Source of the DNA: Microtetraspora niveoalba
GTDB lineage: Bacteria; Actinomycetota; Actinomycetes; Streptosporangiales; Streptosporangiaceae
Length of the DNA: 64,000 bases
Assembly: GCF_001570405.1 (NCBI RefSeq)
Contig: NZ_BBYM01000002.1
Span: 31,402 to 95,401 of the forward strand
Direction of reading: 5' to 3'
Positions 1 through 64,000 of this stretch are shown here, in pieces. The notes beneath the pieces are model-generated. The model worked only from the letters and a program-made list of their open reading frames with translations. It was not told where the DNA came from and ran no database searches. Each line of letters opens with the position of its first letter. Positions within the stretch are counted from its first letter, which is position 1. The position numbers were made by a program, and so were the translations under genes.

Positions 1-837
1 GGCGGGCACGGCGGTGCCGGACCAGGTGCGCTCGACGACCTGGGTGGCCGTCGCCGGGGTCTGACGGCCGCCGACCAGCTCGTCGAGCAACATCTGGGCG
101 GTCGGGCGGCGGGCGGGGTCCTTGGCCATGGCCCGCTCGACGACGGCGCGCATGCGCTCGTCGAGACCGTCGAGGTTCGGCCCGTCGTTGACGATCCGGT
201 AGAGCACCTCGGGCGGCAGCCCGCCGCCGAACGGCAACCGCCCCGTGCCCGCGAACGCGATCACCCCACCCCACGCGTAGACGTCGACCGCGGGCGTCAG
301 CGGCTCGCCGCGTACCTGCTCGGGCGCCATGAACGCGGGTGTGCCCAGGATCGCCTGGCTGGCCAGGCTCGGGTTGTCGACGAGCTGCGCGATCCCGAAG
401 TCGATCACGCGCGGGCCGAGCGGCGACAGCAGCACGTTCGACGGCTTGAGGTCGCGGTGGATCACCCCGGCCCCGTGGATGGCGTGGAGCGCGGTGGCGA
501 TCCCGACCGCGAGCGCCTCCAGGTTGCCGCCGGTCAGCGGCCCCTGCTCGCGTACGGCCCGCGCCAGGTCGGGCCCCTTCACGTACTCGGTGACGAGATA
601 GGCGACGCCCTCTTCGATGCCGGCGTCGAGCACGGGAGCGGTGCAGAACCGGGCCACGCTGCGCGCGGCCGCGACCTCCCGGTCGAAGCGGCGCCGGAAG
701 GACGGATCGCGGGCCAGGTGCGGGTGGACCACCTTCACCGCGGCCAGGCCGCCGGACGGGGTGGAGGCGAGGTGCACCACGCCCATGCCGCCCCGGCCCA
801 GCTCACGCCTGAGCACGTATCCGCCGATCACATTCAT
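1..837 (-). CDS. Serine/threonine protein kinase, N-terminal part (cut by window edge)
   Basis: Translating the minus strand from an ATG preceded by AAGGTGA gives 279 codons that run off the left edge. It is a Hanks-type kinase: glycine loop GRGGMG (about residues 15-20), ATP-binding Lys35 in AAVKVV, catalytic loop HRDLKPSN with Asp129, and DFG with Asp146. An activation-segment GTPAFMAPEQ and the C-lobe end near residue 265. What follows is a low-complexity linker, where such bacterial PknB-like kinases usually continue into a membrane segment and sensor domain, but that part is outside the window. It should phosphorylate Ser/Thr residues of cytoplasmic partners. The partner is unknown; the STAS protein at 2738 is a conceivable neighbour but is not co-transcribed. 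Confidence 0.93.
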   Translation of the reverse strand, partial: MNVIGGYVLRRELGRGGMGVVHLASTPSGGLAAVKVVHPHLARDPSFRRRFDREVAAARSVARFCTAPVLDAGIEEGVAYLVTEYVKGPDLARAVREQGPLTGGNLEALAVGIATALHAIHGAGVIHRDLKPSNVLLSPLGPRVIDFGIAQLVDNPSLASQAILGTPAFMAPEQVRGEPLTPAVDVYAWGGVIAFAGTGRLPFGGGLPPEVLYRIVNDGPNLDGLDERMRAVVERAMAKDPARRPTAQMLLDELVGGRQTPATATQVVERTWSGTAVPA

Positions 838-933
838 CGGAGTCACCTTACGGTCAAACGTGTGATCCGCGACAAAGGCCACGAGCCGCCACTCAGGTAT
901 GAAGGCCGGCGTGGGCGCGGCGGCCGCCCCATG

Positions 934-1449
934 TCACCGCCGCCGACGGCGGGCCAGGTCCCGGGCGAGATGCGAGCGCCGCGGTCCCGTCGTCAGCAGG
1001 CGCCGCAGATCCGCCGCGGTGTCATGCATGAGCTGGACGTGGAAGTAGTTGACGTACTCCAGCACGGCGAAGAGGGCGAACAGCAGGCCCGGCCAGGAAC
1101 CGCGGCCGGGATCGGCGGCGACCGCGCAGCCGGTGAAGGTCAGCCCGGCGACCAGGACGGGAACGTCGGTCGCTCGCGCGATCTGAAAGGCCCGTACGCC
1201 CGGGAGAGCGCCTCGCTCGCGCAGTTGCCGCAGCTTGGCCGCCCAATACAGCGCCCCCTGGACCAGAAGCGCCGCGACCAGAGCGAACCCGACGAGGTTC
1301 GGCGCCGTCGTCGGCAGCCCGACCAGCCCGAACCAGATCCACGCCTGGAACGGGATGTTGCCCGCCTCCAGCAGCGCCAGCGTCCGAAGCCGGACCCGTA
1401 CCGTCGACGGCGTGCCGGGAGGCGAGGGAGGGGTGCGCGATACGACCAT
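934..1449 (-). CDS. Small integral membrane protein, four predicted helices
   Basis: A 171-residue protein starting at the ATG next to a 17-bp tandem repeat. Four hydrophobic segments are visible at about residues 23-43, 51-71, 95-112 and 118-138, followed by an Arg-rich cytoplasmic tail ending in five arginines. I do not recognise a catalytic motif. The gene stands alone between the divergent-side kinase and a broken fragment. The open frame continues upstream of this start, but that part is Arg/Gly-rich and looks like shadow sequence, so the ATG at 1449 is preferred. Function unknown; an accessory membrane protein is all that can be said. Confidence 0.65.
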   Translation of the reverse strand: MVVSRTPPSPPGTPSTVRVRLRTLALLEAGNIPFQAWIWFGLVGLPTTAPNLVGFALVAALLVQGALYWAAKLRQLRERGALPGVRAFQIARATDVPVLVAGLTFTGCAVAADPGRGSWPGLLFALFAVLEYVNYFHVQLMHDTAADLRRLLTTGPRRSHLARDLARRRRR

Positions 1450-1483
1450 CACCCCATTCTGACCGGCACCCCATTCTGACCGG
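1450..1483. repeat. 17-bp perfect tandem repeat at a gene start
   Basis: The unit CACCCCATTCTGACCGG occurs twice in direct succession (1450-1466 and 1467-1483), immediately before the start codon of the minus-strand membrane protein gene. It also duplicates the ribosome-binding segment (GGGGTG on the minus strand). Confidence 0.9.
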
Positions 1484-1604
1484 CGGGGGCCCCGACGCGG
1501 TGCCCGCCGCCGGCAACGAGACGGGCACGCGGATGGCGCCGGCGAACCTCGCCGCGCTCGTCGAGGCGGGCCGGCCGTCGCCTCCCACCGACACCGGGAG
1601 GTGA
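1482..1604 (+). pseudogene. Possible C-terminal gene fragment
   Basis: A plus-strand open stretch of 40 codons ends at TGA 1602-1604. It has protein-like composition in its second half (ETGTRMAPANLAALVEAG) but no start region: upstream it runs into the tandem repeat. It may be the tail of a gene lost by deletion. I do not recognise the family, and chance is a real alternative. Confidence 0.25.
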
Positions 1605-1619
1605 GCCGGCCCGCGCCGG

Positions 1620-2591
1620 TTACGCCTTGCCCTTCCGTTCCCCCCACGGCTCGTAATCGCCGTCCCCCGGGAGCACCCAGACGTCCACGTCGGGCCGGTC
1701 GAGCGTCCGCAGCAGGGTCGCCCTGCCGGTCGCCTTCGAGACCCGGTAGATCGCCACCCCCGTCCGGGTCTTCGATCGGACGATCACGCGGCCGGCCCGG
1801 TCGAAGTCGAGGTCGTCGATGTACTGCCCGCGCGGCAGGCCCACGGTCACCGTGCGGCCCGCCTTGCCGGTGCGCAGGTTGACCAGGCGCAGCTTGCGGT
1901 ACTTGGGCCACTTGCCCACACGTTCCGCCGCCGTGACGTAGTCGTTCGCCAGCGCCGTCGGCGTCATCCGCGTCTTCGGCCGCAGCCGGGTGCGCAGCCC
2001 CCGGTCGAACACCACCACCCCGCGCTCGCCTCCCAGCAGCAGCCGCTTGCTGTCCGGGCTGAACCCCAGGAGGCCCCACGCGTCCGTCTTTCCCGGAGGC
2101 GGCAACACCTTGTCTTTCCGCAGGTCCGCGAGGACACCGACCCCCGGCCCCGACGTCTCGGTGACCACGTAGCTGCCGTCGTCCGACACCGACGGCCACT
2201 CCTCGCCGATCGTGTGCGCCGTGTACTGCCGTGACACCACCCGTTCCTTGCCGTTCAGAGTCCGCTCGACGAACCGCGTATCCGACTTCCTGAAATAGAA
2301 GAAATGCCGCCCATCGCCACTGACCAGGAAGGGCGCCCGCGAGCCCGCGTTGACCGCGTCAGCCGGAGCCTTGGCGAGCGCCTCCGGCACCTCCACCACG
2401 TCTCCGTTGGTCAGCACCAGCTCCCACGCCTGTGTCCGCTGCGCGTACGCGATCGTGGCGGGCGCGGCGGCCGCGCCGGTCGCAGTCGGGACGGTCAGCA
2501 TCGGACCGGCCGGCGGTGGACCGGTCAGCGTGGGGCCGGTCACCGTCGGGACGGTCAGAAAAAGTGTCGCGAGAGCCGTATGAAATCCCAT
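1620..2591 (-). CDS. Secreted beta-propeller-like (TolB/WD40-type) protein
   Basis: A 323-residue protein with an N-terminal hydrophobic stretch (residues 1-16), then a low-complexity run of Thr/Pro/Gly repeats (about 17-45). The rest reads as repeated propeller blades with motifs such as LVSGDGRHFFYF, PSVSDDGSYVVT, GFSPDSKRLLLGG and LDFDRAGRVIV. Blades of this type occur in TolB-like and YncE-like proteins exported by actinomycetes. No catalytic residues are evident, so a binding or scaffold role outside the membrane is likely. It is transcribed away from the STAS gene across a 146-bp AT-richer divergent promoter region. Confidence 0.7.
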   Translation of the reverse strand: MGFHTALATLFLTVPTVTGPTLTGPPPAGPMLTVPTATGAAAAPATIAYAQRTQAWELVLTNGDVVEVPEALAKAPADAVNAGSRAPFLVSGDGRHFFYFRKSDTRFVERTLNGKERVVSRQYTAHTIGEEWPSVSDDGSYVVTETSGPGVGVLADLRKDKVLPPPGKTDAWGLLGFSPDSKRLLLGGERGVVVFDRGLRTRLRPKTRMTPTALANDYVTAAERVGKWPKYRKLRLVNLRTGKAGRTVTVGLPRGQYIDDLDFDRAGRVIVRSKTRTGVAIYRVSKATGRATLLRTLDRPDVDVWVLPGDGDYEPWGERKGKA

Positions 2592-2602
2592 GCATCATGA
2601 GA

Positions 2603-2620
2603 TGTCAGAAGTTGTCAGAA
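2603..2620. promoter_or_regulatory. Direct repeat TGTCAGAA, 10-bp period, in a divergent promoter
   Basis: TGTCAGAA occurs at 2603-2610 and 2613-2620, exactly one helical turn apart, in the AT-richer gap between the propeller gene and the STAS gene. That arrangement suits an activator binding one face of the DNA. No promoter hexamers could be assigned with confidence. Confidence 0.35.
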
Positions 2621-2737
2621 TGTTTGCGGACATCTTCTGAGTTCGGGAAGAGCCCGACCGGCCGGTCCGGCGAGCAGATGAGACGCTGGTGTTACGGGAC
2701 GGCGTTTCGTCCCAGGGCTTCCGACGGCAGGGAATTC

Positions 2738-3160
2738 ATGTCTGGACAGACCGGCCCGCCCGAGCGGTTGAGGATGTCCATCGGGCTGAACGACGACTGC
2801 GTTGTCGCGCGCGCCGCCGGGGAGCTGGACTACCAGTCCGCCGAGTTCTTCCACCGGAAGGTCACGGAGGCCTGGTCCGCCAGGCGTTCCGCGCCGCTGG
2901 TCCTCGACTTCAGCGGGCTGAGCTTCTGCGACTCCGGGTGCGTCAGCGTGCTGGTGTCGCTGCTCCGGCAGAGCCGGAAACGGGGCACGGCCCTCGTCCT
3001 CACCGGTCTGCCCTCCCGGCTGGAGCGCATCCTGACGATCGCCGGGTTGCGGAACGCCTTCGTCGTCGAACCCCTCCTGCAGGAGGCGATCCTGGCGGCG
3101 AAGCGAGGCCCCCCGGAGCCGGGCGGCGGACCACCCGCGGGCGGCGCGGCGCCCCGCTGA
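2738..3160 (+). CDS. STAS-domain anti-sigma factor antagonist
   Basis: 140 residues starting at an ATG preceded by CAGGGAATTC. One STAS domain (about residues 14-115) carries the segment LSFCDSGCVSVLV; Ser66 in the D-S pair is the usual phosphorylation site by an RsbW/SpoIIAB-type kinase. Unphosphorylated antagonist binds the anti-sigma kinase and frees the sigma factor. The C-terminal 25 residues are Pro/Gly-rich. No partner anti-sigma gene lies beside it, so its partner is encoded elsewhere. An in-frame extension upstream reads as non-coding, which supports the chosen start. Confidence 0.9.
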   Translation: MSGQTGPPERLRMSIGLNDDCVVARAAGELDYQSAEFFHRKVTEAWSARRSAPLVLDFSGLSFCDSGCVSVLVSLLRQSRKRGTALVLTGLPSRLERILTIAGLRNAFVVEPLLQEAILAAKRGPPEPGGGPPAGGAAPR

Positions 3161-3230
3161 CCCGCCCCCGCCCGACCCGCCTGTCCGCGCCCGGTCCCGA
3201 CCGGCCGGTCCGGGTGACCGGGTCCCGGTT

Positions 3231-5183
3231 CTAGTCCACCTCCACGACGGCCTGGGCGAACTGGGCCGAGTACAGCCGGGCGTAGGCGCCGCCCGCGGCC
3301 AGCAGCGACTCGTGCGTGCCCTGCTCGACGATCCGCCCGTTCTCCATGACCAGGATCAGACTGGCGTCGCGGATGGTGGACAGCCGGTGGGCGATCACGA
3401 AGCTGGTGCGCCCCTCGCGCAGCGAGCTCATCGCCCGCTGGATGAGCACCTCGGTCCGGGTGTCGACCGAGCTGGTCGCCTCATCCAGGATCAGGATCGC
3501 CGGCTCGGACAGGAACGCCCGTGCGATCGTGATGAGCTGCTTCTCGCCCGCGCTGACCGTCGCGCCCTCCTCGTCGATCATCGTGTCGTAGCCGTCGGGC
3601 AGGGTGTGCGCGACCCGGTCCACGTGGGCGGCCTCCGCGGCGGCCTCGATCCGTTCGCGCGTGGCGCCTTCCGCCCCGTAGCCGATGTTCTCCGCGATCG
3701 TGCCGCCGAACAGCCAGGTGTCCTGCAGCACCATGCCGATGTTGGCGCGCAGCTCCTCCCTGGACATCTCGGCGATGTCGACGCCGTCGAGCGTGATGCG
3801 GCCGCCGGTCACCTCGTAGAAGCGCATGACGAGGTTGACCAGCGTCGTCTTGCCCGCTCCCGTCGGACCCACGATGGCCACGGTCTGGCCGGGCTCCACC
3901 GTGAGGGACAGGTCCTCGATCAGCGGCCGGTCCGGCGCGTAGCGGAAGGACACGTTCTCGAACGCCACGCGGCCCCTGACGCGCGCGGGACGCGCGGGCT
4001 CGGCGGGCTCCTGGGACTGCTCCTCGGCCTCCAGCAGTTCGAAGACCCGCTCGGCCGACGCGACGCCCGATTGCACCAGGTTCGCCATGCCGGCCACCTG
4101 CGCCAGCGGCTGGCTGAACTGCCGCGAGTACTGGATGAAGGCCTGCACGTCGCCCAGGGAGATCGAGCCCGAGGCCACCTTGAACCCGCCCACCACGGCG
4201 ACGAGCACGTAGTTGAGGTTGCCGATGAACATCATCGCCGGCTGCATGATCCCGGAGATGAACTGGGCGCGGAAGCTGGAGGTGAACAGGGCCTGGTTGT
4301 GCTCGGCGAACGTCTCGGCGGCCTCCTGCTGCCTGCCGAACACCTTGACCAGCGTGTGCCCGCCGTACATCTCCTCGATGTGGCCGTTGAGCTTGCCGGT
4401 CGAGGACCACTGCTTGATGAACTGCGGCTGCGACCGCTTGCCGATGACCGCGGTGACGTAGACCGACAGCGGCACCGTGACCAGCGCGATGAGCGCCAGG
4501 ATCGGCGAGATCCAGAACATCATCACCAGCACCGCCAGGACCGTCAGCACCGACGTGATGAGCTGGCTCATCGTCTGCTGCAGCGTCTGCGCGATGTTGT
4601 CGGTGTCGTTGGTGGCGCGGCTGAGGATCTCGCCGCGCGGCCGGCCGTCGAAGTAGCTCAGCGGCAGCCGCGCCAGCTTGGCCTCGATCCGCTCGCGCAG
4701 CCGGAACGCCGCCCGCTGCACGACGATCGTGGTCAGGCGGAACTGGAAGATCCCGAGCAGCGCCGCCACCAGGTAGATCGCCAGCACCCAGCCCAGCACC
4801 TGGGCCAGCGCGGTGAAGTCGATGCCGTGGCCGGGCACCACGCTCATCGACGACACCATGTCGGCGAACGTGCCCTGGCCCTCGGCACGCAGCCCGGCCA
4901 CGGCCTGCTCCTTGGTGACGCCGGCGGGCAGCCGGGCCCCGATGATGCCGGAGAAGATCAGGTCCGTGGCGTGGCCGAGGATCTTGGGGCCGGTCACGGT
5001 CAGCGCGACGCTGCCGGCGCCGAGGGCCAGGACGACGGCCAGCATCGCGCGTTCGGGACGCAGCAGCCGCAGCAGGCGGCGGAGCGAGCCGCCGAAGTCC
5101 ATGGCCTTCTCGGCGGGCCCGGACATCATCCTGCCCGGGCCGAAAGCGGGCTGCGGGCGGCGCGCGGGCGCCTGGGTGGTCAT
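3231..5183 (-). CDS. ABC exporter half-transporter, consensus-site subunit
   Basis: 650 residues: an N-terminal six-helix ABC exporter domain (about 50-360) and a nucleotide-binding domain (about 400-645). Walker A is GPTGAGKTT, the signature is VSAGEKQL, and Walker B with catalytic Glu is ILILDEATSS. It partners the next gene upstream to form a heterodimeric type IV exporter of the YfiB/YfiC or TM287/288 kind, which pumps drugs, lipids or peptides outward. This subunit carries the intact catalytic glutamate and an altered signature; its partner has the reverse, so only one composite ATP site should be fully active. Expressed from the TetR-led operon. Confidence 0.93.
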   Translation of the reverse strand: MTTQAPARRPQPAFGPGRMMSGPAEKAMDFGGSLRRLLRLLRPERAMLAVVLALGAGSVALTVTGPKILGHATDLIFSGIIGARLPAGVTKEQAVAGLRAEGQGTFADMVSSMSVVPGHGIDFTALAQVLGWVLAIYLVAALLGIFQFRLTTIVVQRAAFRLRERIEAKLARLPLSYFDGRPRGEILSRATNDTDNIAQTLQQTMSQLITSVLTVLAVLVMMFWISPILALIALVTVPLSVYVTAVIGKRSQPQFIKQWSSTGKLNGHIEEMYGGHTLVKVFGRQQEAAETFAEHNQALFTSSFRAQFISGIMQPAMMFIGNLNYVLVAVVGGFKVASGSISLGDVQAFIQYSRQFSQPLAQVAGMANLVQSGVASAERVFELLEAEEQSQEPAEPARPARVRGRVAFENVSFRYAPDRPLIEDLSLTVEPGQTVAIVGPTGAGKTTLVNLVMRFYEVTGGRITLDGVDIAEMSREELRANIGMVLQDTWLFGGTIAENIGYGAEGATRERIEAAAEAAHVDRVAHTLPDGYDTMIDEEGATVSAGEKQLITIARAFLSEPAILILDEATSSVDTRTEVLIQRAMSSLREGRTSFVIAHRLSTIRDASLILVMENGRIVEQGTHESLLAAGGAYARLYSAQFAQAVVEVD

Positions 5184-5251
5184 GACCCCTCCTTCCCCGG
5201 TCCCGTGACCGAGGCACTGCGCGTGTCTGCGACCTCGACAGGCCCGGTCAT
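5180..5251 (-). CDS. 23-codon bridging ORF between the two ABC genes
   Basis: A 23-residue reading frame starts at an ATG that overlaps the stop of the upstream ABC gene (ATGA). It ends in a TGA that overlaps the ATG of the downstream ABC gene (again ATGA). The peptide is polar (starts MTGPVEVADTR, ends GPGKEGS), with no membrane segment. The ABC gene at 5183 has its own GGAGGGG just upstream, inside this frame. Its likely role is translational coupling, letting ribosomes pass through the 64-base gap. It may not make a stable product. Confidence 0.45.
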   Translation of the reverse strand: MTGPVEVADTRSASVTGPGKEGS

Positions 5252-6984
5252 GCCGCGGCCTCCTGTTCGGTGAGCTGGGACAGCACGATCTCCCGGTACG
5301 TCGGGCAGGTGTCCATGAGCTCGGCGTGCCCGCCGCTGCCGACCACCCGGCCGTCGTCCAGCACGAGGATGCGGTCGGCGTCGCGGATCGTGCTCACCCG
5401 CTGGGCCACGATGACGATCGTGGCGTCCTCGATCTCCTCGGCCAGCGCGGCGCGCAGGCGGGCGTCGGTGGCGTAGTCGAGTGCGGAGAAGGAGTCGTCG
5501 AACAGGTAGATCTCGGGCCGGTGCACCAGTGTCCTGGCGATGGCGAGGCGCTGGCGCTGGCCGCCGGAGACGTTCGTGCCGCCCTGGGAGATCGGCTCGT
5601 CCAGGCCGCCGGGCATCGCCTCGACGAACTCGCGCGCCTGGGCCACCTCCAGTGCCCGCCACAACTCCTCGTCGGTCGCGTCCGGCTTGCCGTACCTCAG
5701 GTTGGAGGCGACGGTGCCGGAGAAGAGGTACGGCGACTGCGGGACCAGGCCGACCGCGCGGGAGAGCGCGTCCGGGTCGAGGTCGCGCACGTCGACACCG
5801 TCCACCAGCACCTCGCCGCCGGTCGCGTCGAACAGGCGGGGGACGAGGTTCAGCAGCGTCGTCTTGCCGCTGCCCGTGCTGCCGATGATCGCGGTGGTGC
5901 GGCCCGGCCGCGCCGTGAAGCTCACGCCGGACAGCACCGGCTCCTCGGCGCCCGGGTAGCGGAAGTCCACGGACCGCAGCTCCAGCTCGCCGAGGCGTCT
6001 TTCCGGGGTGACGGGGCTCGCCGGCGGGTGGACGGCCGGCTCGGTGTCGAGCACCTCCTCGATGCGCTCGGCGCAGACCTCGGCCCGCGGGATCATCATG
6101 AACATGAACATCGCCATCATCACCGACATGAGGATCTGCATCAGGTAGGAGATGACCGCGGTCAGCGCGCCCACCTGCATGGTCCCGTCGGCGATGCGGT
6201 GGCCGCCGAACCACACCACGGCGACGCTGGACAGGTTCACCACCAGCATGACCGTGGGGAACATCAGCGCCATCAGCCGTCCGACCCGCAGCGACACGTC
6301 GGTCAGCTCGTCGTTGGCCACGCCGAAGCGCTCGTGCTCGTGCCTGTCGCGGACGAAGGCCCTGATGACCCGGATGCCGGTGATCTGCTCGCGCAGCACC
6401 TGGTTGATCCGGTCGACGCGCTCCTGCATCGTGCGGAAGAGCGGGCGCATCCGCATCACGATCAGGCTCACGATGACGATCATCACGGGCAGCACGACGA
6501 GCAGCAGCGACGACAGCGCCGCGTCCTGGCGCAGCGCCAGCACGATGCCGCCGACGCACATGATCGGCGCGGCCACCATCATCGTGAACGTCATCAGCAC
6601 GAGCAGCTGGATCTGCTGCACGTCGTTGGTGGTCCGGGTGATCAGGGACGGCGCGCCGAACCTGTTGACCTCCGTGGCGGAGAAGCCCTGCACCCGGTGG
6701 AAGATCGCGGCCCGCAGGTCCCGGCCCAGGGCCATCGAGGTCCGCGCGCCGTAGTACACGGCCACGATCGAGCAGATCATCTGGACGAGCGTCACACCGA
6801 GCATCACCAGCCCGATGCGTCCGATGTAGCCGGTGTCGCCGGTGACGACGCCGTTGTCGATGATGTCGGCGTTGAGTGTTGGGAGGTAGAGCGTGGCCAG
6901 CGTCTGCACGAACTGGAAGAGGACGACGAGCGCGATCTCTTTCCCGTACGGCCTGAGCTGGACCCGCAGGAGACGGAGCAGCAT
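5248..6984 (-). CDS. ABC exporter half-transporter, degenerate-site subunit
   Basis: 578 residues: six-helix exporter domain (about 15-310) and nucleotide-binding domain (about 335-570). Walker A is GSTGSGKTT and the signature is the consensus VSGGQRQR. Walker B reads LFDDSFSALD, with Asp in place of the catalytic Glu, as in the non-hydrolysing site of heterodimeric exporters. It therefore pairs with the gene at 3231. The start is the ATG overlapping the TetR stop (TGATG), which ties its translation to the regulator. A much longer open frame upstream is Arg-rich shadow sequence over the TetR gene and was rejected. Confidence 0.93.
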   Translation of the reverse strand: MLLRLLRVQLRPYGKEIALVVLFQFVQTLATLYLPTLNADIIDNGVVTGDTGYIGRIGLVMLGVTLVQMICSIVAVYYGARTSMALGRDLRAAIFHRVQGFSATEVNRFGAPSLITRTTNDVQQIQLLVLMTFTMMVAAPIMCVGGIVLALRQDAALSSLLLVVLPVMIVIVSLIVMRMRPLFRTMQERVDRINQVLREQITGIRVIRAFVRDRHEHERFGVANDELTDVSLRVGRLMALMFPTVMLVVNLSSVAVVWFGGHRIADGTMQVGALTAVISYLMQILMSVMMAMFMFMMIPRAEVCAERIEEVLDTEPAVHPPASPVTPERRLGELELRSVDFRYPGAEEPVLSGVSFTARPGRTTAIIGSTGSGKTTLLNLVPRLFDATGGEVLVDGVDVRDLDPDALSRAVGLVPQSPYLFSGTVASNLRYGKPDATDEELWRALEVAQAREFVEAMPGGLDEPISQGGTNVSGGQRQRLAIARTLVHRPEIYLFDDSFSALDYATDARLRAALAEEIEDATIVIVAQRVSTIRDADRILVLDDGRVVGSGGHAELMDTCPTYREIVLSQLTEQEAAA

Positions 6985-7607
6985 CAAGAAGCGCTTCCTG
7001 TCGAAGGGGTGGGGGAGGGCCGCACGAGCAGCCCGTCGAGCAGAACGGAGACGATCTCCTCGTCGTCCATGTCTTCGAACTCGCCGCCATGGCCGAAGCC
7101 GCGGTGCACGCTCACCGCGATCAGCATGAGCAGCAACTGCGCCGTGGCCTGCGGGGAACGGCGCAGCCGGTCGCGGTCGGGCTCGACCAGGGCGGCGATC
7201 CCGGCCAGTATCCGGCACCGGCCGTCCATCATCCGCTCGCGGAACTCGGCGTCGTCGGCGGCCATTTCCCTGGGCGCGGCGACGAGGTTGGCGTTGGCGC
7301 GCATCCCCGCCCGAAGCGTCGTGACCACCGCGCGCAGCCGGGCGCGCAGCTCGGCCCGCGTGCCGATGGCCGCGAGGGCCTCCTCGGCCGGCCGCGGGTC
7401 GAACGCGCTCATCAGCGCGGCCCGCAGCAGCGAGGCCTTGTCGGGGAAGACGCCGAAGATCGTGCCCTCGGCCACACCCGCGGCCTCGGCGATCTGACGG
7501 GTGCTCACCGCCGTACCGTGCTCGCGCAGCAGGGGGAGCGTGGCCGCGATGAGCGCGGCACGGCGGTCTTCCGGCGCCATGGCCGGCACCCGTCGCCTTT
7601 TCGTCAT
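6984..7607 (-). CDS. TetR-family repressor of the ABC exporter operon
   Basis: 207 residues with a canonical N-terminal TetR helix-turn-helix (about residues 15-60, STRQIAEAAGVAEGTIFGVF) and a variable ligand-binding C-terminal region. It is the first gene of an operon with the two ABC half-transporters and overlaps the next start by one base. A near-palindromic operator lies 13-34 bases upstream of its start, so it probably represses its own operon and releases on binding the exported compound. The ligand cannot be inferred. Confidence 0.92.
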   Translation of the reverse strand: MTKRRRVPAMAPEDRRAALIAATLPLLREHGTAVSTRQIAEAAGVAEGTIFGVFPDKASLLRAALMSAFDPRPAEEALAAIGTRAELRARLRAVVTTLRAGMRANANLVAAPREMAADDAEFRERMMDGRCRILAGIAALVEPDRDRLRRSPQATAQLLLMLIAVSVHRGFGHGGEFEDMDDEEIVSVLLDGLLVRPSPTPSTGSAS

Positions 7608-7619
7608 GGGGACGAGCGT

Positions 7620-7641
7620 AATGAGCGAGTACTCACTCGTT
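7620..7641. promoter_or_regulatory. Predicted TetR operator
   Basis: An inverted repeat AATGAGCGAGT / ACTCACTCGTT (9 of 11 positions pair) is centred on GTAC just upstream of the TetR start. The position and form are typical of TetR autoregulation. Confidence 0.65.
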
Positions 7642-7676
7642 CAAACGGTTTTCCGCCCGGCGCGGGCGGGCCGGGG

Positions 7677-9284
7677 TCAGCGGCCGGCGCCCGGGATGCG
7701 GTCGGCGAGACCGGCGTGCAGGTCCCGCAGCTCGCGCTTCAGGATCTTGCCGCTCGGGTTCTTCGGCAGCGCGTCGGCGAAGGCGATCGCCTTGGGCACC
7801 TTGAACGCGGCCAGCCGCGACCGCGTGTGGGCCCGCAGTTCCTCCTCGGTTACGGTCGCGCCCGGCTTGGTCACCACGATCGCGACGACCGCCTCGATCC
7901 AGCTCGGGTGCCTGACCCCGACCACCGCGACCTCGGCGACGGCCGGGTGCTCGTAGACGACCTCCTCGACCTCCCGGCTGGCGACGTTCTCACCGCCGGT
8001 CTTGATCATGTCCTTGATCCGGTCGACGACCGTGAGATAGCCCTCCTCGTCCATCACGCCCAGGTCGCCGGAGTGGAACCAGCCGCCGCGGAAGGCCTCG
8101 GCCGTCTTCTCCGGGTCGTCCAGGTATCCGAGGACGGCGTGCGGGCTGCGGTGGACGATCTCCCCGATCTCCCCCGGTGGCACGTCGCGGCCGTCGGCGT
8201 CCACGACCCGCGTCTCGACGTTCAGGGCGGCCTGGCCCGCCGACCCCGCCTTGCGGATCTGGTCCTCCGGCTGGAGCATGACCGCGACCGGGGCCATCTC
8301 GGTCTGCCCGTAGAAGTTCCAGAGGCGCACGCCGGGCAGCCGCTCGCCGATCTCCCTGAGCACCTCGACCGGCATGATCGCCGCGCCGTAGTAGCCCTTC
8401 CGGAGGGAGGAGAGGTCGCGCCGGTCGAAGTCCGGGTGGCGCAGGAGGGAGATCCACACGGTCGGCGGCGCGAAGAACTTCGTCACCCGGTGGCGCTCCA
8501 TCGCCTCCAGCACGGCGGCGGGGTCGGGGCCGGGAAGGATGTGGCTGACCGCGCCGAGCTGGATGTCCGGCACCAGGAAGCAGTGCTGCTGCGCGCAGTG
8601 GAACAGCGGCATGGCGTGCAGCTCGACGTCGTGGCGGTCCATGCCGCCGTCGATGACGCAACTGCTGTACTGCGCGATCAGCGCGGAGTGGGAGAGCACC
8701 GCGCCCTTCGGGCGCGACTCCGTGCCGGAGGTGTAGAGGACCTGGGCGGGGTCGTCGGCGCCGATGAGGACGGCGGGGTCCTCGGCGTCCTCGTGGGCGA
8801 GCAGCGCGGCGAACGGCTCCCACTCGTCGGCGTCGCCGTACACGACGCGGATCCTGAGGGATTCGGCGGCCTTGACCGCGTCCCGGGCCACCGGAAGGAG
8901 CGTGTCCTGCGCGATCAGCGCGACGGCGGAGGAGTGCGCGAGCACGTAGCCGACCTCGTCGGCCCCGAGCATGAAGTTGATCGGCACGAGGACCGCTCCT
9001 GCGCGGGCGACCCCGAAGATCGTCTGCACGTACTCCACGCTGTTGCGCGCGAGCACCGCGACCCGCTCCCCCGGCCGCACGCCTCGCGCGATCAGCGCTC
9101 CGGCCACCCGGGAGGCGTCCTCGTCCAGCTCGGCGAAGGTGCGGGCGGTCCTGCCGTCCGAGACGGCGAGCCGGCCGGGGTGGCGTCTGGCGGAGCGGCG
9201 CAGCAGGTCGGCGAGGGACTGCCTGCGGGCGAGGGCGACATCCGCGGTCGCCTCCGAGCGGGCCGAGGGGCCGGCGAAAGACAT
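7677..9284 (-). CDS. AMP-forming acyl-CoA synthetase (FadD-type)
   Basis: 535 residues of the ANL superfamily. Motifs in order: P-loop YTSGTESRPKGAV, FYGQTEMAP (A5), GWFHSGDLG (A7), DRIKDMIKTGGENV (A8), and the C-terminal lysine motif PKNPSGKILK (A10). It should activate a carboxylic acid, probably a medium- or long-chain fatty acid, to acyl-AMP and then acyl-CoA. The second Met (9284) was chosen because GGAG lies six bases before it; an ATG seven codons earlier is a weaker option. It is downstream of the radical SAM gene on the same strand, but a 233-base gap with its own promoter-like AT-rich stretch argues that it is separate from the RiPP operon. Confidence 0.92.
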   Translation of the reverse strand: MSFAGPSARSEATADVALARRQSLADLLRRSARRHPGRLAVSDGRTARTFAELDEDASRVAGALIARGVRPGERVAVLARNSVEYVQTIFGVARAGAVLVPINFMLGADEVGYVLAHSSAVALIAQDTLLPVARDAVKAAESLRIRVVYGDADEWEPFAALLAHEDAEDPAVLIGADDPAQVLYTSGTESRPKGAVLSHSALIAQYSSCVIDGGMDRHDVELHAMPLFHCAQQHCFLVPDIQLGAVSHILPGPDPAAVLEAMERHRVTKFFAPPTVWISLLRHPDFDRRDLSSLRKGYYGAAIMPVEVLREIGERLPGVRLWNFYGQTEMAPVAVMLQPEDQIRKAGSAGQAALNVETRVVDADGRDVPPGEIGEIVHRSPHAVLGYLDDPEKTAEAFRGGWFHSGDLGVMDEEGYLTVVDRIKDMIKTGGENVASREVEEVVYEHPAVAEVAVVGVRHPSWIEAVVAIVVTKPGATVTEEELRAHTRSRLAAFKVPKAIAFADALPKNPSGKILKRELRDLHAGLADRIPGAGR

Positions 9285-9517
9285 GGAGTTCTCCAACTGG
9301 GGCAACAGACGAAACTTCCGAAAGCGTAGTGACTTGTGCCACGGTTGAGGAGGGATTCACGGGCCGGAGCACACCGCGCGGGGGCTCGGATCGAGGGGGG
9401 CGCGGATCGAGCGGGGGCCGGGTCGAGGATCAGGTCGCCTGTGATATCCCCGTCGCCTTGGCGCGGTCCTCCTCGGGAACGAGGATGGAGATCAGCGTGA
9501 ATCGCGCCGTACCCGGG

Positions 9518-10573
9518 TCACCCCATGTCCGGCGCGGCGGTGGGGCGGAACTCCGGCCGGCGGTCCATGCGCGCGCGGTCGGCCTCGGACCCGAACCGGT
9601 GGTCGATCGCCCGGGTGGCCTCCGCCCACTCCCGCATCGTCCGCACGGGGGCCAGCGTGCCGACCACGAAGGGATCGTGCCAGCGTTCGACGGCGCGCCG
9701 CCAGAGCTCCGCCGGGGAGTCGGTCAGCACGTTGCCGACCGTCCCCTCGTAGGCCGCCATCGCCCGTACGGCTCCGTCCGGCTCGATCTGCAACACGGGG
9801 AAGAAGATCCCCTCGCGGACACGGTCCGGGTGCATCTGCAGCGCCAGGTTGTCCGTGGCGCTCACCCGCACGAACGGCGGGGCCAGGGAGCGCAGCCGCG
9901 CGCCGTACTCTCCGCTTCCCAGCAGCGCGGCCTGGTCGTCGGAGAGCAGTTCGTGCTCCGCGAACCCGGCGCGGCTGGCGAGCCCCTCCGGCACCACCGC
10001 CCCGAACGAGAGCGACCCGAGGTCCGGGAACCTGGGCGCGATCGCGGTGCAGACGTCCTCGACCTGGTGGAAGTTGCCGCGGACCACGACGCAGTCGATC
10101 CCGAAGGACAGGCGTTCCCGCCCGCCCAGACGCCGCTCCCGTGCGGCCTCGTCCAGGAGCTCCAACGCCCGCAGCGCCCGTTCGAACGACCCGCGCCGCC
10201 CGCGGATCCGGTCGTGCACCTCGGCCGTGGCGCCGTCGAGGCTCACGCTGACGCTGGAGAAGGCCCGCGCGATGTCGTCGACCATCTCGGGGCGCAACGT
10301 CCAGCCGCTCGTGAAGAGCGCGACCTTCGTCCCGGCCGCGGTCATCCGCTCGGCGACCTCGACGATGCCGCGCACCAGAAGGGGCTCGCCGCCCGCGATG
10401 GAGACGCCGTACGGTTCCATCGCGACGATGGCGTCGGCGACGCGGAGCATGCGCTCGCGGTCGAGCTGCCGGGACGGGCGGCGCCCGGACTCCGAATAGC
10501 AGTGGGAGCACCGGAGCGGGCAGGCGTAGGTGACATCCCAGATGATCTCGAGTGGGCGGTCGGGTATTTCCAT
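9518..10573 (-). CDS. Radical SAM enzyme with cysteine-free SPASM-like tail, RiPP-associated
   Basis: 351 residues. The N-terminal CPLRCSHC (CX3CX2C) binds the radical SAM [4Fe-4S] cluster; SIAGGEPLL is the GGE motif for SAM. The C-terminal part looks like a SPASM/twitch region in length and pattern (QIEPDGAVRA, VGNVLTDSPAELW), but it has none of the cysteines that normally hold auxiliary clusters. It follows the exporter gene of the lanthipeptide set by 113 bases, with a hairpin between, and is on the same strand. A precursor-modifying role (epimerisation, C-C or C-S bond formation, or similar) is plausible but inferred only from position. Confidence 0.9.
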   Translation of the reverse strand: MEIPDRPLEIIWDVTYACPLRCSHCYSESGRRPSRQLDRERMLRVADAIVAMEPYGVSIAGGEPLLVRGIVEVAERMTAAGTKVALFTSGWTLRPEMVDDIARAFSSVSVSLDGATAEVHDRIRGRRGSFERALRALELLDEAARERRLGGRERLSFGIDCVVVRGNFHQVEDVCTAIAPRFPDLGSLSFGAVVPEGLASRAGFAEHELLSDDQAALLGSGEYGARLRSLAPPFVRVSATDNLALQMHPDRVREGIFFPVLQIEPDGAVRAMAAYEGTVGNVLTDSPAELWRRAVERWHDPFVVGTLAPVRTMREWAEATRAIDHRFGSEADRARMDRRPEFRPTAAPDMG

Positions 10574-10651
10574 GGCTGCGCTCCTGAGGCGGTACGGGCC
10601 CGATCGGCCCTGCGGACGGGGGAACTCCCGGCGGCCTCCCCGGCGCGCCGC

Positions 10652-10678
10652 GGGCCGCCCTCCTGCCGGGGGCGGCCC
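10652..10678 (-). terminator. GC hairpin after the exporter gene
   Basis: Nine-base perfect arms GGGCCGCCC / GGGCGGCCC with a nine-base loop, just past the stop of the exporter gene in transcription direction. There is no T-run, so it may only attenuate read-through into the radical SAM gene. Confidence 0.45.
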
Positions 10679-10686
10679 CGGGCGCG

Positions 10687-12528
10687 TCAGGGGGCGACGG
10701 TGAGGAACTGGGTGGCGGCGAGCTCGGCGTAGAGCGGGTCCGAGGCGACCAGCTCGGCGTGGGTGCCGACGGCCTGGACCGTGCCCGCGTCCAGGACGAC
10801 GATGCGGTCGGCCAGGGTGACCGTCGACAGCCGGTGCGCCACGACGAGCACCGTCGTCGTCCCGGCGACGTCGACGACCGTGTCCCGCAACGCCGCCTCG
10901 TTCACGGCGTCGAGCTGCGAGGTGGCCTCGTCCAGCAGCAGGAGCCGGGGGCGGCGCAGGAGCGCCCTGGCGATGGCCACCCGCTGGCGCTCGCCGCCGG
11001 AGAGCTTGGTGCCGCGATGGCCGACCGGGGTGTCCAGGCCCCGGGGCAGCCGGGCCACGAGGTCGTCGAGACGGGCGACGCTCAGGACACGCCGCAGGTC
11101 GTGCTCGGTGGCGCCGGGGGCGCCGAGCACGAGGTTGTCGCGGAGGGAGCCCGACAGGATCGGGGCGTCCTGCTCGACGTACCCGATCGCCGACCGCAAC
11201 GTCGGGATGTCCCAGCTCGCGAGGTCGCGGCCGTCGAGGAGGATGCTTCCCGAGGTCGGGTCGTAGAACCTCTCGATGAGGGAGAAGAGGGTGGTCTTGC
11301 CCGCGCCGGAGGGTCCGACGAAGGCGGTCATGCCGCGCGGCGGGACGGTGAAGGTCACCCCGCGGTGCACGAGCGGCAGGTCGGGCGTGTAGCGGAAGCG
11401 GACGTCGCGGAACTCCAGCCGCGCGGGCGCGGCGCCCGGCGCGGGGAGCTCCGCGGGCGGCGCCGCCGGCTCGGCCGGGAGCCGCTCGGCCTCCCGGATC
11501 CGGGCGACCGCCGCGGCTCCGATCTGGTACTGCCCGGCCGCGCCGACGAGCTGCTGGAGCGGCGGCACCAGGTAGTACACGTACATCAGGAACGCGACCA
11601 GCGTGCCCACGCCGATCGTCCCCGAGGTCACCCTGGCGCCGCCCACGGCGAGGACGGTGAAGAAGGCCACCTGGAGGGCCAGCTCGGCGGTGTGCCCGGC
11701 GACCGCCAGCCACTTGCCGGCGCGCACGCCGGCCCGCCACGACTCCTCGGCGGCCCGGTTGACGGCCGCCTCCTCTTGGTGCTCGGCGCCGGACGCCTTC
11801 ACGGTGCGCAGCGCGCCCAGGGTCCGCTCCAGAGCCGCGCTCATCCGCCCCACCGCCTTCTGGGCGTCCCTGCTCGCCCGGTTGAGACGCGGCATGGCCA
11901 CGCGGACGACCGTCCCGGCCAGGACCAGCACGCCGGCCGTCACCGCAAGCAGCGTCGGGTCGAGCAGGCCCATCATCGTCACGGTCGCCAGGACCGTGAC
12001 GCTGCCGGTGACCACGCCGACGAGCGAGTCGGTGGTGACCTGGCGGAGCAGGGTGGTGTCGGAGGTGACCCGGGACATCAGGTCGCCGGGCTCGGTGTGG
12101 TCGGCGGCGGACATCCGCAGCCGCAGCAGGTGGGAGACCAGGCGGCGGCGGGCGGTGAGCACGATCGTCTCGCCGGCGCGGCGCAGCACGTACTCGCCCA
12201 GCGGCCCGACCGCGGCGGTGACCACGACGAGGACGCCCATCAGCGCCAGCGTTCCGGACAGGGGCCGGTCGGCGCCGAGGTCGTCGAGCAGCCGCTTGGC
12301 CGCGAGAGGGAGCGCCAGGCCGACCGCTCCGGCCGCCAGATTCAGCAGTCCGCCGAGGGCGAGCCGCCGCCAGGACGGGCGCATGTAGCGCAGCAGGACG
12401 CGCCAGGCGGGCGCGGGGCCGGCCGCTTCCCGGAGAGCCGCCTCGCCGGGAGCGGGCCGATCCGGTCCGGGAACGCGAGCCTCGGCCGCCACCGCTGGGG
12501 CGTCGAACTGGTCGCGCTGCGTGTCCAC
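10687..12528 (-). CDS. lanT: ABC exporter of the lanthipeptide set (LanT-like, no peptidase domain)
   Basis: 613 residues: a 50-residue polar N-terminus, a six-helix exporter domain (about 55-345) and a nucleotide-binding domain (about 370-605) with [17 protein letters not shown] and [12 protein letters not shown], all consensus. It has no N-terminal C39 peptidase domain, so it exports without cutting the leader, as is usual for class III lanthipeptides. It follows the precursor gene by 145 bases, with a strong hairpin between them. The likely cargo is the modified peptide. It is probably a homodimer, because no partner half-transporter gene is nearby. Confidence 0.9.
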
Positions 12529-12638
12529 GGGTTCCTCACAAGGATGTCGGGGAGCGGGGACTGCGGGGACTCCTGTCCTCCCCCGCAGTGCGGCCCCGGC
12601 CGGGCGCAGAGGGGGACGCCGGGCCGGGGCCGACTGGT

Positions 12639-12664
12639 GCCGGGGACCGTCGCCGGTCCCCGGC
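12639..12664 (-). terminator. Strong hairpin directly after the precursor gene
   Basis: Ten-base perfect arms GCCGGGGACC / GGTCCCCGGC with a six-base loop, ten bases past the precursor stop. Such hairpins commonly cap an abundant precursor transcript and let only part of transcription continue into the exporter gene. Confidence 0.65.
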
Positions 12665-12673
12665 GGTGCGTCA

Positions 12674-12784
12674 TCAGACGCAGATGTAGCAGGCGGTGCC
12701 GTTGTACGACGTCACCAGGCTGGAGCAGGGGTGCGCCTTGCTCTCGGCGGTGCTCAGCGTCTGGAGCTGGAGGATCTGTGCCAT
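12674..12784 (-). CDS. lanA: Class III lanthipeptide precursor peptide
   Basis: A 36-residue peptide. The leader carries ILQLQ at residues 4-8, the conserved helical recognition motif of class III leaders, and the core is rich in Ser/Thr and Cys: Cys20, Ser21, Ser22, Thr25, Ser26, Thr30, Cys32, Cys35, with Tyr27 and Tyr33. AAAGGA stands eight bases before the ATG. The gene lies between the LanKC synthetase and the exporter, all on one strand. The spacing does not give the usual Ser-x-x-Ser-x(2-5)-Cys labionin motif; Ser22-x-x-Thr25-x6-Cys32 is the nearest. The leader/core border is not certain and may be near residue 19. Confidence 0.88.
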
Positions 12785-12808
12785 TTCCGGTTTCCTTTCT
12801 GTTGCTCG

Positions 12809-12827
12809 CCCGCGGAGGTTCCGCGGG
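12809..12827 (-). promoter_or_regulatory. Hairpin just before the precursor gene
   Basis: Eight-base perfect arms CCCGCGGA / TCCGCGGG with a three-base loop lie between the LanKC stop and the precursor ribosome-binding site. It may protect the 5' end of a processed precursor mRNA or slow read-through from the synthetase gene. Confidence 0.45.
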
Positions 12828-12837
12828 TCGAGGTCTG

Positions 12838-15399
12838 TCAGCTCGCCCGCGGGGTCCGCAGGTCGAGAGCCGGGAGGAGCGACGCGTTCTGGCCGAACGC
12901 GACGCCGAGGGCGACGAGGACGCCGGCCGACCCCGTCTCCAGGTCCATGGAGAGCCGCATGAGCTGGTTGCCGGGGAAGGCCAGGTGGCCCTGGTAGGAG
13001 AGGGCGTGCCACGAGAGCCGGCGCGTGTGGTCACGGATCAGGGGCCGGTCCTCCGGCAGGCCCAGGAGATGGAGGGCCGCGATGGTGCCCGCCCGTCCCA
13101 TGAGCAGGGCCGGGTGCCGGGTGAACACCGCCCGCCAGGCACGGCGGACGCCCTCGACGACGTCGGCGAAGCCCGGCTCGGCACGCAGGCTCAGGTACTT
13201 GGACAGGACCAGTGCCAGCCCGCCGCTGCCGCCGCCGAGGTAGGCGAGGTAGCGGTTGCTCTCCAGCAGGCAGAAGCCGCCGTCCGGCAGCACCTGGCCC
13301 CGGGCGATCTCACGCTCCAGCGCCGTCCGGGCCAGGTCGAGGTAGCGTTCCTCCCCGGTGCCGTCGTGCAGCGCGAGGAAGTAGGACGCGACCCCGGTCA
13401 GTCCGTGCTGGAGACCGACCCTGCCCTCCGGCGGGAACATCGCGGACCCGCCGTCGCCGAGCTCCGCGGCCAGCCTCTCGCCGATGCGGACGGCCTCGGC
13501 GCGCAGTTCCTCGTCTCCGGTGATCCCGAAGAAGTGCAGGAGGTTGAGGCCGGCTCCGGCCAGCCCGCCGTGCACCCCGGGCACGTCGAGGCCGTCGTGG
13601 AGCTTGCGGGCGCGGTCGAGGGTGTCGAGGGCGTCGTCCCGGCGCCCGAGCGCCTCCAGGGTCGCCGCCACGCCGTGCAGGCCGTTCAGGAGGCCGGGGC
13701 GCGGGTCGGCGGCGCGGCGGGCGGCCGCGACGAGCCAGTCCACGTGGCCGGGCGGCACCTCGGCGCCGACCTGCCGCAGCGCCCAGAGCACTCCCGCCGC
13801 GCCGTTGGCCACCGTGAACCCGCCGGTCGCGAACTGCTGCGGGTCGCCCGGGTAGAGCCGGTCCTCGCGGTCGGGTGTCGCGCTCGCGGCGATCCCCGCC
13901 ACGATCGAGTCGCGTACGGCCGGCCAGTCGAACTCCTCGGCGGCGAACATCCGGGCCGGTCCGTCATCGCCGAGTGGGCCTCTGACCTTCTCGAACCGCC
14001 GGACCAGGCGCTTTGCGAACCCCTGCGGAAGCGGGAAGTGCTCGGTGACGACGTCGGTGAGGCTGGCGAGCTTGACGGGGTCGCGCTCCTGAAGCGGGCT
14101 GATCGGGAGGAACATCCACTGCCTCAGGCAGTCGAGGACGTAGTTGTCGGCGTCACGGCCGGAGACGTCGCGCGGCGCGGCGAACCCCGCCGCGGCGAGC
14201 CCGGGGGGCCGCGTGTCGGTCAGGTCCGACGAGATCTCGAAGTCGATCAGTACGACGCGCCCGTCCGGGCGGACGATGATGTTCTCGGGGTGCAGGTCGG
14301 CCAGGCGCACCCCTCTCGCGTGCACGGACATGAGCGCGTGGTCGACCCTGGCCAGGACGTCGGTCGCCCACCGGGTGTACGCGGCCAGCGTGTCGGGGCT
14401 CGGGTCGGGGCTGGTCAGCGGATAGCGCTCGAACACCTCGTCCAGCAGGGTCTTGCCCTCGATGTACTCCTCGACCAGGAAGTGGTGCTCCCAGATCACC
14501 CGGTGGCCGAGCAGGCGGGGTACGCAGTCGAGGCCGCTCAGCCGCTCCAGCATGTCGCGTTCGTGCTCCAGCCGGGCGACCGCGTCGGTGCCGCCCGTGT
14601 CCAGTCCGGCGTGCGGTCTGGCCTCCAGCAGCACCACGTATCCTCCGGACGCCCCGTCGCGGGCGAGGTAGACCCCTCCGCCGTTGGAGAAGTGCAGCGC
14701 CCTCTCGATCTGGAAGGGGAACTCCTCCCCCTCGCCCGAGCCGCGTCTCTCCGCTGAGGCGCGCAGCACCTCGGGGAGCGTGACCCACTCCGGCACGGTG
14801 AAGGCGGGAGTGCGCTGGTCCGGCACCAGTCGCCCGTCGGGGGTCCGGATCGCGTACCCCAGGCTGCCGTCCGACTTGGTGTAGGTGATCGGCTGGAACG
14901 CGCCGTACCGCACGTAGACGGGTGAGTCCTCGTAGCGGAGGTCGCTGAGGATGTAGGGGCCGGTGAAGTCGCGCAGGAGGTCGGCCAGCTCCGGCAGCAC
15001 CTCGCCGAGCTGCTCGTCGTCCACCGGGTACAGCGTGAGCAGCTTGCCGCTGCTCCCCCGGTCGGCGTACTTGTTGTTGAGCAGCCGCACCGCCATCTTG
15101 CTCCTGAGGAACTTCACGGCGATGTTCCGGCTGACGCAGAAGTCCACCACGAGGTCGCAGACGGCGCCCGCGTCGGCGTCGGTCGCCGAGACGTGGATCT
15201 TCCAGCCCTGCTCCGGGAGCGCGACGCCGGGCGGGAGCATCACGACCCACAGCTCGCTCTCACCGACGCGCCATCCGCTCGGGAGAGGACGTCGCGCCGT
15301 GGGAAACCGGTTGTCGTCGTCCGGTATGCGCCAGACCGGTTCGAAGAACAGCGGATCGGCCTGGCAGTAGGCCACCAGCTGGGGAAGCGTCTCTTTCAT
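12838..15399 (-). CDS. lanKC: Class III lanthipeptide synthetase (lyase-kinase-cyclase)
   Basis: 853 residues in the LanKC layout: N-terminal lyase (about 1-200), kinase (about 225-500) and LanC-like cyclase (about 540-850). The kinase has LADLHPENIIV (catalytic Asp368) and LIDFEI (Asp386). The segment that normally reads VVLKEARP reads YVVLLEARP, so the ATP-binding Lys is Leu258. The cyclase has repeated GLxxGxxG turns (GLLNGLHG, GLQHGLTG, GSGGLALVL) but no CHG or other zinc ligands, which marks class III rather than class IV. It phosphorylates and eliminates Ser/Thr of the precursor and forms thioether or labionin rings. An AGGAG lies nine bases before the ATG; the P450 gene ends 61 bases upstream. 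Confidence 0.93.
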   Translation of the reverse strand: MKETLPQLVAYCQADPLFFEPVWRIPDDDNRFPTARRPLPSGWRVGESELWVVMLPPGVALPEQGWKIHVSATDADAGAVCDLVVDFCVSRNIAVKFLRSKMAVRLLNNKYADRGSSGKLLTLYPVDDEQLGEVLPELADLLRDFTGPYILSDLRYEDSPVYVRYGAFQPITYTKSDGSLGYAIRTPDGRLVPDQRTPAFTVPEWVTLPEVLRASAERRGSGEGEEFPFQIERALHFSNGGGVYLARDGASGGYVVLLEARPHAGLDTGGTDAVARLEHERDMLERLSGLDCVPRLLGHRVIWEHHFLVEEYIEGKTLLDEVFERYPLTSPDPSPDTLAAYTRWATDVLARVDHALMSVHARGVRLADLHPENIIVRPDGRVVLIDFEISSDLTDTRPPGLAAAGFAAPRDVSGRDADNYVLDCLRQWMFLPISPLQERDPVKLASLTDVVTEHFPLPQGFAKRLVRRFEKVRGPLGDDGPARMFAAEEFDWPAVRDSIVAGIAASATPDREDRLYPGDPQQFATGGFTVANGAAGVLWALRQVGAEVPPGHVDWLVAAARRAADPRPGLLNGLHGVAATLEALGRRDDALDTLDRARKLHDGLDVPGVHGGLAGAGLNLLHFFGITGDEELRAEAVRIGERLAAELGDGGSAMFPPEGRVGLQHGLTGVASYFLALHDGTGEERYLDLARTALEREIARGQVLPDGGFCLLESNRYLAYLGGGSGGLALVLSKYLSLRAEPGFADVVEGVRRAWRAVFTRHPALLMGRAGTIAALHLLGLPEDRPLIRDHTRRLSWHALSYQGHLAFPGNQLMRLSMDLETGSAGVLVALGVAFGQNASLLPALDLRTPRAS

Positions 15400-15460
15400 C
15401 GGGTCGGACTCCTGGATGAGAGCGTGAAGAGGATCATGCGTACGCGGCGGTCTCCCCGCG

Positions 15461-17149
15461 TCACGTGCCGGCCGGGGCGGGCCGGGCGGGGTCCGGGTCG
15501 AGGACGACCGGCAACCCGAGGAGGTAGCGCACGCTGCTCTGCCGGTAGTGCAGACTCCGGGAGTCGCGGGCGAGCTCCATGCGGGGGAAGCGCCGTACGA
15601 GCGTGCCGAGCGCGACCTGGAGCTGGGCCCGGGCCAGCTCCGCCCCCAGGCAGTGGTGGTGTCCGTGGCCGAAGGCCAGGTGGGGGTTGTCCTCCCGCCC
15701 GATGTCGAGCACGTCCGGGTCGGTGAAGAACGACGGGTCCCGGTTGGCGGCGACGAGCGACGCGACGAGGAGGTCCCCCTCCGGGAGCCGCCTGCCTCCC
15801 GCCTCGATCGGGGCCGCCACGTGCCGGGCGATGGTCACCGGGAAGGGCGTGACGACCCGGAGCAGTTCCTCGACCGCCGTGGGGACCAGCGCGGGATCGG
15901 CCACGAGCCGCTCCCACCGGTCGCGCCGCCGCAGCAGGGCCGCGACCCCGCTCGCCAGCACGGTGGTCGGCGCTCGGTGCCCGTTCACCATCAGGAACCT
16001 CGCGGCGGAGACGAGGTCCTCCTCGGACAGCCGGTCCCCCTCCGCTTCGACGACCCGGCCGAGCAGGTCGTCCGTGGGGCGTCCCCTCCTGGCGGCGATC
16101 AGGCCGCGCAGGTAGTCGTCGATGTCGCCGTGCGCCTTGGGCGGCGGGGAGGCCAGCCGCTCCACGATCCACTCGTACAGGTAGTCGCGGTCCTTCGCCG
16201 GCACGCCGAGCAGCTCGCACAGGACGATGACCGGGACGGGGTAGGCGAACGCCGGCAGGAAATCGATCACCTCGCGGGAGGGGACCGTGTCCAGCAGCGC
16301 GTCGACCTCGCGCTCGATGCGCGGGCGCAGCGCCTCCACCCGTTCGGGCGTGAGGTGGTCGTGGAGCAGCCGGCGCAGGCGGGCGTGTTCCGTCCCGCTG
16401 ATCGTGATCAGGTCCAGTTCGCCCCGGTGCGCGAGGGCCGGATCGTCCGACTGGAGCCGGAAGCCCGCCGTGATCTCCACGTCCCCGATCAACCGGTGGT
16501 CCGACAGCAGCGCGGTGGTCGCCGCGTGCCCGGTCACGATCCAGGACGCCGCCACGCCCGCCGAGTCGATCCGGTGGACCGATCCCGCTTCCCGCAGTCG
16601 CCCTATCGCGTCGGGGTCGTTCAGGCGTGTGGGGGTGAGCGGCTGGAGCCGCGCCGGAGGCGGCTCCGGGACGCCCGCCCCCCGGTCAGGTCCGGCCAGA
16701 AGGGCGTCGGCCGCCGCGACCACATCCCGCGGGTCGGCGGTGTGGAGCACCAGCACCGGGCAGGGCGCGTCCGAGACGTCGTCTCCGGACCCCGGCCCCT
16801 CGTCGTGCGCGTCGGCGCCGACCACGACCACCGCGACCACACGCTCCGGATGGCGGTCCGCGACCTCAACCGCCGCCGCACCGGACGCACCGCGCCCGAG
16901 CAGCACCGCGCGGTCCGGGCTCTCCGGCGCCGCCAGGAAGTCCGTGATCTCCTCGACGCCGGCGTCGCCGGAGACTCCGGCCGTCCACACCCGCCAGCCC
17001 CGGCCGGCGAACTCCCCGGCCAGGTCCCGGCCCGCCGTCTCCGTGCCGAGAACCACCACGGCCCGGTCGGCGTCCTCCCTGCCGGGTCCGTCCTCCTCCG
17101 AGGACGTCGCGGACGGTGTCCCGACCGCACCGCTGAATGCCTCTGCCAC
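15461..17149 (-). CDS. Cytochrome P450 fused to a degenerate alpha/beta-hydrolase-like domain
   Basis: 562 residues starting at GTG after GGAGGGG. Residues about 25-155 resemble an alpha/beta-hydrolase fold (RAVLLGRGASGAAAVEVA at the nucleophile elbow, PCPVLVLHTADP later), but the elbow lacks a serine nucleophile. Residues about 170-555 are a P450: ExxR in EELLR, heme loop FGHGHHHCLG with Cys500. The I-helix reads MVNGHRAPTT where most bacterial P450s have AGHETT, so the usual acid-alcohol pair is missing. As first gene of the lanthipeptide operon it probably oxidises the peptide. The unusual I-helix suggests cross-linking or a peroxide-type reaction, but that is inference. Confidence 0.9.
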   Translation of the reverse strand: MAEAFSGAVGTPSATSSEEDGPGREDADRAVVVLGTETAGRDLAGEFAGRGWRVWTAGVSGDAGVEEITDFLAAPESPDRAVLLGRGASGAAAVEVADRHPERVVAVVVVGADAHDEGPGSGDDVSDAPCPVLVLHTADPRDVVAAADALLAGPDRGAGVPEPPPARLQPLTPTRLNDPDAIGRLREAGSVHRIDSAGVAASWIVTGHAATTALLSDHRLIGDVEITAGFRLQSDDPALAHRGELDLITISGTEHARLRRLLHDHLTPERVEALRPRIEREVDALLDTVPSREVIDFLPAFAYPVPVIVLCELLGVPAKDRDYLYEWIVERLASPPPKAHGDIDDYLRGLIAARRGRPTDDLLGRVVEAEGDRLSEEDLVSAARFLMVNGHRAPTTVLASGVAALLRRRDRWERLVADPALVPTAVEELLRVVTPFPVTIARHVAAPIEAGGRRLPEGDLLVASLVAANRDPSFFTDPDVLDIGREDNPHLAFGHGHHHCLGAELARAQLQVALGTLVRRFPRMELARDSRSLHYRQSSVRYLLGLPVVLDPDPARPAPAGT

Positions 17150-17201
17150 CCCGCCCCTCCGATATCGAGACAGCTCCGAACACGCTTTTTCGGACGTGCT
17201 T

Positions 17202-17283
17202 GATCACCATTTCCCGGGCACCTTGGAAAGGGCTTGGAGGCGATGGCGGGCAACTTGTAGATCACCAGTGAGCGGTCGTGATC
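17202..17283. promoter_or_regulatory. Repeated GATCAC boxes in the RiPP operon promoter
   Basis: GATCACCA occurs at 17202-17209 and 17260-17267, and the inverted GTGATC at 17278-17283. The last two form GATCAC-N12-GTGATC. They lie upstream of the P450 start in the 289-base gap that also holds the 3' end of the SARP gene, and could bind the SARP-type regulator. Confidence 0.35.
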
Positions 17284-17411
17284 AAGGCCCTGATCTCGGG
17301 TTCTGTGCCAGCGTGAGGGCCGTACGCCCCGGTTCGGGGGCGGGAGACGAGGCTCGGCCGCTCCTGCGCCGTGAGCGGCCCGGCCGAAGCGGACGCGCGG
17401 TCACGCGGCGG

Positions 17412-17450
17412 CCGGCCGGCTGGAACTCGGGTCGACGCTCAGCCGGCCGG
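17412..17450 (-). terminator. Hairpin at the end of the SARP gene
   Basis: Eleven-base perfect arms CCGGCCGGCTG / CAGCCGGCCGG with a 17-base loop overlap the SARP stop codon. No T-run follows. It is the best terminator candidate before the RiPP promoter. Confidence 0.5.
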
Positions 17451-20252
17451 CGACCGGCGCTGAACGCGGTCGGCGTCCTCGGCGCGGTTCTGGGCCTGGT
17501 AGAGCCGTAGCGCCTGCCCCCAGGCGCTGCGGGCCTGTCGGTGGTCACCGATCGCGGCGTGGACGTCTCCGAGGTGTTCCAGGGTGTTGGCTTCGTCGAA
17601 CGCGTTGCCGATCTCCTGGAGCAGCCTGAGAGCTTCGTCGTAGTAGCTCAGGGCCTGGTCGTACCGACCCGTCTGGTGGGCGATGTATCCCAGGCTGTCG
17701 AGCGTGTTGGCTTCTCCGTCGCGGTGCCGGTGGCGGCGGAACAGGGCCAGGGCGGCCTCGCAGTGGGCGAGGCCTTCGGCGTGCAGTCCGAGCCGGCTCG
17801 TGTACCAACCCAAGTCGTTGAGCGCGTCGGCGGTCCGCACAGGGTCGGCGAGGGCTCGGTAGCGGTGCAGGGCATGGGTGGTGTGCTCCAGAGCCTGCCG
17901 AAACTCCTCCCGCTGCGCCCAGGACACCGCCAGACCTTGATGGATCTGGGCCTGGGCGGCGAGGTCCCCGGTGCGCCGGGCGAGGCTGAGCGCCTGCTGG
18001 AAGTGATCCATGGCCAGGTCGTGCCGGCCCAGCCGGGCGCAGGCGTGGCCGAGGATCCGGTGAGCCAGCCCCTGAGCCTCGGGATCGTCGAGACGGCGAG
18101 CGGCGTCCAGTCCCGCCAGCCAGTCGTCGTACTGGTCCTGTACGGTTCCGCGCCGGAAGTGGAAGGTGTCCAGGCTCCAGGCGAGCCGCCATACCGCCTC
18201 GTGCCAGTTCTGCTTCGCGGCGAGGTGCCGGACGGCCAGCAGACAGGCGTGTTCGTCGGCGAACCAGTTCCAGGCGGCGGTGTGGTCGGCCGGCGGGCCC
18301 TGCCACCATCCGGGAGCGGGGGCGCCGAGCGTGATCGGTGCGCGATGCGGCGCGAGAAGCCGTTCGGCGGCGTAGGCGGTGTGCAGGTGGAAATCGACCA
18401 ACCGCCGCAGCGCGGCCTGCCGAGCGGTCTCGGGCTGGTCCTCGCGGGCTTGTCCGGCGGCGTAGAGGCGGACCAGGTCGTGCATGCGCCACCGGCCCGG
18501 GGTGTGCTGGTGGATCAGGGACATCCCTTCCAGTTCTCGCAGCGGTCCGCGTACTCCGGCGGGAGGCAGGCCGGTCAGGGCGGCGACGGCGCCGAGGCCG
18601 ATGTCCGGGCCCGGTGCCAGGCCCAGCAGCCCGAACACCTCTGAGGCTCGCGTGGAGAGGCCGAGGTAGGAGGTGGTGAACACGGCGCGCAGGTTGGTCC
18701 GCAGGTCCCCGGTGTCCCACGCGTCCAGCCGGCCGGTGGTGTCCCGTAGTTCGGCGGCGAGTGCGGCCAGCGGCAACCGCGGGCTGAGCACGGCGCGGGC
18801 GGCGAGGACGGCCAGAGCCAGCGGCAGACCCGCGCAACAGGCCAGCAGGTAGGCCACGGCCTCCGGTTCCGCCGCCAACCGCTCGGCGCCGAGCCGGTGA
18901 AGGAGCAACTGGTGGGCCTCGGCGTCGTCGAGCGCGTCCAGAGCCACCGGCCGGGCGCCGTCGGCCGCGGTCATTCCGGCCAGGTCATGGCGGCTGGTCA
19001 CCACGACCGTGCAGGTGGGGCTGCCGGGTAACAGGGGCGCGGCCTGGTCGGCGTCGCGGACGTTGTCCAGCACGATCAGCATCCGCCGTCCGGCCACCAG
19101 ACTGCGGTAGAGGCCCACCTGCGCGTCCAGGTCTGTGGGCATCCCCTGGGGATCGACGCCGAGCGCCTCCAGGAAGCCGCGTACGGCGGTGGCGGGGGAC
19201 AGCGGCTGCTCGATCGGATCGAAGCCCCGCAGATTGGCGAACAACTGTCCGTCGGGGAAGCGGTCGATGTTCTCGTGTGCCCAGCGCAGGGCCAGCCACG
19301 TCTTCCCGATGCCCCCGATCCCGCCGACGGAGGAGATGACCACCGTGCCCCCTGGCCGGCCGGATTCGTCCGATGCTCTGCTGAGCTGCCCGAGTTCGGC
19401 TCTTCGGCCGGTGAACCCGGCCGGCGGGGCCGGCAACTGACGCGGCACGATGCCGGGCGGCCCGGACAGTGTGGCCGTTGTGGCCCCTGTGGCCGGCGTG
19501 GGGTCAGGCGGAGTCGTCGTGGGGTCGGCGGCCAGGATGCGGCGGTGCAGGTCCTGCAGTGACGGGCCGGGATCGGCGCCGAGTTCCTCGACGAGGTGCA
19601 GCCGGATCCGCTGGTAGTGCCGCAGGGCCTCGGCCGGCCGGCCGCTGCGGTACAGGGCGAGCATGAGCTGACCGGCCAGTCGCTCGTCCAGCGGGTGGCG
19701 TGCCGCCCGTACCGTCAACTCGGGCACCAATTCGGCGTGCCGCCCCGAACGGAGGTGGGCGTCGGCGAGGTCGAGTTCGGCGGCATGCCGCTGTTGGACC
19801 AGCCCTTCGCGCAGCGTGTTCAGCCAGGGGGTGTCCAGGTTGGCGAGGGCGTCCCCACGCCACAGGGCGAGCGCCTGCTCCAGCAGATGCCGGACGGTGG
19901 CGTCGTCGTCGGCGGTTCGGGCTGCTCCGACCCAGCGCTGGAACCTGTGCAAGTCGACTGTCATGGGATCGACGCCGATCACATAACCGCCGTTCTGCCG
20001 TGCGATCCGCGCGCCGTCGACCGCCGCCAGCATCCGCCTCAGTCGGGACAGATAGCTGTAGAGCGTGTCGCGACCATGCCGAGGCGGGTGGTGCCCCCAC
20101 ACCCGGTCCAGGAGCTGATCGACCGACACGCTCCTGCCGGCCTCGACCAGCAGTACCGCGAGCACGCACCGCTGGCGGTGATGCCCGAGTTCGACGTACC
20201 GGCCGTCCACGCGGACCTCCAGGTCACCCAGAAGTCGGAACTCCACCGGCAC
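17439..20252 (-). CDS. SARP-NB-ARC-TPR transcriptional regulator (AfsR/DnrI type)
   Basis: 937 residues. Domains: OmpR-type winged helix (about 1-95), bacterial transcriptional activation domain (about 100-250), a Thr/Pro linker, NB-ARC ATPase (about 285-560) with P-loop GIGGIGKT and LIVLDNV, and a C-terminal TPR array (about 690-930). SARPs bind direct repeats and switch on secondary-metabolite genes; here the RiPP operon is the obvious target. The TPR array is a site for sensing a ligand or protein. The GTG at 20252 after a GGGGG tract was chosen because the open frame upstream is not domain-like and covers the divergent promoter. The micropeptide gene lies divergent 178 bases away. Confidence 0.92.
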   Translation of the reverse strand: MPVEFRLLGDLEVRVDGRYVELGHHRQRCVLAVLLVEAGRSVSVDQLLDRVWGHHPPRHGRDTLYSYLSRLRRMLAAVDGARIARQNGGYVIGVDPMTVDLHRFQRWVGAARTADDDATVRHLLEQALALWRGDALANLDTPWLNTLREGLVQQRHAAELDLADAHLRSGRHAELVPELTVRAARHPLDERLAGQLMLALYRSGRPAEALRHYQRIRLHLVEELGADPGPSLQDLHRRILAADPTTTPPDPTPATGATTATLSGPPGIVPRQLPAPPAGFTGRRAELGQLSRASDESGRPGGTVVISSVGGIGGIGKTWLALRWAHENIDRFPDGQLFANLRGFDPIEQPLSPATAVRGFLEALGVDPQGMPTDLDAQVGLYRSLVAGRRMLIVLDNVRDADQAAPLLPGSPTCTVVVTSRHDLAGMTAADGARPVALDALDDAEAHQLLLHRLGAERLAAEPEAVAYLLACCAGLPLALAVLAARAVLSPRLPLAALAAELRDTTGRLDAWDTGDLRTNLRAVFTTSYLGLSTRASEVFGLLGLAPGPDIGLGAVAALTGLPPAGVRGPLRELEGMSLIHQHTPGRWRMHDLVRLYAAGQAREDQPETARQAALRRLVDFHLHTAYAAERLLAPHRAPITLGAPAPGWWQGPPADHTAAWNWFADEHACLLAVRHLAAKQNWHEAVWRLAWSLDTFHFRRGTVQDQYDDWLAGLDAARRLDDPEAQGLAHRILGHACARLGRHDLAMDHFQQALSLARRTGDLAAQAQIHQGLAVSWAQREEFRQALEHTTHALHRYRALADPVRTADALNDLGWYTSRLGLHAEGLAHCEAALALFRRHRHRDGEANTLDSLGYIAHQTGRYDQALSYYDEALRLLQEIGNAFDEANTLEHLGDVHAAIGDHRQARSAWGQALRLYQAQNRAEDADRVQRRSPAG

Positions 20253-20429
20253 GCCACACCCCCATCTCTCGATCACCCGTGGGGAACGGTTCCGATCTGC
20301 CGCTTCAAGGTTGTTCGCAAGGATTGTCCAGGGTCGGCCGCGCATCGTCATCTACGAACCGGGATGCGGTCGCCGACGGATCCACCGCCCGGACCGAGGA
20401 GGCCGCCTGTCGCCAACGAAGGAGATCCC

Positions 20430-20543
20430 ATGAAGCGCACGTTGATACGCCTGGCGGCCGCCGTGCTGTTCGCCGTGTCCGCCACGGCCGGCGGGGTGGC
20501 CGTCGCGTCGTCCGCCTCGGCCGACCAGGCGCACTGCTGCTGA
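20430..20543 (+). CDS. 37-residue secreted micropeptide, possible signal peptide pheromone
   Basis: An excellent ribosome-binding site (AAGGAG, six bases before ATG) drives a 37-codon gene. The product has a positively charged start (MKRTLIR), a hydrophobic core of alanine, valine and leucine, and a signal-peptidase-like ASA site near residue 31, leaving only DQAHCC. It is divergent from a TPR-containing SARP gene, and its transcript would end in a long hairpin 19 bases after the stop. I know no named family. A secreted hexapeptide with two cysteines could be a signal for the regulator. The alternative is a small export-related leftover such as a truncated secreted protein. Confidence 0.65.
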   Translation: MKRTLIRLAAAVLFAVSATAGGVAVASSASADQAHCC

Positions 20544-20561
20544 TGAACACACCGTGAAAGA

Positions 20562-20625
20562 AAGTGCCTTTGAGCGGAAAGCGCAGCGGGGCCGAAGTCC
20601 TGTCAGCGCTCCGTCAAAGGCACTT
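20562..20625 (+). terminator. Long hairpin after the micropeptide gene
   Basis: Perfect 12-base arms AAGTGCCTTTGA / TCAAAGGCACTT enclose 40 bases that pair further (CGG with CCG, GCGC with GCGC). It begins 19 bases after the micropeptide stop and could end that short transcript; there is no T-run. Confidence 0.55.
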
Positions 20626-20629
20626 CTCA

Positions 20630-21187
20630 CGTTCGGGAACGGGGGCCGGCGACAAGCCGGAGGCGCGCGGCGACCACCGGATGGTGCTCGTACGGCGCGG
20701 CAGGTTCCGGCAGTGGGCCGACGGGGCCGACACCGATCCGGATTCGACGGTGGCCTACCTGGGCGCCCCGGGTAAGGAGGAGCGGTTCGCGCATCCCACC
20801 GGCGGCGACGTCTGCACCTCGGTGCGCTTCGAGCCCTGGCTCTGGGAGGGGCTCGCGGGCGGCATGACGGTGTACGTGGACGCGCGCGTCGATCTGGCGC
20901 ACCGTCGTCTGCTCGCCCCCGCCGGCGGCGGCGACATCGACTACGCGCTCACGGAGGAGTCGCTCCGTCTCGTCGCGACGGCCTCCGGACGGCCGGCCGA
21001 GGCCCTCCGACCGGGCACTGGTCGCGGCGGCCCGTGAGGCGGTCATCGAGCGGGCGCCGGAGGCGGCGGGGCTGTGCTCGCTGGCCGGGCTCCTGAAGGT
21101 CTCGCCGTACCGGCTGAGCCGGGTCTTCTCCCACGAGATGCGCGTATCGCTGACCCGCTACCGCAATCGTGTTCGCGTCGGCCAGGT
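20630..21187 (+). pseudogene. Broken AraC-family regulator
   Basis: Two reading frames together read as an AraC-type regulator. The first (to about 21005) gives the cupin sensor part (MVLVRRGRFRQW, TVAYLGAPGKEERFAHP, GGDVCTSVRF, TVYVDARVDLAHRRLL). The second (from about 21008) gives the start of the DNA-binding domain (SLAGLLKVSPYRLSRVFSHE, then LTRYRNRVRVG). The N-terminus is missing, a frameshift sits near 21000-21008, and the second helix-turn-helix is missing. It runs directly into a reversed gene fragment, so a deletion probably removed both genes' ends. Confidence 0.7.
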
Positions 21188-21195
21188 CCGCCCCT

Positions 21196-21368
21196 TCAGC
21201 GACGACGGGCCGCGGCCAGGAACATCGGCATGGCCAGGAACATGCGGTCTCGACCGGCCCGCCACGCCTGCTCGGCCACCCAGATGTCACGCTCCTCCCG
21301 GCTGACGCCTCCCGTGGCCAGTGCCGCTCCAACGACTGGGCGCACCGCCGAGGCGACCGCCGGGACCG
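21196..21368 (-). pseudogene. C-terminal remnant of a SAM-dependent methyltransferase
   Basis: About 55 codons ending at a stop at 21196 read VGAALATGGVSREERDIWVA... and finish FLAMPMFLAAARRR, a typical tail of class I methyltransferases (acid-rich helix, then a final F-L-A-I/M-P-M-F strand). The frame is open further upstream only as shadow of the HxlR gene. There is no start and no SAM-binding motif, so this is a fragment left facing the broken AraC gene. Confidence 0.5.
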
Positions 21369-21722
21369 CTAGACGGCGGCGTCGGCGACATGGTCGGCGC
21401 CGAGGACGTTCTCCCTCCCCCACGCGCCCAGGGGCCGCAGCGCCTCGTTGAGCGAGGCGCCGAGCGGGGTCAGCGAGTATTCGACGTGGGGCGGCACCTC
21501 GTCGAACACCTCCCGGTGCACGATGCCGTCCGCCTCCATCTCCCGCAGGTGCGAGGCGAGCACCTTCTCGGTCACCCCGGGAAGCAGCCGGCGCAGCTCC
21601 CCGAAGCGGCACGGGCGCTCGTCGAGCTCCCACAGGATGAGCACCTTCCACTTGCCGCCGATCACGTCCATCGCCGCGTCGATCCCGCAGACGTACGCCC
21701 CCGGCCTCCGGCCGATCGCCAT
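21369..21722 (-). CDS. HxlR-family transcriptional regulator
   Basis: 117 residues with the HxlR winged-helix pattern: DAAMDVIGGKWKVLILWEL, FGELRRLLPGVTEKVLASHL, and the wing YSLTPLG. The ATG at 21722 follows AGAGGGGG; a GTG eight codons upstream is possible. It is divergent from an NAD(P)-dependent oxidoreductase, with a perfect palindrome in the shared promoter. That is the standard HxlR layout for sensing a reactive or aromatic compound and controlling the neighbouring enzyme. Confidence 0.92.
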   Translation of the reverse strand: MAIGRRPGAYVCGIDAAMDVIGGKWKVLILWELDERPCRFGELRRLLPGVTEKVLASHLREMEADGIVHREVFDEVPPHVEYSLTPLGASLNEALRPLGAWGRENVLGADHVADAAV

Positions 21723-21763
21723 GTCCCGCCCCCTCTGCCTGCTCACTCACCCCCGGGTAAGCG

Positions 21764-21779
21764 CGCACTTCGAAGTGCG
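21764..21779. promoter_or_regulatory. Perfect 16-bp palindrome, predicted HxlR operator
   Basis: CGCACTTCGAAGTGCG lies midway between the divergent HxlR and oxidoreductase genes. HxlR regulators bind short palindromes of this AAGT/ACTT kind, so it likely controls both directions. Confidence 0.65.
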
Positions 21780-21818
21780 TACTTGAGCGTCCGGGAGCCG
21801 GCCGCCAGCCTAATCGGC

Positions 21819-22700
21819 ATGACTGACATGGAATTCGACAAGGCTCGTCTCACCCTTCTCGGACTCGGCGCCATGGGCGCGGCGCTCGCCCGCGCCTGGC
21901 TCGCCGCCGGGCACCCGCTGACCGTGTGGAACCGTACGCCGGGCCGGGCGGAGCCGCTCGCCGCCGAGGGCGCGAAGGTCGCCGGTACGGCCGCGGAGGC
22001 GGTCGCCGCGAGCGACCTCGTGGTGGTCTGCCTGCTCGACGACGCCTCGGTCGGCGAGACGCTGGACGGCGTCGATCTGACCGGCAAGGACGTGGTCAAC
22101 CTGACCACCGGCACGCCCGCCGAGGCCCGGGCCCGCGCGGAGTGGGCGGAGAAGCGCGGCGCCCGCTACCTCGACGGCGGCATCATGGCGGTCCCTCCGA
22201 TGATCGGCTCCCCGGAGTCGGGCGGCTACGTCTTCTACAGCGGGTCGCAGGCCGCTTTCGGCGCCCACCAGGGCACGCTGGCCGTACCGGCCGGTACCAG
22301 GTACGTGGGTGAGGACCCCGGCTTCGCCGCTCTCCACGACGTGGCGCTGCTGAGCGCCATGACGGGGATGCTCGCCGGCGTGACGCACGCTTTCGCGCTG
22401 GTCCGCAAGGAGGACGTCGCGCCCGGGGACCTCGCGCCCCTGCTGGCCGAATGGCTCACGGCCATGGCCGGGTACGCGTACGGGCTGGCCGAGCACCTGG
22501 AGAGCGGCGACTACACCAAGGGGGTGACCTCGAACCTGGCCATGATGGTCCAGGGCAACTCCACCCTGCTGGGAACGGCCGCCGCGCAGGGGGTGAGCAC
22601 CGAGTTGCTGACCCCGTTCACGACGCTGATGGAACGCCGCCTCGCCGGCGGCCACGGCGACGAGGGCCTGGCCGGCCTGGTCGACATGGTCGCCGGCTGA
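21819..22700 (+). CDS. NAD(P)-dependent oxidoreductase, imine-reductase/6PGDH-like
   Basis: 293 residues. The N-terminal Rossmann fold begins LTLLGLGAMGAALARAWLAAG (GxGxMG) and continues to VWNRTPGRAE, with Arg after the second strand favouring NADPH. The middle has DGGIMAVPPMIGSPES, typical of imine reductases and beta-hydroxyacid dehydrogenases; the C-terminal helical domain (about 170-290) provides the dimer interface. It should reduce an imine or a related carbonyl compound in the cytosol. It is divergent from the HxlR gene and probably under its control. Confidence 0.9.
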   Translation: MTDMEFDKARLTLLGLGAMGAALARAWLAAGHPLTVWNRTPGRAEPLAAEGAKVAGTAAEAVAASDLVVVCLLDDASVGETLDGVDLTGKDVVNLTTGTPAEARARAEWAEKRGARYLDGGIMAVPPMIGSPESGGYVFYSGSQAAFGAHQGTLAVPAGTRYVGEDPGFAALHDVALLSAMTGMLAGVTHAFALVRKEDVAPGDLAPLLAEWLTAMAGYAYGLAEHLESGDYTKGVTSNLAMMVQGNSTLLGTAAAQGVSTELLTPFTTLMERRLAGGHGDEGLAGLVDMVAG

Positions 22701-22730
22701 CGGTCGCGCGCGGCAGGGCGTGGGGGGAGC

Positions 22731-22988
22731 TCACTCCCTCGGACCCTCCTCCGTCGTGGCCCCGATGATCTCGCAGCCCGCCAGGTCCATCGCCGCGCGT
22801 ACGAGCTCCTCCTCCACCGCCCGGTTGGTGAGCACGCTGACCTTCCCGGCGGCGGGATCCACGTCCACGCCGACGACACCGGGCACCTGGATGAGGTCGG
22901 CCTTGAGCGCGGCCACACAATGCCCGCAGGTGGCGGAGGACAGGCCCGTGACGTGGTAGGCGACCAGACTGTAGGCAATGGTGATCAC
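22731..22988 (-). CDS. Heavy-metal-associated (CopZ-like) domain protein
   Basis: 85 residues forming a single ferredoxin-like HMA domain. SSATCGHC holds the CxxC copper-binding pair (Cys21, Cys24), with a beta strand GVVGVDVDPAAGKVSV as in CopZ and Atx1 chaperones. The Met usually found before the first Cys is replaced (ATC). It starts at GTG after AGGAG at six bases, and that start overlaps the stop of a small upstream frame (GTGA). It would carry Cu(I) or a similar ion; no P-type ATPase gene is adjacent. Confidence 0.85.
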   Translation of the reverse strand: MITIAYSLVAYHVTGLSSATCGHCVAALKADLIQVPGVVGVDVDPAAGKVSVLTNRAVEEELVRAAMDLAGCEIIGATTEEGPRE

Positions 22989-23104
22989 ACCGATCTCCTC
23001 GGTCGAGATGTGGAGGGGAAGGCGACTCGATCGAGTTCGCCGCTGAAGAGCCTGCCCCAGTTCCGAGGCGAACGGGGGCAGGCGAGGTTGCCGAAGAACG
23101 CCAT
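22985..23104 (-). CDS. Small ORF of unknown function overlapping the metal-binding gene
   Basis: A 39-codon frame (starts MAFFGNLACPRSPRNW) ends in a TGA that overlaps the GTG start of the HMA gene. The open frame extends about 20 codons further upstream with protein-like sequence (DRERVFHQIRTGAADWLIRD) but no start codon before a TAG. Either it is a small translated gene coupled to the metal protein, or the tail of a lost gene. Composition with Trp, Phe, Asn and Ile is unlike the usual shadow frames here. No family recognised. Confidence 0.35.
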   Translation of the reverse strand: MAFFGNLACPRSPRNWGRLFSGELDRVAFPSTSRPRRSV

Positions 23105-23209
23105 GTCGCGAATCAGCCAGTCGGCGGCGCCCGTCCGGATTTGGTGGAAGACGCGCTCCCTGTCATCGTTGTCGCGTTCCTAGACACTGAACGGGAGTGG
23201 CAGGCGCCG

Positions 23210-24184
23210 GTGACCGACGGGTCTCACACCGAGGACGAGCACGCCGCCCAGACCCTCTACGCGCGGATGCACGAGCGGGGCGAGTCGCTCGCGGACGCCG
23301 CGGAGGACCTCGGGTTGGCGGCCGAGGAGATCACTCGTATCAGGGACAAGCTGGTGCGTCTGGGCCTGCTGGACACCGAGACGGAGACCACCGTCGACGC
23401 GGCCGCGGCGTTGGCCCGCCGCCTGCAGAACAACCATCGTGTACTGGACCGGCTGGTCGAGCAGCATGTGATGGTCGCGACTCTGGCGCGGGACTACCTC
23501 GGGTTCACGCGCCACGCGAACGACGACCTCCGGGTCGAGTTCTACGAGCGCGAGCGGGTGGCGGCGCTCTACAACCGGATCGACGAGCTGGCGGACCTGG
23601 CCCGGTCGGAGGTCATGGCGATGCATCCGGCGGCGAACTGGACGCGGGAGACGCTGGACGCCGGCGACGCCAGGACCAAACACCGCATCGGCCAAGGCAT
23701 GCGGGTGCGCAGTCTGTACGCCCAAGTGATGCTGTCCAACCCGCTGGTCCGCGACCGGCTGCGGGCGCGCAGGGACGGGGGCATGGAGGTCCGGGTCGCG
23801 CCGATGATCCCGACGCGGATGCTCATCTACGACCGGCAGGTCGCGATCGTCCAGGCCGACCCGGAGGATCTGGGCGGCGGCGCGGTGCTGATCCGCGGAA
23901 GTGACGTGGTCAGGTCCCTCGCGGCGCTTTACGAGTTCTGCTGGATGAACGCGTCCGAGCTGGTCGACGTCCCGCGATCGGCGGACGGCGCGTCTCTCAC
24001 CGTGCAGCAGCGGGCCGTGCTGCGCCTGCTTGCCGCCGGCGCCAAGGACGACGCCATCGCTCGCAGCCTGGGCGTCTCGACGCGTACGGTGACCCGTCTC
24101 GTGGGCGAGCTCACGGCGATGCTCGGAGCGGGCAGCCGCTTCCAGGCCGGGGTACGCGCCACGCGGCTGGGCTGGCTCGACTGA
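23210..24184 (+). CDS. LuxR-type helix-turn-helix regulator with TrmB-like N-terminus
   Basis: 324 residues from the GTG at 23210. The N-terminus is helical with a winged-helix look (ESLADAAEDLGLAAEEITRI). The centre (about 100-240) resembles the phospholipase-D-like ligand domain of TrmB-type regulators. The C-terminus is a LuxR helix-turn-helix (LTVQQRAVLRLLAAGAKDDA, then ARSLGVSTRTVTRLV). Earlier starts (TTG 23141, GTG 23144) stay in frame but would overlap a convincing minus-strand frame. Such regulators often sit beside natural-product or secondary genes; the target here is not clear. Confidence 0.85.
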   Translation: MTDGSHTEDEHAAQTLYARMHERGESLADAAEDLGLAAEEITRIRDKLVRLGLLDTETETTVDAAAALARRLQNNHRVLDRLVEQHVMVATLARDYLGFTRHANDDLRVEFYERERVAALYNRIDELADLARSEVMAMHPAANWTRETLDAGDARTKHRIGQGMRVRSLYAQVMLSNPLVRDRLRARRDGGMEVRVAPMIPTRMLIYDRQVAIVQADPEDLGGGAVLIRGSDVVRSLAALYEFCWMNASELVDVPRSADGASLTVQQRAVLRLLAAGAKDDAIARSLGVSTRTVTRLVGELTAMLGAGSRFQAGVRATRLGWLD

Positions 24185-24350
24185 CCACGTGCCGGACGTG
24201 CGCCGACGTGACGCACGGCATGGCCGGGTGGCCTCCGGCGCGGCGGACGCCGAACCGGGCGGGGGTGACCCGCGCGGTCCGTGTCACCGATCGTTCATTC
24301 GCCTCCGGACCGCCTCCCGCTTCCGTGCGGAAGGCCGGACGACGAGGCCG

Positions 24351-24788
24351 CTAGAGGTTCTCCGGCATGTCGGTCATCGCGTTGAGAAGGGGCACGAGCT
24401 GCTCCTCCTCGTAGTCGAGGTGTGCCTCAAGCTCGCCGGCGAGCCGGTCCAGCTCGGCCCCGATCTCCGTTCGCCCGCCCGCTCCGGCGAGGGCCCGGAT
24501 CCGGGCCAGTAGCCGGCCCACCACCCGGTGCTCCTCCCTCAACCGGTCGAGGACGGCGGTCAGCTCGGGATGCAGGCCGTCTAGATGCGGGAAGAGCACG
24601 TCGTCCTCACCGGTGTGGTGGGCGTGCAGGGCCTCGCAGAACGTCAGGCAGTGCTCCCGCAGGTCGGGAGCGCGCATCGACCCGCCGCGCAGCTCAGCGA
24701 GGTCGCGCCGGAACGCGGCGTGCAGCTTCACGAGCTCGTCGCCCCAGGCGACGGTGCGCTCATCGGGCGTGTTCCCGCCGCCGGTCAC
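24351..24788 (-). CDS. Hemerythrin HHE-domain protein
   Basis: 145 residues. The helical bundle carries the di-iron ligand pattern: His in LVKLHAAFRRDL, HAHHTGEDDVLFPHL, EEHRVVGR and HLDYEEEQLVP. Such proteins bind O2, NO or iron, or act in redox stress. It begins at a GTG overlapping the stop of the MFS gene (GTGA), so it is the second gene of a TetR-controlled two-gene operon. A link between the exported compound and oxidative or nitrosative stress is plausible but inferred. Confidence 0.9.
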   Translation of the reverse strand: MTGGGNTPDERTVAWGDELVKLHAAFRRDLAELRGGSMRAPDLREHCLTFCEALHAHHTGEDDVLFPHLDGLHPELTAVLDRLREEHRVVGRLLARIRALAGAGGRTEIGAELDRLAGELEAHLDYEEEQLVPLLNAMTDMPENL

Positions 24789-26134
24789 GCCGTCTCCCCT
24801 TGTACGAAGACCGGCGTGCGGCCGAGCGCGCCGTGCGCGAAGGCGAAGACCGCCGAGACCAGGGCCGCGATCGCCGAGGCGGCGAAACTCCATCCCGCCC
24901 CCGCGTTCGCCAGCACCACCGCCGTCACCGCGCCCGACACACTGCTTCCGGCGACCCTGACCAGCGCGTTCACGCCTCCCGCCGCCGCCGTCTTGGCCGG
25001 CTCGACGTGCTCGACCGCCATCGTGCCGAGTGCCGCGTACCCGAGGCCGACGCCCAGGCCCAGGACGGTCGCCGCACCGTACAGATCGGCCGCCGACCCG
25101 TGCGAGACGGCCAGCCAGAGCGTCGCGACGGCCACCGCCGACGATCCGACGCCGACAAGCGACGACGCGGTGAACCGGCGCATCAGCCGGCCCGCGAGCA
25201 GCGAGACCGCGAGCATCAGCAGCGCTGTCGGCGACAGGTACAGGCCGACCTGGAGCACCGAGGCGCCGAGCGCGGCCTGGGCCACGGACGACAGCGTGGT
25301 GATGGCGCCGAACAGGGCGAACCCCAGCAGCAGCGAGGCCACGGTCGCTCCGACGGTCCCCCGGTGCAGCAGCATCGGGATCTCGATGAGCGGCGACGCG
25401 GCGCGCCGGGCCGACACCACCCAGGCCGCGAACAGCACGGCGCCCGCCGCCAGCAGCCCCACGGTGGGCGCCGACGTCCAGCCCCAGGCCGTTCCCTTGC
25501 TGATGGCCAGGAGCAGGCAGATCAGCCAGGCGGACACCAGAGCCGCGCCCGCGAAGTCGGGGCGCCCGCCGGTCCGCGGGCGGACGGGCTCGCGGACGAA
25601 CAGGGCGACGAGGGCCAGCCCCAGGACCGCGAGCCCCGCCAGGATCCAGAACAACGCCTGGTAGCCGCCTCCGGCCAGCCCCGCGAGGATCATGCCGCCC
25701 CCGCTGCCGACGCCCATCATGGCGCTCAGTAGTCCGATCGCCGTGGGCAGCCGGTCACGGGGCACCTCCTGCCGGGCGATGCCCATGGCCAGGGGGAGCA
25801 GGGGCGCGGCCATTCCCTGGAGCACCCGGCCGGCGATGACTCCGGCGAGCGTGGTCGCCAGCGCGGCGGCGATCGACCCCGCGACCAGGAGACCGAGGGA
25901 GGCCATGGCCATGGGCCGCCTCCCGTACAGGTCGCCGAGGCGCGACAGGAGGGGGATGGAGATCGCTCCGGAGAGCAATGAGGCGGTCAGGGCCCAGGAG
26001 GTGGAGGTCAGCGGCGCGTGGAGCTCACGTTGCAGCGTGGGGAGCATCGGCACCACCGCCGTCATCTGCAGGGTGCCGACGGCCACGCCGAACGCGAGCA
26101 CGCACACGGCTGTCCAGGGAGACTTTTTATACAT
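24785..26134 (-). CDS. MFS drug-type efflux transporter
   Basis: 449 residues of the major facilitator family with 12-14 predicted helices. The first helix is WTAVCVLAFGVAVGTLQ and the conserved loop motif is SRLGDLYGRRP. The start is the ATG inside a palindromic operator; no ribosome-binding site precedes it, so the mRNA may be leaderless. Longer upstream frames overlap the divergent TetR gene and are not membrane-like. It is the first gene of an operon with the hemerythrin gene and should expel a toxic small molecule by proton antiport. Confidence 0.9.
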   Translation of the reverse strand: MYKKSPWTAVCVLAFGVAVGTLQMTAVVPMLPTLQRELHAPLTSTSWALTASLLSGAISIPLLSRLGDLYGRRPMAMASLGLLVAGSIAAALATTLAGVIAGRVLQGMAAPLLPLAMGIARQEVPRDRLPTAIGLLSAMMGVGSGGGMILAGLAGGGYQALFWILAGLAVLGLALVALFVREPVRPRTGGRPDFAGAALVSAWLICLLLAISKGTAWGWTSAPTVGLLAAGAVLFAAWVVSARRAASPLIEIPMLLHRGTVGATVASLLLGFALFGAITTLSSVAQAALGASVLQVGLYLSPTALLMLAVSLLAGRLMRRFTASSLVGVGSSAVAVATLWLAVSHGSAADLYGAATVLGLGVGLGYAALGTMAVEHVEPAKTAAAGGVNALVRVAGSSVSGAVTAVVLANAGAGWSFAASAIAALVSAVFAFAHGALGRTPVFVQGETA

Positions 26135-26144
26135 GTATAGAAAG
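26123..26144. promoter_or_regulatory. TetR operator spanning the MFS start codon
   Basis: A 22-base palindrome with one mismatched pair, core TATACATGTATA at 26128-26139 and outer arms CTTT / AAAG. It contains the ATG of the MFS gene and lies 13 bases before the TetR start, so repressor binding would block both. Confidence 0.7.
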
Positions 26145-26156
26145 TAGCATGGCAGG

Positions 26157-26813
26157 ATGCCGACGCGTACGGGACGACCCCCGAGAATCTCGAAGACGGA
26201 CATCCTCGCCGCGGCGCACCGCGTCATCGGGTCGGAGGGCACGCAAGCCCTGACCATGCGCAGGCTCGCCCGCGAGGTGGGCACGACGCCGATGGCCCTC
26301 TACCACCACGTGCGCGACAAGGACGAGCTGCTCCTCATGCTCCTCGACGACTACGCGGCCGGCGTGCCGCGCCCGGAGCCGCCTGCCGGGGCGGCCCCGG
26401 GCGAGCGCGTCGTGGCCGCCGCCGTCGCCATGCGCGGGGCGCTCATGGGGGTGCCCTGGATCATCGAGGTGCTCAGGGCCGACGACCTGATGTCGGTCCG
26501 CGCCCTGTGGTACCCGGAGGAGATCATCGACGCGTCCGTCCTCGCCGGCCTCACTCCGGAGGAGGCCGTGGACGTGTACCGGATCATCTGGCACTACACG
26601 GCGGGCGAGATCACCGCGCGGGCGGCCGCCGCGCGCCGGCGCGAGGACGACCGGCCGACGCATCGGAGCGAGGTCTTCGAAAACCTCGACGCCGCCCGGC
26701 TCCCGCGCCTGGCCGCGCTCGGCGCACAGTGGGAGGAGCTGACGGCCCGCGACACCTACGACAAGGGGATACGGGCGCTGGTGCGCGGCCTGCTCCCCCC
26801 TCCCGCCGCCTGA
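26157..26813 (+). CDS. TetR-family repressor of the MFS/hemerythrin operon
   Basis: 218 residues. N-terminal helix-turn-helix (about 12-58, TMRRLAREVGTTPMALYHHV), and a C-terminal region of the TetR_C class (WYPEEIIDASVLAGLTPEEA, RIIWHYTAGEI) as in TetR itself and tetracycline-type sensors. It is divergent from the MFS gene and shares the palindromic operator, so it most likely represses both until an exported ligand binds. Confidence 0.92.
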   Translation: MPTRTGRPPRISKTDILAAAHRVIGSEGTQALTMRRLAREVGTTPMALYHHVRDKDELLLMLLDDYAAGVPRPEPPAGAAPGERVVAAAVAMRGALMGVPWIIEVLRADDLMSVRALWYPEEIIDASVLAGLTPEEAVDVYRIIWHYTAGEITARAAAARRREDDRPTHRSEVFENLDAARLPRLAALGAQWEELTARDTYDKGIRALVRGLLPPPAA

Positions 26814-26829
26814 CGGGAGCCATCGGGTC

Positions 26830-27335
26830 CGCCGTTCGGGTCCGATAGCCGCGTGGTGGGCGATCGGTAATTCCGCGCCGTATTGGGTCACTCTCACGGC
26901 TCGCGTTGACCAGCATCTGGAGGTCGGCGATCTCGGCTCCGCCTGGCTACGTTTGATGGCTTGATCGAGGATGCGGCCGATGATGGACCCCTTGGAGTCG
27001 CGGCCCTCCTCCCCTGCGCGCAGGTCGGCGCTGACGAACACGTAGTCGAAGAGCCCCGTCATCTTCGCTTGACCGGCGAACCCGAAGAAGTGAGTATCCG
27101 CGGCGAGTTCCACCCCTTCGAGATCGTCCGGGTGCGCCCGTTCCCAGGCAGTCAGCGCGTCGTCCACTGCTTTCGCGCTTCCAGCGGGCGGCAGACCGAG
27201 TTCGGGGCGGGCACTCCGTAGGTCCTGGTAACGCTTACGACAGTCGGTCGCGCTGGCGGCTTGCCGAATCGCCTTGAACGGTGGATATGTGAGAGCGTGG
27301 CCTGACAGCTTGTCGGCGCCATCCTTCCACCGGCG
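26830..27335 (-). pseudogene. Remnant of an OLD/AAA-type ATPase-nuclease
   Basis: A minus-strand frame from about 27335 down to 26937 reads as part of a protein: RRWKDGADKLSGHALTYPPF, ALTAWERAHPDDLE, HFFGFAGQAKMTGLFDYVF, GSIIGRILDQAIKRSQAE. It then continues after a frameshift near 26937 as EIADLQMLVNASRESDPI. The pattern resembles the segment of OLD-family ATP-dependent nucleases between the Walker motifs. Neither end nor any Walker motif is present, so the gene is dead. Base composition is slightly less GC-rich than its neighbours, hinting at acquired DNA. The family call rests on pattern memory. Confidence 0.45.
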
Positions 27336-27475
27336 CCAGAGCCTGCACGTCGACCGGATCCCCGCCGACGCTCGCGGGATCGGGGCCCCTCGCGATCGAC
27401 GCGTACTTGAACTCCTCCTGAGAACCTCTCCGGGAACCCGGGCGGACGGTGTCGAACTGACCTACCATCACGCGC

Positions 27476-28321
27476 ATGACCGAGGTGGATTGGGCGTTAT
27501 CGGTGATATTCGCCATCCCGCTGGGGTTCCTGTGCGGCTCGGTGGCATGGGCGGCGAATTCAGCCCCTCGCGACCGCCGGTCGCCGGTCTCCCTCCGTCA
27601 TCTGGCTCTGGGAGCGGGACTCTGCGCCGCCGGAACGGCGGTGATGGCGCTCACCGCGCTCGCCACCCGTGAGGACGTCCACTATGACGACTTCGGCTCG
27701 GCCATGACCTCCCTGGCGGGCGTGCTGGGCGGCCTGACGCTGCTTCTCGGACTGGGCCCGTTCGTCCCATGGCTGTTGCGGGCGGCCGAGCGGCACGCCG
27801 GACGGCTGCCGCGACCGCTCTCCGATCGGCTCGGTGACGACGCGGCCGTCTACGCCGAACGGGGTTTCCAGGCCCGGACCGGATGGATCCCGTTCGCCGC
27901 GGCGACGGCCGCGCTCGCCCTCGGCGGCGCGCTGGTCGCCGCCTGGCCGGCCCCGCCCGGTTCGCGGTCACGCCGCGTGTTGCTGAGGGCCGGCGCCGGC
28001 TCGCCGGTCCGCGCTCTCATCGCGTCCCGCGCGGCCTTCCGCGCCGCCTGCGGCACGGTGCTGGGCGTGGCCGCCGGATGTCTGATCGGCCTGTTGCTCG
28101 TCTGGCCCATGACCGCCTCGATCGACTGGGACCCCGTCCCCCGCCCGGACTTCGGCGTCCCGTGGCCGTCGATCGCCGCCCTCGCCGCCGGATCGCCCCT
28201 GCTCACCGCGCTGATCGCGGCTTTCGCCCCGCCCGGGCGCGGGTTCCCCGGCAGGCGGGGCGCCCCCGGTCCGCCCGCCGGCGAGGAGCCGGGGCCCGGC
28301 GACCGTGCCGCGGCCGCCTAG
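27476..28321 (+). CDS. Membrane protein, six predicted helices, FtsX-like tail
   Basis: 281 residues with hydrophobic segments at about 5-27, 42-63, 77-99, 137-156, 190-212 and 228-250, and a Pro/Gly-rich C-terminus. The stretch around 175-250 (ALIASRAAFRAACGTVLGVA, LLLVWPMTASIDWDPVP) resembles the last part of FtsX/MacB-type permeases. The protein is too short for a full permease and has no adjacent ATPase. It may be a degenerate permease or an unrelated membrane protein. It stands alone before the sigma-factor module. Confidence 0.6.
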   Translation: MTEVDWALSVIFAIPLGFLCGSVAWAANSAPRDRRSPVSLRHLALGAGLCAAGTAVMALTALATREDVHYDDFGSAMTSLAGVLGGLTLLLGLGPFVPWLLRAAERHAGRLPRPLSDRLGDDAAVYAERGFQARTGWIPFAAATAALALGGALVAAWPAPPGSRSRRVLLRAGAGSPVRALIASRAAFRAACGTVLGVAAGCLIGLLLVWPMTASIDWDPVPRPDFGVPWPSIAALAAGSPLLTALIAAFAPPGRGFPGRRGAPGPPAGEEPGPGDRAAAA

Positions 28322-28370
28322 GGTGTCGCCGGCCCTGTCGCCGCGCGGCGAAAAGAAATCTCGGCTCGGT

Positions 28371-28397
28371 TGTCGAGACCGCCCGTACGTCTCCGAC
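28371..28397 (+). promoter_or_regulatory. Predicted ECF42 autoregulated promoter
   Basis: TGTCGA at 28371-28376 and CGAC at 28394-28397 are separated by 17 bases, about 50 bases before the first gene of the ECF42 module. This matches the TGTCGA / CGA(T/C) promoter motif known for ECF42 sigma factors (from memory of the family). Confidence 0.65.
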
Positions 28398-28446
28398 AGA
28401 GGAGGTGAAAGCACGGCGACGGTCTTCACATCAGAGGGAGAACACC

Positions 28447-28863
28447 ATGAGCACGACGACGAACACCCTGCGCACGCTCGAGCCGCTCATCGGCACCTGG
28501 GCCATCGACGGACCCGGTCTCTCGGGGACGGTCCGCTACGCGTGGACGGACGGCGGCGGCTTCCTGGTGCAGCACGTCGAGCTCGTCCACGACGGCGAGG
28601 CCACCCGCGGCGTCGAGTACATCGGCTTCCATGCCGAGAGCGGGCGGCTGCGCTCGCACTACTTCGGCGACAACGGCGAGCTCCTGGAGTACGTTTACGA
28701 GCTGGCCGGCGACACCCTGACGATCTGGTACGGCGACGTCGACTCCCCGGCCAGGTTCGTCGGCAGGTTCGACGCCGACGGCGTGCGCAACACCGGCGCC
28801 TGGCAGTGGCCGGGCGGAGGCTACGAGTCGAACATGACGCGAGTGGAGGAGCCGGCCCGATGA
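28447..28863 (+). CDS. Lipocalin-like small protein of the ECF42 module
   Basis: 138 residues after GAGGGAG at six bases. The alternating pattern (LIGTWAIDGPGLSGTVRYAW, GRLRSHYFGDNGELLEYVYE, LTIWYGD) suggests a small beta-barrel of the DUF1579/lipocalin-like kind that binds a hydrophobic ligand. No catalytic residues are obvious. It is the first gene after the predicted ECF42 promoter, and its stop overlaps the next start (ATGA), so it is co-translated with the YCII protein and the sigma factor. Role unknown; possibly a target or sensor of the module. Confidence 0.75.
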   Translation: MSTTTNTLRTLEPLIGTWAIDGPGLSGTVRYAWTDGGGFLVQHVELVHDGEATRGVEYIGFHAESGRLRSHYFGDNGELLEYVYELAGDTLTIWYGDVDSPARFVGRFDADGVRNTGAWQWPGGGYESNMTRVEEPAR

Positions 28864-29249
28864 AGTACATGATCATGACTTTCGGCGACGCGTCCGCGTG
28901 GGACACGCTGGGCCTCGGCGCCGAGGAGGCGACCTGGTCCCAGGAGGAGGTCGCCGAGCACTTCCGCGCCATGTCGGCGTTCTACGCCGACCTCGCGGCC
29001 TCCGGCGAGATGGTCACCGGCTTCGGGCTGGCGGACCCCTCGCACACCATGACGGTGGAGATCCGGGACGGGCGGCCCGTCGCCTCGGACGGACCGCATG
29101 CCGAGGCCAAGGAGGTGCTCGCCGGGTTCGGGATCATCGACGTGGCCTCGCACGACCGCGCGGTCGAGCTGGCCGCGCGATTCGCCGCGATCGTGCGGAG
29201 CCGGGTGGAGCTGCGGCCGGTCATGGACGACGCCGGCCGGGAGATGTGA
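28860..29249 (+). CDS. YCII-related (DGPF) protein
   Basis: 129 residues of the YCII/DGPF family: MKYMIMTFGD start, conserved SDGPHAEAKEVLAGFGIID near residue 80-98. DGPF proteins are the standard genomic partners of ECF42 sigma factors and are thought to be dimeric ferredoxin-like barrels with an unknown reaction. It overlaps both neighbours by four bases (ATGA before, GTGA after), a tight operon. Confidence 0.92.
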   Translation: MKYMIMTFGDASAWDTLGLGAEEATWSQEEVAEHFRAMSAFYADLAASGEMVTGFGLADPSHTMTVEIRDGRPVASDGPHAEAKEVLAGFGIIDVASHDRAVELAARFAAIVRSRVELRPVMDDAGREM

Positions 29250-30493
29250 GCGGACTCCGGCGGATGGAGGACCTGCTGCGCGAGCTCGCGCCGCGGGTCC
29301 TCGCCGCGCTCACCCGCCGGTACGGCCACTTCGACCTCGCCGAGGAGGCCGTTCAGGAGGCGCTGCTCGCGGCCGCGACCCAGTGGCCGGGCCAGGGCCT
29401 GCCGGACAACCCGCCGGGCTGGCTGACCACCGTCGCCACCCGACGCATGACCGACCTGCTGCGCAGCGAACAGGCCCGCCGCCGGCGAGAGCAGGAGGAG
29501 GCGTTCCGCGCGCTGCCGTCCGACCTGCTGTCCCCGGCGGCCGACGTGCCGCCGACCGGGGACGCCGACGACACCCTGCTGCTGCTGTTCCTGTGCTGCC
29601 ACCCCGCGCTGAATCCGCCGGCGCAGGTCGCGCTCACCCTTCGGGCCGTCGGCGGCCTGACCACCGCGGAGATCGCCCGCGCGCTCCTGCTGCCCGAGGC
29701 GACGCTCGCGCAGCGGATCAGCCGCGCCAAGAAACGCGTTCTGGAAGCGGGCGGCCGGTTCCGGATGCCCGACGAGCGCGACCTCGCACGCCGCCTCGAC
29801 GTCGTCCTGCACGTGGTGTACCTCATCTTCACCGAGGGCCACACGGCCACGGCGGGTGATTCGCTGCACCGGGGCGAGTTGTGCGCCGAGGCGATCCGCC
29901 TGGCCCGGATGGTGCACCGGTTGCGGCCCGATGTGCCCGAGGTGAGCGGGTTGCTCGCCGAGATGCTGCTCACCGACGCCCGCCGCCCGGCGCGCACCGG
30001 CCCGGACGGCGAACTGGTCCCGCTCGCGGAGCAGGACCGCGGCCGGTGGGACCGGGCGTTGATCGACGAAGGGATCGCGTTGCTGACCGACGCGTTGCCG
30101 CGCAGGCGGCCGGGGCCCTACCAGTTGCAGGCCGCGATCGCCGCCGTGCACGCCGAGGCGGAGCGGTTCGAGGACACCGACTGGGCGCAGATCGTCGCCC
30201 TGTACCAGGTGCTCGACCGGCTCGCCGACAACCCGGTGGTCACGTTGAACCGCGCCGTGGCGGTGGCGATGCTGAGCGGCCCCGCGGCTGGGCTGGCCGT
30301 GCTGGAGACGGTGGCCGGCGACCGGCGGATGGCCGGCCACCACCGGCCGCACGCGGTGCGCGGCCACCTGCTCGAGCAGGCCGGCGAGACGGCGGGCGCG
30401 ATCGCGGAGTACCGCACCGCGGCCCGGCTCACGACCAGTCTCCCCGAGCGCCGCTACCTGCTGACCCGCGCGGCCCGGCTGGACACGTCCTGA
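29246..30493 (+). CDS. ECF42-type RNA polymerase sigma factor with C-terminal TPR extension
   Basis: 415 residues starting at GTG overlapping the YCII stop. Sigma region 2 (about 8-75, RYGHFDLAEEAVQEALLAAA, NPPGWLTTVATRR) and region 4 (about 110-165, LRAVGGLTTAEIARALLLPE) are followed by about 240 residues of helical TPR-like repeats. These contain the conserved FTEGHTATAG, LCAEAIRLARM and LNRAVAVAM. No anti-sigma factor is present; in ECF42 the C-terminal extension takes over control. It probably transcribes its own operon from the TGTCGA promoter. Confidence 0.93.
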   Translation: MSGLRRMEDLLRELAPRVLAALTRRYGHFDLAEEAVQEALLAAATQWPGQGLPDNPPGWLTTVATRRMTDLLRSEQARRRREQEEAFRALPSDLLSPAADVPPTGDADDTLLLLFLCCHPALNPPAQVALTLRAVGGLTTAEIARALLLPEATLAQRISRAKKRVLEAGGRFRMPDERDLARRLDVVLHVVYLIFTEGHTATAGDSLHRGELCAEAIRLARMVHRLRPDVPEVSGLLAEMLLTDARRPARTGPDGELVPLAEQDRGRWDRALIDEGIALLTDALPRRRPGPYQLQAAIAAVHAEAERFEDTDWAQIVALYQVLDRLADNPVVTLNRAVAVAMLSGPAAGLAVLETVAGDRRMAGHHRPHAVRGHLLEQAGETAGAIAEYRTAARLTTSLPERRYLLTRAARLDTS

Positions 30494-30555
30494 CGCGGCT
30501 CCCGATCCCCCTGCCGGAAGCGGCTGGTCATGGCCCGGAGGCGATGTTTATGATT

Positions 30556-30571
30556 CTGACATTAGGATCAG
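30556..30571. promoter_or_regulatory. Regulon site A: CTGACATTAGGATCAG
   Basis: First of five copies of the palindrome CTGA-N3-TA-N3-TCAG. It is centred about 78 bases upstream of the sulfatase start, in the only AT-rich stretch between the sigma factor and sulfatase genes. Confidence 0.75.
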
Positions 30572-30640
30572 TTTTCGCCCACGCCTCCGCGGAGCACGCC
30601 CGCGGGCGGTCGCGTCGGCGTAGACCGGAGGACGGCACGT

Positions 30641-32212
30641 ATGGGTCGCAAGATTCTGTTCATCACGACCGACCAGCAGCGCTACGACGCGTACGGGTGC
30701 AACGGAGGGAGGATCGCCCGGACTCCGGTGACCGACGGACTCGCCGCGGAGGGCGTCCGGTACGAACGGGCCTACTGCGCGAACGCGGTGTGCAGCCCCG
30801 CGCGGTCCAGCATCCTCACCGGACAGTACCCGCGGACGCACGGCGTGATCGCCAACGGAGTCCCGCTGCCGGAGGACGCGCCCAGCGTCGCCCGGGTGCT
30901 GAACGACGCCGGCTACCGCACCGCGCTCATCGGCAAGGTCCACTTCGAGCCGATCGCCGACCCCACCGGCCGCTACGAGCAGAACCGGCTCGCCCTGGCC
31001 GACGAGCACGGGCCCTATCGCGGGTTCGAGTACGTGGATTTCGCCGGCCACGGCACCTTCGGCGCCTCGCACTACGCGAACTGGCTGCGGAACGAGCACC
31101 CCGACGAGACCGGCGGCTTCCTCCGGACCTTCGCGAGCGCCCCCGGCGGGGAGACGGGCGCCCCGGCCGTCGCGCCCAACCCGATCCCCCGCGAGCACTA
31201 CCACACCGACTGGGTGGCCGACCGGGTGATCGCGTGGCTGGACTCGTTGTCCGACGACGACGACTGGTTCTGCTGGATGAGCTTCCCTGACCCGCACCAC
31301 CCCTGGGACCTGCCGGCCTCGGAGGCCGGGCGGGTGGACTGGCGCGATCTGGACCTTCCCGCCGGGCACCCGGGCTCCGACGAGCGCATCCGCGAGATCC
31401 TGGCCGGTCGGCCGGAGCACTGGCTCGCCTGGTACGACGGGTCGGTCCCCAACATCGACGGCGCTCCCGGCGACTTCGTCCCGGCGAAGCTGACCCACGA
31501 CCAGATCCGCGAGATCAACGCCGTGATCCACGCGAAGAACGAGATGCTGGACGAGGCGTTCGGACGTGTACTCGACACGATCGAGCGGCGCGGATGGGGC
31601 GACGACACGGACGTCCTCGTCACGACCGATCACGGCGAGTTCCAAGGGGATCTGGGGCTGCTGTTCAAGGGGCCCTACCACGTCGACGCACTGCTGCGGC
31701 TGCCCCTGATCTGGCGCCCGGCCAGGTCGGCGGGGACACCCGCCGCCGTGGTGCCCGATCCGGTGGGGCAGGTCGACCTGGCGCCGACGTTCTGCGAGAT
31801 CGCCGGCGTCCCCGTCCCGGAGTGGATGCAGGGCGCCCCGCTGCCCACCGAGAAGGGGTCGGGCCGGGATCGGGCGGTCATCGAGTGGGACAGCCAGCTC
31901 GACACCGGTTACCGGCTCAGGACGATCGTGAAGGACGGCTGGCTGTGCACCGCGTACGAGCCCACCGATCGCGAGTACGGCATGCCGAAGGCGGAGCGGT
32001 ACGCGAGCTTCGGCATGGTCCCGCCGGATCGGGAGATCGTCTACGACGGCGGCGAGGGTGAGCTCTACAACCTGGAGGAGGACCCGCACCAGTGGGTCAA
32101 CCGGTGGGACGACCCGGCTGCGGCCGATGTGCGCGCCGCACTCGTGGCCGACCTCCACGCGAGTCTCGCCCCCGCGCGCGAACCGCGGCTCCGCCCGACG
32201 GCGATGGGCTGA
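30641..32212 (+). CDS. Type I sulfatase (formylglycine-dependent), cytosolic
   Basis: 523 residues. Metal site ITTDQQR near the N-terminus (Asp11), the maturation motif CSPAR with Cys51 to be turned into formylglycine, GKVHFEP, and TTDHGEF for metal binding. There is no signal peptide (MGRKILFITT), so it acts in the cytosol on a sulfate ester that has been imported. The C-terminal LYNLEEDPHQWVN block is typical of the family. Preceded by regulon site A and followed by a 15-bp hairpin, it is a single-gene unit. The shared site links it to the neighbouring importer and degradation genes. Confidence 0.93.
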   Translation: MGRKILFITTDQQRYDAYGCNGGRIARTPVTDGLAAEGVRYERAYCANAVCSPARSSILTGQYPRTHGVIANGVPLPEDAPSVARVLNDAGYRTALIGKVHFEPIADPTGRYEQNRLALADEHGPYRGFEYVDFAGHGTFGASHYANWLRNEHPDETGGFLRTFASAPGGETGAPAVAPNPIPREHYHTDWVADRVIAWLDSLSDDDDWFCWMSFPDPHHPWDLPASEAGRVDWRDLDLPAGHPGSDERIREILAGRPEHWLAWYDGSVPNIDGAPGDFVPAKLTHDQIREINAVIHAKNEMLDEAFGRVLDTIERRGWGDDTDVLVTTDHGEFQGDLGLLFKGPYHVDALLRLPLIWRPARSAGTPAAVVPDPVGQVDLAPTFCEIAGVPVPEWMQGAPLPTEKGSGRDRAVIEWDSQLDTGYRLRTIVKDGWLCTAYEPTDREYGMPKAERYASFGMVPPDREIVYDGGEGELYNLEEDPHQWVNRWDDPAAADVRAALVADLHASLAPAREPRLRPTAMG

Positions 32213-32217
32213 CCGGC

Positions 32218-32259
32218 CTCATGCCCGGGGCCCGAGCGGGTTCCGGCCCCGGGCATGAG
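32218..32259 (+). terminator. 15-bp hairpin after the sulfatase gene
   Basis: Perfect arms CTCATGCCCGGGGCC / GGCCCCGGGCATGAG with a 12-base loop begin six bases past the stop codon. It is one of the strongest hairpins in the window. It also stands after the convergent importer operon's last gene, so it may stop both. Confidence 0.75.
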
Positions 32260-32362
32260 CGGCCGGACCGGACGGCGCACGGACCGGACGGCGCACGACC
32301 GAGCCTCCCCCACGCGGGGCCGGAGCCCCCTGAGAGCACTGGCGCGGGAGTGCCCGGCTCCG

Positions 32363-33163
32363 TCATCCCTGCCGGTCGACGGCCATCGTGGGAACGGCCG
32401 ACAGCAGGCGGCGCGTGTAGGGATGCCGGGCCGCCTCCTCCGTCAGGCCGGCCGACAGCAGCTCCTCCACCACCTCACCCCCGTTCATGACGAGGATCCG
32501 GTCGCAGACGAGCCGGATGACGCTGATGTCGTGGCTGATCAGCATGTACGCGAGGTCGTTCTCGCGTCTGAGGTCGAGCAGAAGCTGGAGGATCTGCGCC
32601 TGCACGGAGACGTCGAGGGCCGACACCGACTCGTCCAGCACGACCAGGGACGGGGAGACGGCCAGCGCGCGGGCGATCGAGGCGCGCTGCCGCTGCCCGC
32701 CGGACAGGCTGTCCGGCCTGCTTTGCGCCGCTCCCGCCGACAGTCCCACCCGGTCCAGCAGTTCCAGCGCGCGCCGGTCCGCCTCCCTCCGGTCCATGCC
32801 GTGCCACAGGCGCGACGGCTCGGCCACGATCTCCGCGACGGTCATCGCCGGGTTCAACGAGGTGTACGGATCCTGGAAGACCATCTGGACCGTCCTCCAG
32901 ATGGTCCGGTCCAGCCCGCGGCGCGCGTACACCTCCCGGCCGGCGACCCGCACCGATCCCGAATCCGGCCGCACGAGCCCGCAGATGATGCCGGCGAGCG
33001 TGGACTTACCCGATCCCGACTCGCCGACCACGCCGACGGACTCACCCGCGGCGATCGCCACGCTGACGCCGCCGACCGCGACGGTCGGCGGCTTGCGTGC
33101 CAGGCGTCCCCCGAGCCGGTAGGTCTTGGTCACCGACTCGACCTCGACGAGCAGCTCCGCCAT
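32363..33163 (-). CDS. Peptide/nickel-type ABC importer ATPase (DppF-like)
   Basis: 266 residues. Walker A GESGSGKST, Q-loop MVFQDPYTSLNP, signature LSGGQRQR, Walker B LVVLDESVSALD, H-loop ISHD. The end reads HPYTRRLL, typical of oligopeptide importer ATPases. The ATG at 33163 follows GGAG; earlier codons are Arg-rich shadow. It is the last gene of the five-gene importer operon, six bases after the partner ATPase, and lacks the long zinc/Fe-S tail of some OppF proteins. Confidence 0.92.
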   Translation of the reverse strand: MAELLVEVESVTKTYRLGGRLARKPPTVAVGGVSVAIAAGESVGVVGESGSGKSTLAGIICGLVRPDSGSVRVAGREVYARRGLDRTIWRTVQMVFQDPYTSLNPAMTVAEIVAEPSRLWHGMDRREADRRALELLDRVGLSAGAAQSRPDSLSGGQRQRASIARALAVSPSLVVLDESVSALDVSVQAQILQLLLDLRRENDLAYMLISHDISVIRLVCDRILVMNGGEVVEELLSAGLTEEAARHPYTRRLLSAVPTMAVDRQG

Positions 33164-33168
33164 CGCCC

Positions 33169-34155
33169 CTACTCCTCCGATCCGCGCGCGTGGTGGCAAC
33201 GGACGAGATGCCCGCTCCCCCGCGTCTCCAGCGCCGGGTGATCCCGCTCGCACTCCTCGGTGCGCAGTGCGCACCGCGGCGTGAACCGGCATCCCGACCG
33301 CACCTCACCCGCCTGCGGCACCCGCCCCGGCAGCGGACGCAGCGCGCCGACCGCCAGCGCGTGCTCCGGGGTGCACTGCTGCAACGCCCGCACGTACGGG
33401 TGGGACGGCCGCCGCAGCACGTCCGCCGTCACGCCCGACTCCACCAGTTCCCCGGCGTACATCACCAGCAGCCGGTCGCAGCGCTCGCCGACCAGCGCGA
33501 GATCGTGGGACACGAACAGCACGGCGAGCCCCAGATCGAGGCGGAGCCGGTCGAGGAGGTCCATCACCCCGCGCTGCACGGTCACGTCCAGGGCGGTGGT
33601 GGGCTCGTCCGCCACGAGGACGGACGGTTCGCCGGCGATCGCGATGGCGATCATCACCCGCTGCCGCATGCCGCCGGAGAACTCGAACGGGTACTGGCGG
33701 GCCCGCTCGGCGGGCCGGGTGATCTCGACGCGGTCCAGCGCCTCCACCGCCGCGCGCCGGGCTTCGCGCCGGGACGTCCCGGGCCTGCGCAACCGGATCG
33801 CCTCGGCCACCTGGTCCCCCACCCGCATCGAGGGATTCAGGCTCGTCATGGGGTTCTGGAAGACCATCGCCACTCCGCGGCGCGCGGCGCGACGCGTGGC
33901 CGGGCCGGTCGCCCCGCCGTCGACCGCGCCGTCGACCTCGATGGCGCCGCCGGCCGGCCGTACGCCGCGCGGCAGCACCCCCGCGACGGCGGATGCGGTC
34001 AGGCTCTTGCCGGAGCCGGACTCGCCGACCATGCCCACCATCTCGCCGCGCCCGATCGCGAAGGAGACGTCCGTGACGAGCGGCGTGCTCCCCCCTTGGC
34101 GGTCCAGCTCGACGGTGAGGCCGGTCACCCTGAGCACGGCCTGCGCGTCAGCCAC
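33169..34155 (-). CDS. Peptide/nickel-type ABC importer ATPase (DppD-like)
   Basis: 328 residues. Walker A GESGSGKSL (Leu instead of Thr/Ser at the last position), VFQNPMTSLNP, signature FSGGMRQR, Walker B VLVADEPTTALD, and the C-terminal cysteine region GCRFTPRCALRTEEC, which in this family binds an Fe-S cluster or zinc. The GTG at 34155 with AAGGGGG before it overlaps the permease stop by eight bases. It forms a heterodimer with the DppF-like ATPase and energises the two permeases. Confidence 0.92.
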   Translation of the reverse strand: MADAQAVLRVTGLTVELDRQGGSTPLVTDVSFAIGRGEMVGMVGESGSGKSLTASAVAGVLPRGVRPAGGAIEVDGAVDGGATGPATRRAARRGVAMVFQNPMTSLNPSMRVGDQVAEAIRLRRPGTSRREARRAAVEALDRVEITRPAERARQYPFEFSGGMRQRVMIAIAIAGEPSVLVADEPTTALDVTVQRGVMDLLDRLRLDLGLAVLFVSHDLALVGERCDRLLVMYAGELVESGVTADVLRRPSHPYVRALQQCTPEHALAVGALRPLPGRVPQAGEVRSGCRFTPRCALRTEECERDHPALETRGSGHLVRCHHARGSEE

Positions 34156-34996
34156 GGCGTTCCCCCTTGCTCTCGATGTCACCGATCACGTTCAGGCTGA
34201 GGATCAGCAGGGACAGCACGGCCGCCGGGATGAGCACGACCCGGGGGGCGGAGGCCAGCATGGCCGCCGCGCCCGAGAGCATGGTGCCGAGGCTCGCGTT
34301 CGGGGACTCGACGCCGACTCCCAGGAAGCTGATGCCGGCCTCGATCAGGAGGGAGAGCCCCAGCAGGTAGCTCACCTGGACGAGCGACTGGGCCCTGATC
34401 CCGGGAAGCAGGTAGCGCAGCAGGATCCGGGTGTGGGAGCAGCCCGACATCCGGCCCGCCATCAGGTACGGCAGGGTGGCGACCTTGACGGTCTCCGTGC
34501 GCACCACCCGGTAGATCCGCGGTGCGAAGACCACCCCCAGCGTCACCATCTGCCCGGTGATCCCCGACCGGAGCGCGGCGTGCACGGTGAGCAGCAGCAC
34601 CAGCGCGGGGACCGTCAGGATCACGTCCGCGACCCGTCCGGTGGCCGCCTCGACCCAGCCCCGGCGGTACCCGGCCAGCATCCCGAAGGGAAGGCCGACG
34701 GCGGTGGCGACGGCGATCGCCGTCAGCGCGGCGAACAGCGACGTGCGCGTGCCCCACAGCAGCCGCGCGAGCAGATCGCGTCCCAACTGGTCGGTGCCGA
34801 GCAGGTGCTCGGCCGAGTACGAGGCCAGGGTGTCGCCGAGGTGCTGCCGGTTGGGCTCGCCGAGCGGGAGGAACGGCACCGCCACGGCCACGGCGAGGCA
34901 GACGAGCACGAACCCGAGGGCGAGCGCCCGGGTGACGCCCAGGCCGGCGAGTATCCCGGTGGAGCGGGGCCGTCCGGTGGCCACCACCTCGGTCAT
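34148..34996 (-). CDS. ABC importer permease (DppC-like)
   Basis: 282 residues with six predicted helices. The N-terminal HLLGTDQLGRDLLARLLWG is the family signature of the DppC/OppC permeases, and the EAA-like loop (EAATGRVADVILTVPALVLL) contacts the ATPase. Its start overlaps the DppB-like stop (ATGA). It works with the partner permease to pass the substrate across the inner membrane. Confidence 0.92.
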   Translation of the reverse strand: MTEVVATGRPRSTGILAGLGVTRALALGFVLVCLAVAVAVPFLPLGEPNRQHLGDTLASYSAEHLLGTDQLGRDLLARLLWGTRTSLFAALTAIAVATAVGLPFGMLAGYRRGWVEAATGRVADVILTVPALVLLLTVHAALRSGITGQMVTLGVVFAPRIYRVVRTETVKVATLPYLMAGRMSGCSHTRILLRYLLPGIRAQSLVQVSYLLGLSLLIEAGISFLGVGVESPNASLGTMLSGAAAMLASAPRVVLIPAAVLSLLILSLNVIGDIESKGERRG

Positions 34997-35952
34997 GACA
35001 GCCCCCTCGATGCGGGATTGAGCCAGAGCGCGATGAGATCGGTGACCAGGTTGGCCGCCAGGATGACCAGGGCGCACAACGCGACCAGCGCCTGCACGAC
35101 GGGGAAGTCCTGGCCCTGGACGGCTTCCAGGGTCAGGGTGCCGATGCCCGGGATCGCGAACACCGACTCCACGAGCAGCGCGCCGGTGATGAGCACGCCG
35201 ACCTCCAGGCCGATGACGGTGACCCAGGGCGCGGCGGCGTTGCGGGCGACGTGCCGGAAGAAGACGCCGCCCGGTGAGACGCCCTTCATGCGCGCGGTGC
35301 GGACGTAGTCGCCCTCGTACTCCTTGATGAGCGAGGCCCGGAAGGTGCGCATCTGGACGCACATCAGGCCCAGCGCCAGCGACGCGGCCGGCAGTGTCAG
35401 GAACTGCAGCGCGGTCGCCCAGCCCACCTCGGCCGGATCCCGGTAGCCGCCCGCGGGGAACCACCGGAACCACAGCGAGAACACCAGGATGAGCACGTAG
35501 CCGACGAGGAAGTTGGGGACCGCGATGCCGAGCACCGCGACGGCGCCCAGGCCGCGGTCCACCGGCCCGCCGGGCCGCGACCCGACGGCGCTGCCCATCA
35601 GGACGGAGGCGAGGACCGCCGCCGTCAGCGCGAGGAAGGACAGCAGGAGCGTCGGCGGCAGGTACTGGCCGATCAGGTCCAGTACCGTCCCCCTGTTGTG
35701 CAGGGACGCTCCGAAGTCGCCCCGGACCGCGTTCCCCAGCCAGTCGAGGTACTGCGCGATGACGGGCCGGTCCAGTCCCAGGCTGTGGCGGACCTGCGCC
35801 ACCTGCTGGGGGGTGGCGGACTCGCCGGCGACCACGGCGGCCGGATCGCCGATGGCGAAGAGCATGACGTAGGTGCAGGCGGTGACGACGACGAGGGTCG
35901 GGACGGCGGCGAGGGCCCGCAGCGCGGCCTGCCGGAGGATCAGTGTGAGCAT
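34993..35952 (-). CDS. ABC importer permease (DppB-like)
   Basis: 319 residues with six predicted helices; the N-terminal arm LRALAAVPTLVVVTACTYVM and the periplasmic SLGLDRPVIAQYLDWLGNAV region are typical of DppB/OppB. A hairpin separates it from the solute-binding protein gene 75 bases upstream. Confidence 0.92.
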   Translation of the reverse strand: MLTLILRQAALRALAAVPTLVVVTACTYVMLFAIGDPAAVVAGESATPQQVAQVRHSLGLDRPVIAQYLDWLGNAVRGDFGASLHNRGTVLDLIGQYLPPTLLLSFLALTAAVLASVLMGSAVGSRPGGPVDRGLGAVAVLGIAVPNFLVGYVLILVFSLWFRWFPAGGYRDPAEVGWATALQFLTLPAASLALGLMCVQMRTFRASLIKEYEGDYVRTARMKGVSPGGVFFRHVARNAAAPWVTVIGLEVGVLITGALLVESVFAIPGIGTLTLEAVQGQDFPVVQALVALCALVILAANLVTDLIALWLNPASRGLS

Positions 35953-35975
35953 CGGGGGGACCTTCGGGAATCGGT

Positions 35976-36005
35976 GGGAGCCGTCCGGCGGACCGGACGA
36001 CTCCC
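35976..36005 (-). terminator. Hairpin between solute-binding protein and permease genes
   Basis: Thirteen-base arms with one mismatch (GGGAGCCGTCCGG / CCGGACGACTCCC) and a four-base loop. It is well placed to keep binding-protein mRNA more abundant than permease mRNA. Confidence 0.55.
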
Positions 36006-36027
36006 GCCGGGCATCCGGCGCATCCGC

Positions 36028-37557
36028 TCAGCCCTTGACGCCGCGGAACGTCGGGAAGGCCTGGGACCAGGGGTTCCGCCATCCGGTGACCGCGGGCGAC
36101 ACCGCGTAGCTGGTCTTGACGCTCAGGACGGGCACCATCTGGAATCCGTCCATCACGGCGGCCGAGAGCTTCTTGTAGATCTCGTCGCGCTTGGCCTGGT
36201 CGGTCTCCCGGACGGCCTCCGCGGCCAGCTTCACGACCTCGTCGTTGGTGTAGCCGCCGGGGTTGTACAGCCCCTCCGGCAGGACGTAGCGGGCGACGGT
36301 GGCGGAGGGATCGAAGGTGTTGCCGCTGGCGCCCACCGCCATCGCGACACTCTTCTCGGCGGTGAACTTGCCGACCACCTGGGGTGGCGCGACCGGGCTG
36401 ACGGCGGCCTTCAGGCCGATGGTGTTCATCTGCTCCTGCACCACGGACGCGAGCTGCTCCATGATCTGGTTGCCTGCGACCGTGACGATCTCCACGTTCG
36501 CGCCCGCCGCCCCGGCTTCCTGGACCAGCTTCTTGGCCTTCTCCAGGTCGTACGGCACCGCATTGAGGCCGAGGTCCTTGTCGTACTGGGTGGTGCCGGC
36601 CGCGAAGAACTGGCCGGTCGGCTCGCACTGCCCCTGGAACAGCCCCGCGCAGACCGCCTCGCGGTCCACCGCCAGGTTGACGGCTTCGCGGACGCGGGGG
36701 TCGTCGAACGGTTTCGTCCGCGTGTTGAAGGAGAAGGAGAAGTTCTCCGTGCCGTAGGCGCGGTCCACCTTGTAGCCGGCGTCCTGCGCGGCCTTGGCCA
36801 TCTGCTCCGGGACGACCGTGACGTCCAGGTCGCCGGTGCGGATGGCGTTCAGCTTCGCGTCGTCGGTCAGGTAGGTGAGCTCCAACGTCTCGGTGGCCGC
36901 GGCCTCGGGGTCCCAGTACGCCGGGTTCTTCTTGTAGACGACCCGGTTGGGCTGCACGGTCTGCAGGGTGAAGGGTCCGATGCCCGCGGACTGCCGGGTC
37001 AGGTCCATGCCGTCGGCGACGGCCTTGTCCGAGATCATCATCCCGGAGGGTCCGGCGAGCGTGCGCGGGAGGTCCCCCACGCCGGCCTCGTGGCGGAACC
37101 GCACCGTCGACGGCCCGGACTCCTCGACGGTCACGCCGGCCAGCTCGGCGGCGTTGGTGCTCTGCTTGAGCGTCTGCGAGCGGCGCACGTTGGCGATGAC
37201 CGTCTTGGTGGTGAACGGGGTCCCGTCGGGGAAGGTCAGCCCCTCGCGCAGGGTCATGTCCAGGTACGGGCCCTTGTCGTCCTCACCGGCCTCCCACTTC
37301 GTGGCGAGCATCGGCTGGATGCTGTGATCCGGCGCGAGATAGGTGAGCGAGTCGTACAGCGGCTGGGTGTAGACCACCATCTGCCGTACGGGGATGAGGT
37401 CCGGGTCCAGGGTCGTGCCCGCCAGGACGGCGCCGAACTTCAGCACGCCGTCCGCGGCGGACCCCGTGGTCGCGGCCCCGCCCCCCGAGCCGCCGCCGCA
37501 GGCCGAGACCAGGCCCAATCCCAGAGCGGCGGCCATGACCGCCAGTTGCTTCTTCAT
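36028..37557 (-). CDS. Family 5 solute-binding lipoprotein of the importer
   Basis: 509 residues. The N-terminus MKKQLAVMAAALGLGLVSAC is a lipoprotein signal ending in the lipobox LVSAC, so it is anchored outside the membrane by Cys20. The rest is the SBP_bac_5 fold (YDSLTYLAPDHSIQPMLATK, then TFPDGTPFTTKTV, FNTRTKPFDDPRVREAVNLA). These proteins bind oligopeptides, nickel, or other polar organic compounds. It is the first gene of the importer operon, 65 bases downstream of regulon site B. Together with the sulfatase and degradation genes, the substrate could be an organic sulfate rather than a peptide. Confidence 0.93.
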   Translation of the reverse strand: MKKQLAVMAAALGLGLVSACGGGSGGGAATTGSAADGVLKFGAVLAGTTLDPDLIPVRQMVVYTQPLYDSLTYLAPDHSIQPMLATKWEAGEDDKGPYLDMTLREGLTFPDGTPFTTKTVIANVRRSQTLKQSTNAAELAGVTVEESGPSTVRFRHEAGVGDLPRTLAGPSGMMISDKAVADGMDLTRQSAGIGPFTLQTVQPNRVVYKKNPAYWDPEAAATETLELTYLTDDAKLNAIRTGDLDVTVVPEQMAKAAQDAGYKVDRAYGTENFSFSFNTRTKPFDDPRVREAVNLAVDREAVCAGLFQGQCEPTGQFFAAGTTQYDKDLGLNAVPYDLEKAKKLVQEAGAAGANVEIVTVAGNQIMEQLASVVQEQMNTIGLKAAVSPVAPPQVVGKFTAEKSVAMAVGASGNTFDPSATVARYVLPEGLYNPGGYTNDEVVKLAAEAVRETDQAKRDEIYKKLSAAVMDGFQMVPVLSVKTSYAVSPAVTGWRNPWSQAFPTFRGVKG

Positions 37558-37621
37558 GTGGGAGCCCACCCTTCCGCGGGACACACGTCCCGGAAACAGA
37601 GTGTGAGGGAGATTTCTGAAA

Positions 37622-37637
37622 CTGACTTTATCCTCAG
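37622..37637. promoter_or_regulatory. Regulon site B: CTGACTTTATCCTCAG
   Basis: Second copy of CTGA-N3-TA-N3-TCAG, 65 bases upstream of the solute-binding lipoprotein start, in an AT-rich stretch. Confidence 0.75.
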
Positions 37638-37708
37638 CTTCTTGCGGCGGACAAGGCTTTGACGGCAGGCGTCGGATAACGGAAAAGCACCGGCCGACCG
37701 CGGGCCGG

Positions 37709-38800
37709 TCAGCGCGGCAGGGGCGCGGGGCGCCACGGCGCGAACGTGGGGAGCACCAGGATCCCCGGGGCCGCCGCGCACACCTCCTCGATCGCCCGGA
37801 CGACCGGTCCGGCCACCGCGTACTGCATCGCCTTGGACTTGTCCGGATAGCCCTCGGGATCGTCCAGGCCGACCTGGATCCTGAGCCTGGGCGCGCCGTC
37901 GATCGTGATCGTCCAGCCGTCCTCGCCCTGGAAGTCCGGCTGGTCGTCGTCGGCCCGCCAGTCCATCTGGATGGTCAGGAACCGGCCGGCCTCCGTGTTG
38001 GCGTGCCAGCGCCAGCGGGCGCAGGAGACGGTGCCTTTGGGGATCGTGCCCACGACGATGCGCACGTCCTCCTTGGCCACCGCGATCTCGTGGTCCTCCT
38101 CGACCGAGGTGAACTCCACGTTCAGGGCGTGCGACACGTACCCGGTGATCTCGCCGAAGAGCTCGGTGAAGAACGCCGCGCGGCCCGCGGTCGCCTCCTT
38201 GAACCGCTCCGGGGTCATCCCGAATCCGCACAACTCGTAAATGAATCCCGGCGAGATGACCGGCGAGCAGTCGTAGACCTCGCGGAAGTGGATGTGCTTG
38301 ACGTCGGTGCACATGGTGGTGGCGGCGACCGCCAGGCGCTCGGTGATCAGTCCCGGGTTCACGCCGGTGCCGAACAGCGTGGCGCCTCCTTCGACGGCGG
38401 CCCGCCGCAGCCTGGCGGTGTGCTCCGGCTCCGCCTTGCCGGTGCCGCCGGGAGTGATCGGCCACGGGTAGGTGAAGGCGACCGTCGTGATGACGTTCTT
38501 GCCCGAGCGCAGCAGCCGGACCAGGTCGTCCACATGCTGGCCGGGCGACTCCCCGTTGAGCGGGGTGTGCAGGACGACGTCGGCGTCCAGGGCGAGGATG
38601 TCCTCGATGTCCTTGGTCGCGGTCACGCCGATCGGCCGCCGCCTCAGGATCTCTCCGGCGTCGCGGCCGGCCTTGTCGTCGCTGTAGGTCAGCAGGCCGA
38701 CCAGTTCCAGGCCGGGCCGGTCGATCACGTGGCGGCCGGTGACCCGGCCGATGGCGCCGGTGGCCCACTGCACCACCCGGTAGGGTCGCGACACTCTCAC
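37709..38800 (-). CDS. Dihydrodipicolinate-reductase-like NAD(P)H oxidoreductase
   Basis: 363 residues. N-terminal Rossmann fold YRVVQWATGAIGR (GxxGxxG variant WATGAIG) followed by a catalytic domain with GTGVNPGLITER and HIHFREVYDCS. This is the group of 2,4-diaminopentanoate dehydrogenase and other DapB-like amine/ketone oxidoreductases common in actinomycete catabolic clusters. The GTG start overlaps the stop of the acyl-CoA dehydrogenase gene (GTGA), making it the last gene of a seven-gene operon that begins at 46430. Its substrate is unknown. Confidence 0.8.
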   Translation of the reverse strand: MRVSRPYRVVQWATGAIGRVTGRHVIDRPGLELVGLLTYSDDKAGRDAGEILRRRPIGVTATKDIEDILALDADVVLHTPLNGESPGQHVDDLVRLLRSGKNVITTVAFTYPWPITPGGTGKAEPEHTARLRRAAVEGGATLFGTGVNPGLITERLAVAATTMCTDVKHIHFREVYDCSPVISPGFIYELCGFGMTPERFKEATAGRAAFFTELFGEITGYVSHALNVEFTSVEEDHEIAVAKEDVRIVVGTIPKGTVSCARWRWHANTEAGRFLTIQMDWRADDDQPDFQGEDGWTITIDGAPRLRIQVGLDDPEGYPDKSKAMQYAVAGPVVRAIEEVCAAAPGILVLPTFAPWRPAPLPR

Positions 38801-39966
38801 TGTCCTCCTTCGGTCGTCCGCCGGGATTCCGCCGCTCCGGTGAGCAGCGAGAGGCAGCCGGCCGCCGCCGCGGCGTCCCGCAACCGCGCCGGCCGCCCGT
38901 CGAGCGCCGCGGCCGCCCTCGCCCGCCGGAAGTACAGGTGGGCGTCGTGCTCCCAGGTGAACCCGACCCCCCCGTGCACCTGGACGAGGGTGTCGGCCGC
39001 GGCGGCGAACGCCTCGGACGCCTCGGCCTTGGCCAGCAGGACGATGCGGTGCGCCTGCTCGTGGTCGCCCGCGTCGGTCGCCCCGGCGGCGGCGAGCACG
39101 AGCGCCCGCGCCGCCGTGACGGCGACGGCGACCTCGGCGCAGCGGTGCTGGATCGCCTGGTAGGCGCCGATCACCTGGCCGAACTGGCTGCGGATCTTCG
39201 CGTACTCGACCATGTGGCCGAGACAACCCTGGGCACCGCCGACCTGCTCGGCGGCGAGCAGCAGCCGGGCGACGTCGCCGAGGCGGGCGACCGCCGCGGT
39301 GTCGCCGGGCGCCGTCATCGGCACGGCCGGAGCCGCGTCGAGGTGGAGGTCGCCCAGCCGCGCGGTGAGGTCGACGGACCTGACCGGACGGCGGGTGACC
39401 CGGGCGCGTCCGTCCGCGTCCGGCGCGAGCGGCACCAGGACGACGGCGGGACCCCGCGGCCCGGCGGCGACCGCGAGCAGCGCGTCCGCGGTCATGCCGT
39501 GGGTGACGTGCCGCACCGTGCCGGACACCCGGCCCTCCGGGTCCAGCACCGGCCCGGGCTCCTGCGACGCGAACGCCTGCGGCATGCCGACGACCACCGC
39601 GCCGGACAGCAGCCCCGCCGCGTGGCCGAGCAGGTCCTCGCTCAGCGGGCCGCCCAGGCCGAGCGCCCAGGCCGCGAGCACCGAGGCGCGCAGTGGCCCC
39701 GGGTACAGGCAGGCCGCCGCCTCCTCGGCCGCCGCGACCACGTGCTCCAGTCCGAGGCCCAGCCCGTCGGCCTCCTCGGGGGCCGCCATGCCGACCAGGC
39801 CGACCTCTTCGGCGAGGGTGCGCCAGCGCCCGCGGTCGAAACCCGGCTCATCGCCGTCCGGGGCGCCGTCGCGGAGCGACCGGGCCTCGTCCAGCCCCGG
39901 GTGGTCCGCGAAGTACGACCGCACCGCCGACCTGACCTCGTCGGGACTCAGCAGATCGTCGCTCAC
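38797..39966 (-). CDS. Acyl-CoA dehydrogenase subunit lacking the usual catalytic Glu
   Basis: 389 residues of the acyl-CoA dehydrogenase fold (FAD-linked). The C-terminal part carries KIRSQFGQVIGAYQAIQHR and HGGVGFTWEHDAHLYFRRAR. The last segment replaces the GGTxE motif that holds the catalytic glutamate, as seen in one subunit of heteromeric actinobacterial FadE enzymes that act on ring-derived CoA esters. It probably needs a partner; the dehydrogenase at 43788 in the same operon is the likely one. The GTG start overlaps the CoA ligase stop. Confidence 0.87.
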   Translation of the reverse strand: MSDDLLSPDEVRSAVRSYFADHPGLDEARSLRDGAPDGDEPGFDRGRWRTLAEEVGLVGMAAPEEADGLGLGLEHVVAAAEEAAACLYPGPLRASVLAAWALGLGGPLSEDLLGHAAGLLSGAVVVGMPQAFASQEPGPVLDPEGRVSGTVRHVTHGMTADALLAVAAGPRGPAVVLVPLAPDADGRARVTRRPVRSVDLTARLGDLHLDAAPAVPMTAPGDTAAVARLGDVARLLLAAEQVGGAQGCLGHMVEYAKIRSQFGQVIGAYQAIQHRCAEVAVAVTAARALVLAAAGATDAGDHEQAHRIVLLAKAEASEAFAAAADTLVQVHGGVGFTWEHDAHLYFRRARAAAALDGRPARLRDAAAAAGCLSLLTGAAESRRTTEGGQ

Positions 39967-41486
39967 GCGCCCGCCTCCCCTGCGCCGTCGTCGAGCTTGG
40001 CCCGGACGACCTTTCCCGTCGCCGTCCTCGGCAGCGCGGACAGGAATCTCACGGTCTTGGGCACCTTGTATCCGGGCAGGTGTCTCCTGCAGTGGTCCTT
40101 GACGGCCTGCTCCGTCAGGCCGTCGTCGCGGCAGACCACGACGGCGCACACCCGCCGCCCCCACAGCTCGTCCGCCGCGCCGTACACGGCGCACTCCAGG
40201 ACCTCGGGCATCTGGTCGATGACGTTCTCCACCTCGCCCGGGTGGACGTTCATCCCACCGGTCACGATCATGTGGTCGGACCGGCCCTCGACGTACACGT
40301 AACCGTCCGCGTCGACGTGCCCGACGTCGCGGGTGTTGAGCCAGCCGCCGACCAGGACCTCCCGGGTCGCGTCGCCCCCGCCGATGTAGCCGCGCATCAT
40401 GAACGGGGAGCGGAAGTGCAGCTCGCCGGAGGCTCCCGGCGGCACCTCGGCGCCGCCGCCCGGCTCGCGCACGCTCACCTCGACGCCGGCGGTGAGCCGG
40501 CCCGCCGACGACAGCCGGCCGGCGTGCTCCGGATCGGGCCGGTGGTCCTCCGGCGGAAGGCAGGTGACCGGGCTGCCCGCCTCGGTCATGCCGTAGATCT
40601 GGCAGAGCTCGCAGCCCAGCACGTCGATGGCCTCCTTCAGCAGGCTCATCGTGATCGGGGCCGCGCCGTAGGCGATGTGCCGCAGCTCGGGGAGCTTCCT
40701 CGGGTGCTCCTTCAGGTGGTCGACGACCGCCCGGATCAGGGTGGGCACGAGCACCGCGTGCGTGATGCCGTGCTCGGCGAACGCGGCCGTGATCGCCGCC
40801 GGTCCGGCCTCGGCGATGTAGACCTGGGTGGTGCCGTACCGCAGCCCGTACTGGACCCAGGTCGCACCGGCGAGGTGGAACACCGGCGGCACGATCAGCT
40901 GTCGCGACTCGGGTCCGAACCGGTGCACCGTGCGGTTGGCCACGCCCAGCTCGTTGGCGATCCGGGTCAGCGGGACCGCCTTGGGCACGCCGGTCGATCC
41001 CGAGGTGAAGAAGACGATGGCCTCGTCGCCGGGCTCGGGTTCGAGGACCTCGCCCGGCGCGTCGTCCGGCCACAGCCGCTCCCCGACCGCCGAATGCGCG
41101 GCCAGTCCGGACGCGATCGCCGCTCCGCGCTCGGCGAGCCCGGGGCCGGAGACCAGGTGCGTCAGCCCCACGGCCTCGATCGCCGCGCGCTGGCCGGCGT
41201 CGGGGAGCCGCCAGTTCAGCCCCACCAGGGACGCGCGCCTGCGCCAGGTGGCGAGGAGTACGGCCGGGAAGGCCGCGTCGTTGCCTCCCAGCCATCCGAC
41301 GCGCGCCCCCGGCCCGACGCCGTGACCGGCCAGGTGCCCGGCACAGCGGTCCGCGGCCTCGTCGAGCTCGCGCCAGGTCAGGGACAGCCGCGGGCTCACG
41401 ACCGCGAGCGCGTCCGGGCGCGTCCGGGCGTGCTCGCGCACGGCCATGTCGATGGTGTGTACCGGCCAGTTCTGGTGTTCCGTCAC
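39963..41486 (-). CDS. AMP-forming CoA ligase of the catabolic operon
   Basis: 507 residues of the ANL superfamily: FFTSGSTGVPKAVPLT, QIYGMTEAGS, GWLNTRDVG, GRSDHMIVTGGMNV, and PRTATGKVVR near the C-terminus with the catalytic lysine. It should turn a carboxylic acid (an aromatic or ring-opened acid by context) into its CoA thioester. The start is GTG at 41486, overlapping the hydrolase stop; the end overlaps the dehydrogenase start. It is the entry step to the beta-oxidation genes around it. Confidence 0.92.
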   Translation of the reverse strand: MTEHQNWPVHTIDMAVREHARTRPDALAVVSPRLSLTWRELDEAADRCAGHLAGHGVGPGARVGWLGGNDAAFPAVLLATWRRRASLVGLNWRLPDAGQRAAIEAVGLTHLVSGPGLAERGAAIASGLAAHSAVGERLWPDDAPGEVLEPEPGDEAIVFFTSGSTGVPKAVPLTRIANELGVANRTVHRFGPESRQLIVPPVFHLAGATWVQYGLRYGTTQVYIAEAGPAAITAAFAEHGITHAVLVPTLIRAVVDHLKEHPRKLPELRHIAYGAAPITMSLLKEAIDVLGCELCQIYGMTEAGSPVTCLPPEDHRPDPEHAGRLSSAGRLTAGVEVSVREPGGGAEVPPGASGELHFRSPFMMRGYIGGGDATREVLVGGWLNTRDVGHVDADGYVYVEGRSDHMIVTGGMNVHPGEVENVIDQMPEVLECAVYGAADELWGRRVCAVVVCRDDGLTEQAVKDHCRRHLPGYKVPKTVRFLSALPRTATGKVVRAKLDDGAGEAGA

Positions 41487-42670
41487 AACGATCCCGCCCA
41501 GCCTCGCTCCGCCATCCAGTCAGTGATCACGCCCACCGCTTCGGCGAGCTGGGGGCGCTGGCTCCTACCGGAGTAGTAGTGCGTGGCGCCCTGGACCGTG
41601 TGGAGGGTCTTGTCCGGATGGCCGACCGCGTCGTACAGACGATCGGTGTGGCTCGGCGTGCACGCGTCGTCGGCCGAGTTGCCGATGACCAGCGTGGGCA
41701 CCCGCAGGTCGGCCGCGCAGCGGACGCCGTCGGCGTGCGCGTCGTCGTAGCTCCACTGCGACAGCCAGCTCCGCAGCGTGCTGAAGCGGGCCAGGCCGAC
41801 CGGGCCCATGTTCACGATCCTGGGGTCGCCCAGGTAGCAGGTGCCCGGCACCCGGTCGTTGGGGTCCAGGGTGGGGTCCAGCCAGCGCGGGTCGGCCATC
41901 GTGCCGTGGGTGACGAAGCCGCGCTCCTCCAGCCCGCGACCGGACGAGCGCAGGTCCTCCAGCGTGTCCTTGACCCAGGCGGTGATCCGCCGGTTCCTGG
42001 CGATCTGCGCCTCCCGGTATCGGGCGACGAACTCCGGGGTGTACGGCGGCCGGTTCGGGTTCGCCGGGTCGTACAGGTCGAGCTCGGGGTCGCGCCTGCC
42101 GGGGTCGTTCTCGTCCAGGATCGACGCGTCCAGCCACTCGGTGAGCGTGCCGTGCCGGCTGACGTGCGCCGCCAGCAGCATGACCCCGTCGGCGGGCTGG
42201 AGGTCGAGCGCGGTGAGGTCCGGCGGCTCGCCCGCCGGGGTGCGGGTGACGGTGGGCGACTGGGCCTGCTGCTGGTAGTACAGGGACAGGGAGCCGCCCC
42301 CGCTCCAGCCCGCGAGAATGACGTTGCGGTAGCCGAGCCGTTCGCGGGCGTCGCGGACGCAGGCGCCGAGGTCCTGGACCACCTTCTCCATGATGAGCGC
42401 GCTGTCCACGCCGCGGTATCGGCTGTTGCAGTAGATGACGTGGTGCCCGGCCCTGGGCAGGGCGTTGGTCATCGGCAGGTAGGCGCCGCCCCCGATCGGG
42501 TGCATGAAGAGGATGACGGTGTCGGACGGGATGTTCTTCGGCCGGAGCAGGTAGCTCTCCAGGACGACGTCCTCCCCGACGCCGCCGTACGTGTCGCGGT
42601 AGGCGGATTCGTCGCGGAACAACACCAGGTAGGGGATGCGCTCGTACTCGAAGCGGGCGGCGGCGGTCAT
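41483..42670 (-). CDS. Alpha/beta-hydrolase
   Basis: 395 residues. Nucleophile elbow LAGWSGGGSLSLYY (GxSxGG), acid region IGNSADDACTPSH, and His in QGATHYYSG give a catalytic triad. HPIGGGAYLP near residue 90 may form the oxyanion hole. Its length and a long insert (about 180-260) place it apart from simple esterases; hydrolysis of a C-C bond or ester in the ring-cleavage product is plausible after the dioxygenase-like gene with which it overlaps by four bases. The ATG at 42670 overlaps the upstream stop. Confidence 0.87.
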   Translation of the reverse strand: MTAAARFEYERIPYLVLFRDESAYRDTYGGVGEDVVLESYLLRPKNIPSDTVILFMHPIGGGAYLPMTNALPRAGHHVIYCNSRYRGVDSALIMEKVVQDLGACVRDARERLGYRNVILAGWSGGGSLSLYYQQQAQSPTVTRTPAGEPPDLTALDLQPADGVMLLAAHVSRHGTLTEWLDASILDENDPGRRDPELDLYDPANPNRPPYTPEFVARYREAQIARNRRITAWVKDTLEDLRSSGRGLEERGFVTHGTMADPRWLDPTLDPNDRVPGTCYLGDPRIVNMGPVGLARFSTLRSWLSQWSYDDAHADGVRCAADLRVPTLVIGNSADDACTPSHTDRLYDAVGHPDKTLHTVQGATHYYSGRSQRPQLAEAVGVITDWMAERGWAGSL

Positions 42671-43776
42671 GCCTGCGCCTCCGCGGAGACCTCGGCCCGG
42701 GCGGCGGCCAGCAGCGCCTCGCTGGCCACCATGCGGCGCCGGGTGTCGATCGAGATGACCTTCCACTCGACCCGGGTGTCGACGTCGTGCCGTCTCCGCG
42801 AACGTTCGCGCGCGCGTTCGGGCACCCCGTGGTGCACACCCTGCGGGGCGTGGGAGATCAGGCCCGACGGCATGTCCACGCCGAAGACGCTGCCGCCGTG
42901 GTAGAAGGCGACCTCGTCGTAGTCGACGTTGCGGTGGTACCAGGGCATGCGCTCCGCGCCGCGGGCCGCCTCCGCCGGGCGGGGCAGGAAGTGCATCACG
43001 TACACGCCGGTGGCCTGCATGAACAGGTGGACCGTCGGCGGCAGGTGGACGCTCTCCGACGTGATCACGTCGTAGTCCTCGATGTTGAACGTGAACGGGA
43101 AGTTGTCGCCCTTCCAGCCCTCCGCGTCGAGCGGGTGATGCGGGTAGAACAGCGACGTCCGCCCGCCGGCGTGGCGGAGGCGGACCTCGTACTCATCGAG
43201 CACCGGCTCCTCGAACGCCTCCGCCTCGGGAACCGTGACGAGCGAGGAGTCGTAGGGGAAGTGCCTGCCGAGCACGCCCGCCGGGGGGACCCGGAACTCC
43301 TCGGTCGCCTCGATGAGGAGCAGGTGCCCGTCGTCCTCCGGCACCTGCCGGTACGTCGTGGACTTGGGCAGGTAGACGTAGTCGCCGGGGCGGTAGGGGA
43401 GGCGGCCGAACTCCGTCTCGAAGTGCCCGTGCCCCCGGTGGACGAACCAGAGCTCGTCCCCGTCGACGTTGCGCTCGTAGAAGGGCGCGGCCGCCCGCCG
43501 CCGGCTGAGTGAGACGCGGCAGTCCTCGTTGCCGAACAGCGGCATCGGCCCGCCTTCCGGGTCGTGCAGGTCGCCGGGCTCGAGGTCGCACGTCTGGACG
43601 TCCAGCGGGCTCAGGGGGCCCTCGGCGCGGTATGCGGTCGGATCGTTGCGACGGTAGAGGTGGGCGGTGCGTCCGGTGAACCCGGACCTGCCCATCTCGT
43701 CGTCCTTGAGCCCGTCGAGATCGCGGTGGACCTGGCGCGGCGTGCGTCCCTTGCGCAGTTGAACGAAGGATTCCAC
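42667..43776 (-). CDS. Homogentisate 1,2-dioxygenase-like cupin enzyme
   Basis: 369 residues starting at GTG with GAGG eight bases upstream. The two-cupin layout and PWYHRNVDYDEVAFYHGG match the iron-binding region of homogentisate dioxygenases (MPWYHRN, with E and H ligands). ERNVDGDELWFVHRGHGHFE in the first cupin is a second such segment. Homogentisate dioxygenase is usually about 380-440 residues, so this is slightly short. It may open an aromatic diol ring using O2 and Fe(II). It lies between an acyl-CoA dehydrogenase and a hydrolase gene in one operon. Confidence 0.85.
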   Translation of the reverse strand: MESFVQLRKGRTPRQVHRDLDGLKDDEMGRSGFTGRTAHLYRRNDPTAYRAEGPLSPLDVQTCDLEPGDLHDPEGGPMPLFGNEDCRVSLSRRRAAAPFYERNVDGDELWFVHRGHGHFETEFGRLPYRPGDYVYLPKSTTYRQVPEDDGHLLLIEATEEFRVPPAGVLGRHFPYDSSLVTVPEAEAFEEPVLDEYEVRLRHAGGRTSLFYPHHPLDAEGWKGDNFPFTFNIEDYDVITSESVHLPPTVHLFMQATGVYVMHFLPRPAEAARGAERMPWYHRNVDYDEVAFYHGGSVFGVDMPSGLISHAPQGVHHGVPERARERSRRRHDVDTRVEWKVISIDTRRRMVASEALLAAARAEVSAEAQA

Positions 43777-43787
43777 TGCAGTGTCCT

Positions 43788-45035
43788 CTACTTCCGTGTC
43801 GTTTCGCGGCCGGCGGGCCTGGGCGGACGGGGCAGGCCGAGGCCGCGCTGGGCGATGATGTTGAGCTGGATCTCGTCCGTGCCGCCCGCGATGTGCAGGG
43901 CGGGCGCTCCGAGCACGAACTCCGACCACGCGTAGGTGTCCCACCCGCCGTCGTCGGTGAAGGCGCGCTCGCCCAGGACCGAGCCCGCGAGCCCGGCTAT
44001 CCGGTCGACCGCCCTCGTCATGAGCAGCTTGAGCACGGAACCCGACACGGGCCCCAGGCTGTGGCTCCAGGACGCGTCCGGGAGCTCGGCCGCGGCCCGC
44101 ATCGCGATGATCGAGGCCACGGTCCGCGCGATCTCCTGGCGGTGCGCCGGGTCGGCGACCGCGTCCAGCCGCGTGACCAGGGCGGCCAGCCGCCGCAGCA
44201 CGTACGGGCTGACCGGGCCGTCGTCGCCGCTCATGGAGTTGCGCTCGCTGCCCAGGCTGGTGGCGGCGACCCGCCAGCCCTCCCCCACCGCTCCGATGCG
44301 GTCCGCGTCGGGAACACGCACGCCGTCGAGGAAGACCTCGTTGAAGGCGGCCCCGCCGGTCATCTGGCGGATGGGCCGCACGGTCACCCCCGGCGCGCGC
44401 ATGTCCACCAGGAACATGGTCAGCCCCTCGTGCTTGGGCACGTCGGGGTCCGTACGGACCAGGGCCTCGCCGACGTCGGCGAGGTGCCCCATGGAGGTCC
44501 ACACCTTCTGGCCGGTGAGGATCCAGTCGTCGCCGTCCCGGACGGCCCGCGTGGCGACGCCGGCCAGGTCGGATCCGGCGCTCGGCTCGGAGAAGAGCTG
44601 GCAGCCGATGATGTCCGCGCGCATGAGCGCGGGCAGCGTCCGCGACCGGAGCGACGGGGAGCCGTGCCGGTCGATCGCGGGGGCCACGATGCGCAGCCCG
44701 ACGAACAGCACCTCCCTGGACGGGAGTCCCAGCTCGGCCAGCAGATCGTCGACGACCTGGTCGTGCTCCCGGGTCAGGCCGCGCCCGCCGCAGTCGGGCG
44801 GGCCGCTCGGCCAGGCGTATCCGGCGTCGAACAGCCGGGCCTGCAGTCGCCGGGCCTGCTCGACCTGCAGCTCATGCCCCTCCCCCAGCTCCTCGACCGC
44901 GGCGATGCGGTCGGATTCGCGCCGGTCGGCCGCTCGGGCGTCCGCGGCGGCGTACTCGCCGGCGATCGATCGCAGGAACGCGCCCGCCTCCTCGCGGAAC
45001 GCCTCCGGGCTGGGAGGAGCGCTCGGGTTGTTCAC
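43788..45035 (-). CDS. Acyl-CoA dehydrogenase
   Basis: 415 residues. The flavin and substrate motifs are standard: QLFSEPSAGSDLAG, WILTGQKVWTSMGH, and IAGGTDEIQLNIIAQRGLGL with the catalytic Glu in GGTDE. It begins at GTG 45035 and lies between the HpaB-type and the cupin genes in the long operon. It probably oxidises a CoA ester alone or with the Glu-lacking subunit at 38797. Long N-terminal helices (about 1-65) resemble FadE-type enzymes for bulky substrates. Confidence 0.92.
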   Translation of the reverse strand: MNNPSAPPSPEAFREEAGAFLRSIAGEYAAADARAADRRESDRIAAVEELGEGHELQVEQARRLQARLFDAGYAWPSGPPDCGGRGLTREHDQVVDDLLAELGLPSREVLFVGLRIVAPAIDRHGSPSLRSRTLPALMRADIIGCQLFSEPSAGSDLAGVATRAVRDGDDWILTGQKVWTSMGHLADVGEALVRTDPDVPKHEGLTMFLVDMRAPGVTVRPIRQMTGGAAFNEVFLDGVRVPDADRIGAVGEGWRVAATSLGSERNSMSGDDGPVSPYVLRRLAALVTRLDAVADPAHRQEIARTVASIIAMRAAAELPDASWSHSLGPVSGSVLKLLMTRAVDRIAGLAGSVLGERAFTDDGGWDTYAWSEFVLGAPALHIAGGTDEIQLNIIAQRGLGLPRPPRPAGRETTRK

Positions 45036-45047
45036 GGTGCGGTCCCC

Positions 45048-46430
45048 TCAGTCCTTCGAGATCCCGGCCAGCTTGAGGGCCAGCGCCTTGGCGTCGTCCA
45101 TCGGGTAGTGCTTGCGCGCGACGAGCCGCTGGGCGAAGAGGCCGCCCCCGGACTGGATCATGGTGACCAGCTGCCAGCCACCGTAGGCGTCGGCCGTGAA
45201 GTCGCGGATCGCGTGGAACAGGCGGGTGCGGTACTCGCCGTCGCCCGTGTCCTTGCCCGCCATGTACTTCTTGATGAAGGGCCCGACCTCGTCGTGCTCG
45301 ACGTCCGCGATCGAGGGGGCGGTGACGATGGAGCCGCCTCCGATGTCGTGCAGGTGCCGGACCATCAGGCTGAACTCGGCCGCGCCGTAGTGCTTGGCCG
45401 CGTTGGTGAACAGCTCGCTCGGGAAGTACCAGCCCTCCGGACTCGCCTCGGCGTTCGCGATGGCGGCCTCCAGGCCGGCCCGCACGAGCGTCGCGTAGAT
45501 GATCATTTCGGCGATCTTCTCGCGGATGTGCGGGACCCGCTCGGTGCCGTTCGCCTCGGCGACGAGCTGCGCCAGGCCCACCAGCGTGTCGCCGTACTCG
45601 GCCAGGTGCGCGGTCCCGCCCAGGCGCTCCCAGAGCCCGAGCGAGTGCGCGAACGTCGCGGAGTGCTCGGTCTCACCGGCGAGGAACACCCGCTCGTTCG
45701 GGACGAAGACGTCGTCGAGGATGACGAAGCCCTCGGGCATGTTGTGCCGGGAGCTGACCGGGAAGTCCGCCACCCGCTCGCGAGGCGCGTAGTTCGTGTT
45801 CACGATCTTGACGCCCGGGGTGTTCACCGGGATGGCGCAGGCGACCGCCCAGTCCTCCTCACCCGGCTTCATCTTCTTGGTCGGCATCACCACCAGCTCG
45901 TGGCTCACCGCCGCCGAGGAGATGTGCAGCTTCGCCCCTCGTACGACGATGCCGTCCGGCCGCCGCTCGACGATCCGCGTGTAGCTGTCGGGGTCGTCCT
46001 GCCCGCCCGGGGGCCGCATGCGGTCCCCCTTGGCGTCGGTGATCGCCTGCACGCAGCGCAGGTCGTTGTCCCGGCAGTACGCGAAGTAGTCCTCGATCCG
46101 CCGGGCGTACTCCTCGCTCTTCGGGCGGATCCGCGCGGCGGCGGTGAGCAGCGCGAGCAGGCCCTGCGAGGTGGTCACGGTCACCATGTCCCAGCCCAGC
46201 AGCAGGTCCAGCAGGTCCTTCAGCTCCTCGCGGCTGCGGGGGATCATGAAGTACGGCCCGCGGGCGTCGTCTCCGGGGCGGTGATGCCGCTCGTACCCCC
46301 CGGCCACCAGGTCGAGCGCCGTGGCGAACTGCGGGTGGGTCGCGAGGTCCTTGACCTCCTCCCCGTCCGCGAAGATCCGCCTGCCGTCGTTGAGCGAGGC
46401 CAGATACTCGCCACCCGTCATCATCGCCAT
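45048..46430 (-). CDS. HpaB/AbfD-family flavoprotein without the Fe-S ligands of AbfD
   Basis: 460 residues, first gene of the long catabolic operon, with AGGAG seven bases before the ATG. TDAKGDRMRPPGGQDDPDSY and PDGIVVRGAKLHI are strikingly like 4-hydroxybutyryl-CoA dehydratase (AbfD), and GETEHSATFAHSLGLW continues the match. But the positions of the four AbfD cluster ligands read without Cys or His (VTVTTSQG at 83-90; Trp267 and Thr273 in the later pair), by alignment from memory. So it should be a cluster-free FAD enzyme, such as a 4-hydroxyphenylacetate 3-hydroxylase-like monooxygenase or a CoA-ester isomerase. No flavin reductase gene is nearby. Confidence 0.85.
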   Translation of the reverse strand: MAMMTGGEYLASLNDGRRIFADGEEVKDLATHPQFATALDLVAGGYERHHRPGDDARGPYFMIPRSREELKDLLDLLLGWDMVTVTTSQGLLALLTAAARIRPKSEEYARRIEDYFAYCRDNDLRCVQAITDAKGDRMRPPGGQDDPDSYTRIVERRPDGIVVRGAKLHISSAAVSHELVVMPTKKMKPGEEDWAVACAIPVNTPGVKIVNTNYAPRERVADFPVSSRHNMPEGFVILDDVFVPNERVFLAGETEHSATFAHSLGLWERLGGTAHLAEYGDTLVGLAQLVAEANGTERVPHIREKIAEMIIYATLVRAGLEAAIANAEASPEGWYFPSELFTNAAKHYGAAEFSLMVRHLHDIGGGSIVTAPSIADVEHDEVGPFIKKYMAGKDTGDGEYRTRLFHAIRDFTADAYGGWQLVTMIQSGGGLFAQRLVARKHYPMDDAKALALKLAGISKD

Positions 46431-46474
46431 CGTGCAACTCCTCGGTTCGTGCACACCCTCACACCACCAGAATC

Positions 46475-46490
46475 CTGATGCTAAATTCAG
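46475..46490. promoter_or_regulatory. Regulon site C: CTGATGCTAAATTCAG
   Basis: Third copy of CTGA-N3-TA-N3-TCAG, between the divergent hydroxylase (45 bases away) and TetR genes (119 bases away). That is the expected place for an autoregulated local repressor. Confidence 0.8.
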
Positions 46491-46608
46491 TTTTAGTCAA
46501 TGGTTGTGAGAGGAGAACAGAACCCGGTGCATGAACATCTAGACTCGGGTCCGCCGACACGCGGCAGTAGACGGTTCGCCAGTAGATGAGAGACGGAGGA
46601 AGCGGGCC

Positions 46609-47217
46609 ATGCCAGCCACGCCGAAGGGACGGCGCACCGAGGCCGCGTTCTTGGAAGCCGCCCGGCAGGTCTTCGCCGAGAAGGGGTACTTCAACGCGAA
46701 GATCTCGGACATCGCGCAGGCTGCCGGCAAGTCGCCAGGGTCCTTCTACAACTACTACGAGAACAAGGAGGAGCTGCTCGAAGCGCTCCTCGAGCAGTTC
46801 TCGGCGGAGGTTCTCGAGGAGTCCCTGAAGAGCCAGACCGACGACCCCCTCGAAGGGATACGCGGGGCCGTGCGGGCGTACTGGACCACCTACCGCAAGT
46901 ACCTCGCGGAGATGGTGGGCGTCTTCCAGATGTCGATGACCGACCCGGTCTTCGCCGATCGCTGGCGGGAGAACCGGGCGGCCGGCATCCGGGCGGTGCT
47001 CGCGGGGATCAAGCACGCCGAGAAGGACGGGTACCGGGTCGGCCTCGATCAGAGCACGCTCGCGTCCGCGATCGTCTCGCTGCTCGAGTCCTTCTGCTGG
47101 ACGTGGATGGCCGCGGGCGGCGACGCGAACGTGGAGCCGCCCGACGACGAGACCGCGATCGAGACGCTGAGCGCGATCTGGTACCGGACGCTCCACTTCG
47201 AGGCCCCGCGGGCCTGA
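46609..47217 (+). CDS. TetR-family regulator, candidate master repressor of the catabolic regulon
   Basis: 202 residues. Helix-turn-helix at about 12-58 (KISDIAQAAGKSPGSFYNYY), followed by a ligand-binding domain with an LLESFCWTWMAAGG segment typical of TetR regulators of fatty-acid and CoA-ester pathways. It is divergent from the first gene of the main catabolic operon, with regulon site C in the shared promoter. It is therefore the best candidate to bind all five CTGA-N3-TA-N3-TCAG sites. The inducer is likely a CoA ester or the free acid, by analogy. Confidence 0.9.
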   Translation: MPATPKGRRTEAAFLEAARQVFAEKGYFNAKISDIAQAAGKSPGSFYNYYENKEELLEALLEQFSAEVLEESLKSQTDDPLEGIRGAVRAYWTTYRKYLAEMVGVFQMSMTDPVFADRWRENRAAGIRAVLAGIKHAEKDGYRVGLDQSTLASAIVSLLESFCWTWMAAGGDANVEPPDDETAIETLSAIWYRTLHFEAPRA

Positions 47218-47238
47218 CCGGTCACCGCATGCGACCGG

Positions 47239-47269
47239 GCGGTGAGGACCGCCACACGGTCCTCACCGC
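47239..47269. terminator. Bidirectional hairpin between convergent genes
   Basis: Thirteen-base perfect arms GCGGTGAGGACCG / CGGTCCTCACCGC with a five-base loop lie between the convergent TetR and enoyl-CoA hydratase genes. Confidence 0.7.
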
Positions 47270-47293
47270 TCCCGTCACCCTGCTACGAGGGCT

Positions 47294-48082
47294 TTACCGG
47301 CCCCGCCAGACCGGGCTGCGCTTCTCCGCGAACGCGGCGGCGCCCTCCTTCGCGTCCTCCGACGCGAAGACCGGCGCGATGATCCGCTCCTGCCGCTCCC
47401 ATCCCTCGGCGAGCGTCCAGTCGGCGGCGGAGCGGGCGATCCTCTTGGTGGCCGCGACGCCGAGCGGGCCGTTGGCGGCGATCTTCGCGGCCAGCTCCAG
47501 CGCGCCGGCGAGCGCCTCTCCCGCCGGCGCCACCCGGTTGACGAGGCCCACGTCGAACGCGCGCCGCGCGGTGACGGGCTCACCGGTGAGGAGCATCTCC
47601 ATGGCGAACGCGAACGGGACGCGGCGCGGCAGCGTCAGCGCGCCTCCGGCGGCGGCGACGAGCGAGCGGCTGACCTCCGGAACGCCGAACCTGGCCGTCT
47701 CGCCCGCGACGACCAGGTCGCACGCGAGCAGCAGCTCGAACCCGCCGGCCAGCGCCCAGCCCTCGACGGCGGCGATCAGCGGCTTCCGCGGCGGGGTCAC
47801 GGCGATGCCGGCCAGTCCCCGGCCCTCGATCGTGGGACTCTCCCCCCGCAGGAACGCCTTGAGGTCCATGCCGGCCGAGAACACCCCGCCGGCGCCGGTC
47901 AGGACGCCGACCCGCAGTTCGTCGGACGCGTCCAGCTCGTCGACCGCGTCGGCTATGCCCCGGGCGACGGCGAGGTTGAGCGCGTTCTTCGCCGCCGGCC
48001 GGTTGATGGTGATGACCTGCACGCCGCCGACGCGCTCGACGAGGACCTCCCTCGTCCCGTCGCCGTCCTCTCGATTCCCCAT
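47294..48082 (-). CDS. Enoyl-CoA hydratase/isomerase
   Basis: 262 residues of the crotonase fold. Oxyanion-hole segments are GVFSAGMDLKAF and VEGWALAGGFELLLACD; a Glu follows in FGVPEVSRSLV. This pattern fits a hydratase of short or medium enoyl-CoA. ATG at 48082 with AAGGGTG upstream was chosen over a GTG two codons earlier. It follows the TetR gene at 48099 by 16 bases, an operon under that regulator. Confidence 0.92.
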   Translation of the reverse strand: MGNREDGDGTREVLVERVGGVQVITINRPAAKNALNLAVARGIADAVDELDASDELRVGVLTGAGGVFSAGMDLKAFLRGESPTIEGRGLAGIAVTPPRKPLIAAVEGWALAGGFELLLACDLVVAGETARFGVPEVSRSLVAAAGGALTLPRRVPFAFAMEMLLTGEPVTARRAFDVGLVNRVAPAGEALAGALELAAKIAANGPLGVAATKRIARSAADWTLAEGWERQERIIAPVFASEDAKEGAAAFAEKRSPVWRGR

Positions 48083-48098
48083 ATTCACCCTTACTCGT

Positions 48099-48698
48099 TC
48101 ACTCTTCTGATTCGTGCGGATCGGGCCGCCGGATACCGGCGAGAAACGTGTCGCAGAAGACGTCGGCGACGGCCCTCGGCGGCAGCGCCGCCTCCCTCTT
48201 CAGCCAGACGTAGGAGTAGTTGAACATCCCGAGGATTCCTTTCAGAACCACGGGGTCGGGCAGTTTCCGGAATTTCCCCTCGGCCACCCCCGCGTCGAGC
48301 GCACGCCCCCACACCTGCTCGTACTGCTTGCGCAGATCGAGCATCGTCTCCCTGCGCGGGCCGGTGAGCGCGGTGAAGTCGCGATAGTGGACGGTCCATT
48401 CGAGAACGTGGTCCGCGACGTTCTCCATGAGCGTCCGGGCCAGTTCCCGGAATCGTTCCTCGGGGTCCGCCACACGCGTCTCGATGTCGTGGGCCGCGTC
48501 GACCATCACCCGCAACTGGGCGGTGCTGATCTCGAACAGCAGCGCCTCCTTGTTGCCGATGTGATGGTAAAGAGCGCCGCGCTGGAGGCCGACGGCCGCT
48601 TCGAGTTGCGCCACTCCCGTTCCGTGGTATCCGTGTTCGGCGAACAACTCGGCGGCGACGCGCAGAATCCGAGCTTTCTGCGATGACTCGCGGACCAT
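48099..48698 (-). CDS. TetR-family regulator (KstR2-like)
   Basis: 199 residues. Helix-turn-helix at about 10-55 (HGTGVAQLEAAVGLQRGALY) with HHIGNKEALL, and a C-terminal domain similar in pattern to KstR2/FadR-type TetR regulators of cholesterol-ring or fatty-acid degradation. It leads a two-gene unit with an enoyl-CoA hydratase. No CTGA-N3-TA-N3-TCAG site lies in its own promoter, so it may serve a different signal within the same pathway. Confidence 0.9.
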   Translation of the reverse strand: MVRESSQKARILRVAAELFAEHGYHGTGVAQLEAAVGLQRGALYHHIGNKEALLFEISTAQLRVMVDAAHDIETRVADPEERFRELARTLMENVADHVLEWTVHYRDFTALTGPRRETMLDLRKQYEQVWGRALDAGVAEGKFRKLPDPVVLKGILGMFNYSYVWLKREAALPPRAVADVFCDTFLAGIRRPDPHESEE

Positions 48699-48795
48699 GA
48701 ACCTGCCGATCTCTCGAGGGTGGGGATCACCGGTCAGCTCCGGCGCCGACGGTACGATACGGGGTCCTCACCCCCGGCCCCGCGATCCCGGGCGG

Positions 48796-49572
48796 CTACT
48801 TGGGCGGGAGCCGGACGCCGGCGTCGATCCGGATGACCTCGCCGTTGATGTAGCCGTTGGTCAGCAGCTCCCAGGCGAGGCTGGCGAACTCCTCGGCCTG
48901 ACCGAGCCGGCGGGGGAACACCACGTCCTCGGCCAGCTTGGCCTTGAACGCGTCCGGGTCCGGCACCGTGTCGTAGATCGGCGTGTCGATCAGCCCCGGG
49001 GCGATGGTGTTGACCCGCACCCCCACGACGCCGAGGTCGCGCGACAGCGGCAGGGTGATGCCGACCACGCCTCCCTTGGAGGCGCTGTAGGCGACCTGCC
49101 CGATCTGGCCTTCGAACGCGGCGACCGACGTGGTGTTGACGATGGCGCCGCGGGCGCCGTCGGCGTCGGGTTCGTTGCGGGACATCGCGGTCGCGGCGAG
49201 GCGCACGACGTTGAAGGTGCCGATCAGATTGACCTCGACCACCTTGCGGAACGCCTCCAGGCTGTGCGCCGAAGCGTACTCGCCGTCCTTGCCGATCGTG
49301 CGGGACAGGCTCGGGATCCCGGCGCAGTTGACGACGGCCCGCAGCGGGGCCTGCGCCGCCGCGGCGTCGATCGCGGCGATGACCTGTTCGGTGTCGGTCA
49401 CGTCCGCGGCGACGAACCCGCCGCCGATGTCGGCGGCGACCCGCTTCCCGTTGTCGGCGTCGAGGTCGATGACGGTGACCTTCAGCCCCTTGGCCGCAAG
49501 GAGGCGGCCGGTGGCCTCCCCCAGTCCGGACCCTCCGCCGGTGACGATGGCCGAGCTGCCAGTCAGATCCAC
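48796..49572 (-). CDS. Short-chain dehydrogenase, 3-hydroxyacyl-CoA dehydrogenase type
   Basis: 258 residues. Cofactor motif VTGGGSGLGEATGR (TGxxxGxG), NAG in VVNCAGIP, catalytic Ser in NTTSVAAFEGQIGQVAYSAS and YSASKGG. Asp in VIDLDAD favours NAD. It resembles type II 3-hydroxyacyl-CoA dehydrogenases (HSD10-like) and fits the third beta-oxidation step. It is the last gene of the operon with the hydratase at 49601. Confidence 0.92.
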   Translation of the reverse strand: MDLTGSSAIVTGGGSGLGEATGRLLAAKGLKVTVIDLDADNGKRVAADIGGGFVAADVTDTEQVIAAIDAAAAQAPLRAVVNCAGIPSLSRTIGKDGEYASAHSLEAFRKVVEVNLIGTFNVVRLAATAMSRNEPDADGARGAIVNTTSVAAFEGQIGQVAYSASKGGVVGITLPLSRDLGVVGVRVNTIAPGLIDTPIYDTVPDPDAFKAKLAEDVVFPRRLGQAEEFASLAWELLTNGYINGEVIRIDAGVRLPPK

Positions 49573-49600
49573 CTGTGTCTCCTTCAGCTTGATGAACGAC

Positions 49601-50347
49601 TCAGTGCTTGCGGAGGAAGTCGGCGATCGCCGCCCGCGCCTCGGGAGAGGAGATCACGTCCACCTGGTTGGCGATCTCCGCTTCGAGCGCGGCGGCGAGG
49701 TCGGTCTCCCACGCGGCGTTGAGCAATGACTTGGTACCGCTGAGGGCCCCGGGCGCCAGGCCGCGGAGCCGGTCGGTCAGCGCGGCCACCTCGGCGGGCA
49801 GCCGGTCCTGCGGGACGACCGCGGTGACCATCCCCCATTCGAGCGCGGTCGCCGCGTCCAGGGAGTCGCCGAGCAACGCCAGCCGGCGCGCCCGCCGGTC
49901 CCCCACCAGCCGGGGCAGCAGCCAGCTCGCCCCGCTGTCCAGCGACAGCCCGCGCCTGATGAACAGCTGCAGGAAGCGGGACCGGTCGCTGGCGACGACG
50001 AAGTCGCAGGCGAGGGCGAGGTTCGCGCCCGAACCCGCCGCGATGCCGTCGACCATCGCGACGGTCGGGACCGGCGCCTCGTGCACGGCCAGCACGCACC
50101 GGTTGGACACCCTGATCCGGTCCGGCAGGGTGTCGAGGTCGTCGAGCAGGCCGCCGACATCCGATCCGCCACAGAACGCGCCGCCGGCCCCGGTGAGCAC
50201 CACGACCCGGACCTCCGGGTCCGCGGACAGCTCCGCGAGCATGGCGTCCAGCGTGCTCCACATGGCGTCGGTCATCGCGTTGAGCTTGCCGGGACGGTTG
50301 AGCGTGATCGTCGCGACGCCGTCCCGCACCTCGCCGTCGACGCTCAC
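49601..50347 (-). CDS. Enoyl-CoA hydratase/isomerase
   Basis: 248 residues of the crotonase fold with GAFCGGSDVGGLL and VDGIAAGSGANLALACD as oxyanion-hole segments. FIRRGLSLDSGASWLL places Asp rather than Glu at a catalytic position, which suggests an isomerase or a hydratase for an odd substrate. The GTG start overlaps the acyl-CoA dehydrogenase stop (GTGA). It is part of the operon that begins at the thiolase (53498). Confidence 0.9.
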   Translation of the reverse strand: MSVDGEVRDGVATITLNRPGKLNAMTDAMWSTLDAMLAELSADPEVRVVVLTGAGGAFCGGSDVGGLLDDLDTLPDRIRVSNRCVLAVHEAPVPTVAMVDGIAAGSGANLALACDFVVASDRSRFLQLFIRRGLSLDSGASWLLPRLVGDRRARRLALLGDSLDAATALEWGMVTAVVPQDRLPAEVAALTDRLRGLAPGALSGTKSLLNAAWETDLAAALEAEIANQVDVISSPEARAAIADFLRKH

Positions 50348-51513
50348 GCCCGCTCCCCGGGCGCGTCGAGGGACCGGCCGATGATCTCTTTCATGATCTC
50401 GTTGGTGCCGCCGTAGATCGTCTGCACCCGCGCGTCGAGAAAGGCCCGGGCGACCGGGTACTCCTGCATGAATCCGTAGCCGCCGTGCAGTTGCAGGCAG
50501 CGGTTGACCACGTCCTGCTGCAGCTCGGTGGTCCACCACTTGGCCTTGGCGGCCTCCTCGGCCGTCAGCTCGCCCGCCACGTGCCGGCGGATGAGGTAGT
50601 CCACGTACACCTGGGCGACCTCGGTGGCCGTGGTGAGCTCGGCCAGCACGAACTTGGTGTTCTGGAAGGAGGACAGGCGCTCGCCGAACGCGGTCCGCCC
50701 GCGGCAGTAGTCGACCGTCCACTCCAGTACGGCACGGGCCCCGGCGATCGCCGACACCGACAGGGCGACCCGTTCCTGCGCGAGGTTGCGCATCAGGGTG
50801 CCGAACCCGGTCCCCGGCTCGCCGAGCAGGTTCCCCGCCGGGACGCGGGCGTCGTCGAAGAACAGCTCCGCGGTGTCCTGGCTCTTCAGCCCGATCTTCT
50901 TGAGGGCGCGGCCCCGCGTGAACCCCGGTGCGCCCTCCTCCACCACGATGAGGCTCATCCCGCGGTGGCGCCGCTCCGGATCGGTCTTGACCGCCACGAC
51001 GACCAGGTCGGCGTTGAGCCCGTTGGTGACGAACGTCTTCGAGCCGTTGAGGACGTAGTCGTCGCCGTCGCGGACCGCGGTGGTGCGGATCGACGCGAGG
51101 TCCGACCCGGTTCCCGGCTCGGTCATGGAGATCGCGCCCATCGTCTCCCCGGTGACCGTCCCGGGCAGCCAGCGGGCGCGCTGCTCCGGGGTGGTGGCGG
51201 TCAGCAGGTAGGGCAGCACGATGTCGTTGTGCAGGGTGATGCACATGCCCGAGCCGATGACGTTGGCCCGTTGCAGCTCCTCGGAGATGATCACGTTGTA
51301 CCGGAAGTCCGGCTCGCCGAGGCCGCCGTACTCCTCCGGCACCGCCATGCCCAGGAAACCGGCCGCGCCGGCCGCGAGGAACATGGTTCTGTCCACGCGT
51401 CCCCGCGTCTCCCATTTCTCGTGGTGCGGCTCGATCTCGCTCCGCACGAACGCCCGGAAACTGCTCCGGAAATCCTCGTGGGTGTCGTCGAACAGGTCAC
51501 GATGTACGGCCAT
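50344..51513 (-). CDS. Acyl-CoA dehydrogenase
   Basis: 389 residues, standard medium-chain-like enzyme: MTEPGTGSDLASIRTTAV, YVLNGSKTFVTNG, RTAFGERLSSFQNTKFVLAE, LHGGYGFMQEYPV, and catalytic Glu in YGGTNEIMKEII. It introduces the 2,3-double bond in a CoA ester and passes electrons to ETF. It sits between an SDR and an enoyl-CoA hydratase gene with a four-base overlap to the latter. Confidence 0.94.
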   Translation of the reverse strand: MAVHRDLFDDTHEDFRSSFRAFVRSEIEPHHEKWETRGRVDRTMFLAAGAAGFLGMAVPEEYGGLGEPDFRYNVIISEELQRANVIGSGMCITLHNDIVLPYLLTATTPEQRARWLPGTVTGETMGAISMTEPGTGSDLASIRTTAVRDGDDYVLNGSKTFVTNGLNADLVVVAVKTDPERRHRGMSLIVVEEGAPGFTRGRALKKIGLKSQDTAELFFDDARVPAGNLLGEPGTGFGTLMRNLAQERVALSVSAIAGARAVLEWTVDYCRGRTAFGERLSSFQNTKFVLAELTTATEVAQVYVDYLIRRHVAGELTAEEAAKAKWWTTELQQDVVNRCLQLHGGYGFMQEYPVARAFLDARVQTIYGGTNEIMKEIIGRSLDAPGERA

Positions 51514-51531
51514 GCCGTCTCTCCTCCTGGT

Positions 51532-52293
51532 TCATCGCGCGGTCCAGCCGCCGTCGACGGCGATGGTCTGCCCGGTGACGAACGCCGACCCGGGCCCGGC
51601 GAGCAGCAGCAGGACCGCGTCCAGCTCCTCGGGCCTGCCGGGGCGCCCCATCGGGGTGTTGCGCTCGATCCACCGGCGCGCGGAGTCGTCGGCGAGCATG
51701 CGCTCGGTCAGCTCGCTGGGGAACCAGCCCGGCGCGATCGCGTTGACCCGCACTCCCGTGCGCGCCCATTCGCAGGCCAGATGCCGGGTGAGGCTGATCA
51801 CCGCGCCCTTGGCCGCACCGTACGCGGACTGCGGGACGGGGGCCGAGGCCACCATGCCGAGGATGGAGGCGATGTTGACGACGGAGCCGCCGCCGCGCGC
51901 CGCCATGGACTTCCCGGCGAGCACGCTGAGCTGGAACAGCGCGGTCAGGTCGATGTCGAGGGTCCGGCGGAAGGACTCGATCGGCTGGTCGAAGGCGGGC
52001 AGCGGATCGGCCCAGCCGGCGTTGTTGACCAGGATGTCGATCCCGCCCAGCTCGTCGGCGCGGGCGATCAGCCGCGCGCAGTCGGCGTCGTCGGTGACGT
52101 CGCACCGGTGGGCGAGCACACCGTCCTGCTCGGCGGCCAGTTCGTCGAGCAGGTCCGTACGGCGGGCGGCGGCGATCACGGTCGCCCCGGCACGGGCGAG
52201 CACCTGGGCGAACCGCCGTCCCAGCCCGCTCGACGCCCCGGTGACGACCGCGACCTTCCCGCTGAGGTCGGTGAACCGCTCGGCGGAGTTCAT
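51532..52293 (-). CDS. Short-chain dehydrogenase/reductase
   Basis: 253 residues: VTGASSGLGRRFAQ cofactor motif, NNAGWADP, IASILGMVASAPVPQSAYG with the catalytic Ser and Tyr (YGAAK), and C-terminal ITVDGGW-like TIAVDGGW. It should oxidise a 3-hydroxyacyl-CoA or reduce a 3-ketoacyl-CoA. Its start overlaps the thiolase stop (ATGA). Confidence 0.92.
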   Translation of the reverse strand: MNSAERFTDLSGKVAVVTGASSGLGRRFAQVLARAGATVIAAARRTDLLDELAAEQDGVLAHRCDVTDDADCARLIARADELGGIDILVNNAGWADPLPAFDQPIESFRRTLDIDLTALFQLSVLAGKSMAARGGGSVVNIASILGMVASAPVPQSAYGAAKGAVISLTRHLACEWARTGVRVNAIAPGWFPSELTERMLADDSARRWIERNTPMGRPGRPEELDAVLLLLAGPGSAFVTGQTIAVDGGWTAR

Positions 52294-53498
52294 GACACCC
52301 TCTCGATCACGGTGGCGTTGGCCATGCCGCCGCCCTCGCACATCGTCTGCAGGCCGAAGCGGCCGCCGGTGCGTTCGAGTTCGTGGAGCAGGGTGACCAT
52401 CAGCTTGGCGCCGGATGCGCCCAGCGGGTGCCCGAGGGAGATTCCCCCGCCGTTGACGTTGACCTTGGCCGGGTCGGCGCCGATCTCGCGCTGCCAGGCG
52501 AGGACCACCGAGGCGAACGCCTCGTTCACCTCGAACAGGTCGATGTCGTCCGCGCTCATCCCGGCGCGGTCCAGGACGCGCCGGGTGGCGGGGATGGGCG
52601 CGGTCAGCATCTCGACCGGGTCGGCGCCGACGACCGCCATGTGCCGGATCACCGCGCGGGGGCGCAGGCCCAGGGCTCGCGCCCGGCCGGAGCTCATGAT
52701 GAGGAGCGCGGCCGCTCCGTCGACGATCTGCGAGGAGTTGCCGGCGGTGATCCGGCCCTCCGGCACGAACGCCGGCTTGAGCGCGGCCAGCGCCTCCATC
52801 GAGGTGTCGCGGATGCATTCGTCGGCGGCCAGGTTCCCGCCCGGCACGGTGACCTCGCCGGTCTCCCGGTCGCGCCGCCTGCGCGCCACGGGGACGATCT
52901 CGCGATCGAACCGGCCCTCGTCGCGGGCGGCGGCCGCCCGCCGCTGGCTGAGCAGGCCGTAGGCGTCCAGTTCCTCCCGGGCGATGCCGTACCGGTCCGC
53001 CACGAGCTCGGCCGAGATGCCCTGCGGCACCAGGCCCGTGTGTCCGTACGCCTCGCGGTCGGCGTACCGGTTCTGCGCCGCCTGACCGTAGACGGCGCGG
53101 ATGTCGCCGCCCGGCGCGTTGGAGAACATCGGCACGGTCGACATGCACTCGATGCCCGCGGCGACCACCACGTCGCACGATCCCGCCATGATCGCCTGGG
53201 CGGCGAAGTGGACGGCCTGCTGGGAGGAGCCGCACTGACGGTCGACGGTGGTGGCGGGGACGGTCTCGGGCCAGCCCGCGGCCAGGACGGCGGTGCGCCC
53301 GACGTTCGTGCTCTGCGCGCCGTTCTGGGTGACGCATCCCATGATGACGTCGTCGACGACGGCGGGGTCGATGCCGGTCCGCTCCCGCAGCGCGTTCAAC
53401 GTCTCGGCGGCGAGTTCCGCGGGATGCCACCCGGACAACGAGCCATGGCGTCTGCCCGCCGGGGTGCGCACCGCTTCCACGATCACTGCTTCGGACAT
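52290..53498 (-). CDS. Acetyl-CoA acetyltransferase (thiolase, FadA-type)
   Basis: 402 residues with thiolase motifs: nucleophile Cys89 in DRQCGSSQQAV, NEAFASVV, GHPLGASGAK, and second catalytic Cys387 in CEGGGMANA. It cleaves a 3-ketoacyl-CoA into acetyl-CoA or propionyl-CoA and a shortened ester. First gene of the operon that holds an SDR, acyl-CoA dehydrogenase, hydratase and SDR. Two operator-like palindromes lie in its promoter: a TetR-type GTACCGA repeat and regulon site D. Confidence 0.94.
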   Translation of the reverse strand: MSEAVIVEAVRTPAGRRHGSLSGWHPAELAAETLNALRERTGIDPAVVDDVIMGCVTQNGAQSTNVGRTAVLAAGWPETVPATTVDRQCGSSQQAVHFAAQAIMAGSCDVVVAAGIECMSTVPMFSNAPGGDIRAVYGQAAQNRYADREAYGHTGLVPQGISAELVADRYGIAREELDAYGLLSQRRAAAARDEGRFDREIVPVARRRRDRETGEVTVPGGNLAADECIRDTSMEALAALKPAFVPEGRITAGNSSQIVDGAAALLIMSSGRARALGLRPRAVIRHMAVVGADPVEMLTAPIPATRRVLDRAGMSADDIDLFEVNEAFASVVLAWQREIGADPAKVNVNGGGISLGHPLGASGAKLMVTLLHELERTGGRFGLQTMCEGGGMANATVIERVS

Positions 53499-53519
53499 GG
53501 GGGAGACCTTTCGTGTCGC

Positions 53520-53537
53520 GTACCGACCGATCGGTAC
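53520..53537. promoter_or_regulatory. Second palindrome in the thiolase promoter
   Basis: GTACCGA-CCGA-TCGGTAC, perfect seven-base arms, 22 bases before the thiolase start. It resembles the GACCGATCGGT operators of many TetR regulators and differs from the shared CTGA site. It points to a second regulator acting on this operon, perhaps the TetR at 48099. Confidence 0.55.
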
Positions 53538-53571
53538 AGTAATTGGCCCGCGAGGGACGCGTCAACGGATT

Positions 53572-53587
53572 CTGAAGGTAAATTCAG
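53572..53587. promoter_or_regulatory. Regulon site D: CTGAAGGTAAATTCAG
   Basis: Fourth copy of CTGA-N3-TA-N3-TCAG, 74 bases upstream of the thiolase start and just past the end of the lyase gene. Confidence 0.75.
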
Positions 53588-53638
53588 TTTCGCTGGTGCG
53601 GACTCGTCGGAGGGAAGAGCGGGTGCTCGCGGGGTCGA

Positions 53639-54532
53639 TCACATGACCGGGGACGGGAACCTTCCAGCCCTCAGCAACTGGCCCGGCAACGGCCTGCCGA
53701 GCACCTCGGTGAGCCAGGCGGAGACCGACAGCAGCGCGTCGAGATCGACGCCCGTGTCCACGCCCTGCCCCTCCAGGAGGTAGACGAGGTCCTCCGTGGC
53801 GATGTTGCCCGTCGCGTTCGGCGCGAACGGGCAGCCGCCGATGCCCGCGACGGAACTGTCGAGCACCGCCACCCCCGCGTCGAGCCCGGCGATCGCGTTG
53901 GCGTAGCCCGTGTTGCGGGTGTTGTGCAGGTGCAGGCCGAGCGGGACGCCGAACCCGGCCGCGCCGGCGAGGAGGCGGGTCACCTGCCGGGGAACGCCGA
54001 CCCCGATCGTGTCGGCGAAGATGAGCTCGTCCGCGCCGGTCGCGGCGGCCCGCTCCGCGATCGCCAGCACGTGTCCCGGATCGACCGCCCCTTCGAAGGG
54101 GCAACCGAAGGACGCGGCCAGCGTGATGCTCGCGCGCCGCCCGTCGGCGTGCGCCGCGGCGACGATCCGGGCGGCCTCGGCCAGCGACCGCTCGACGCCG
54201 CGCCCCTGGTTGCGCCGGTTGAAGGTCTCGGTGACGCAGAAGGCCAGCCTGGCCTCCACGCAGCGCGTCGCCGCCAGGCGGGTGTAGCCCCGCTCGTTGA
54301 GCACGAGAGCGACGTGGTCGACACCCTCCACCGGCTTCGCGAGGGCGAGCACCTCCTCCGCGCCGCTCATCTGCGGCACACGGGCGGGATTGACGAAGCT
54401 GCCCACCTCCACGCCGGTCAACCCGGTGACGGACAGCCGGTCGACGAGCTCGGCCCGCCGCCGCGGGCTCAGGTGCTCCGGCTCGTTCTGCAGGCCGTCA
54501 CGCGGGCCCACCTCGCAGATCCTGACGGTCAT
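53639..54532 (-). CDS. Hydroxymethylglutaryl-CoA lyase-like enzyme
   Basis: 297 residues of the DRE-TIM family. EVGPRDGLQNE holds the metal-binding Asp and Arg, HLHNTRNTG the metal His pair, and GCPFAPNATGN the catalytic Cys loop. The family cleaves HMG-CoA to acetoacetate and acetyl-CoA; related enzymes cleave other 3-hydroxy-3-methyl esters. It shares an operon with the CoA-transferase (38-base gap) and ends just before site D. Confidence 0.92.
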   Translation of the reverse strand: MTVRICEVGPRDGLQNEPEHLSPRRRAELVDRLSVTGLTGVEVGSFVNPARVPQMSGAEEVLALAKPVEGVDHVALVLNERGYTRLAATRCVEARLAFCVTETFNRRNQGRGVERSLAEAARIVAAAHADGRRASITLAASFGCPFEGAVDPGHVLAIAERAAATGADELIFADTIGVGVPRQVTRLLAGAAGFGVPLGLHLHNTRNTGYANAIAGLDAGVAVLDSSVAGIGGCPFAPNATGNIATEDLVYLLEGQGVDTGVDLDALLSVSAWLTEVLGRPLPGQLLRAGRFPSPVM

Positions 54533-54569
54533 GACTCTCCCCGGTTCGTCGCGGGCCCGCGGCCCGTCC

Positions 54570-55805
54570 TCAGATGACCCGCCGCGACCGGAGCCCGGCC
54601 AGGGCCTCGGCGTCCAGTCCCAGGACGCCGCCGTAGATCTCGTCGTTGTGCTGCCCCAGCTCCGGGCCCAGGGTCCGGACGTCGCCCGGGGTCTCGGAGA
54701 GGCGCGGAGCCACGTTCTGCATGGGGAACGCGCCCAGCTTGTCGTGCGTCAGCCGTACGATCGCCTTCCTCGCGGCGAAGTGCGGATCGGCGAACATGTC
54801 CTGCGCCGTGTAGATGAGACCGGCCGGCACCCCGGCTTCGTGCAGGCGTTCCAGCAGCGCGTCGGAGTCCTGCTCCCGGGTCCACTCGGCCACCAGCTTG
54901 TCGAGCTCCTCCTGGTTCTCACCGCGCGCGCCGTGCGTTCGGTACCGCTCGTCGGCCCGCCACTCCGGCCGGCCCATGAGGTCGGCCAGCCGGTCGAACA
55001 CGGTGTCGCGGTTGGCCGCGATCAGCACGGCCAAGCCGTCGCGGGTGGGATAGACGTTGCTGGGCGCGACCCCGGGCAGGATGGAGCCCGTGCGCTCCCG
55101 CCGCGCCCCGCCCAGCTCCCACTCCGGAAGGATCGACTCCATGAGCGCCAGCACCGCCTCGTAGATCGCGGAGTCGACCACCTGGCCGCGGCCGGTGCGC
55201 TCGCGGGACAGCAGCGCCATGACGGTGCCGAGCGCGGCGAACGTGCCGGCCAGCGAGTCGCCGATCGATATCCCCGCGCGGCTGGGGGCACGATCCGGTT
55301 CCCCGGTGACGTACCGCAGGCCGCCCATCGCCTCTCCGATCGAACCGAAGCCGGCCCTCTTGGAGTAGGGGCCGTCCTGGCCGTAACCGGTGATCCGGGT
55401 GATCACGAGCCGGGGGTTCAGCTCGGCCAGCGCCTCGGGACCCAGCCCCCAGCGCTCCAGGGTGCCGGGGCGGAAGTTCTCGATGAGCACGTCGGCGTCG
55501 GCGAGCAGGTCCCGCAGCAGCCGCTGCCCCTCGGCCTGCCGAAGGTCGCAGGTGATCGACTTCTTGTTGCGGGCGATGATCGGCCACGACAACGACAGTC
55601 CCTGCGGGCGATGGCTCCCCCACTGCCGCATCGGATCGCCGCCGCCCGGATCCTCGACCTTGATCACCTCGGCGCCGAAGTCCCCGAGGAGTTGCCCGCA
55701 GAACGGCCCGGCTATGAGCGAGCCGGTCTCGACCACCCGCAGCCCGGCCAGCGGGCCGCGGGCGCGCGCGGAGGGCGGGAGGTCCTTCTGATCGTCGTCG
55801 AGCAT
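54570..55805 (-). CDS. Family III (CaiB/BaiF-type) CoA-transferase
   Basis: 411 residues. VIKVEDPGGGDPMR, ENFRPGTLERWGLG and SIGDSLAGTF are family motifs, with Asp183 as the nucleophile equivalent to Asp169 of formyl-CoA transferase. It moves CoA between carboxylic acids, for example from succinyl-CoA to the pathway acid. AGAGG stands before the ATG at 55805. Regulon site E lies 85 bases upstream, and the lyase gene follows. Confidence 0.93.
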   Translation of the reverse strand: MLDDDQKDLPPSARARGPLAGLRVVETGSLIAGPFCGQLLGDFGAEVIKVEDPGGGDPMRQWGSHRPQGLSLSWPIIARNKKSITCDLRQAEGQRLLRDLLADADVLIENFRPGTLERWGLGPEALAELNPRLVITRITGYGQDGPYSKRAGFGSIGEAMGGLRYVTGEPDRAPSRAGISIGDSLAGTFAALGTVMALLSRERTGRGQVVDSAIYEAVLALMESILPEWELGGARRERTGSILPGVAPSNVYPTRDGLAVLIAANRDTVFDRLADLMGRPEWRADERYRTHGARGENQEELDKLVAEWTREQDSDALLERLHEAGVPAGLIYTAQDMFADPHFAARKAIVRLTHDKLGAFPMQNVAPRLSETPGDVRTLGPELGQHNDEIYGGVLGLDAEALAGLRSRRVI

Positions 55806-55889
55806 GTACGGACACCTCTTTCTGCCTGGCACCGATCGTTCGAGGCAGCCCACAGGGCAGGGGGCATGACGGCGGCACAAAAACTGAAT

Positions 55890-55905
55890 CTGACGTTAAC
55901 ATCAG
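55890..55905. promoter_or_regulatory. Regulon site E: CTGACGTTAACATCAG
   Basis: Fifth copy of CTGA-N3-TA-N3-TCAG and the most symmetric one, centred on GTTAAC, 85 bases upstream of the CoA-transferase start. Confidence 0.8.
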
Positions 55906-56201
55906 ATATTGCGATCTACAACGCGGGCACGGCAAGTTCGCCGGACCGCTCACGCGACCGGCACCGTACGACGCCACGTGACCTTGCCCGGCCCCTCCGC
56001 GAGCACCCCCTCCAGCCATCATGCGAGGGACAAAGGGCGGCGGCGCCCAGAGGCGCGCTCCCGGACAGGAGGCGCACCGAGCCACGCTCGACGGGTCGCC
56101 GCGCCCCGGGGATCTTCGAACGGGCGGGGCCGAAGCCCCGAGTCGGCGCCCTACATCACCGAGCGGATGTCCGGCTTGCTGATCGGGAAGGCGGCCACAA
56201 G

Positions 56202-56348
56202 CCGTTAGTGCTGCCGGGCGCCGAGGGCATGGCCGAATACCGCGACCTCGGCTTCCACGCGGTCGAGGCGCTCAAGGGCAGCCCGTTGATCGTGGTGGTG
56301 GGGCCGGCTGTCGGAGACGTGGTCGCCCTGGCCGAGGCGCTCGCCTGA
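56202..56348 (+). pseudogene. C-terminal gene remnant, possibly a uroporphyrinogen methyltransferase tail
   Basis: About 48 codons read PLVLPGAEGMAEYRDLGF and end SPLIVVVGPAVGDVVALAEA before the stop. The end is like the VVGxVVxL tail of uroporphyrinogen-III C-methyltransferases, but the match is short. There is no start or catalytic region, so the gene has lost its front. Confidence 0.3.
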
Positions 56349-56522
56349 GTGGGAGTCGTCGGCCCCAGCACCTCGCGAGATTCGCGGGCTGCCTGGTTAC
56401 CGGTTGGCGGCACGTGCGGCGTAGGCCGTTCCGGGGTCGCCGTGGAACTGGCCGAGAATCGGGCGCATACGGAGGTGCCGGCGCGGGAGCTCCCGCCAGG
56501 CGCGGGCGACGCACGACGACTT

Positions 56523-56532
56523 CGGTATACCG
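56523..56532. promoter_or_regulatory. GGTATACC operator in the GntR promoter
   Basis: CGGTATACCG, a perfect ten-base palindrome 44 bases upstream of the GntR start. It has the same GGTATACC core as the site at 59021 and fits the operator type of FadR/FCD-family GntR regulators. Confidence 0.6.
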
Positions 56533-56576
56533 CTAGCTTGCGGCGTACCTGCGGCGAGGGCAGAATCGGCCGGGAG

Positions 56577-57290
56577 ATGAACCAGCCCGCACCCGCTCCC
56601 GGCTCGCTGCGCGACCTCGCCTACGAGGCGATGCGCGAGCGCATCGTCGAAGGCGTCTGGCACCCCGGCCGGCGCATCGTCGAACGCGACGTGGCCGCCG
56701 AGCTCGGCATCTCGCGGATCCCCCTGCGCGAGGCGCTGCGGCGGCTGCACGACGAGGGCCTCGTCATCCTCGTCCCCCGCCAGGGAGCGCTGGTCAGCCC
56801 CTTCACCCCGGCGGACGTCTCCGACCTGTTCGACATCCGCGAGCACCTCGAAGAACTGGCCGCGCGCCGTGCCGCCGAACGCGCCGACGAGGGCGTCCTG
56901 TCCCGCCTGCGCGAACCCCTCCGGGCCGCGGAGGACGCGCGGGCGCGCGGGGACGAGCGCGGCCTCGCCCTCGCCAACGCCACCTTCCACACCGAGGTCG
57001 TCGACGCCTCCGGCAACGCGCTGCTTCAGTCGATCATGGATCCGCTCGCCACCAAGCTGCGCTGGCTCTTCCGCCTGACGGCGGTCCGGGACCCGGGCGA
57101 GCAGTGCGCCGAGCACGCCCGGCTCTACCAGGCGATCGCCGCGCGCGATCCCGAGAAGGCCGGCGCGCTCGCCCGCGCCCACGCCGCCGCCGGCCGCGAG
57201 TTGTCGATGCGGATGGCCCAGGAGTGGAGCGACCCGCACTTCAACCCGGTCACCGCCACCCGGACCAGGCGGCGCGGCCCTCACCCCTGA
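56577..57290 (+). CDS. GntR-family regulator, FCD (FadR) subfamily
   Basis: 237 residues. N-terminal winged helix (about 10-75, IVERDVAAELGISRIPLREA) and an FCD ligand domain (about 80-225) with the metal-binding pattern DIREHLEELAARRAAER, NATFHTEVVDASGN and EHARLYQAIAARD. GGGAG lies just before the ATG. Its last bases overlap the convergent PIG-L gene by ten. It probably represses itself and the unit starting at 58897 through GGTATACC sites, released by an organic acid. Confidence 0.92.
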   Translation: MNQPAPAPGSLRDLAYEAMRERIVEGVWHPGRRIVERDVAAELGISRIPLREALRRLHDEGLVILVPRQGALVSPFTPADVSDLFDIREHLEELAARRAAERADEGVLSRLREPLRAAEDARARGDERGLALANATFHTEVVDASGNALLQSIMDPLATKLRWLFRLTAVRDPGEQCAEHARLYQAIAARDPEKAGALARAHAAAGRELSMRMAQEWSDPHFNPVTATRTRRRGPHP

Positions 57291-58123
57291 CCAGCGCCGG
57301 ACGCCGCGGGTGAGGGGTCACCGAAGATCGGGAGCAGGCGCCGCAGCTCATCCTCGTCGACCTGCCTGCCGTACCCGGCGAGCTGGAAGGTCTCCGCGTG
57401 GCCGACCTCCGCGGCGCCGTAGCGGCGCGCCAGCGCCGGTCGCATCTCCTCCCCGGCCCGCAGGAAGCGCGCCCAGTGCTCCCGGACGAAGGCGCGGCCG
57501 GCCGGGACGTCACCAGGGGCGGGCGCCCGATCGAGGAAGCCGCGCTGCCAGGGCGCGTACTCCAGGAACTGCGAGGCGTGCGCCAGGCAGGCGTCGAGCT
57601 TGGCGTCGAGCACCGGGTCCACGTCCACGACGACGTCGTGCCGATGCGTCGTGGTGGAGTAGTCGACCATGAGCAGGCAGAGCGGCTGACGCTCCAGCCT
57701 CGGCACGCCCACCTCGATGTTCCGCGTGGTCGCGAACGCCACCGCGTGCTCCACCAGGAGCCCGGCGGCCCGGTTGTCCGGGTGCCCGCCGCCGTCGCCG
57801 TGCAGGGCGACGACCACGTCGGGCCGCCAGGAACGCAACGCGGCGAGCACCCGGAGGCGCGTCTCGACCGTGGGCTCGAGATGGCCGTCGTGCACGTCGA
57901 AGATCTCGTAGTCGACCACGCCGAGCGCGTCGGCCGCCCGCCGCGCCTCCTCGGCCCGGCGCCTGGCCAGCGGGACACGTTCGAGCTCGTGATGCCCGGC
58001 GTCGCCGTTGGTGAGCGTCAGGAACTTCACCGCGTGCCCGGCGCGGGCCAGCAGCGCGGCCGTTCCCCCCGCGTACATCTCGGGCTCGTCGGGATGGGCG
58101 GCGATGACCAGGGTTCGCAACAT
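57281..58123 (-). CDS. PIG-L/LmbE-family deacetylase
   Basis: 280 residues. Zinc motif AHPDEPEMYAGGT at residues 9-21, TNGDAGHHEL, and HGDGGGHPDN with the second zinc His. Family members remove acetyl groups from N-acetylglucosaminyl compounds such as mycothiol or glycopeptide precursors, or from drugs. The third residue of the AHPDD motif being Glu is common. It follows the ankyrin lipoprotein gene by 81 bases on the same strand. Confidence 0.9.
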   Translation of the reverse strand: MLRTLVIAAHPDEPEMYAGGTAALLARAGHAVKFLTLTNGDAGHHELERVPLARRRAEEARRAADALGVVDYEIFDVHDGHLEPTVETRLRVLAALRSWRPDVVVALHGDGGGHPDNRAAGLLVEHAVAFATTRNIEVGVPRLERQPLCLLMVDYSTTTHRHDVVVDVDPVLDAKLDACLAHASQFLEYAPWQRGFLDRAPAPGDVPAGRAFVREHWARFLRAGEEMRPALARRYGAAEVGHAETFQLAGYGRQVDEDELRRLLPIFGDPSPAASGAGQG

Positions 58124-58204
58124 CTCTCCTCAAGGGGGGCGGTCCGGCACGATCCGCCGTGCCGGACGGGGGTGACCACGGCGGTGGTCGTCGGCGGCGA
58201 CGCG

Positions 58205-58897
58205 TCAGTGCGCCCCGGCGGCGCGGAGCAGCCCGGCGACCGCCGTCTGCCCCTTGGCGACGGCGTGGGCGAGCGGGGTGACGCCGTCCCGGTCGGCGAG
58301 GTCGACGTCGGCGCCCGCGGCGATGAGCAGCCGGACGATCTCCTGGTGGCGGGGGCCGCCGTCGCCGAGGATGACGGCCTCCAGCAGGCCGGTCCAGCCG
58401 AGGTCGTTGACGTGGTCGACGTCGATGCCGGTCTTCAGCACCTCGCGGACGTAGTCCACGTGCCCGCGCTCGCAGGCGGGGATGAGCGACACGCCTCCGT
58501 AGCGGTTGCGCACGGTCAGGTCGGGCCCCGCCGGGAGGAGGACCCTGAGCATCGCGACGCTTCCGGTGACGCCGGTGACCAGCCAGGGCGTGTCCCGATC
58601 GGAGTCCTGGGCGTTCGGGTCCGCGCCCGCCGCGACCAGCACCTCCGCCGCCTCGACGTGGTCGGCCGCCGCGGCGAGCAGCAGGGCCGTGCGGCGGCGC
58701 CCGTCGCGGGCCTCGACGTCCGCCCCTGACGCGAGCGCGTCCCGGACGCCCGCCGCGTCACCGCGCGCGGCGCGGGCCAGCAGTTCCTCGTTCAGCACAC
58801 CTTCTCCTCTCCTCTCGCGCTCCGCCTGCGGCCGTTGTCCGCCGCAGGCGGCGAGCAGCAGGCCGAGCCCGGAGGCCAGGATCGCTCGGCGCTCCAT
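58205..58897 (-). CDS. Ankyrin-repeat lipoprotein
   Basis: 230 residues. MERRAILASGLGLLLAACGG is a lipoprotein signal with lipobox LAAC. It is followed by about five ankyrin repeats (LLARAARGDAAGVRDALASG, RTALLLAAAADHVEAAEVLV, GDGGPRHQEIVRLLIAAGAD, GVTPLAHAVAKGQTAVAGLL). It would present a protein-binding surface outside the membrane. AAGGGCGG precedes the ATG. The GGTATACC operator at 59021 lies in its promoter, and the PIG-L gene follows. Confidence 0.9.
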   Translation of the reverse strand: MERRAILASGLGLLLAACGGQRPQAERERRGEGVLNEELLARAARGDAAGVRDALASGADVEARDGRRRTALLLAAAADHVEAAEVLVAAGADPNAQDSDRDTPWLVTGVTGSVAMLRVLLPAGPDLTVRNRYGGVSLIPACERGHVDYVREVLKTGIDVDHVNDLGWTGLLEAVILGDGGPRHQEIVRLLIAAGADVDLADRDGVTPLAHAVAKGQTAVAGLLRAAGAH

Positions 58898-59020
58898 CCG
58901 CACCGCCCTTCCGTGATCTCGCCGTCGAACGCGGAGCCGCCATGGGAGCGGCGGCCGGCACGTCACGCGGTTCTCCGCCCGGGGCCGGCGTTCCGGCCGC
59001 CGGATCGAAGCGCCACGGTT

Positions 59021-59030
59021 TGGTATACCA
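59021..59030. promoter_or_regulatory. GGTATACC operator before the ankyrin lipoprotein gene
   Basis: TGGTATACCA, a perfect palindrome 124 bases upstream of the lipoprotein start and 85 bases upstream of the divergent membrane-nuclease gene. It has the same core as the GntR promoter site at 56523. Confidence 0.6.
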
Positions 59031-59114
59031 CTATACGCCCACTCCGCGACGGCCCGGGATCACACTTTGAGCACTACTCATGTTTTTCGGGGGCACCGCT
59101 CCTAGCCTTGGGAC

Positions 59115-61034
59115 ATGCGCCCCCCGCGGTTCCTCCTCATCGCGTTGATCGCCGCCCCCGCGTTCGAGACGCTGAGATTCGCCTTCCCGAGCCTCGCCCA
59201 CCTCGCCGACACCGCCGGATACGTCCCGCTGGCCGGTGTGATCGCCGCCCTCGCCCTCGCCCCGCTGCTCGTCCTGCCGCTCAGGCGGCTGGCCGGACCG
59301 GCGGTCGTGCTGCTCACCGGTGCCGGGGCGCTGGTCGCCGTACGACTCGCCGTCCTCGTGCACGGCCCCGCCGTCCCCCTCGGGGTGGCCGCCGGAGCGG
59401 TCGCCCTCTTCACCACGGCCTGCCTGCTGTCCGCGGCGCCTCCGGCGGCTCTGCCGTACGGCCTGCAGGCCGGGGCGGCCGTCGATCTGGTGGTGCGGCT
59501 CTGCTTCACCACCTGGGATCCGATCGGGCAGCGCTCGCTTCCCGCGCTCCTGTTCTCCGGCGCCGTGCCGCTCGTCCTCGCGCTCGCCGCGGCGCGGCTC
59601 GCCCGTCCCGTCCCCGGCACCGCGGAGCCCGGTGACGCCGCCGCTCGCGACCGCACCGTCGCGGTCGCGGGCGCCGCGACGCGCGGCCTGATCGCCGTCG
59701 GCCCGTGGTTCGCCCTCCATCTCGTGATCCTCACCAATCCGGCGGCGCTGGCCGCCGCCGCAGGGCTGCCGCTGCGGAGCGCGGGCCTGCTCCTGCTGGC
59801 GGCGCAGGCGACCACCCTCCTGGCGATGCGCGCCGCCCGCGCCCTGCCCTCCGGGACGCCGAGGGCGATCACGGCGGGAGCGTCCCTGCTCGGCCTCCCC
59901 GCCGTGAGCTGGGCGCTCACCGGCCCGGACGGCGCGGTCGGCCCGGTCGTCGTTCCCCTGGTCGTCCTGGGCGGCTGGCTGGCGGGAATCGCGCTCGCCC
60001 TGGCCGTGCGCCCCGGCGGCGCGGGCTCCGGGACACTCACCGCCTGGGTGGGGCTCCTGGCCCTCGTCGTGGTCGTCTTCGGCTACCAGATGTCCTACCT
60101 CGTCCCCCTCGGCCTGCCCGGATCCGCGTTCGCCGCCCTGGCGGCAGCCGTACCGGCCCTGACGGCTCTCGCCGGGGTGCGCGAGCGCGGCGGGTCTCGG
60201 CCGGCGTCGTGGGCGGCGCTGCGGGCGGCGTCGTGGCCGCCGCTCGGCCTGGTCCTTCTCGCGGCGCCGGTGCTGCTGCTCGCCATGCCCGCGGACAGGA
60301 CGCTGTCCGGCACGGGTGAGCCGGTCCCGGCGGGCGGCCTGCGCGTGATCTCCTACAACATCCACGAGGGGACCGCCCCCTCCGGCCGCCTCGACCCCGA
60401 GGCGATCGCCGCCACCCTGGAGCGGCTCGCCGACGGGCCGAGCGTCATCCTGCTCCAGGAGGTCGGCCGCGGATGGCCGACCTCGGGCACCACCGACCTC
60501 GCGACCTGGCTCGCGGAACGGCTCGGCATGCGGATGGCGTACACGCGGGCCGCGGAGAACGCCTTCGGGCTGGCGGTGCTCACCGACGTCCCGGTCGTCG
60601 ACGTGCGCGGCGCGCGGCTGCCCCACCACCCCGACGCTCTTCAGGATCGCGCCGTGCTCCAGATCAGCGTCCGCGCCGCGAACCGGACGTACACGCTCGC
60701 CGGCACGCACCTCAGCCACGAGAGCTCCGTCGCGCGGCTCCGTGAGATCGACGGCCTGCTCGCCCGCGTACGGGACACCACCCTTGTCGTGGGCGACCTC
60801 AACGCGGCGCCCGGCAGCCCGGAGATCGCCCGGCTCACGGGAGGGGGACTCGGGGACGCCGGGGACGCGGGCCCGGCGACCTTCCCCGAGACCGGCGAGC
60901 GCATCGACTGGATCCTCACGGGCCGGGCGGTGGAGCTCGTGCCGGGAAGTCATCGCGTCGCCGAGTCGGTCGCCTCCGACCACCTGCCGATCTCCGTCGT
61001 GATCCGCACCGGGGACGCCCCGCCGTCCCGCTGA
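59115..61034 (+). CDS. Membrane protein with C-terminal endonuclease/exonuclease/phosphatase domain
   Basis: 639 residues. The first 400 or so hold about 12 hydrophobic helices. The C-terminal 240 residues are an EEP domain: LRVISYNIHEGT, ILLQEVGRGW (catalytic Glu), GTHLSHESS, VVGDLNAAPG and SDHLPISV (Asp-His pair). Such proteins probably hydrolyse a phosphodiester or phosphate at the outer membrane face; similar fusions are widespread in actinomycetes but their substrate is not known. The gene is divergent from the ankyrin lipoprotein. Confidence 0.9.
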   Translation: MRPPRFLLIALIAAPAFETLRFAFPSLAHLADTAGYVPLAGVIAALALAPLLVLPLRRLAGPAVVLLTGAGALVAVRLAVLVHGPAVPLGVAAGAVALFTTACLLSAAPPAALPYGLQAGAAVDLVVRLCFTTWDPIGQRSLPALLFSGAVPLVLALAAARLARPVPGTAEPGDAAARDRTVAVAGAATRGLIAVGPWFALHLVILTNPAALAAAAGLPLRSAGLLLLAAQATTLLAMRAARALPSGTPRAITAGASLLGLPAVSWALTGPDGAVGPVVVPLVVLGGWLAGIALALAVRPGGAGSGTLTAWVGLLALVVVVFGYQMSYLVPLGLPGSAFAALAAAVPALTALAGVRERGGSRPASWAALRAASWPPLGLVLLAAPVLLLAMPADRTLSGTGEPVPAGGLRVISYNIHEGTAPSGRLDPEAIAATLERLADGPSVILLQEVGRGWPTSGTTDLATWLAERLGMRMAYTRAAENAFGLAVLTDVPVVDVRGARLPHHPDALQDRAVLQISVRAANRTYTLAGTHLSHESSVARLREIDGLLARVRDTTLVVGDLNAAPGSPEIARLTGGGLGDAGDAGPATFPETGERIDWILTGRAVELVPGSHRVAESVASDHLPISVVIRTGDAPPSR

Positions 61035-61056
61035 TGTCGTCACTCGGGTGGGCCGT

Positions 61057-61090
61057 GCGCTCCCGGGAGCCGTGTCCTCCGCGGGAGCGC
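61057..61090. terminator. Hairpin between convergent genes
   Basis: Nine-base arms GCGCTCCCG / CGGGAGCGC with a 16-base loop lie between the convergent EEP-membrane gene and the FtsX permease gene. A weak candidate. Confidence 0.35.
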
Positions 61091-61122
61091 GCGGCTCCGC
61101 CGTACGAGCCGTGAGCCGTGGG

Positions 61123-63708
61123 TCAGCCGCGGATCCGCTCGGCCGGGCGGCCCGCGAGGGCGGCGCGGGCGGGGAGCAGGGTCCCGGCGAGCGCCAGTCC
61201 CAGCGTGACGGCCACCATCACGGCCAGGGCGGCCGGCCGTACGTGCGGGACCGCGGATCCGGTGAGCCCGTAGCTGATCGCCGCCAGCGTCGGCGCCGCG
61301 ATCGCCGTACCGGCGGCCAGCGCGACGCCGCCGACGAGCAGCGCCTCCCAGCGGATCATGCCGAGCACCTGGCGCCGGGTGCCGCCGACCAGTCGCAGCA
61401 GCGCGAGCTCCCGCACCCGGCCGGCGGTCGCCATGATCAGCGTGTTGGTCACCGAGATGGCGATGAACACGATGATCAGGCCGAGCGCGATGAGGTTGAC
61501 CCAGTCGTTCACCTCCTGCGCCGCGTCCCGCGCAGCGAGGACGCCGTCGCGGTCCAGCACCGCCAGCCCGGGGCTCAGCCCGGCGAGACGGCCGGCCGCC
61601 GCCCCGTCCGCCACGACGAGGAGCCGGTCGGCCATGCCGGAGGCGGTGTGGGCGCGCACCAGGTCGTACGGCAGGGCGACGTCGCCGAAGCCGAGGCCCC
61701 GGCCGTAGACGGCCACCACCGTCGGCGTGATCGGCGTGCCGTCGCCGAGGCGCAGCCGCACCCTGTCGCCGACCGACGCGCCGAAGGATCCGGCGGCGAG
61801 CGTGCTCAGGGCCACCGTCTCCCCGGCGGCGCCGCGCAGCCGGTCCAGCGAGCCGGACCGGACGTCCAGGTCCAGCCCGTGGGCCGGGACGGTCAGCCCG
61901 AGCGCGCCGTACGGGCGCAGCGCGCGGTCGCCCAGCTCCTCGAGGTCGCCGACCACCCGGGTGTCGATCACCTCGGTCACCCCGGCGACCCCCGGGAGCG
62001 TCCGCGCGGCGCGGGCGACGCCGGCCGGCACCCCCGGCCCGGCCGACGTCACCACGTAGCCGGCCCGCGTGCCGTCGGCGGCCTGCCGCGCGCTCGCGTG
62101 CCCGACGGTCGACTGGGTGAAGATGGTGGTGCCGGCGAACGCGAGCATCAGGGTGAGCGGGCTGACCACGGCGGCCAGCCTCCTGGCCCCGGTGCGGGTG
62201 TTCGCGACCGCGAGGTAGCCGCCCACCCGCGACGCCCGGCCGAGCGCCCCGCCCACCAGCGCGACGGCGATCCGGACGAGCCACGGCCCCAGCAGGGCGG
62301 CGGCCACGGCGAGGAGGATCACGATGCCGCCCGCGCTCATCGCCGCCGTCTCGCCCGCCACGAACATCGACAGGACGCACACGGACACCCCCAGGGCCAG
62401 GAAGACCAGCCCGGTGACCACCCGGGCGCGGCCCAGCGCGCGCGGCTCGGCCGCCGCCTCGCCCAGCGCCTCGGTCGGCCGGATCCGGGTGGCCCGCCGT
62501 ACGGCGCCTCTGGCCGAAAGCCATGCCGTGGCCGTCCCCAGCGCCACCGCGGCCAGCATCGGCGCCGGCCCGGCGGCGAGCGGGAAGACATCCGGGATCA
62601 TCCCCTTGGAGACGAGCTCGCCGAACATCCACCGGCCGGTCAGGACCCCCGCCGGCACACCGGCGACGCTCGCCGCCACACCGATCAGCAGGGCCTCCTT
62701 GCCGATCATCGACCGGATCTGGGCGGGGGCGGCGCCGACCGCCCGCAGCAGCGCGATCTCCCGCCCGCGCTGGCGCAGGGCGAGCCCGAACGTGCCGGCG
62801 ACCACGAAGGCCGCCACCATGACGGCGATGCCGCCGAGGCTGCCGCTGAGCGCGATGAGCGTCTCCCTGGCCGCCGAGGTCCCCGGGTTCTCGGCGAGCC
62901 CGCGCTCGTCGCCCGTGTACGCGACCGGACCCGCGGCGGCGGGCGCGCCGTCCTTCAGCCGCACGGAGACGCGCGCCGCCGTGCCCTCCGACGTACCGAG
63001 CGCCGTCTCGATCCTGTCCTTCAGGCGCGCGGGGTCGCCGGACCCGAACACCCCGAACGCGGACACGCGGCCCGGACGGCCGAACAGCTCGGCGGCCCGC
63101 GGCGCCGTGAAGAAGACCGCCGGCTGCCGGGCGAGGCCGGGAGCGGCGATCCCGGCCACCGTGTAGGCGCGCACGCCGTCCCGGCCCAGCACGCGCGCCT
63201 TCGCGCCGACCTTCAGCCGGGCCGTCCCGGCCAGGGCGGCGTCGAGGACGATCTCGCCGGGCGAGGCGGGCGCGCGCCCCGCCCGCAGCGTGTACGGCGT
63301 GAGCCGCGCGGACTCCCACGCGTGGCCGAGGGCGCGACCGTGGACGGCCCGGCCCTGGCCGTCCAGCACCCCGACGGGGAAGGTCAGGTCGGGCACGACG
63401 TCGCGGACCCCGGGCACCTTCCGGATCTCGCCGGCCAGCGAGGCCGGGATCGTCGTGGGCTCCTCAAGAGGAACGCTCTCGGTCACCTCGACCGGGCCGT
63501 CCTCCTTCTTGGCGATCGAGGTCTGCTGCGGGCCGGCCAGCACGACGGGGGCGGCGGCGTACCTCTCGGGCGGCACCTGGGCGCGCAGGCCGCTCTCCAT
63601 GAGCATCCCGCACGCGGTGATCAGGACGGCGGTGAACAGCAGGGCGAGGAAGGAGCCGGCGAGCGACGGCACGCGGCCGCGCACGGTGGCGAAGGCGAGG
63701 CCGAGCAT
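61123..63708 (-). CDS. FtsX-family ABC transporter permease
   Basis: 861 residues. An N-terminal membrane segment (about 15-40), two large extracellular parts and two FtsX blocks of helices (about 275-480 and 730-850), ending LPARAALAGRPAERIRG. This duplicated layout is the MacB/LolE-like actinobacterial permease of about 850 residues, which uses ATP to move or release lipoproteins, peptides or antibiotics at the membrane rather than pumping through a channel. The ATG at 63708 overlaps the ATPase stop by one base (TGATG); a GTG one codon earlier is also possible. Confidence 0.92.
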   Translation of the reverse strand: MLGLAFATVRGRVPSLAGSFLALLFTAVLITACGMLMESGLRAQVPPERYAAAPVVLAGPQQTSIAKKEDGPVEVTESVPLEEPTTIPASLAGEIRKVPGVRDVVPDLTFPVGVLDGQGRAVHGRALGHAWESARLTPYTLRAGRAPASPGEIVLDAALAGTARLKVGAKARVLGRDGVRAYTVAGIAAPGLARQPAVFFTAPRAAELFGRPGRVSAFGVFGSGDPARLKDRIETALGTSEGTAARVSVRLKDGAPAAAGPVAYTGDERGLAENPGTSAARETLIALSGSLGGIAVMVAAFVVAGTFGLALRQRGREIALLRAVGAAPAQIRSMIGKEALLIGVAASVAGVPAGVLTGRWMFGELVSKGMIPDVFPLAAGPAPMLAAVALGTATAWLSARGAVRRATRIRPTEALGEAAAEPRALGRARVVTGLVFLALGVSVCVLSMFVAGETAAMSAGGIVILLAVAAALLGPWLVRIAVALVGGALGRASRVGGYLAVANTRTGARRLAAVVSPLTLMLAFAGTTIFTQSTVGHASARQAADGTRAGYVVTSAGPGVPAGVARAARTLPGVAGVTEVIDTRVVGDLEELGDRALRPYGALGLTVPAHGLDLDVRSGSLDRLRGAAGETVALSTLAAGSFGASVGDRVRLRLGDGTPITPTVVAVYGRGLGFGDVALPYDLVRAHTASGMADRLLVVADGAAAGRLAGLSPGLAVLDRDGVLAARDAAQEVNDWVNLIALGLIIVFIAISVTNTLIMATAGRVRELALLRLVGGTRRQVLGMIRWEALLVGGVALAAGTAIAAPTLAAISYGLTGSAVPHVRPAALAVMVAVTLGLALAGTLLPARAALAGRPAERIRG

Positions 63709-64000
63709 CACACGGCCGCCGTCGACCGGCCGAGCGCGGACATGCGCCGCGCGATGGTGTCGGCCGTGGCGGAGCGGACGGTGTCCACGATGACGCCCCC
63801 GGCGAGGAACAGCACCTCGTCGGCGTAGGCGGCGGCCACCGGGTCGTGCGTCACCATCACCACGGTCTGGCCGGTGGCGTCCACCACCTGGCGCAGCAGG
63901 GCGAGGACCTCGCCGGCGGTCGTGGTGTCGAGGGCGCCGGTCGGCTCGTCGGCGAAGACCACCTCGGGCCTGGTCACCAGCGCGCGGGCGATGGCCACCC
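63708..64000 (-). CDS. ABC transporter ATPase, C-terminal part (cut by window edge)
   Basis: 97 codons of a MacB/LolD-type ATPase whose front lies beyond the window. Visible: the end of the signature helix (MAIARALVTRPEVV), Walker B VVFADEPTGALD and H-loop VMVTHDP. It is the partner of the FtsX permease, with overlapping stop and start codons. Confidence 0.92.
   Translation of the reverse strand, partial: VAIARALVTRPEVVFADEPTGALDTTTAGEVLALLRQVVDATGQTVVMVTHDPVAAAYADEVLFLAGGVIVDTVRSATADTIARRMSALGRSTAAV

Follow-up and report, generated by a model that had tools for sequence, protein, structure and literature searches.

A recurrent palindrome as the putative operator of a TetR-type repressor in a catabolic gene cluster of Microtetraspora niveoalba

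The question raised by this locus is whether a short palindrome, repeated before several groups of catabolic genes, marks a single regulatory circuit and, if so, which protein acts upon it. The window (the whole stretch of 64,000 nucleotides of Microtetraspora niveoalba DNA that was analysed) holds exactly five copies of CTGANNNTANNNTCAG, at 30556, 37622, 46475, 53572, and 55890, with no match at all in 100 shuffles. These are the five palindromes of the preliminary description, and they are the sole matches in the window; a scan without the central TA recovered the identical five sites only, with 0.72 expected. It is highly likely, judging from the sequence and from its relatives, that they serve as operators for the TetR-family product of the gene at 46609, a repressor that would block RNA polymerase at five transcription units until an inducer is present. 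One neighbouring TetR-type repressor would very probably switch a breakdown pathway on and off through these five sites.

The cluster described here comprises a sulfatase, an ABC importer, an HpaB-like protein, an HmgA-like cupin of the ring-cleavage type, a CoA ligase, and enzymes of beta-oxidation. Strand and spacing point to five units, including unit D as a single operon, each with a putative operator upstream (the sites are given without strand). Site A (30556..30571) lies 69 bp, from its edge to the start codon, before the sulfatase of unit A (30641..32212, + strand; PF00884, 1.5e-36). Site B (37622..37637) is 64 bp from the start of the ABC extracellular binding protein (36028..37557, - strand; PF00496, 2.5e-63), which is the first gene of unit B. 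The remainder of this unit (32363..35952, - strand) consists of permeases (34993-35952 and 34151-34999) and ATPases (33172-34185 and 32363-33160), of which 34993 and 32363 were named by Pfam, and the middle two by eye and by their conservation with the cluster.

Site C (46475..46490) lies between the HpaB-like gene and the TetR gene, at 44 bp from the former and 118 bp from the latter. Unit C begins with the HpaB-family flavoprotein (45048..46430, - strand; PF11794, 4.6e-70, and PF03241, 7e-52), followed by six genes on the same strand (37709..45035), all named by Pfam: an acyl-CoA dehydrogenase (43788-45035), the HmgA-like protein (42667-43785), an alpha/beta hydrolase (41483-42670), an AMP-dependent ligase (39963-41486), a second acyl-CoA dehydrogenase (38797-39960), and a DapB/DAP-dehydrogenase-like protein (37709-38800). 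The best match of the HpaB-like protein among solved structures is vinylacetyl-CoA isomerase (PDB 6vjr), and no relatives of the alpha/beta hydrolase were found in the PDB at E<=0.001. The identification of the HpaB-like protein as a 4-hydroxybutyryl-CoA dehydratase was rejected, given that the iron-sulfur ligands were not seen in the alignment, at what are presumed to be the ligand positions.

Site D (53572..53587) is located 73 bp before the start of unit D, a run of seven genes on the - strand (47294..53498), which encode a thiolase (52290-53498), an SDR (51535-52293), an acyl-CoA dehydrogenase (50344-51513), an enoyl-CoA hydratase (49604-50347), another SDR (48796-49572), a second TetR (48099-48698), and another enoyl-CoA hydratase (47294-48088), named by Pfam except for 50344 and 48796, which were named by eye. 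Site E (55890..55905) is 84 bp from the ATG (55803-55805) of unit E, also on the - strand, with a CoA-transferase of family III (54570-55805; PF02515, 1.2e-127) and an HMG-CoA-lyase-like (HMGL) protein (53639-54532; PF00682, 6.7e-38, with NF004283 above its cut-off). The distances to the gene starts thus range from 44 to 118 bp, which agrees to within a base with the 45-120 bases given previously.

The protein proposed to repress the five units (46609..47217, + strand) has an N-terminal TetR_N helix-turn-helix above the Pfam cut-off (PF00440, 3.3e-15). A named subfamily was sought among the NCBIfam models, of which 19 matched, none near its cut-off (the best, of the ScbR type, scored 50.6 vs 150 bits). 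Its gene and the HpaB-like gene are transcribed away from each other on either side of site C, their start codons lying 178 bp apart. TetR genes that have a divergent neighbour less than 200 bp away tend, as stated in PMC3511530, to regulate that neighbour, which favours the control of the HpaB-like gene by the 46609 protein. The locus presents a palindrome common to several promoters, one of which adjoins the regulator gene, as in a local catabolic regulon under TetR control. The sites, their rarity, their position in the promoters, and their conservation with the 46609 TetR were established computationally, and they give the catabolic cluster a proposed repressor, an operator, and a boundary; the DNA binding of this protein, the repressive sign of its action, and its autoregulation are predicted.

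Without inducer, the 46609 protein would bind the promoters of the sulfatase, the ABC importer, the operon of the HpaB-like, HmgA-like, and ligase genes together with its own gene, the thiolase/beta-oxidation operon, and the CoA-transferase/HMGL genes. RNA polymerase would be blocked because the operator covers either the -10 hexamer or the spacer between the -35 and the -10. A metabolite of the pathway, by analogy a CoA thioester or an aromatic acid, would then release the repressor, so that the inducer, and hence the substrate, might be found by asking which metabolite frees it.

The motif contains TANNNT, a potential -10 hexamer, and a TTG was sought upstream in 36 site-gene orientations, drawn from the window and from the matrix matches in relatives (described below). 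It occurs at a spacer of 17 (eight cases), 18 (six), or 19 (three) in 17 of the 36 orientations, and seven times in total at the 18 other spacings (8-15 and 20-29), five of these at spacer 11. By gene, spacers of 17-19 were found for the binding protein (7/7), the CoA-transferase (4/4), the HpaB-like protein (3/8), the hydratase (1/3), the ligase (1/1), and the TetR (1/8), and in none of the cases for the sulfatase (0/3), the second TetR copy (0/1), and the thiolase (0/1). The window alone provides two of six orientations, at sites B and E. The predicted promoter B (37625..37654, - strand) has a -35 of TTGTCC (37649-37654), a spacer of 18, and a -10 of TAAAGT (37625-37630) within the operator, with the TTG at 17-19 in all seven orthologues examined. 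In the predicted promoter E (55893..55921, - strand), a -35 of TTGTAG (55916-55921) is separated by a spacer of 17 from a -10 of TAACGT (55893-55898), again within the operator, with the TTG at 17-18 in all four orthologues. There is a strong case, therefore, for reading the -10 as lying inside the operator of the importer and of the CoA-transferase, and an operator that can hold the -10 hexamer would imply repression by the blocking of the promoter.

At site D, TTGACG lies 6 bp downstream of the palindrome and is followed 18 bp further on by TACTGT, an apparent promoter that would also suit an activator. It is nevertheless unlikely that the 46609 protein activates, or acts both ways, at some sites such as D, given that the core covers the -10 in 11/11 orthologous cases at the promoters of the binding protein (SBP) and the CoA-transferase by the TTG-spacing test, and that most of the TetR proteins studied are, according to PMC3511530, repressors.

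The predicted repression by the 46609 protein can be set against the relatives, in which its orthologues are 87% identical in Microtetraspora glauca (G003), 79% in G026, 70% in G042, 46% in G039, and 38% in G067, and a motif site lies beside or near the orthologue in several genera. In M. glauca, both of the exact matches in the genome fall within the rearranged cluster (before the TetR/HpaB-like genes and the binding protein), as do all three in G026 (before the TetR/HpaB-like genes, the binding protein, and an enoyl-CoA hydratase). The gene order of both differs from that of the window, with the sites being kept before the same genes. The comparison of orthologous promoters proposed in the preliminary description thus shows that the relatives that keep the cluster also keep the sites at the same genes despite rearrangement, except for the G026 sulfatase, before which no site was seen in the promoter.

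Site A has a one-mismatch counterpart before the sulfatase of M. glauca, and a related site in L086. Counterparts of site B precede the same gene in G003, G026, L079, L080, L081, and L086; those of site C are found in G003, G026, L078, L079, L080, and L082; and those of site E lie before the CoA-transferase in L078, L079, and L080. Site D is without an orthologous promoter for comparison, as the thiolase sits within a longer run of genes in both G003 and G026. More distant counterparts, recognised by eye, are CTGAGTTTAGATTTAG, before the hydrolase in G039, and CTAATGTCACTTTTAG, before the HmgA-like gene in G067. The operator is thus conserved together with the regulator and its proposed targets, the exceptions being the G026 sulfatase and G042, which has the TetR orthologue and neither the cluster nor an exact site. 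The persistence of the sites in relatives that have both the TetR orthologue and the cluster supports the original proposal of the 46609 TetR as the likely repressor.

From the five window sites, taken with four flanking bases, a matrix was built and run over 11 stretches (G003, G026, and L078-L086, of which L078 and L086 are one strain; 260,247 bp). The best 21 matches all lie within 400 bp upstream of homologues of cluster genes, and the 22nd does not. These matches are not independent, as several strains are close kin. At the score of the 21 matches, 200 shuffled palindromic matrices gave a mean of 0.01 matches and a maximum of 1. There were 64 matches above the low cut-off of 8, where the shuffled matrices gave a mean of 20.8 and a maximum of 93, and among the 45 matches listed, none is inside a mapped homologue, these homologues being what the inside-gene check covered.

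The same comparison bears on whether another regulator binds the sites in place of the 46609 protein, either the second TetR (48099-48698) or a GntR (56577-57290), both genes being located within the regulated region or adjacent to it. This is quite improbable, considering that M. glauca keeps two exact sites with no homologue of the 48099 protein at E<=1e-20, while the sole homologue in G026 is 39% identical and far away; the GntR has no match in the mapped region of M. glauca, and only a 33% match in G026. The second TetR is better matched by another inverted repeat, GTACCGATCGGTCGGTAC (53520-53537), located in the promoter of the 48099 operon and possibly serving as the operator of this TetR. 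This repeat lies between the apparent -10 (TACTGT) and the start of the thiolase gene. The sequence TACCGANNNNTCGGTA occurs twice in the genome.

The whole genome, of 8,467,783 bp (8.47 Mb), has seven exact matches to CTGANNNTANNNTCAG, against 0 for the reversed control, with five of the seven within 25 kb (binomial P ~5e-12). Together with the shuffles of the window, this upholds the view that the palindromes are very improbable by chance. A genome scan had been proposed in the preliminary description, with many matches inside genes at the same rate as the outcome that would speak against the regulon; run with the exact pattern, it placed five matches in promoters of the cluster and two in intergenic DNA, and so did not refute it. 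Looser motifs were dropped, as their counts were those of the background (18 vs 12 in the control for one mismatch, and 39 vs 41 for CTRA-N8-TYAG); the AT-rich one-mismatch match on contig C22 is at the end of an ORF. Only in its complete form, central TA included, does the motif discriminate from the background. A non-regulatory origin of the sites, as a dispersed repeat or by chance, which might be suggested by the background counts of the one-mismatch and TA-free versions, is opposed by the expectation of 0 in the window and the 0 genome matches of the reversed control, and is refuted in practice by the conservation at orthologous promoters despite the rearrangement of the clusters.

The two genome matches outside the window form a tandem pair, 26 bp apart, in an intergenic region of contig C29 (L016:9985-10026). 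On one side is a different TetR gene, whose product has a C-terminal domain of the BetI type, and on the other a gene that was called agmatinase-like by eye; the presence of two exact sites beside another TetR weighs against the reading given here. An integrase-like gene, also named by eye, is found at this locus. The window TetR had no match in the C29 stretch at 1e-4, and a search of 59 other genomes for relatives of the C29 TetR (E<=1e-30) found none. The exact motif is present in 31 of 100 genomes searched, with seven copies in G000, two in G003, and three in G026; the remaining 97 genomes have 34 exact matches, with no more than two per genome. No homologue of the window TetR was seen near the motif matches in G001, G002, G008, G031, G039 (C119 and C620), and G054.

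A search of the open-access literature for this operator or cluster found nothing, and a local TetR regulon with this operator is, within that scope, not found in print. In the actinobacteria, the TetR repressors KstR and KstR2 act through many palindromes across a large set of CoA-linked catabolic genes, with the operators TnnAACnnGTTnnA and AnCAAGnnCTTGnT, neither of which matches the present one. The regulon may work like that of MbdR, which controls 3-methylbenzoyl-CoA catabolism in Azoarcus, where a TetR repressor of a catabolic cluster recognises, as described in PMC4424350, a common palindrome that spans the -10 at several promoters, including that of its own gene, and responds to a CoA thioester as the inducer. 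This analogy rests on the likeness of arrangement, and does not imply kinship: MbdR has, by the same account (PMC4424350), an operator of ATAC-N10-GTAT, a proteobacterial host, and an anaerobic pathway, whereas the operator here is CTGA-N8-TCAG.

The core often appears to sit in an array of 22 bp, in which two palindromes overlap at an offset of 6 bp and make up four half-sites; operators of the QacR/CprB kind have two such palindromes in about 22-28 bp. At site C, the second palindrome, CTAAATTCAGTTTTAG (46481-46496), starts 6 bp on, and recurs in Actinomadura. Examined by eye, the outer half-site matches at sites B, C, and E, giving a clear array, and is partial at A and weak at D. The array suggests a pair of dimers, as in CprB, in which two dimers occupy opposite faces of a site that is also of 22 bp (PMC4150764). 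CprB and QacR, which bind as a dimer of dimers, are not catabolic regulators, and two-dimer binding in the present case is predicted from the array.

Related loci extend this picture. In the best 80 of 516 loci, the recognition helix of the TetR is FYN in 29 and FYR in 51, and sites, rated by a hand-made score, were sought upstream of the TetR, HmgA-like, hydrolase, HpaB-like, or CoA-transferase genes. A site at threshold was found in 71 of these 80 loci (21/29 FYN and 50/51 FYR), leaving eight FYN loci and one FYR locus without one, while the random-window control gave a mean of 5.0 and a maximum of 12 loci per 80. The FYN half-sites in these best 80 loci are CTGA (32) and CTAA (10), and those of FYR are GTAA (46), CTGA (27), CTAA (22), GTGA (4), and TTGA (1). 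The two classes track phylogeny, and the difference in half-sites may thus represent a single event. It can be proposed tentatively, with rather more doubt than assurance, that these loci belong to one actinobacterial lineage of repressors, with a 22-bp operator of four half-sites, two dimers, and a built-in -10, which split into an FYN class (CTGA/CTAA) and a mycobacterial FYR class (GTAA/CTAA/CTGA, accompanied by A/T runs upstream of the HmgA-like gene). In such a lineage, the DNA specificity of a TetR repressor would have changed in nature while the pathway was retained. Mycobacteria share these core genes and carry a site of related form, so that the inducer and substrate, once found, would be informative for many genomes.

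The intergenic region of the TetR and HpaB-like genes had no match in the plasmid collection. In Actinomadura sp. KC06 (L079:6132-11509), two TetR copies of the 46609 type (75 and 68% identical) lie within approximately 5 kb, with motif sites near each. In G029, an exact motif outside the cluster (C110:17824-17839) precedes, by slightly more than 100 bp, a TetR homologue of 33% identity that starts near 17977.
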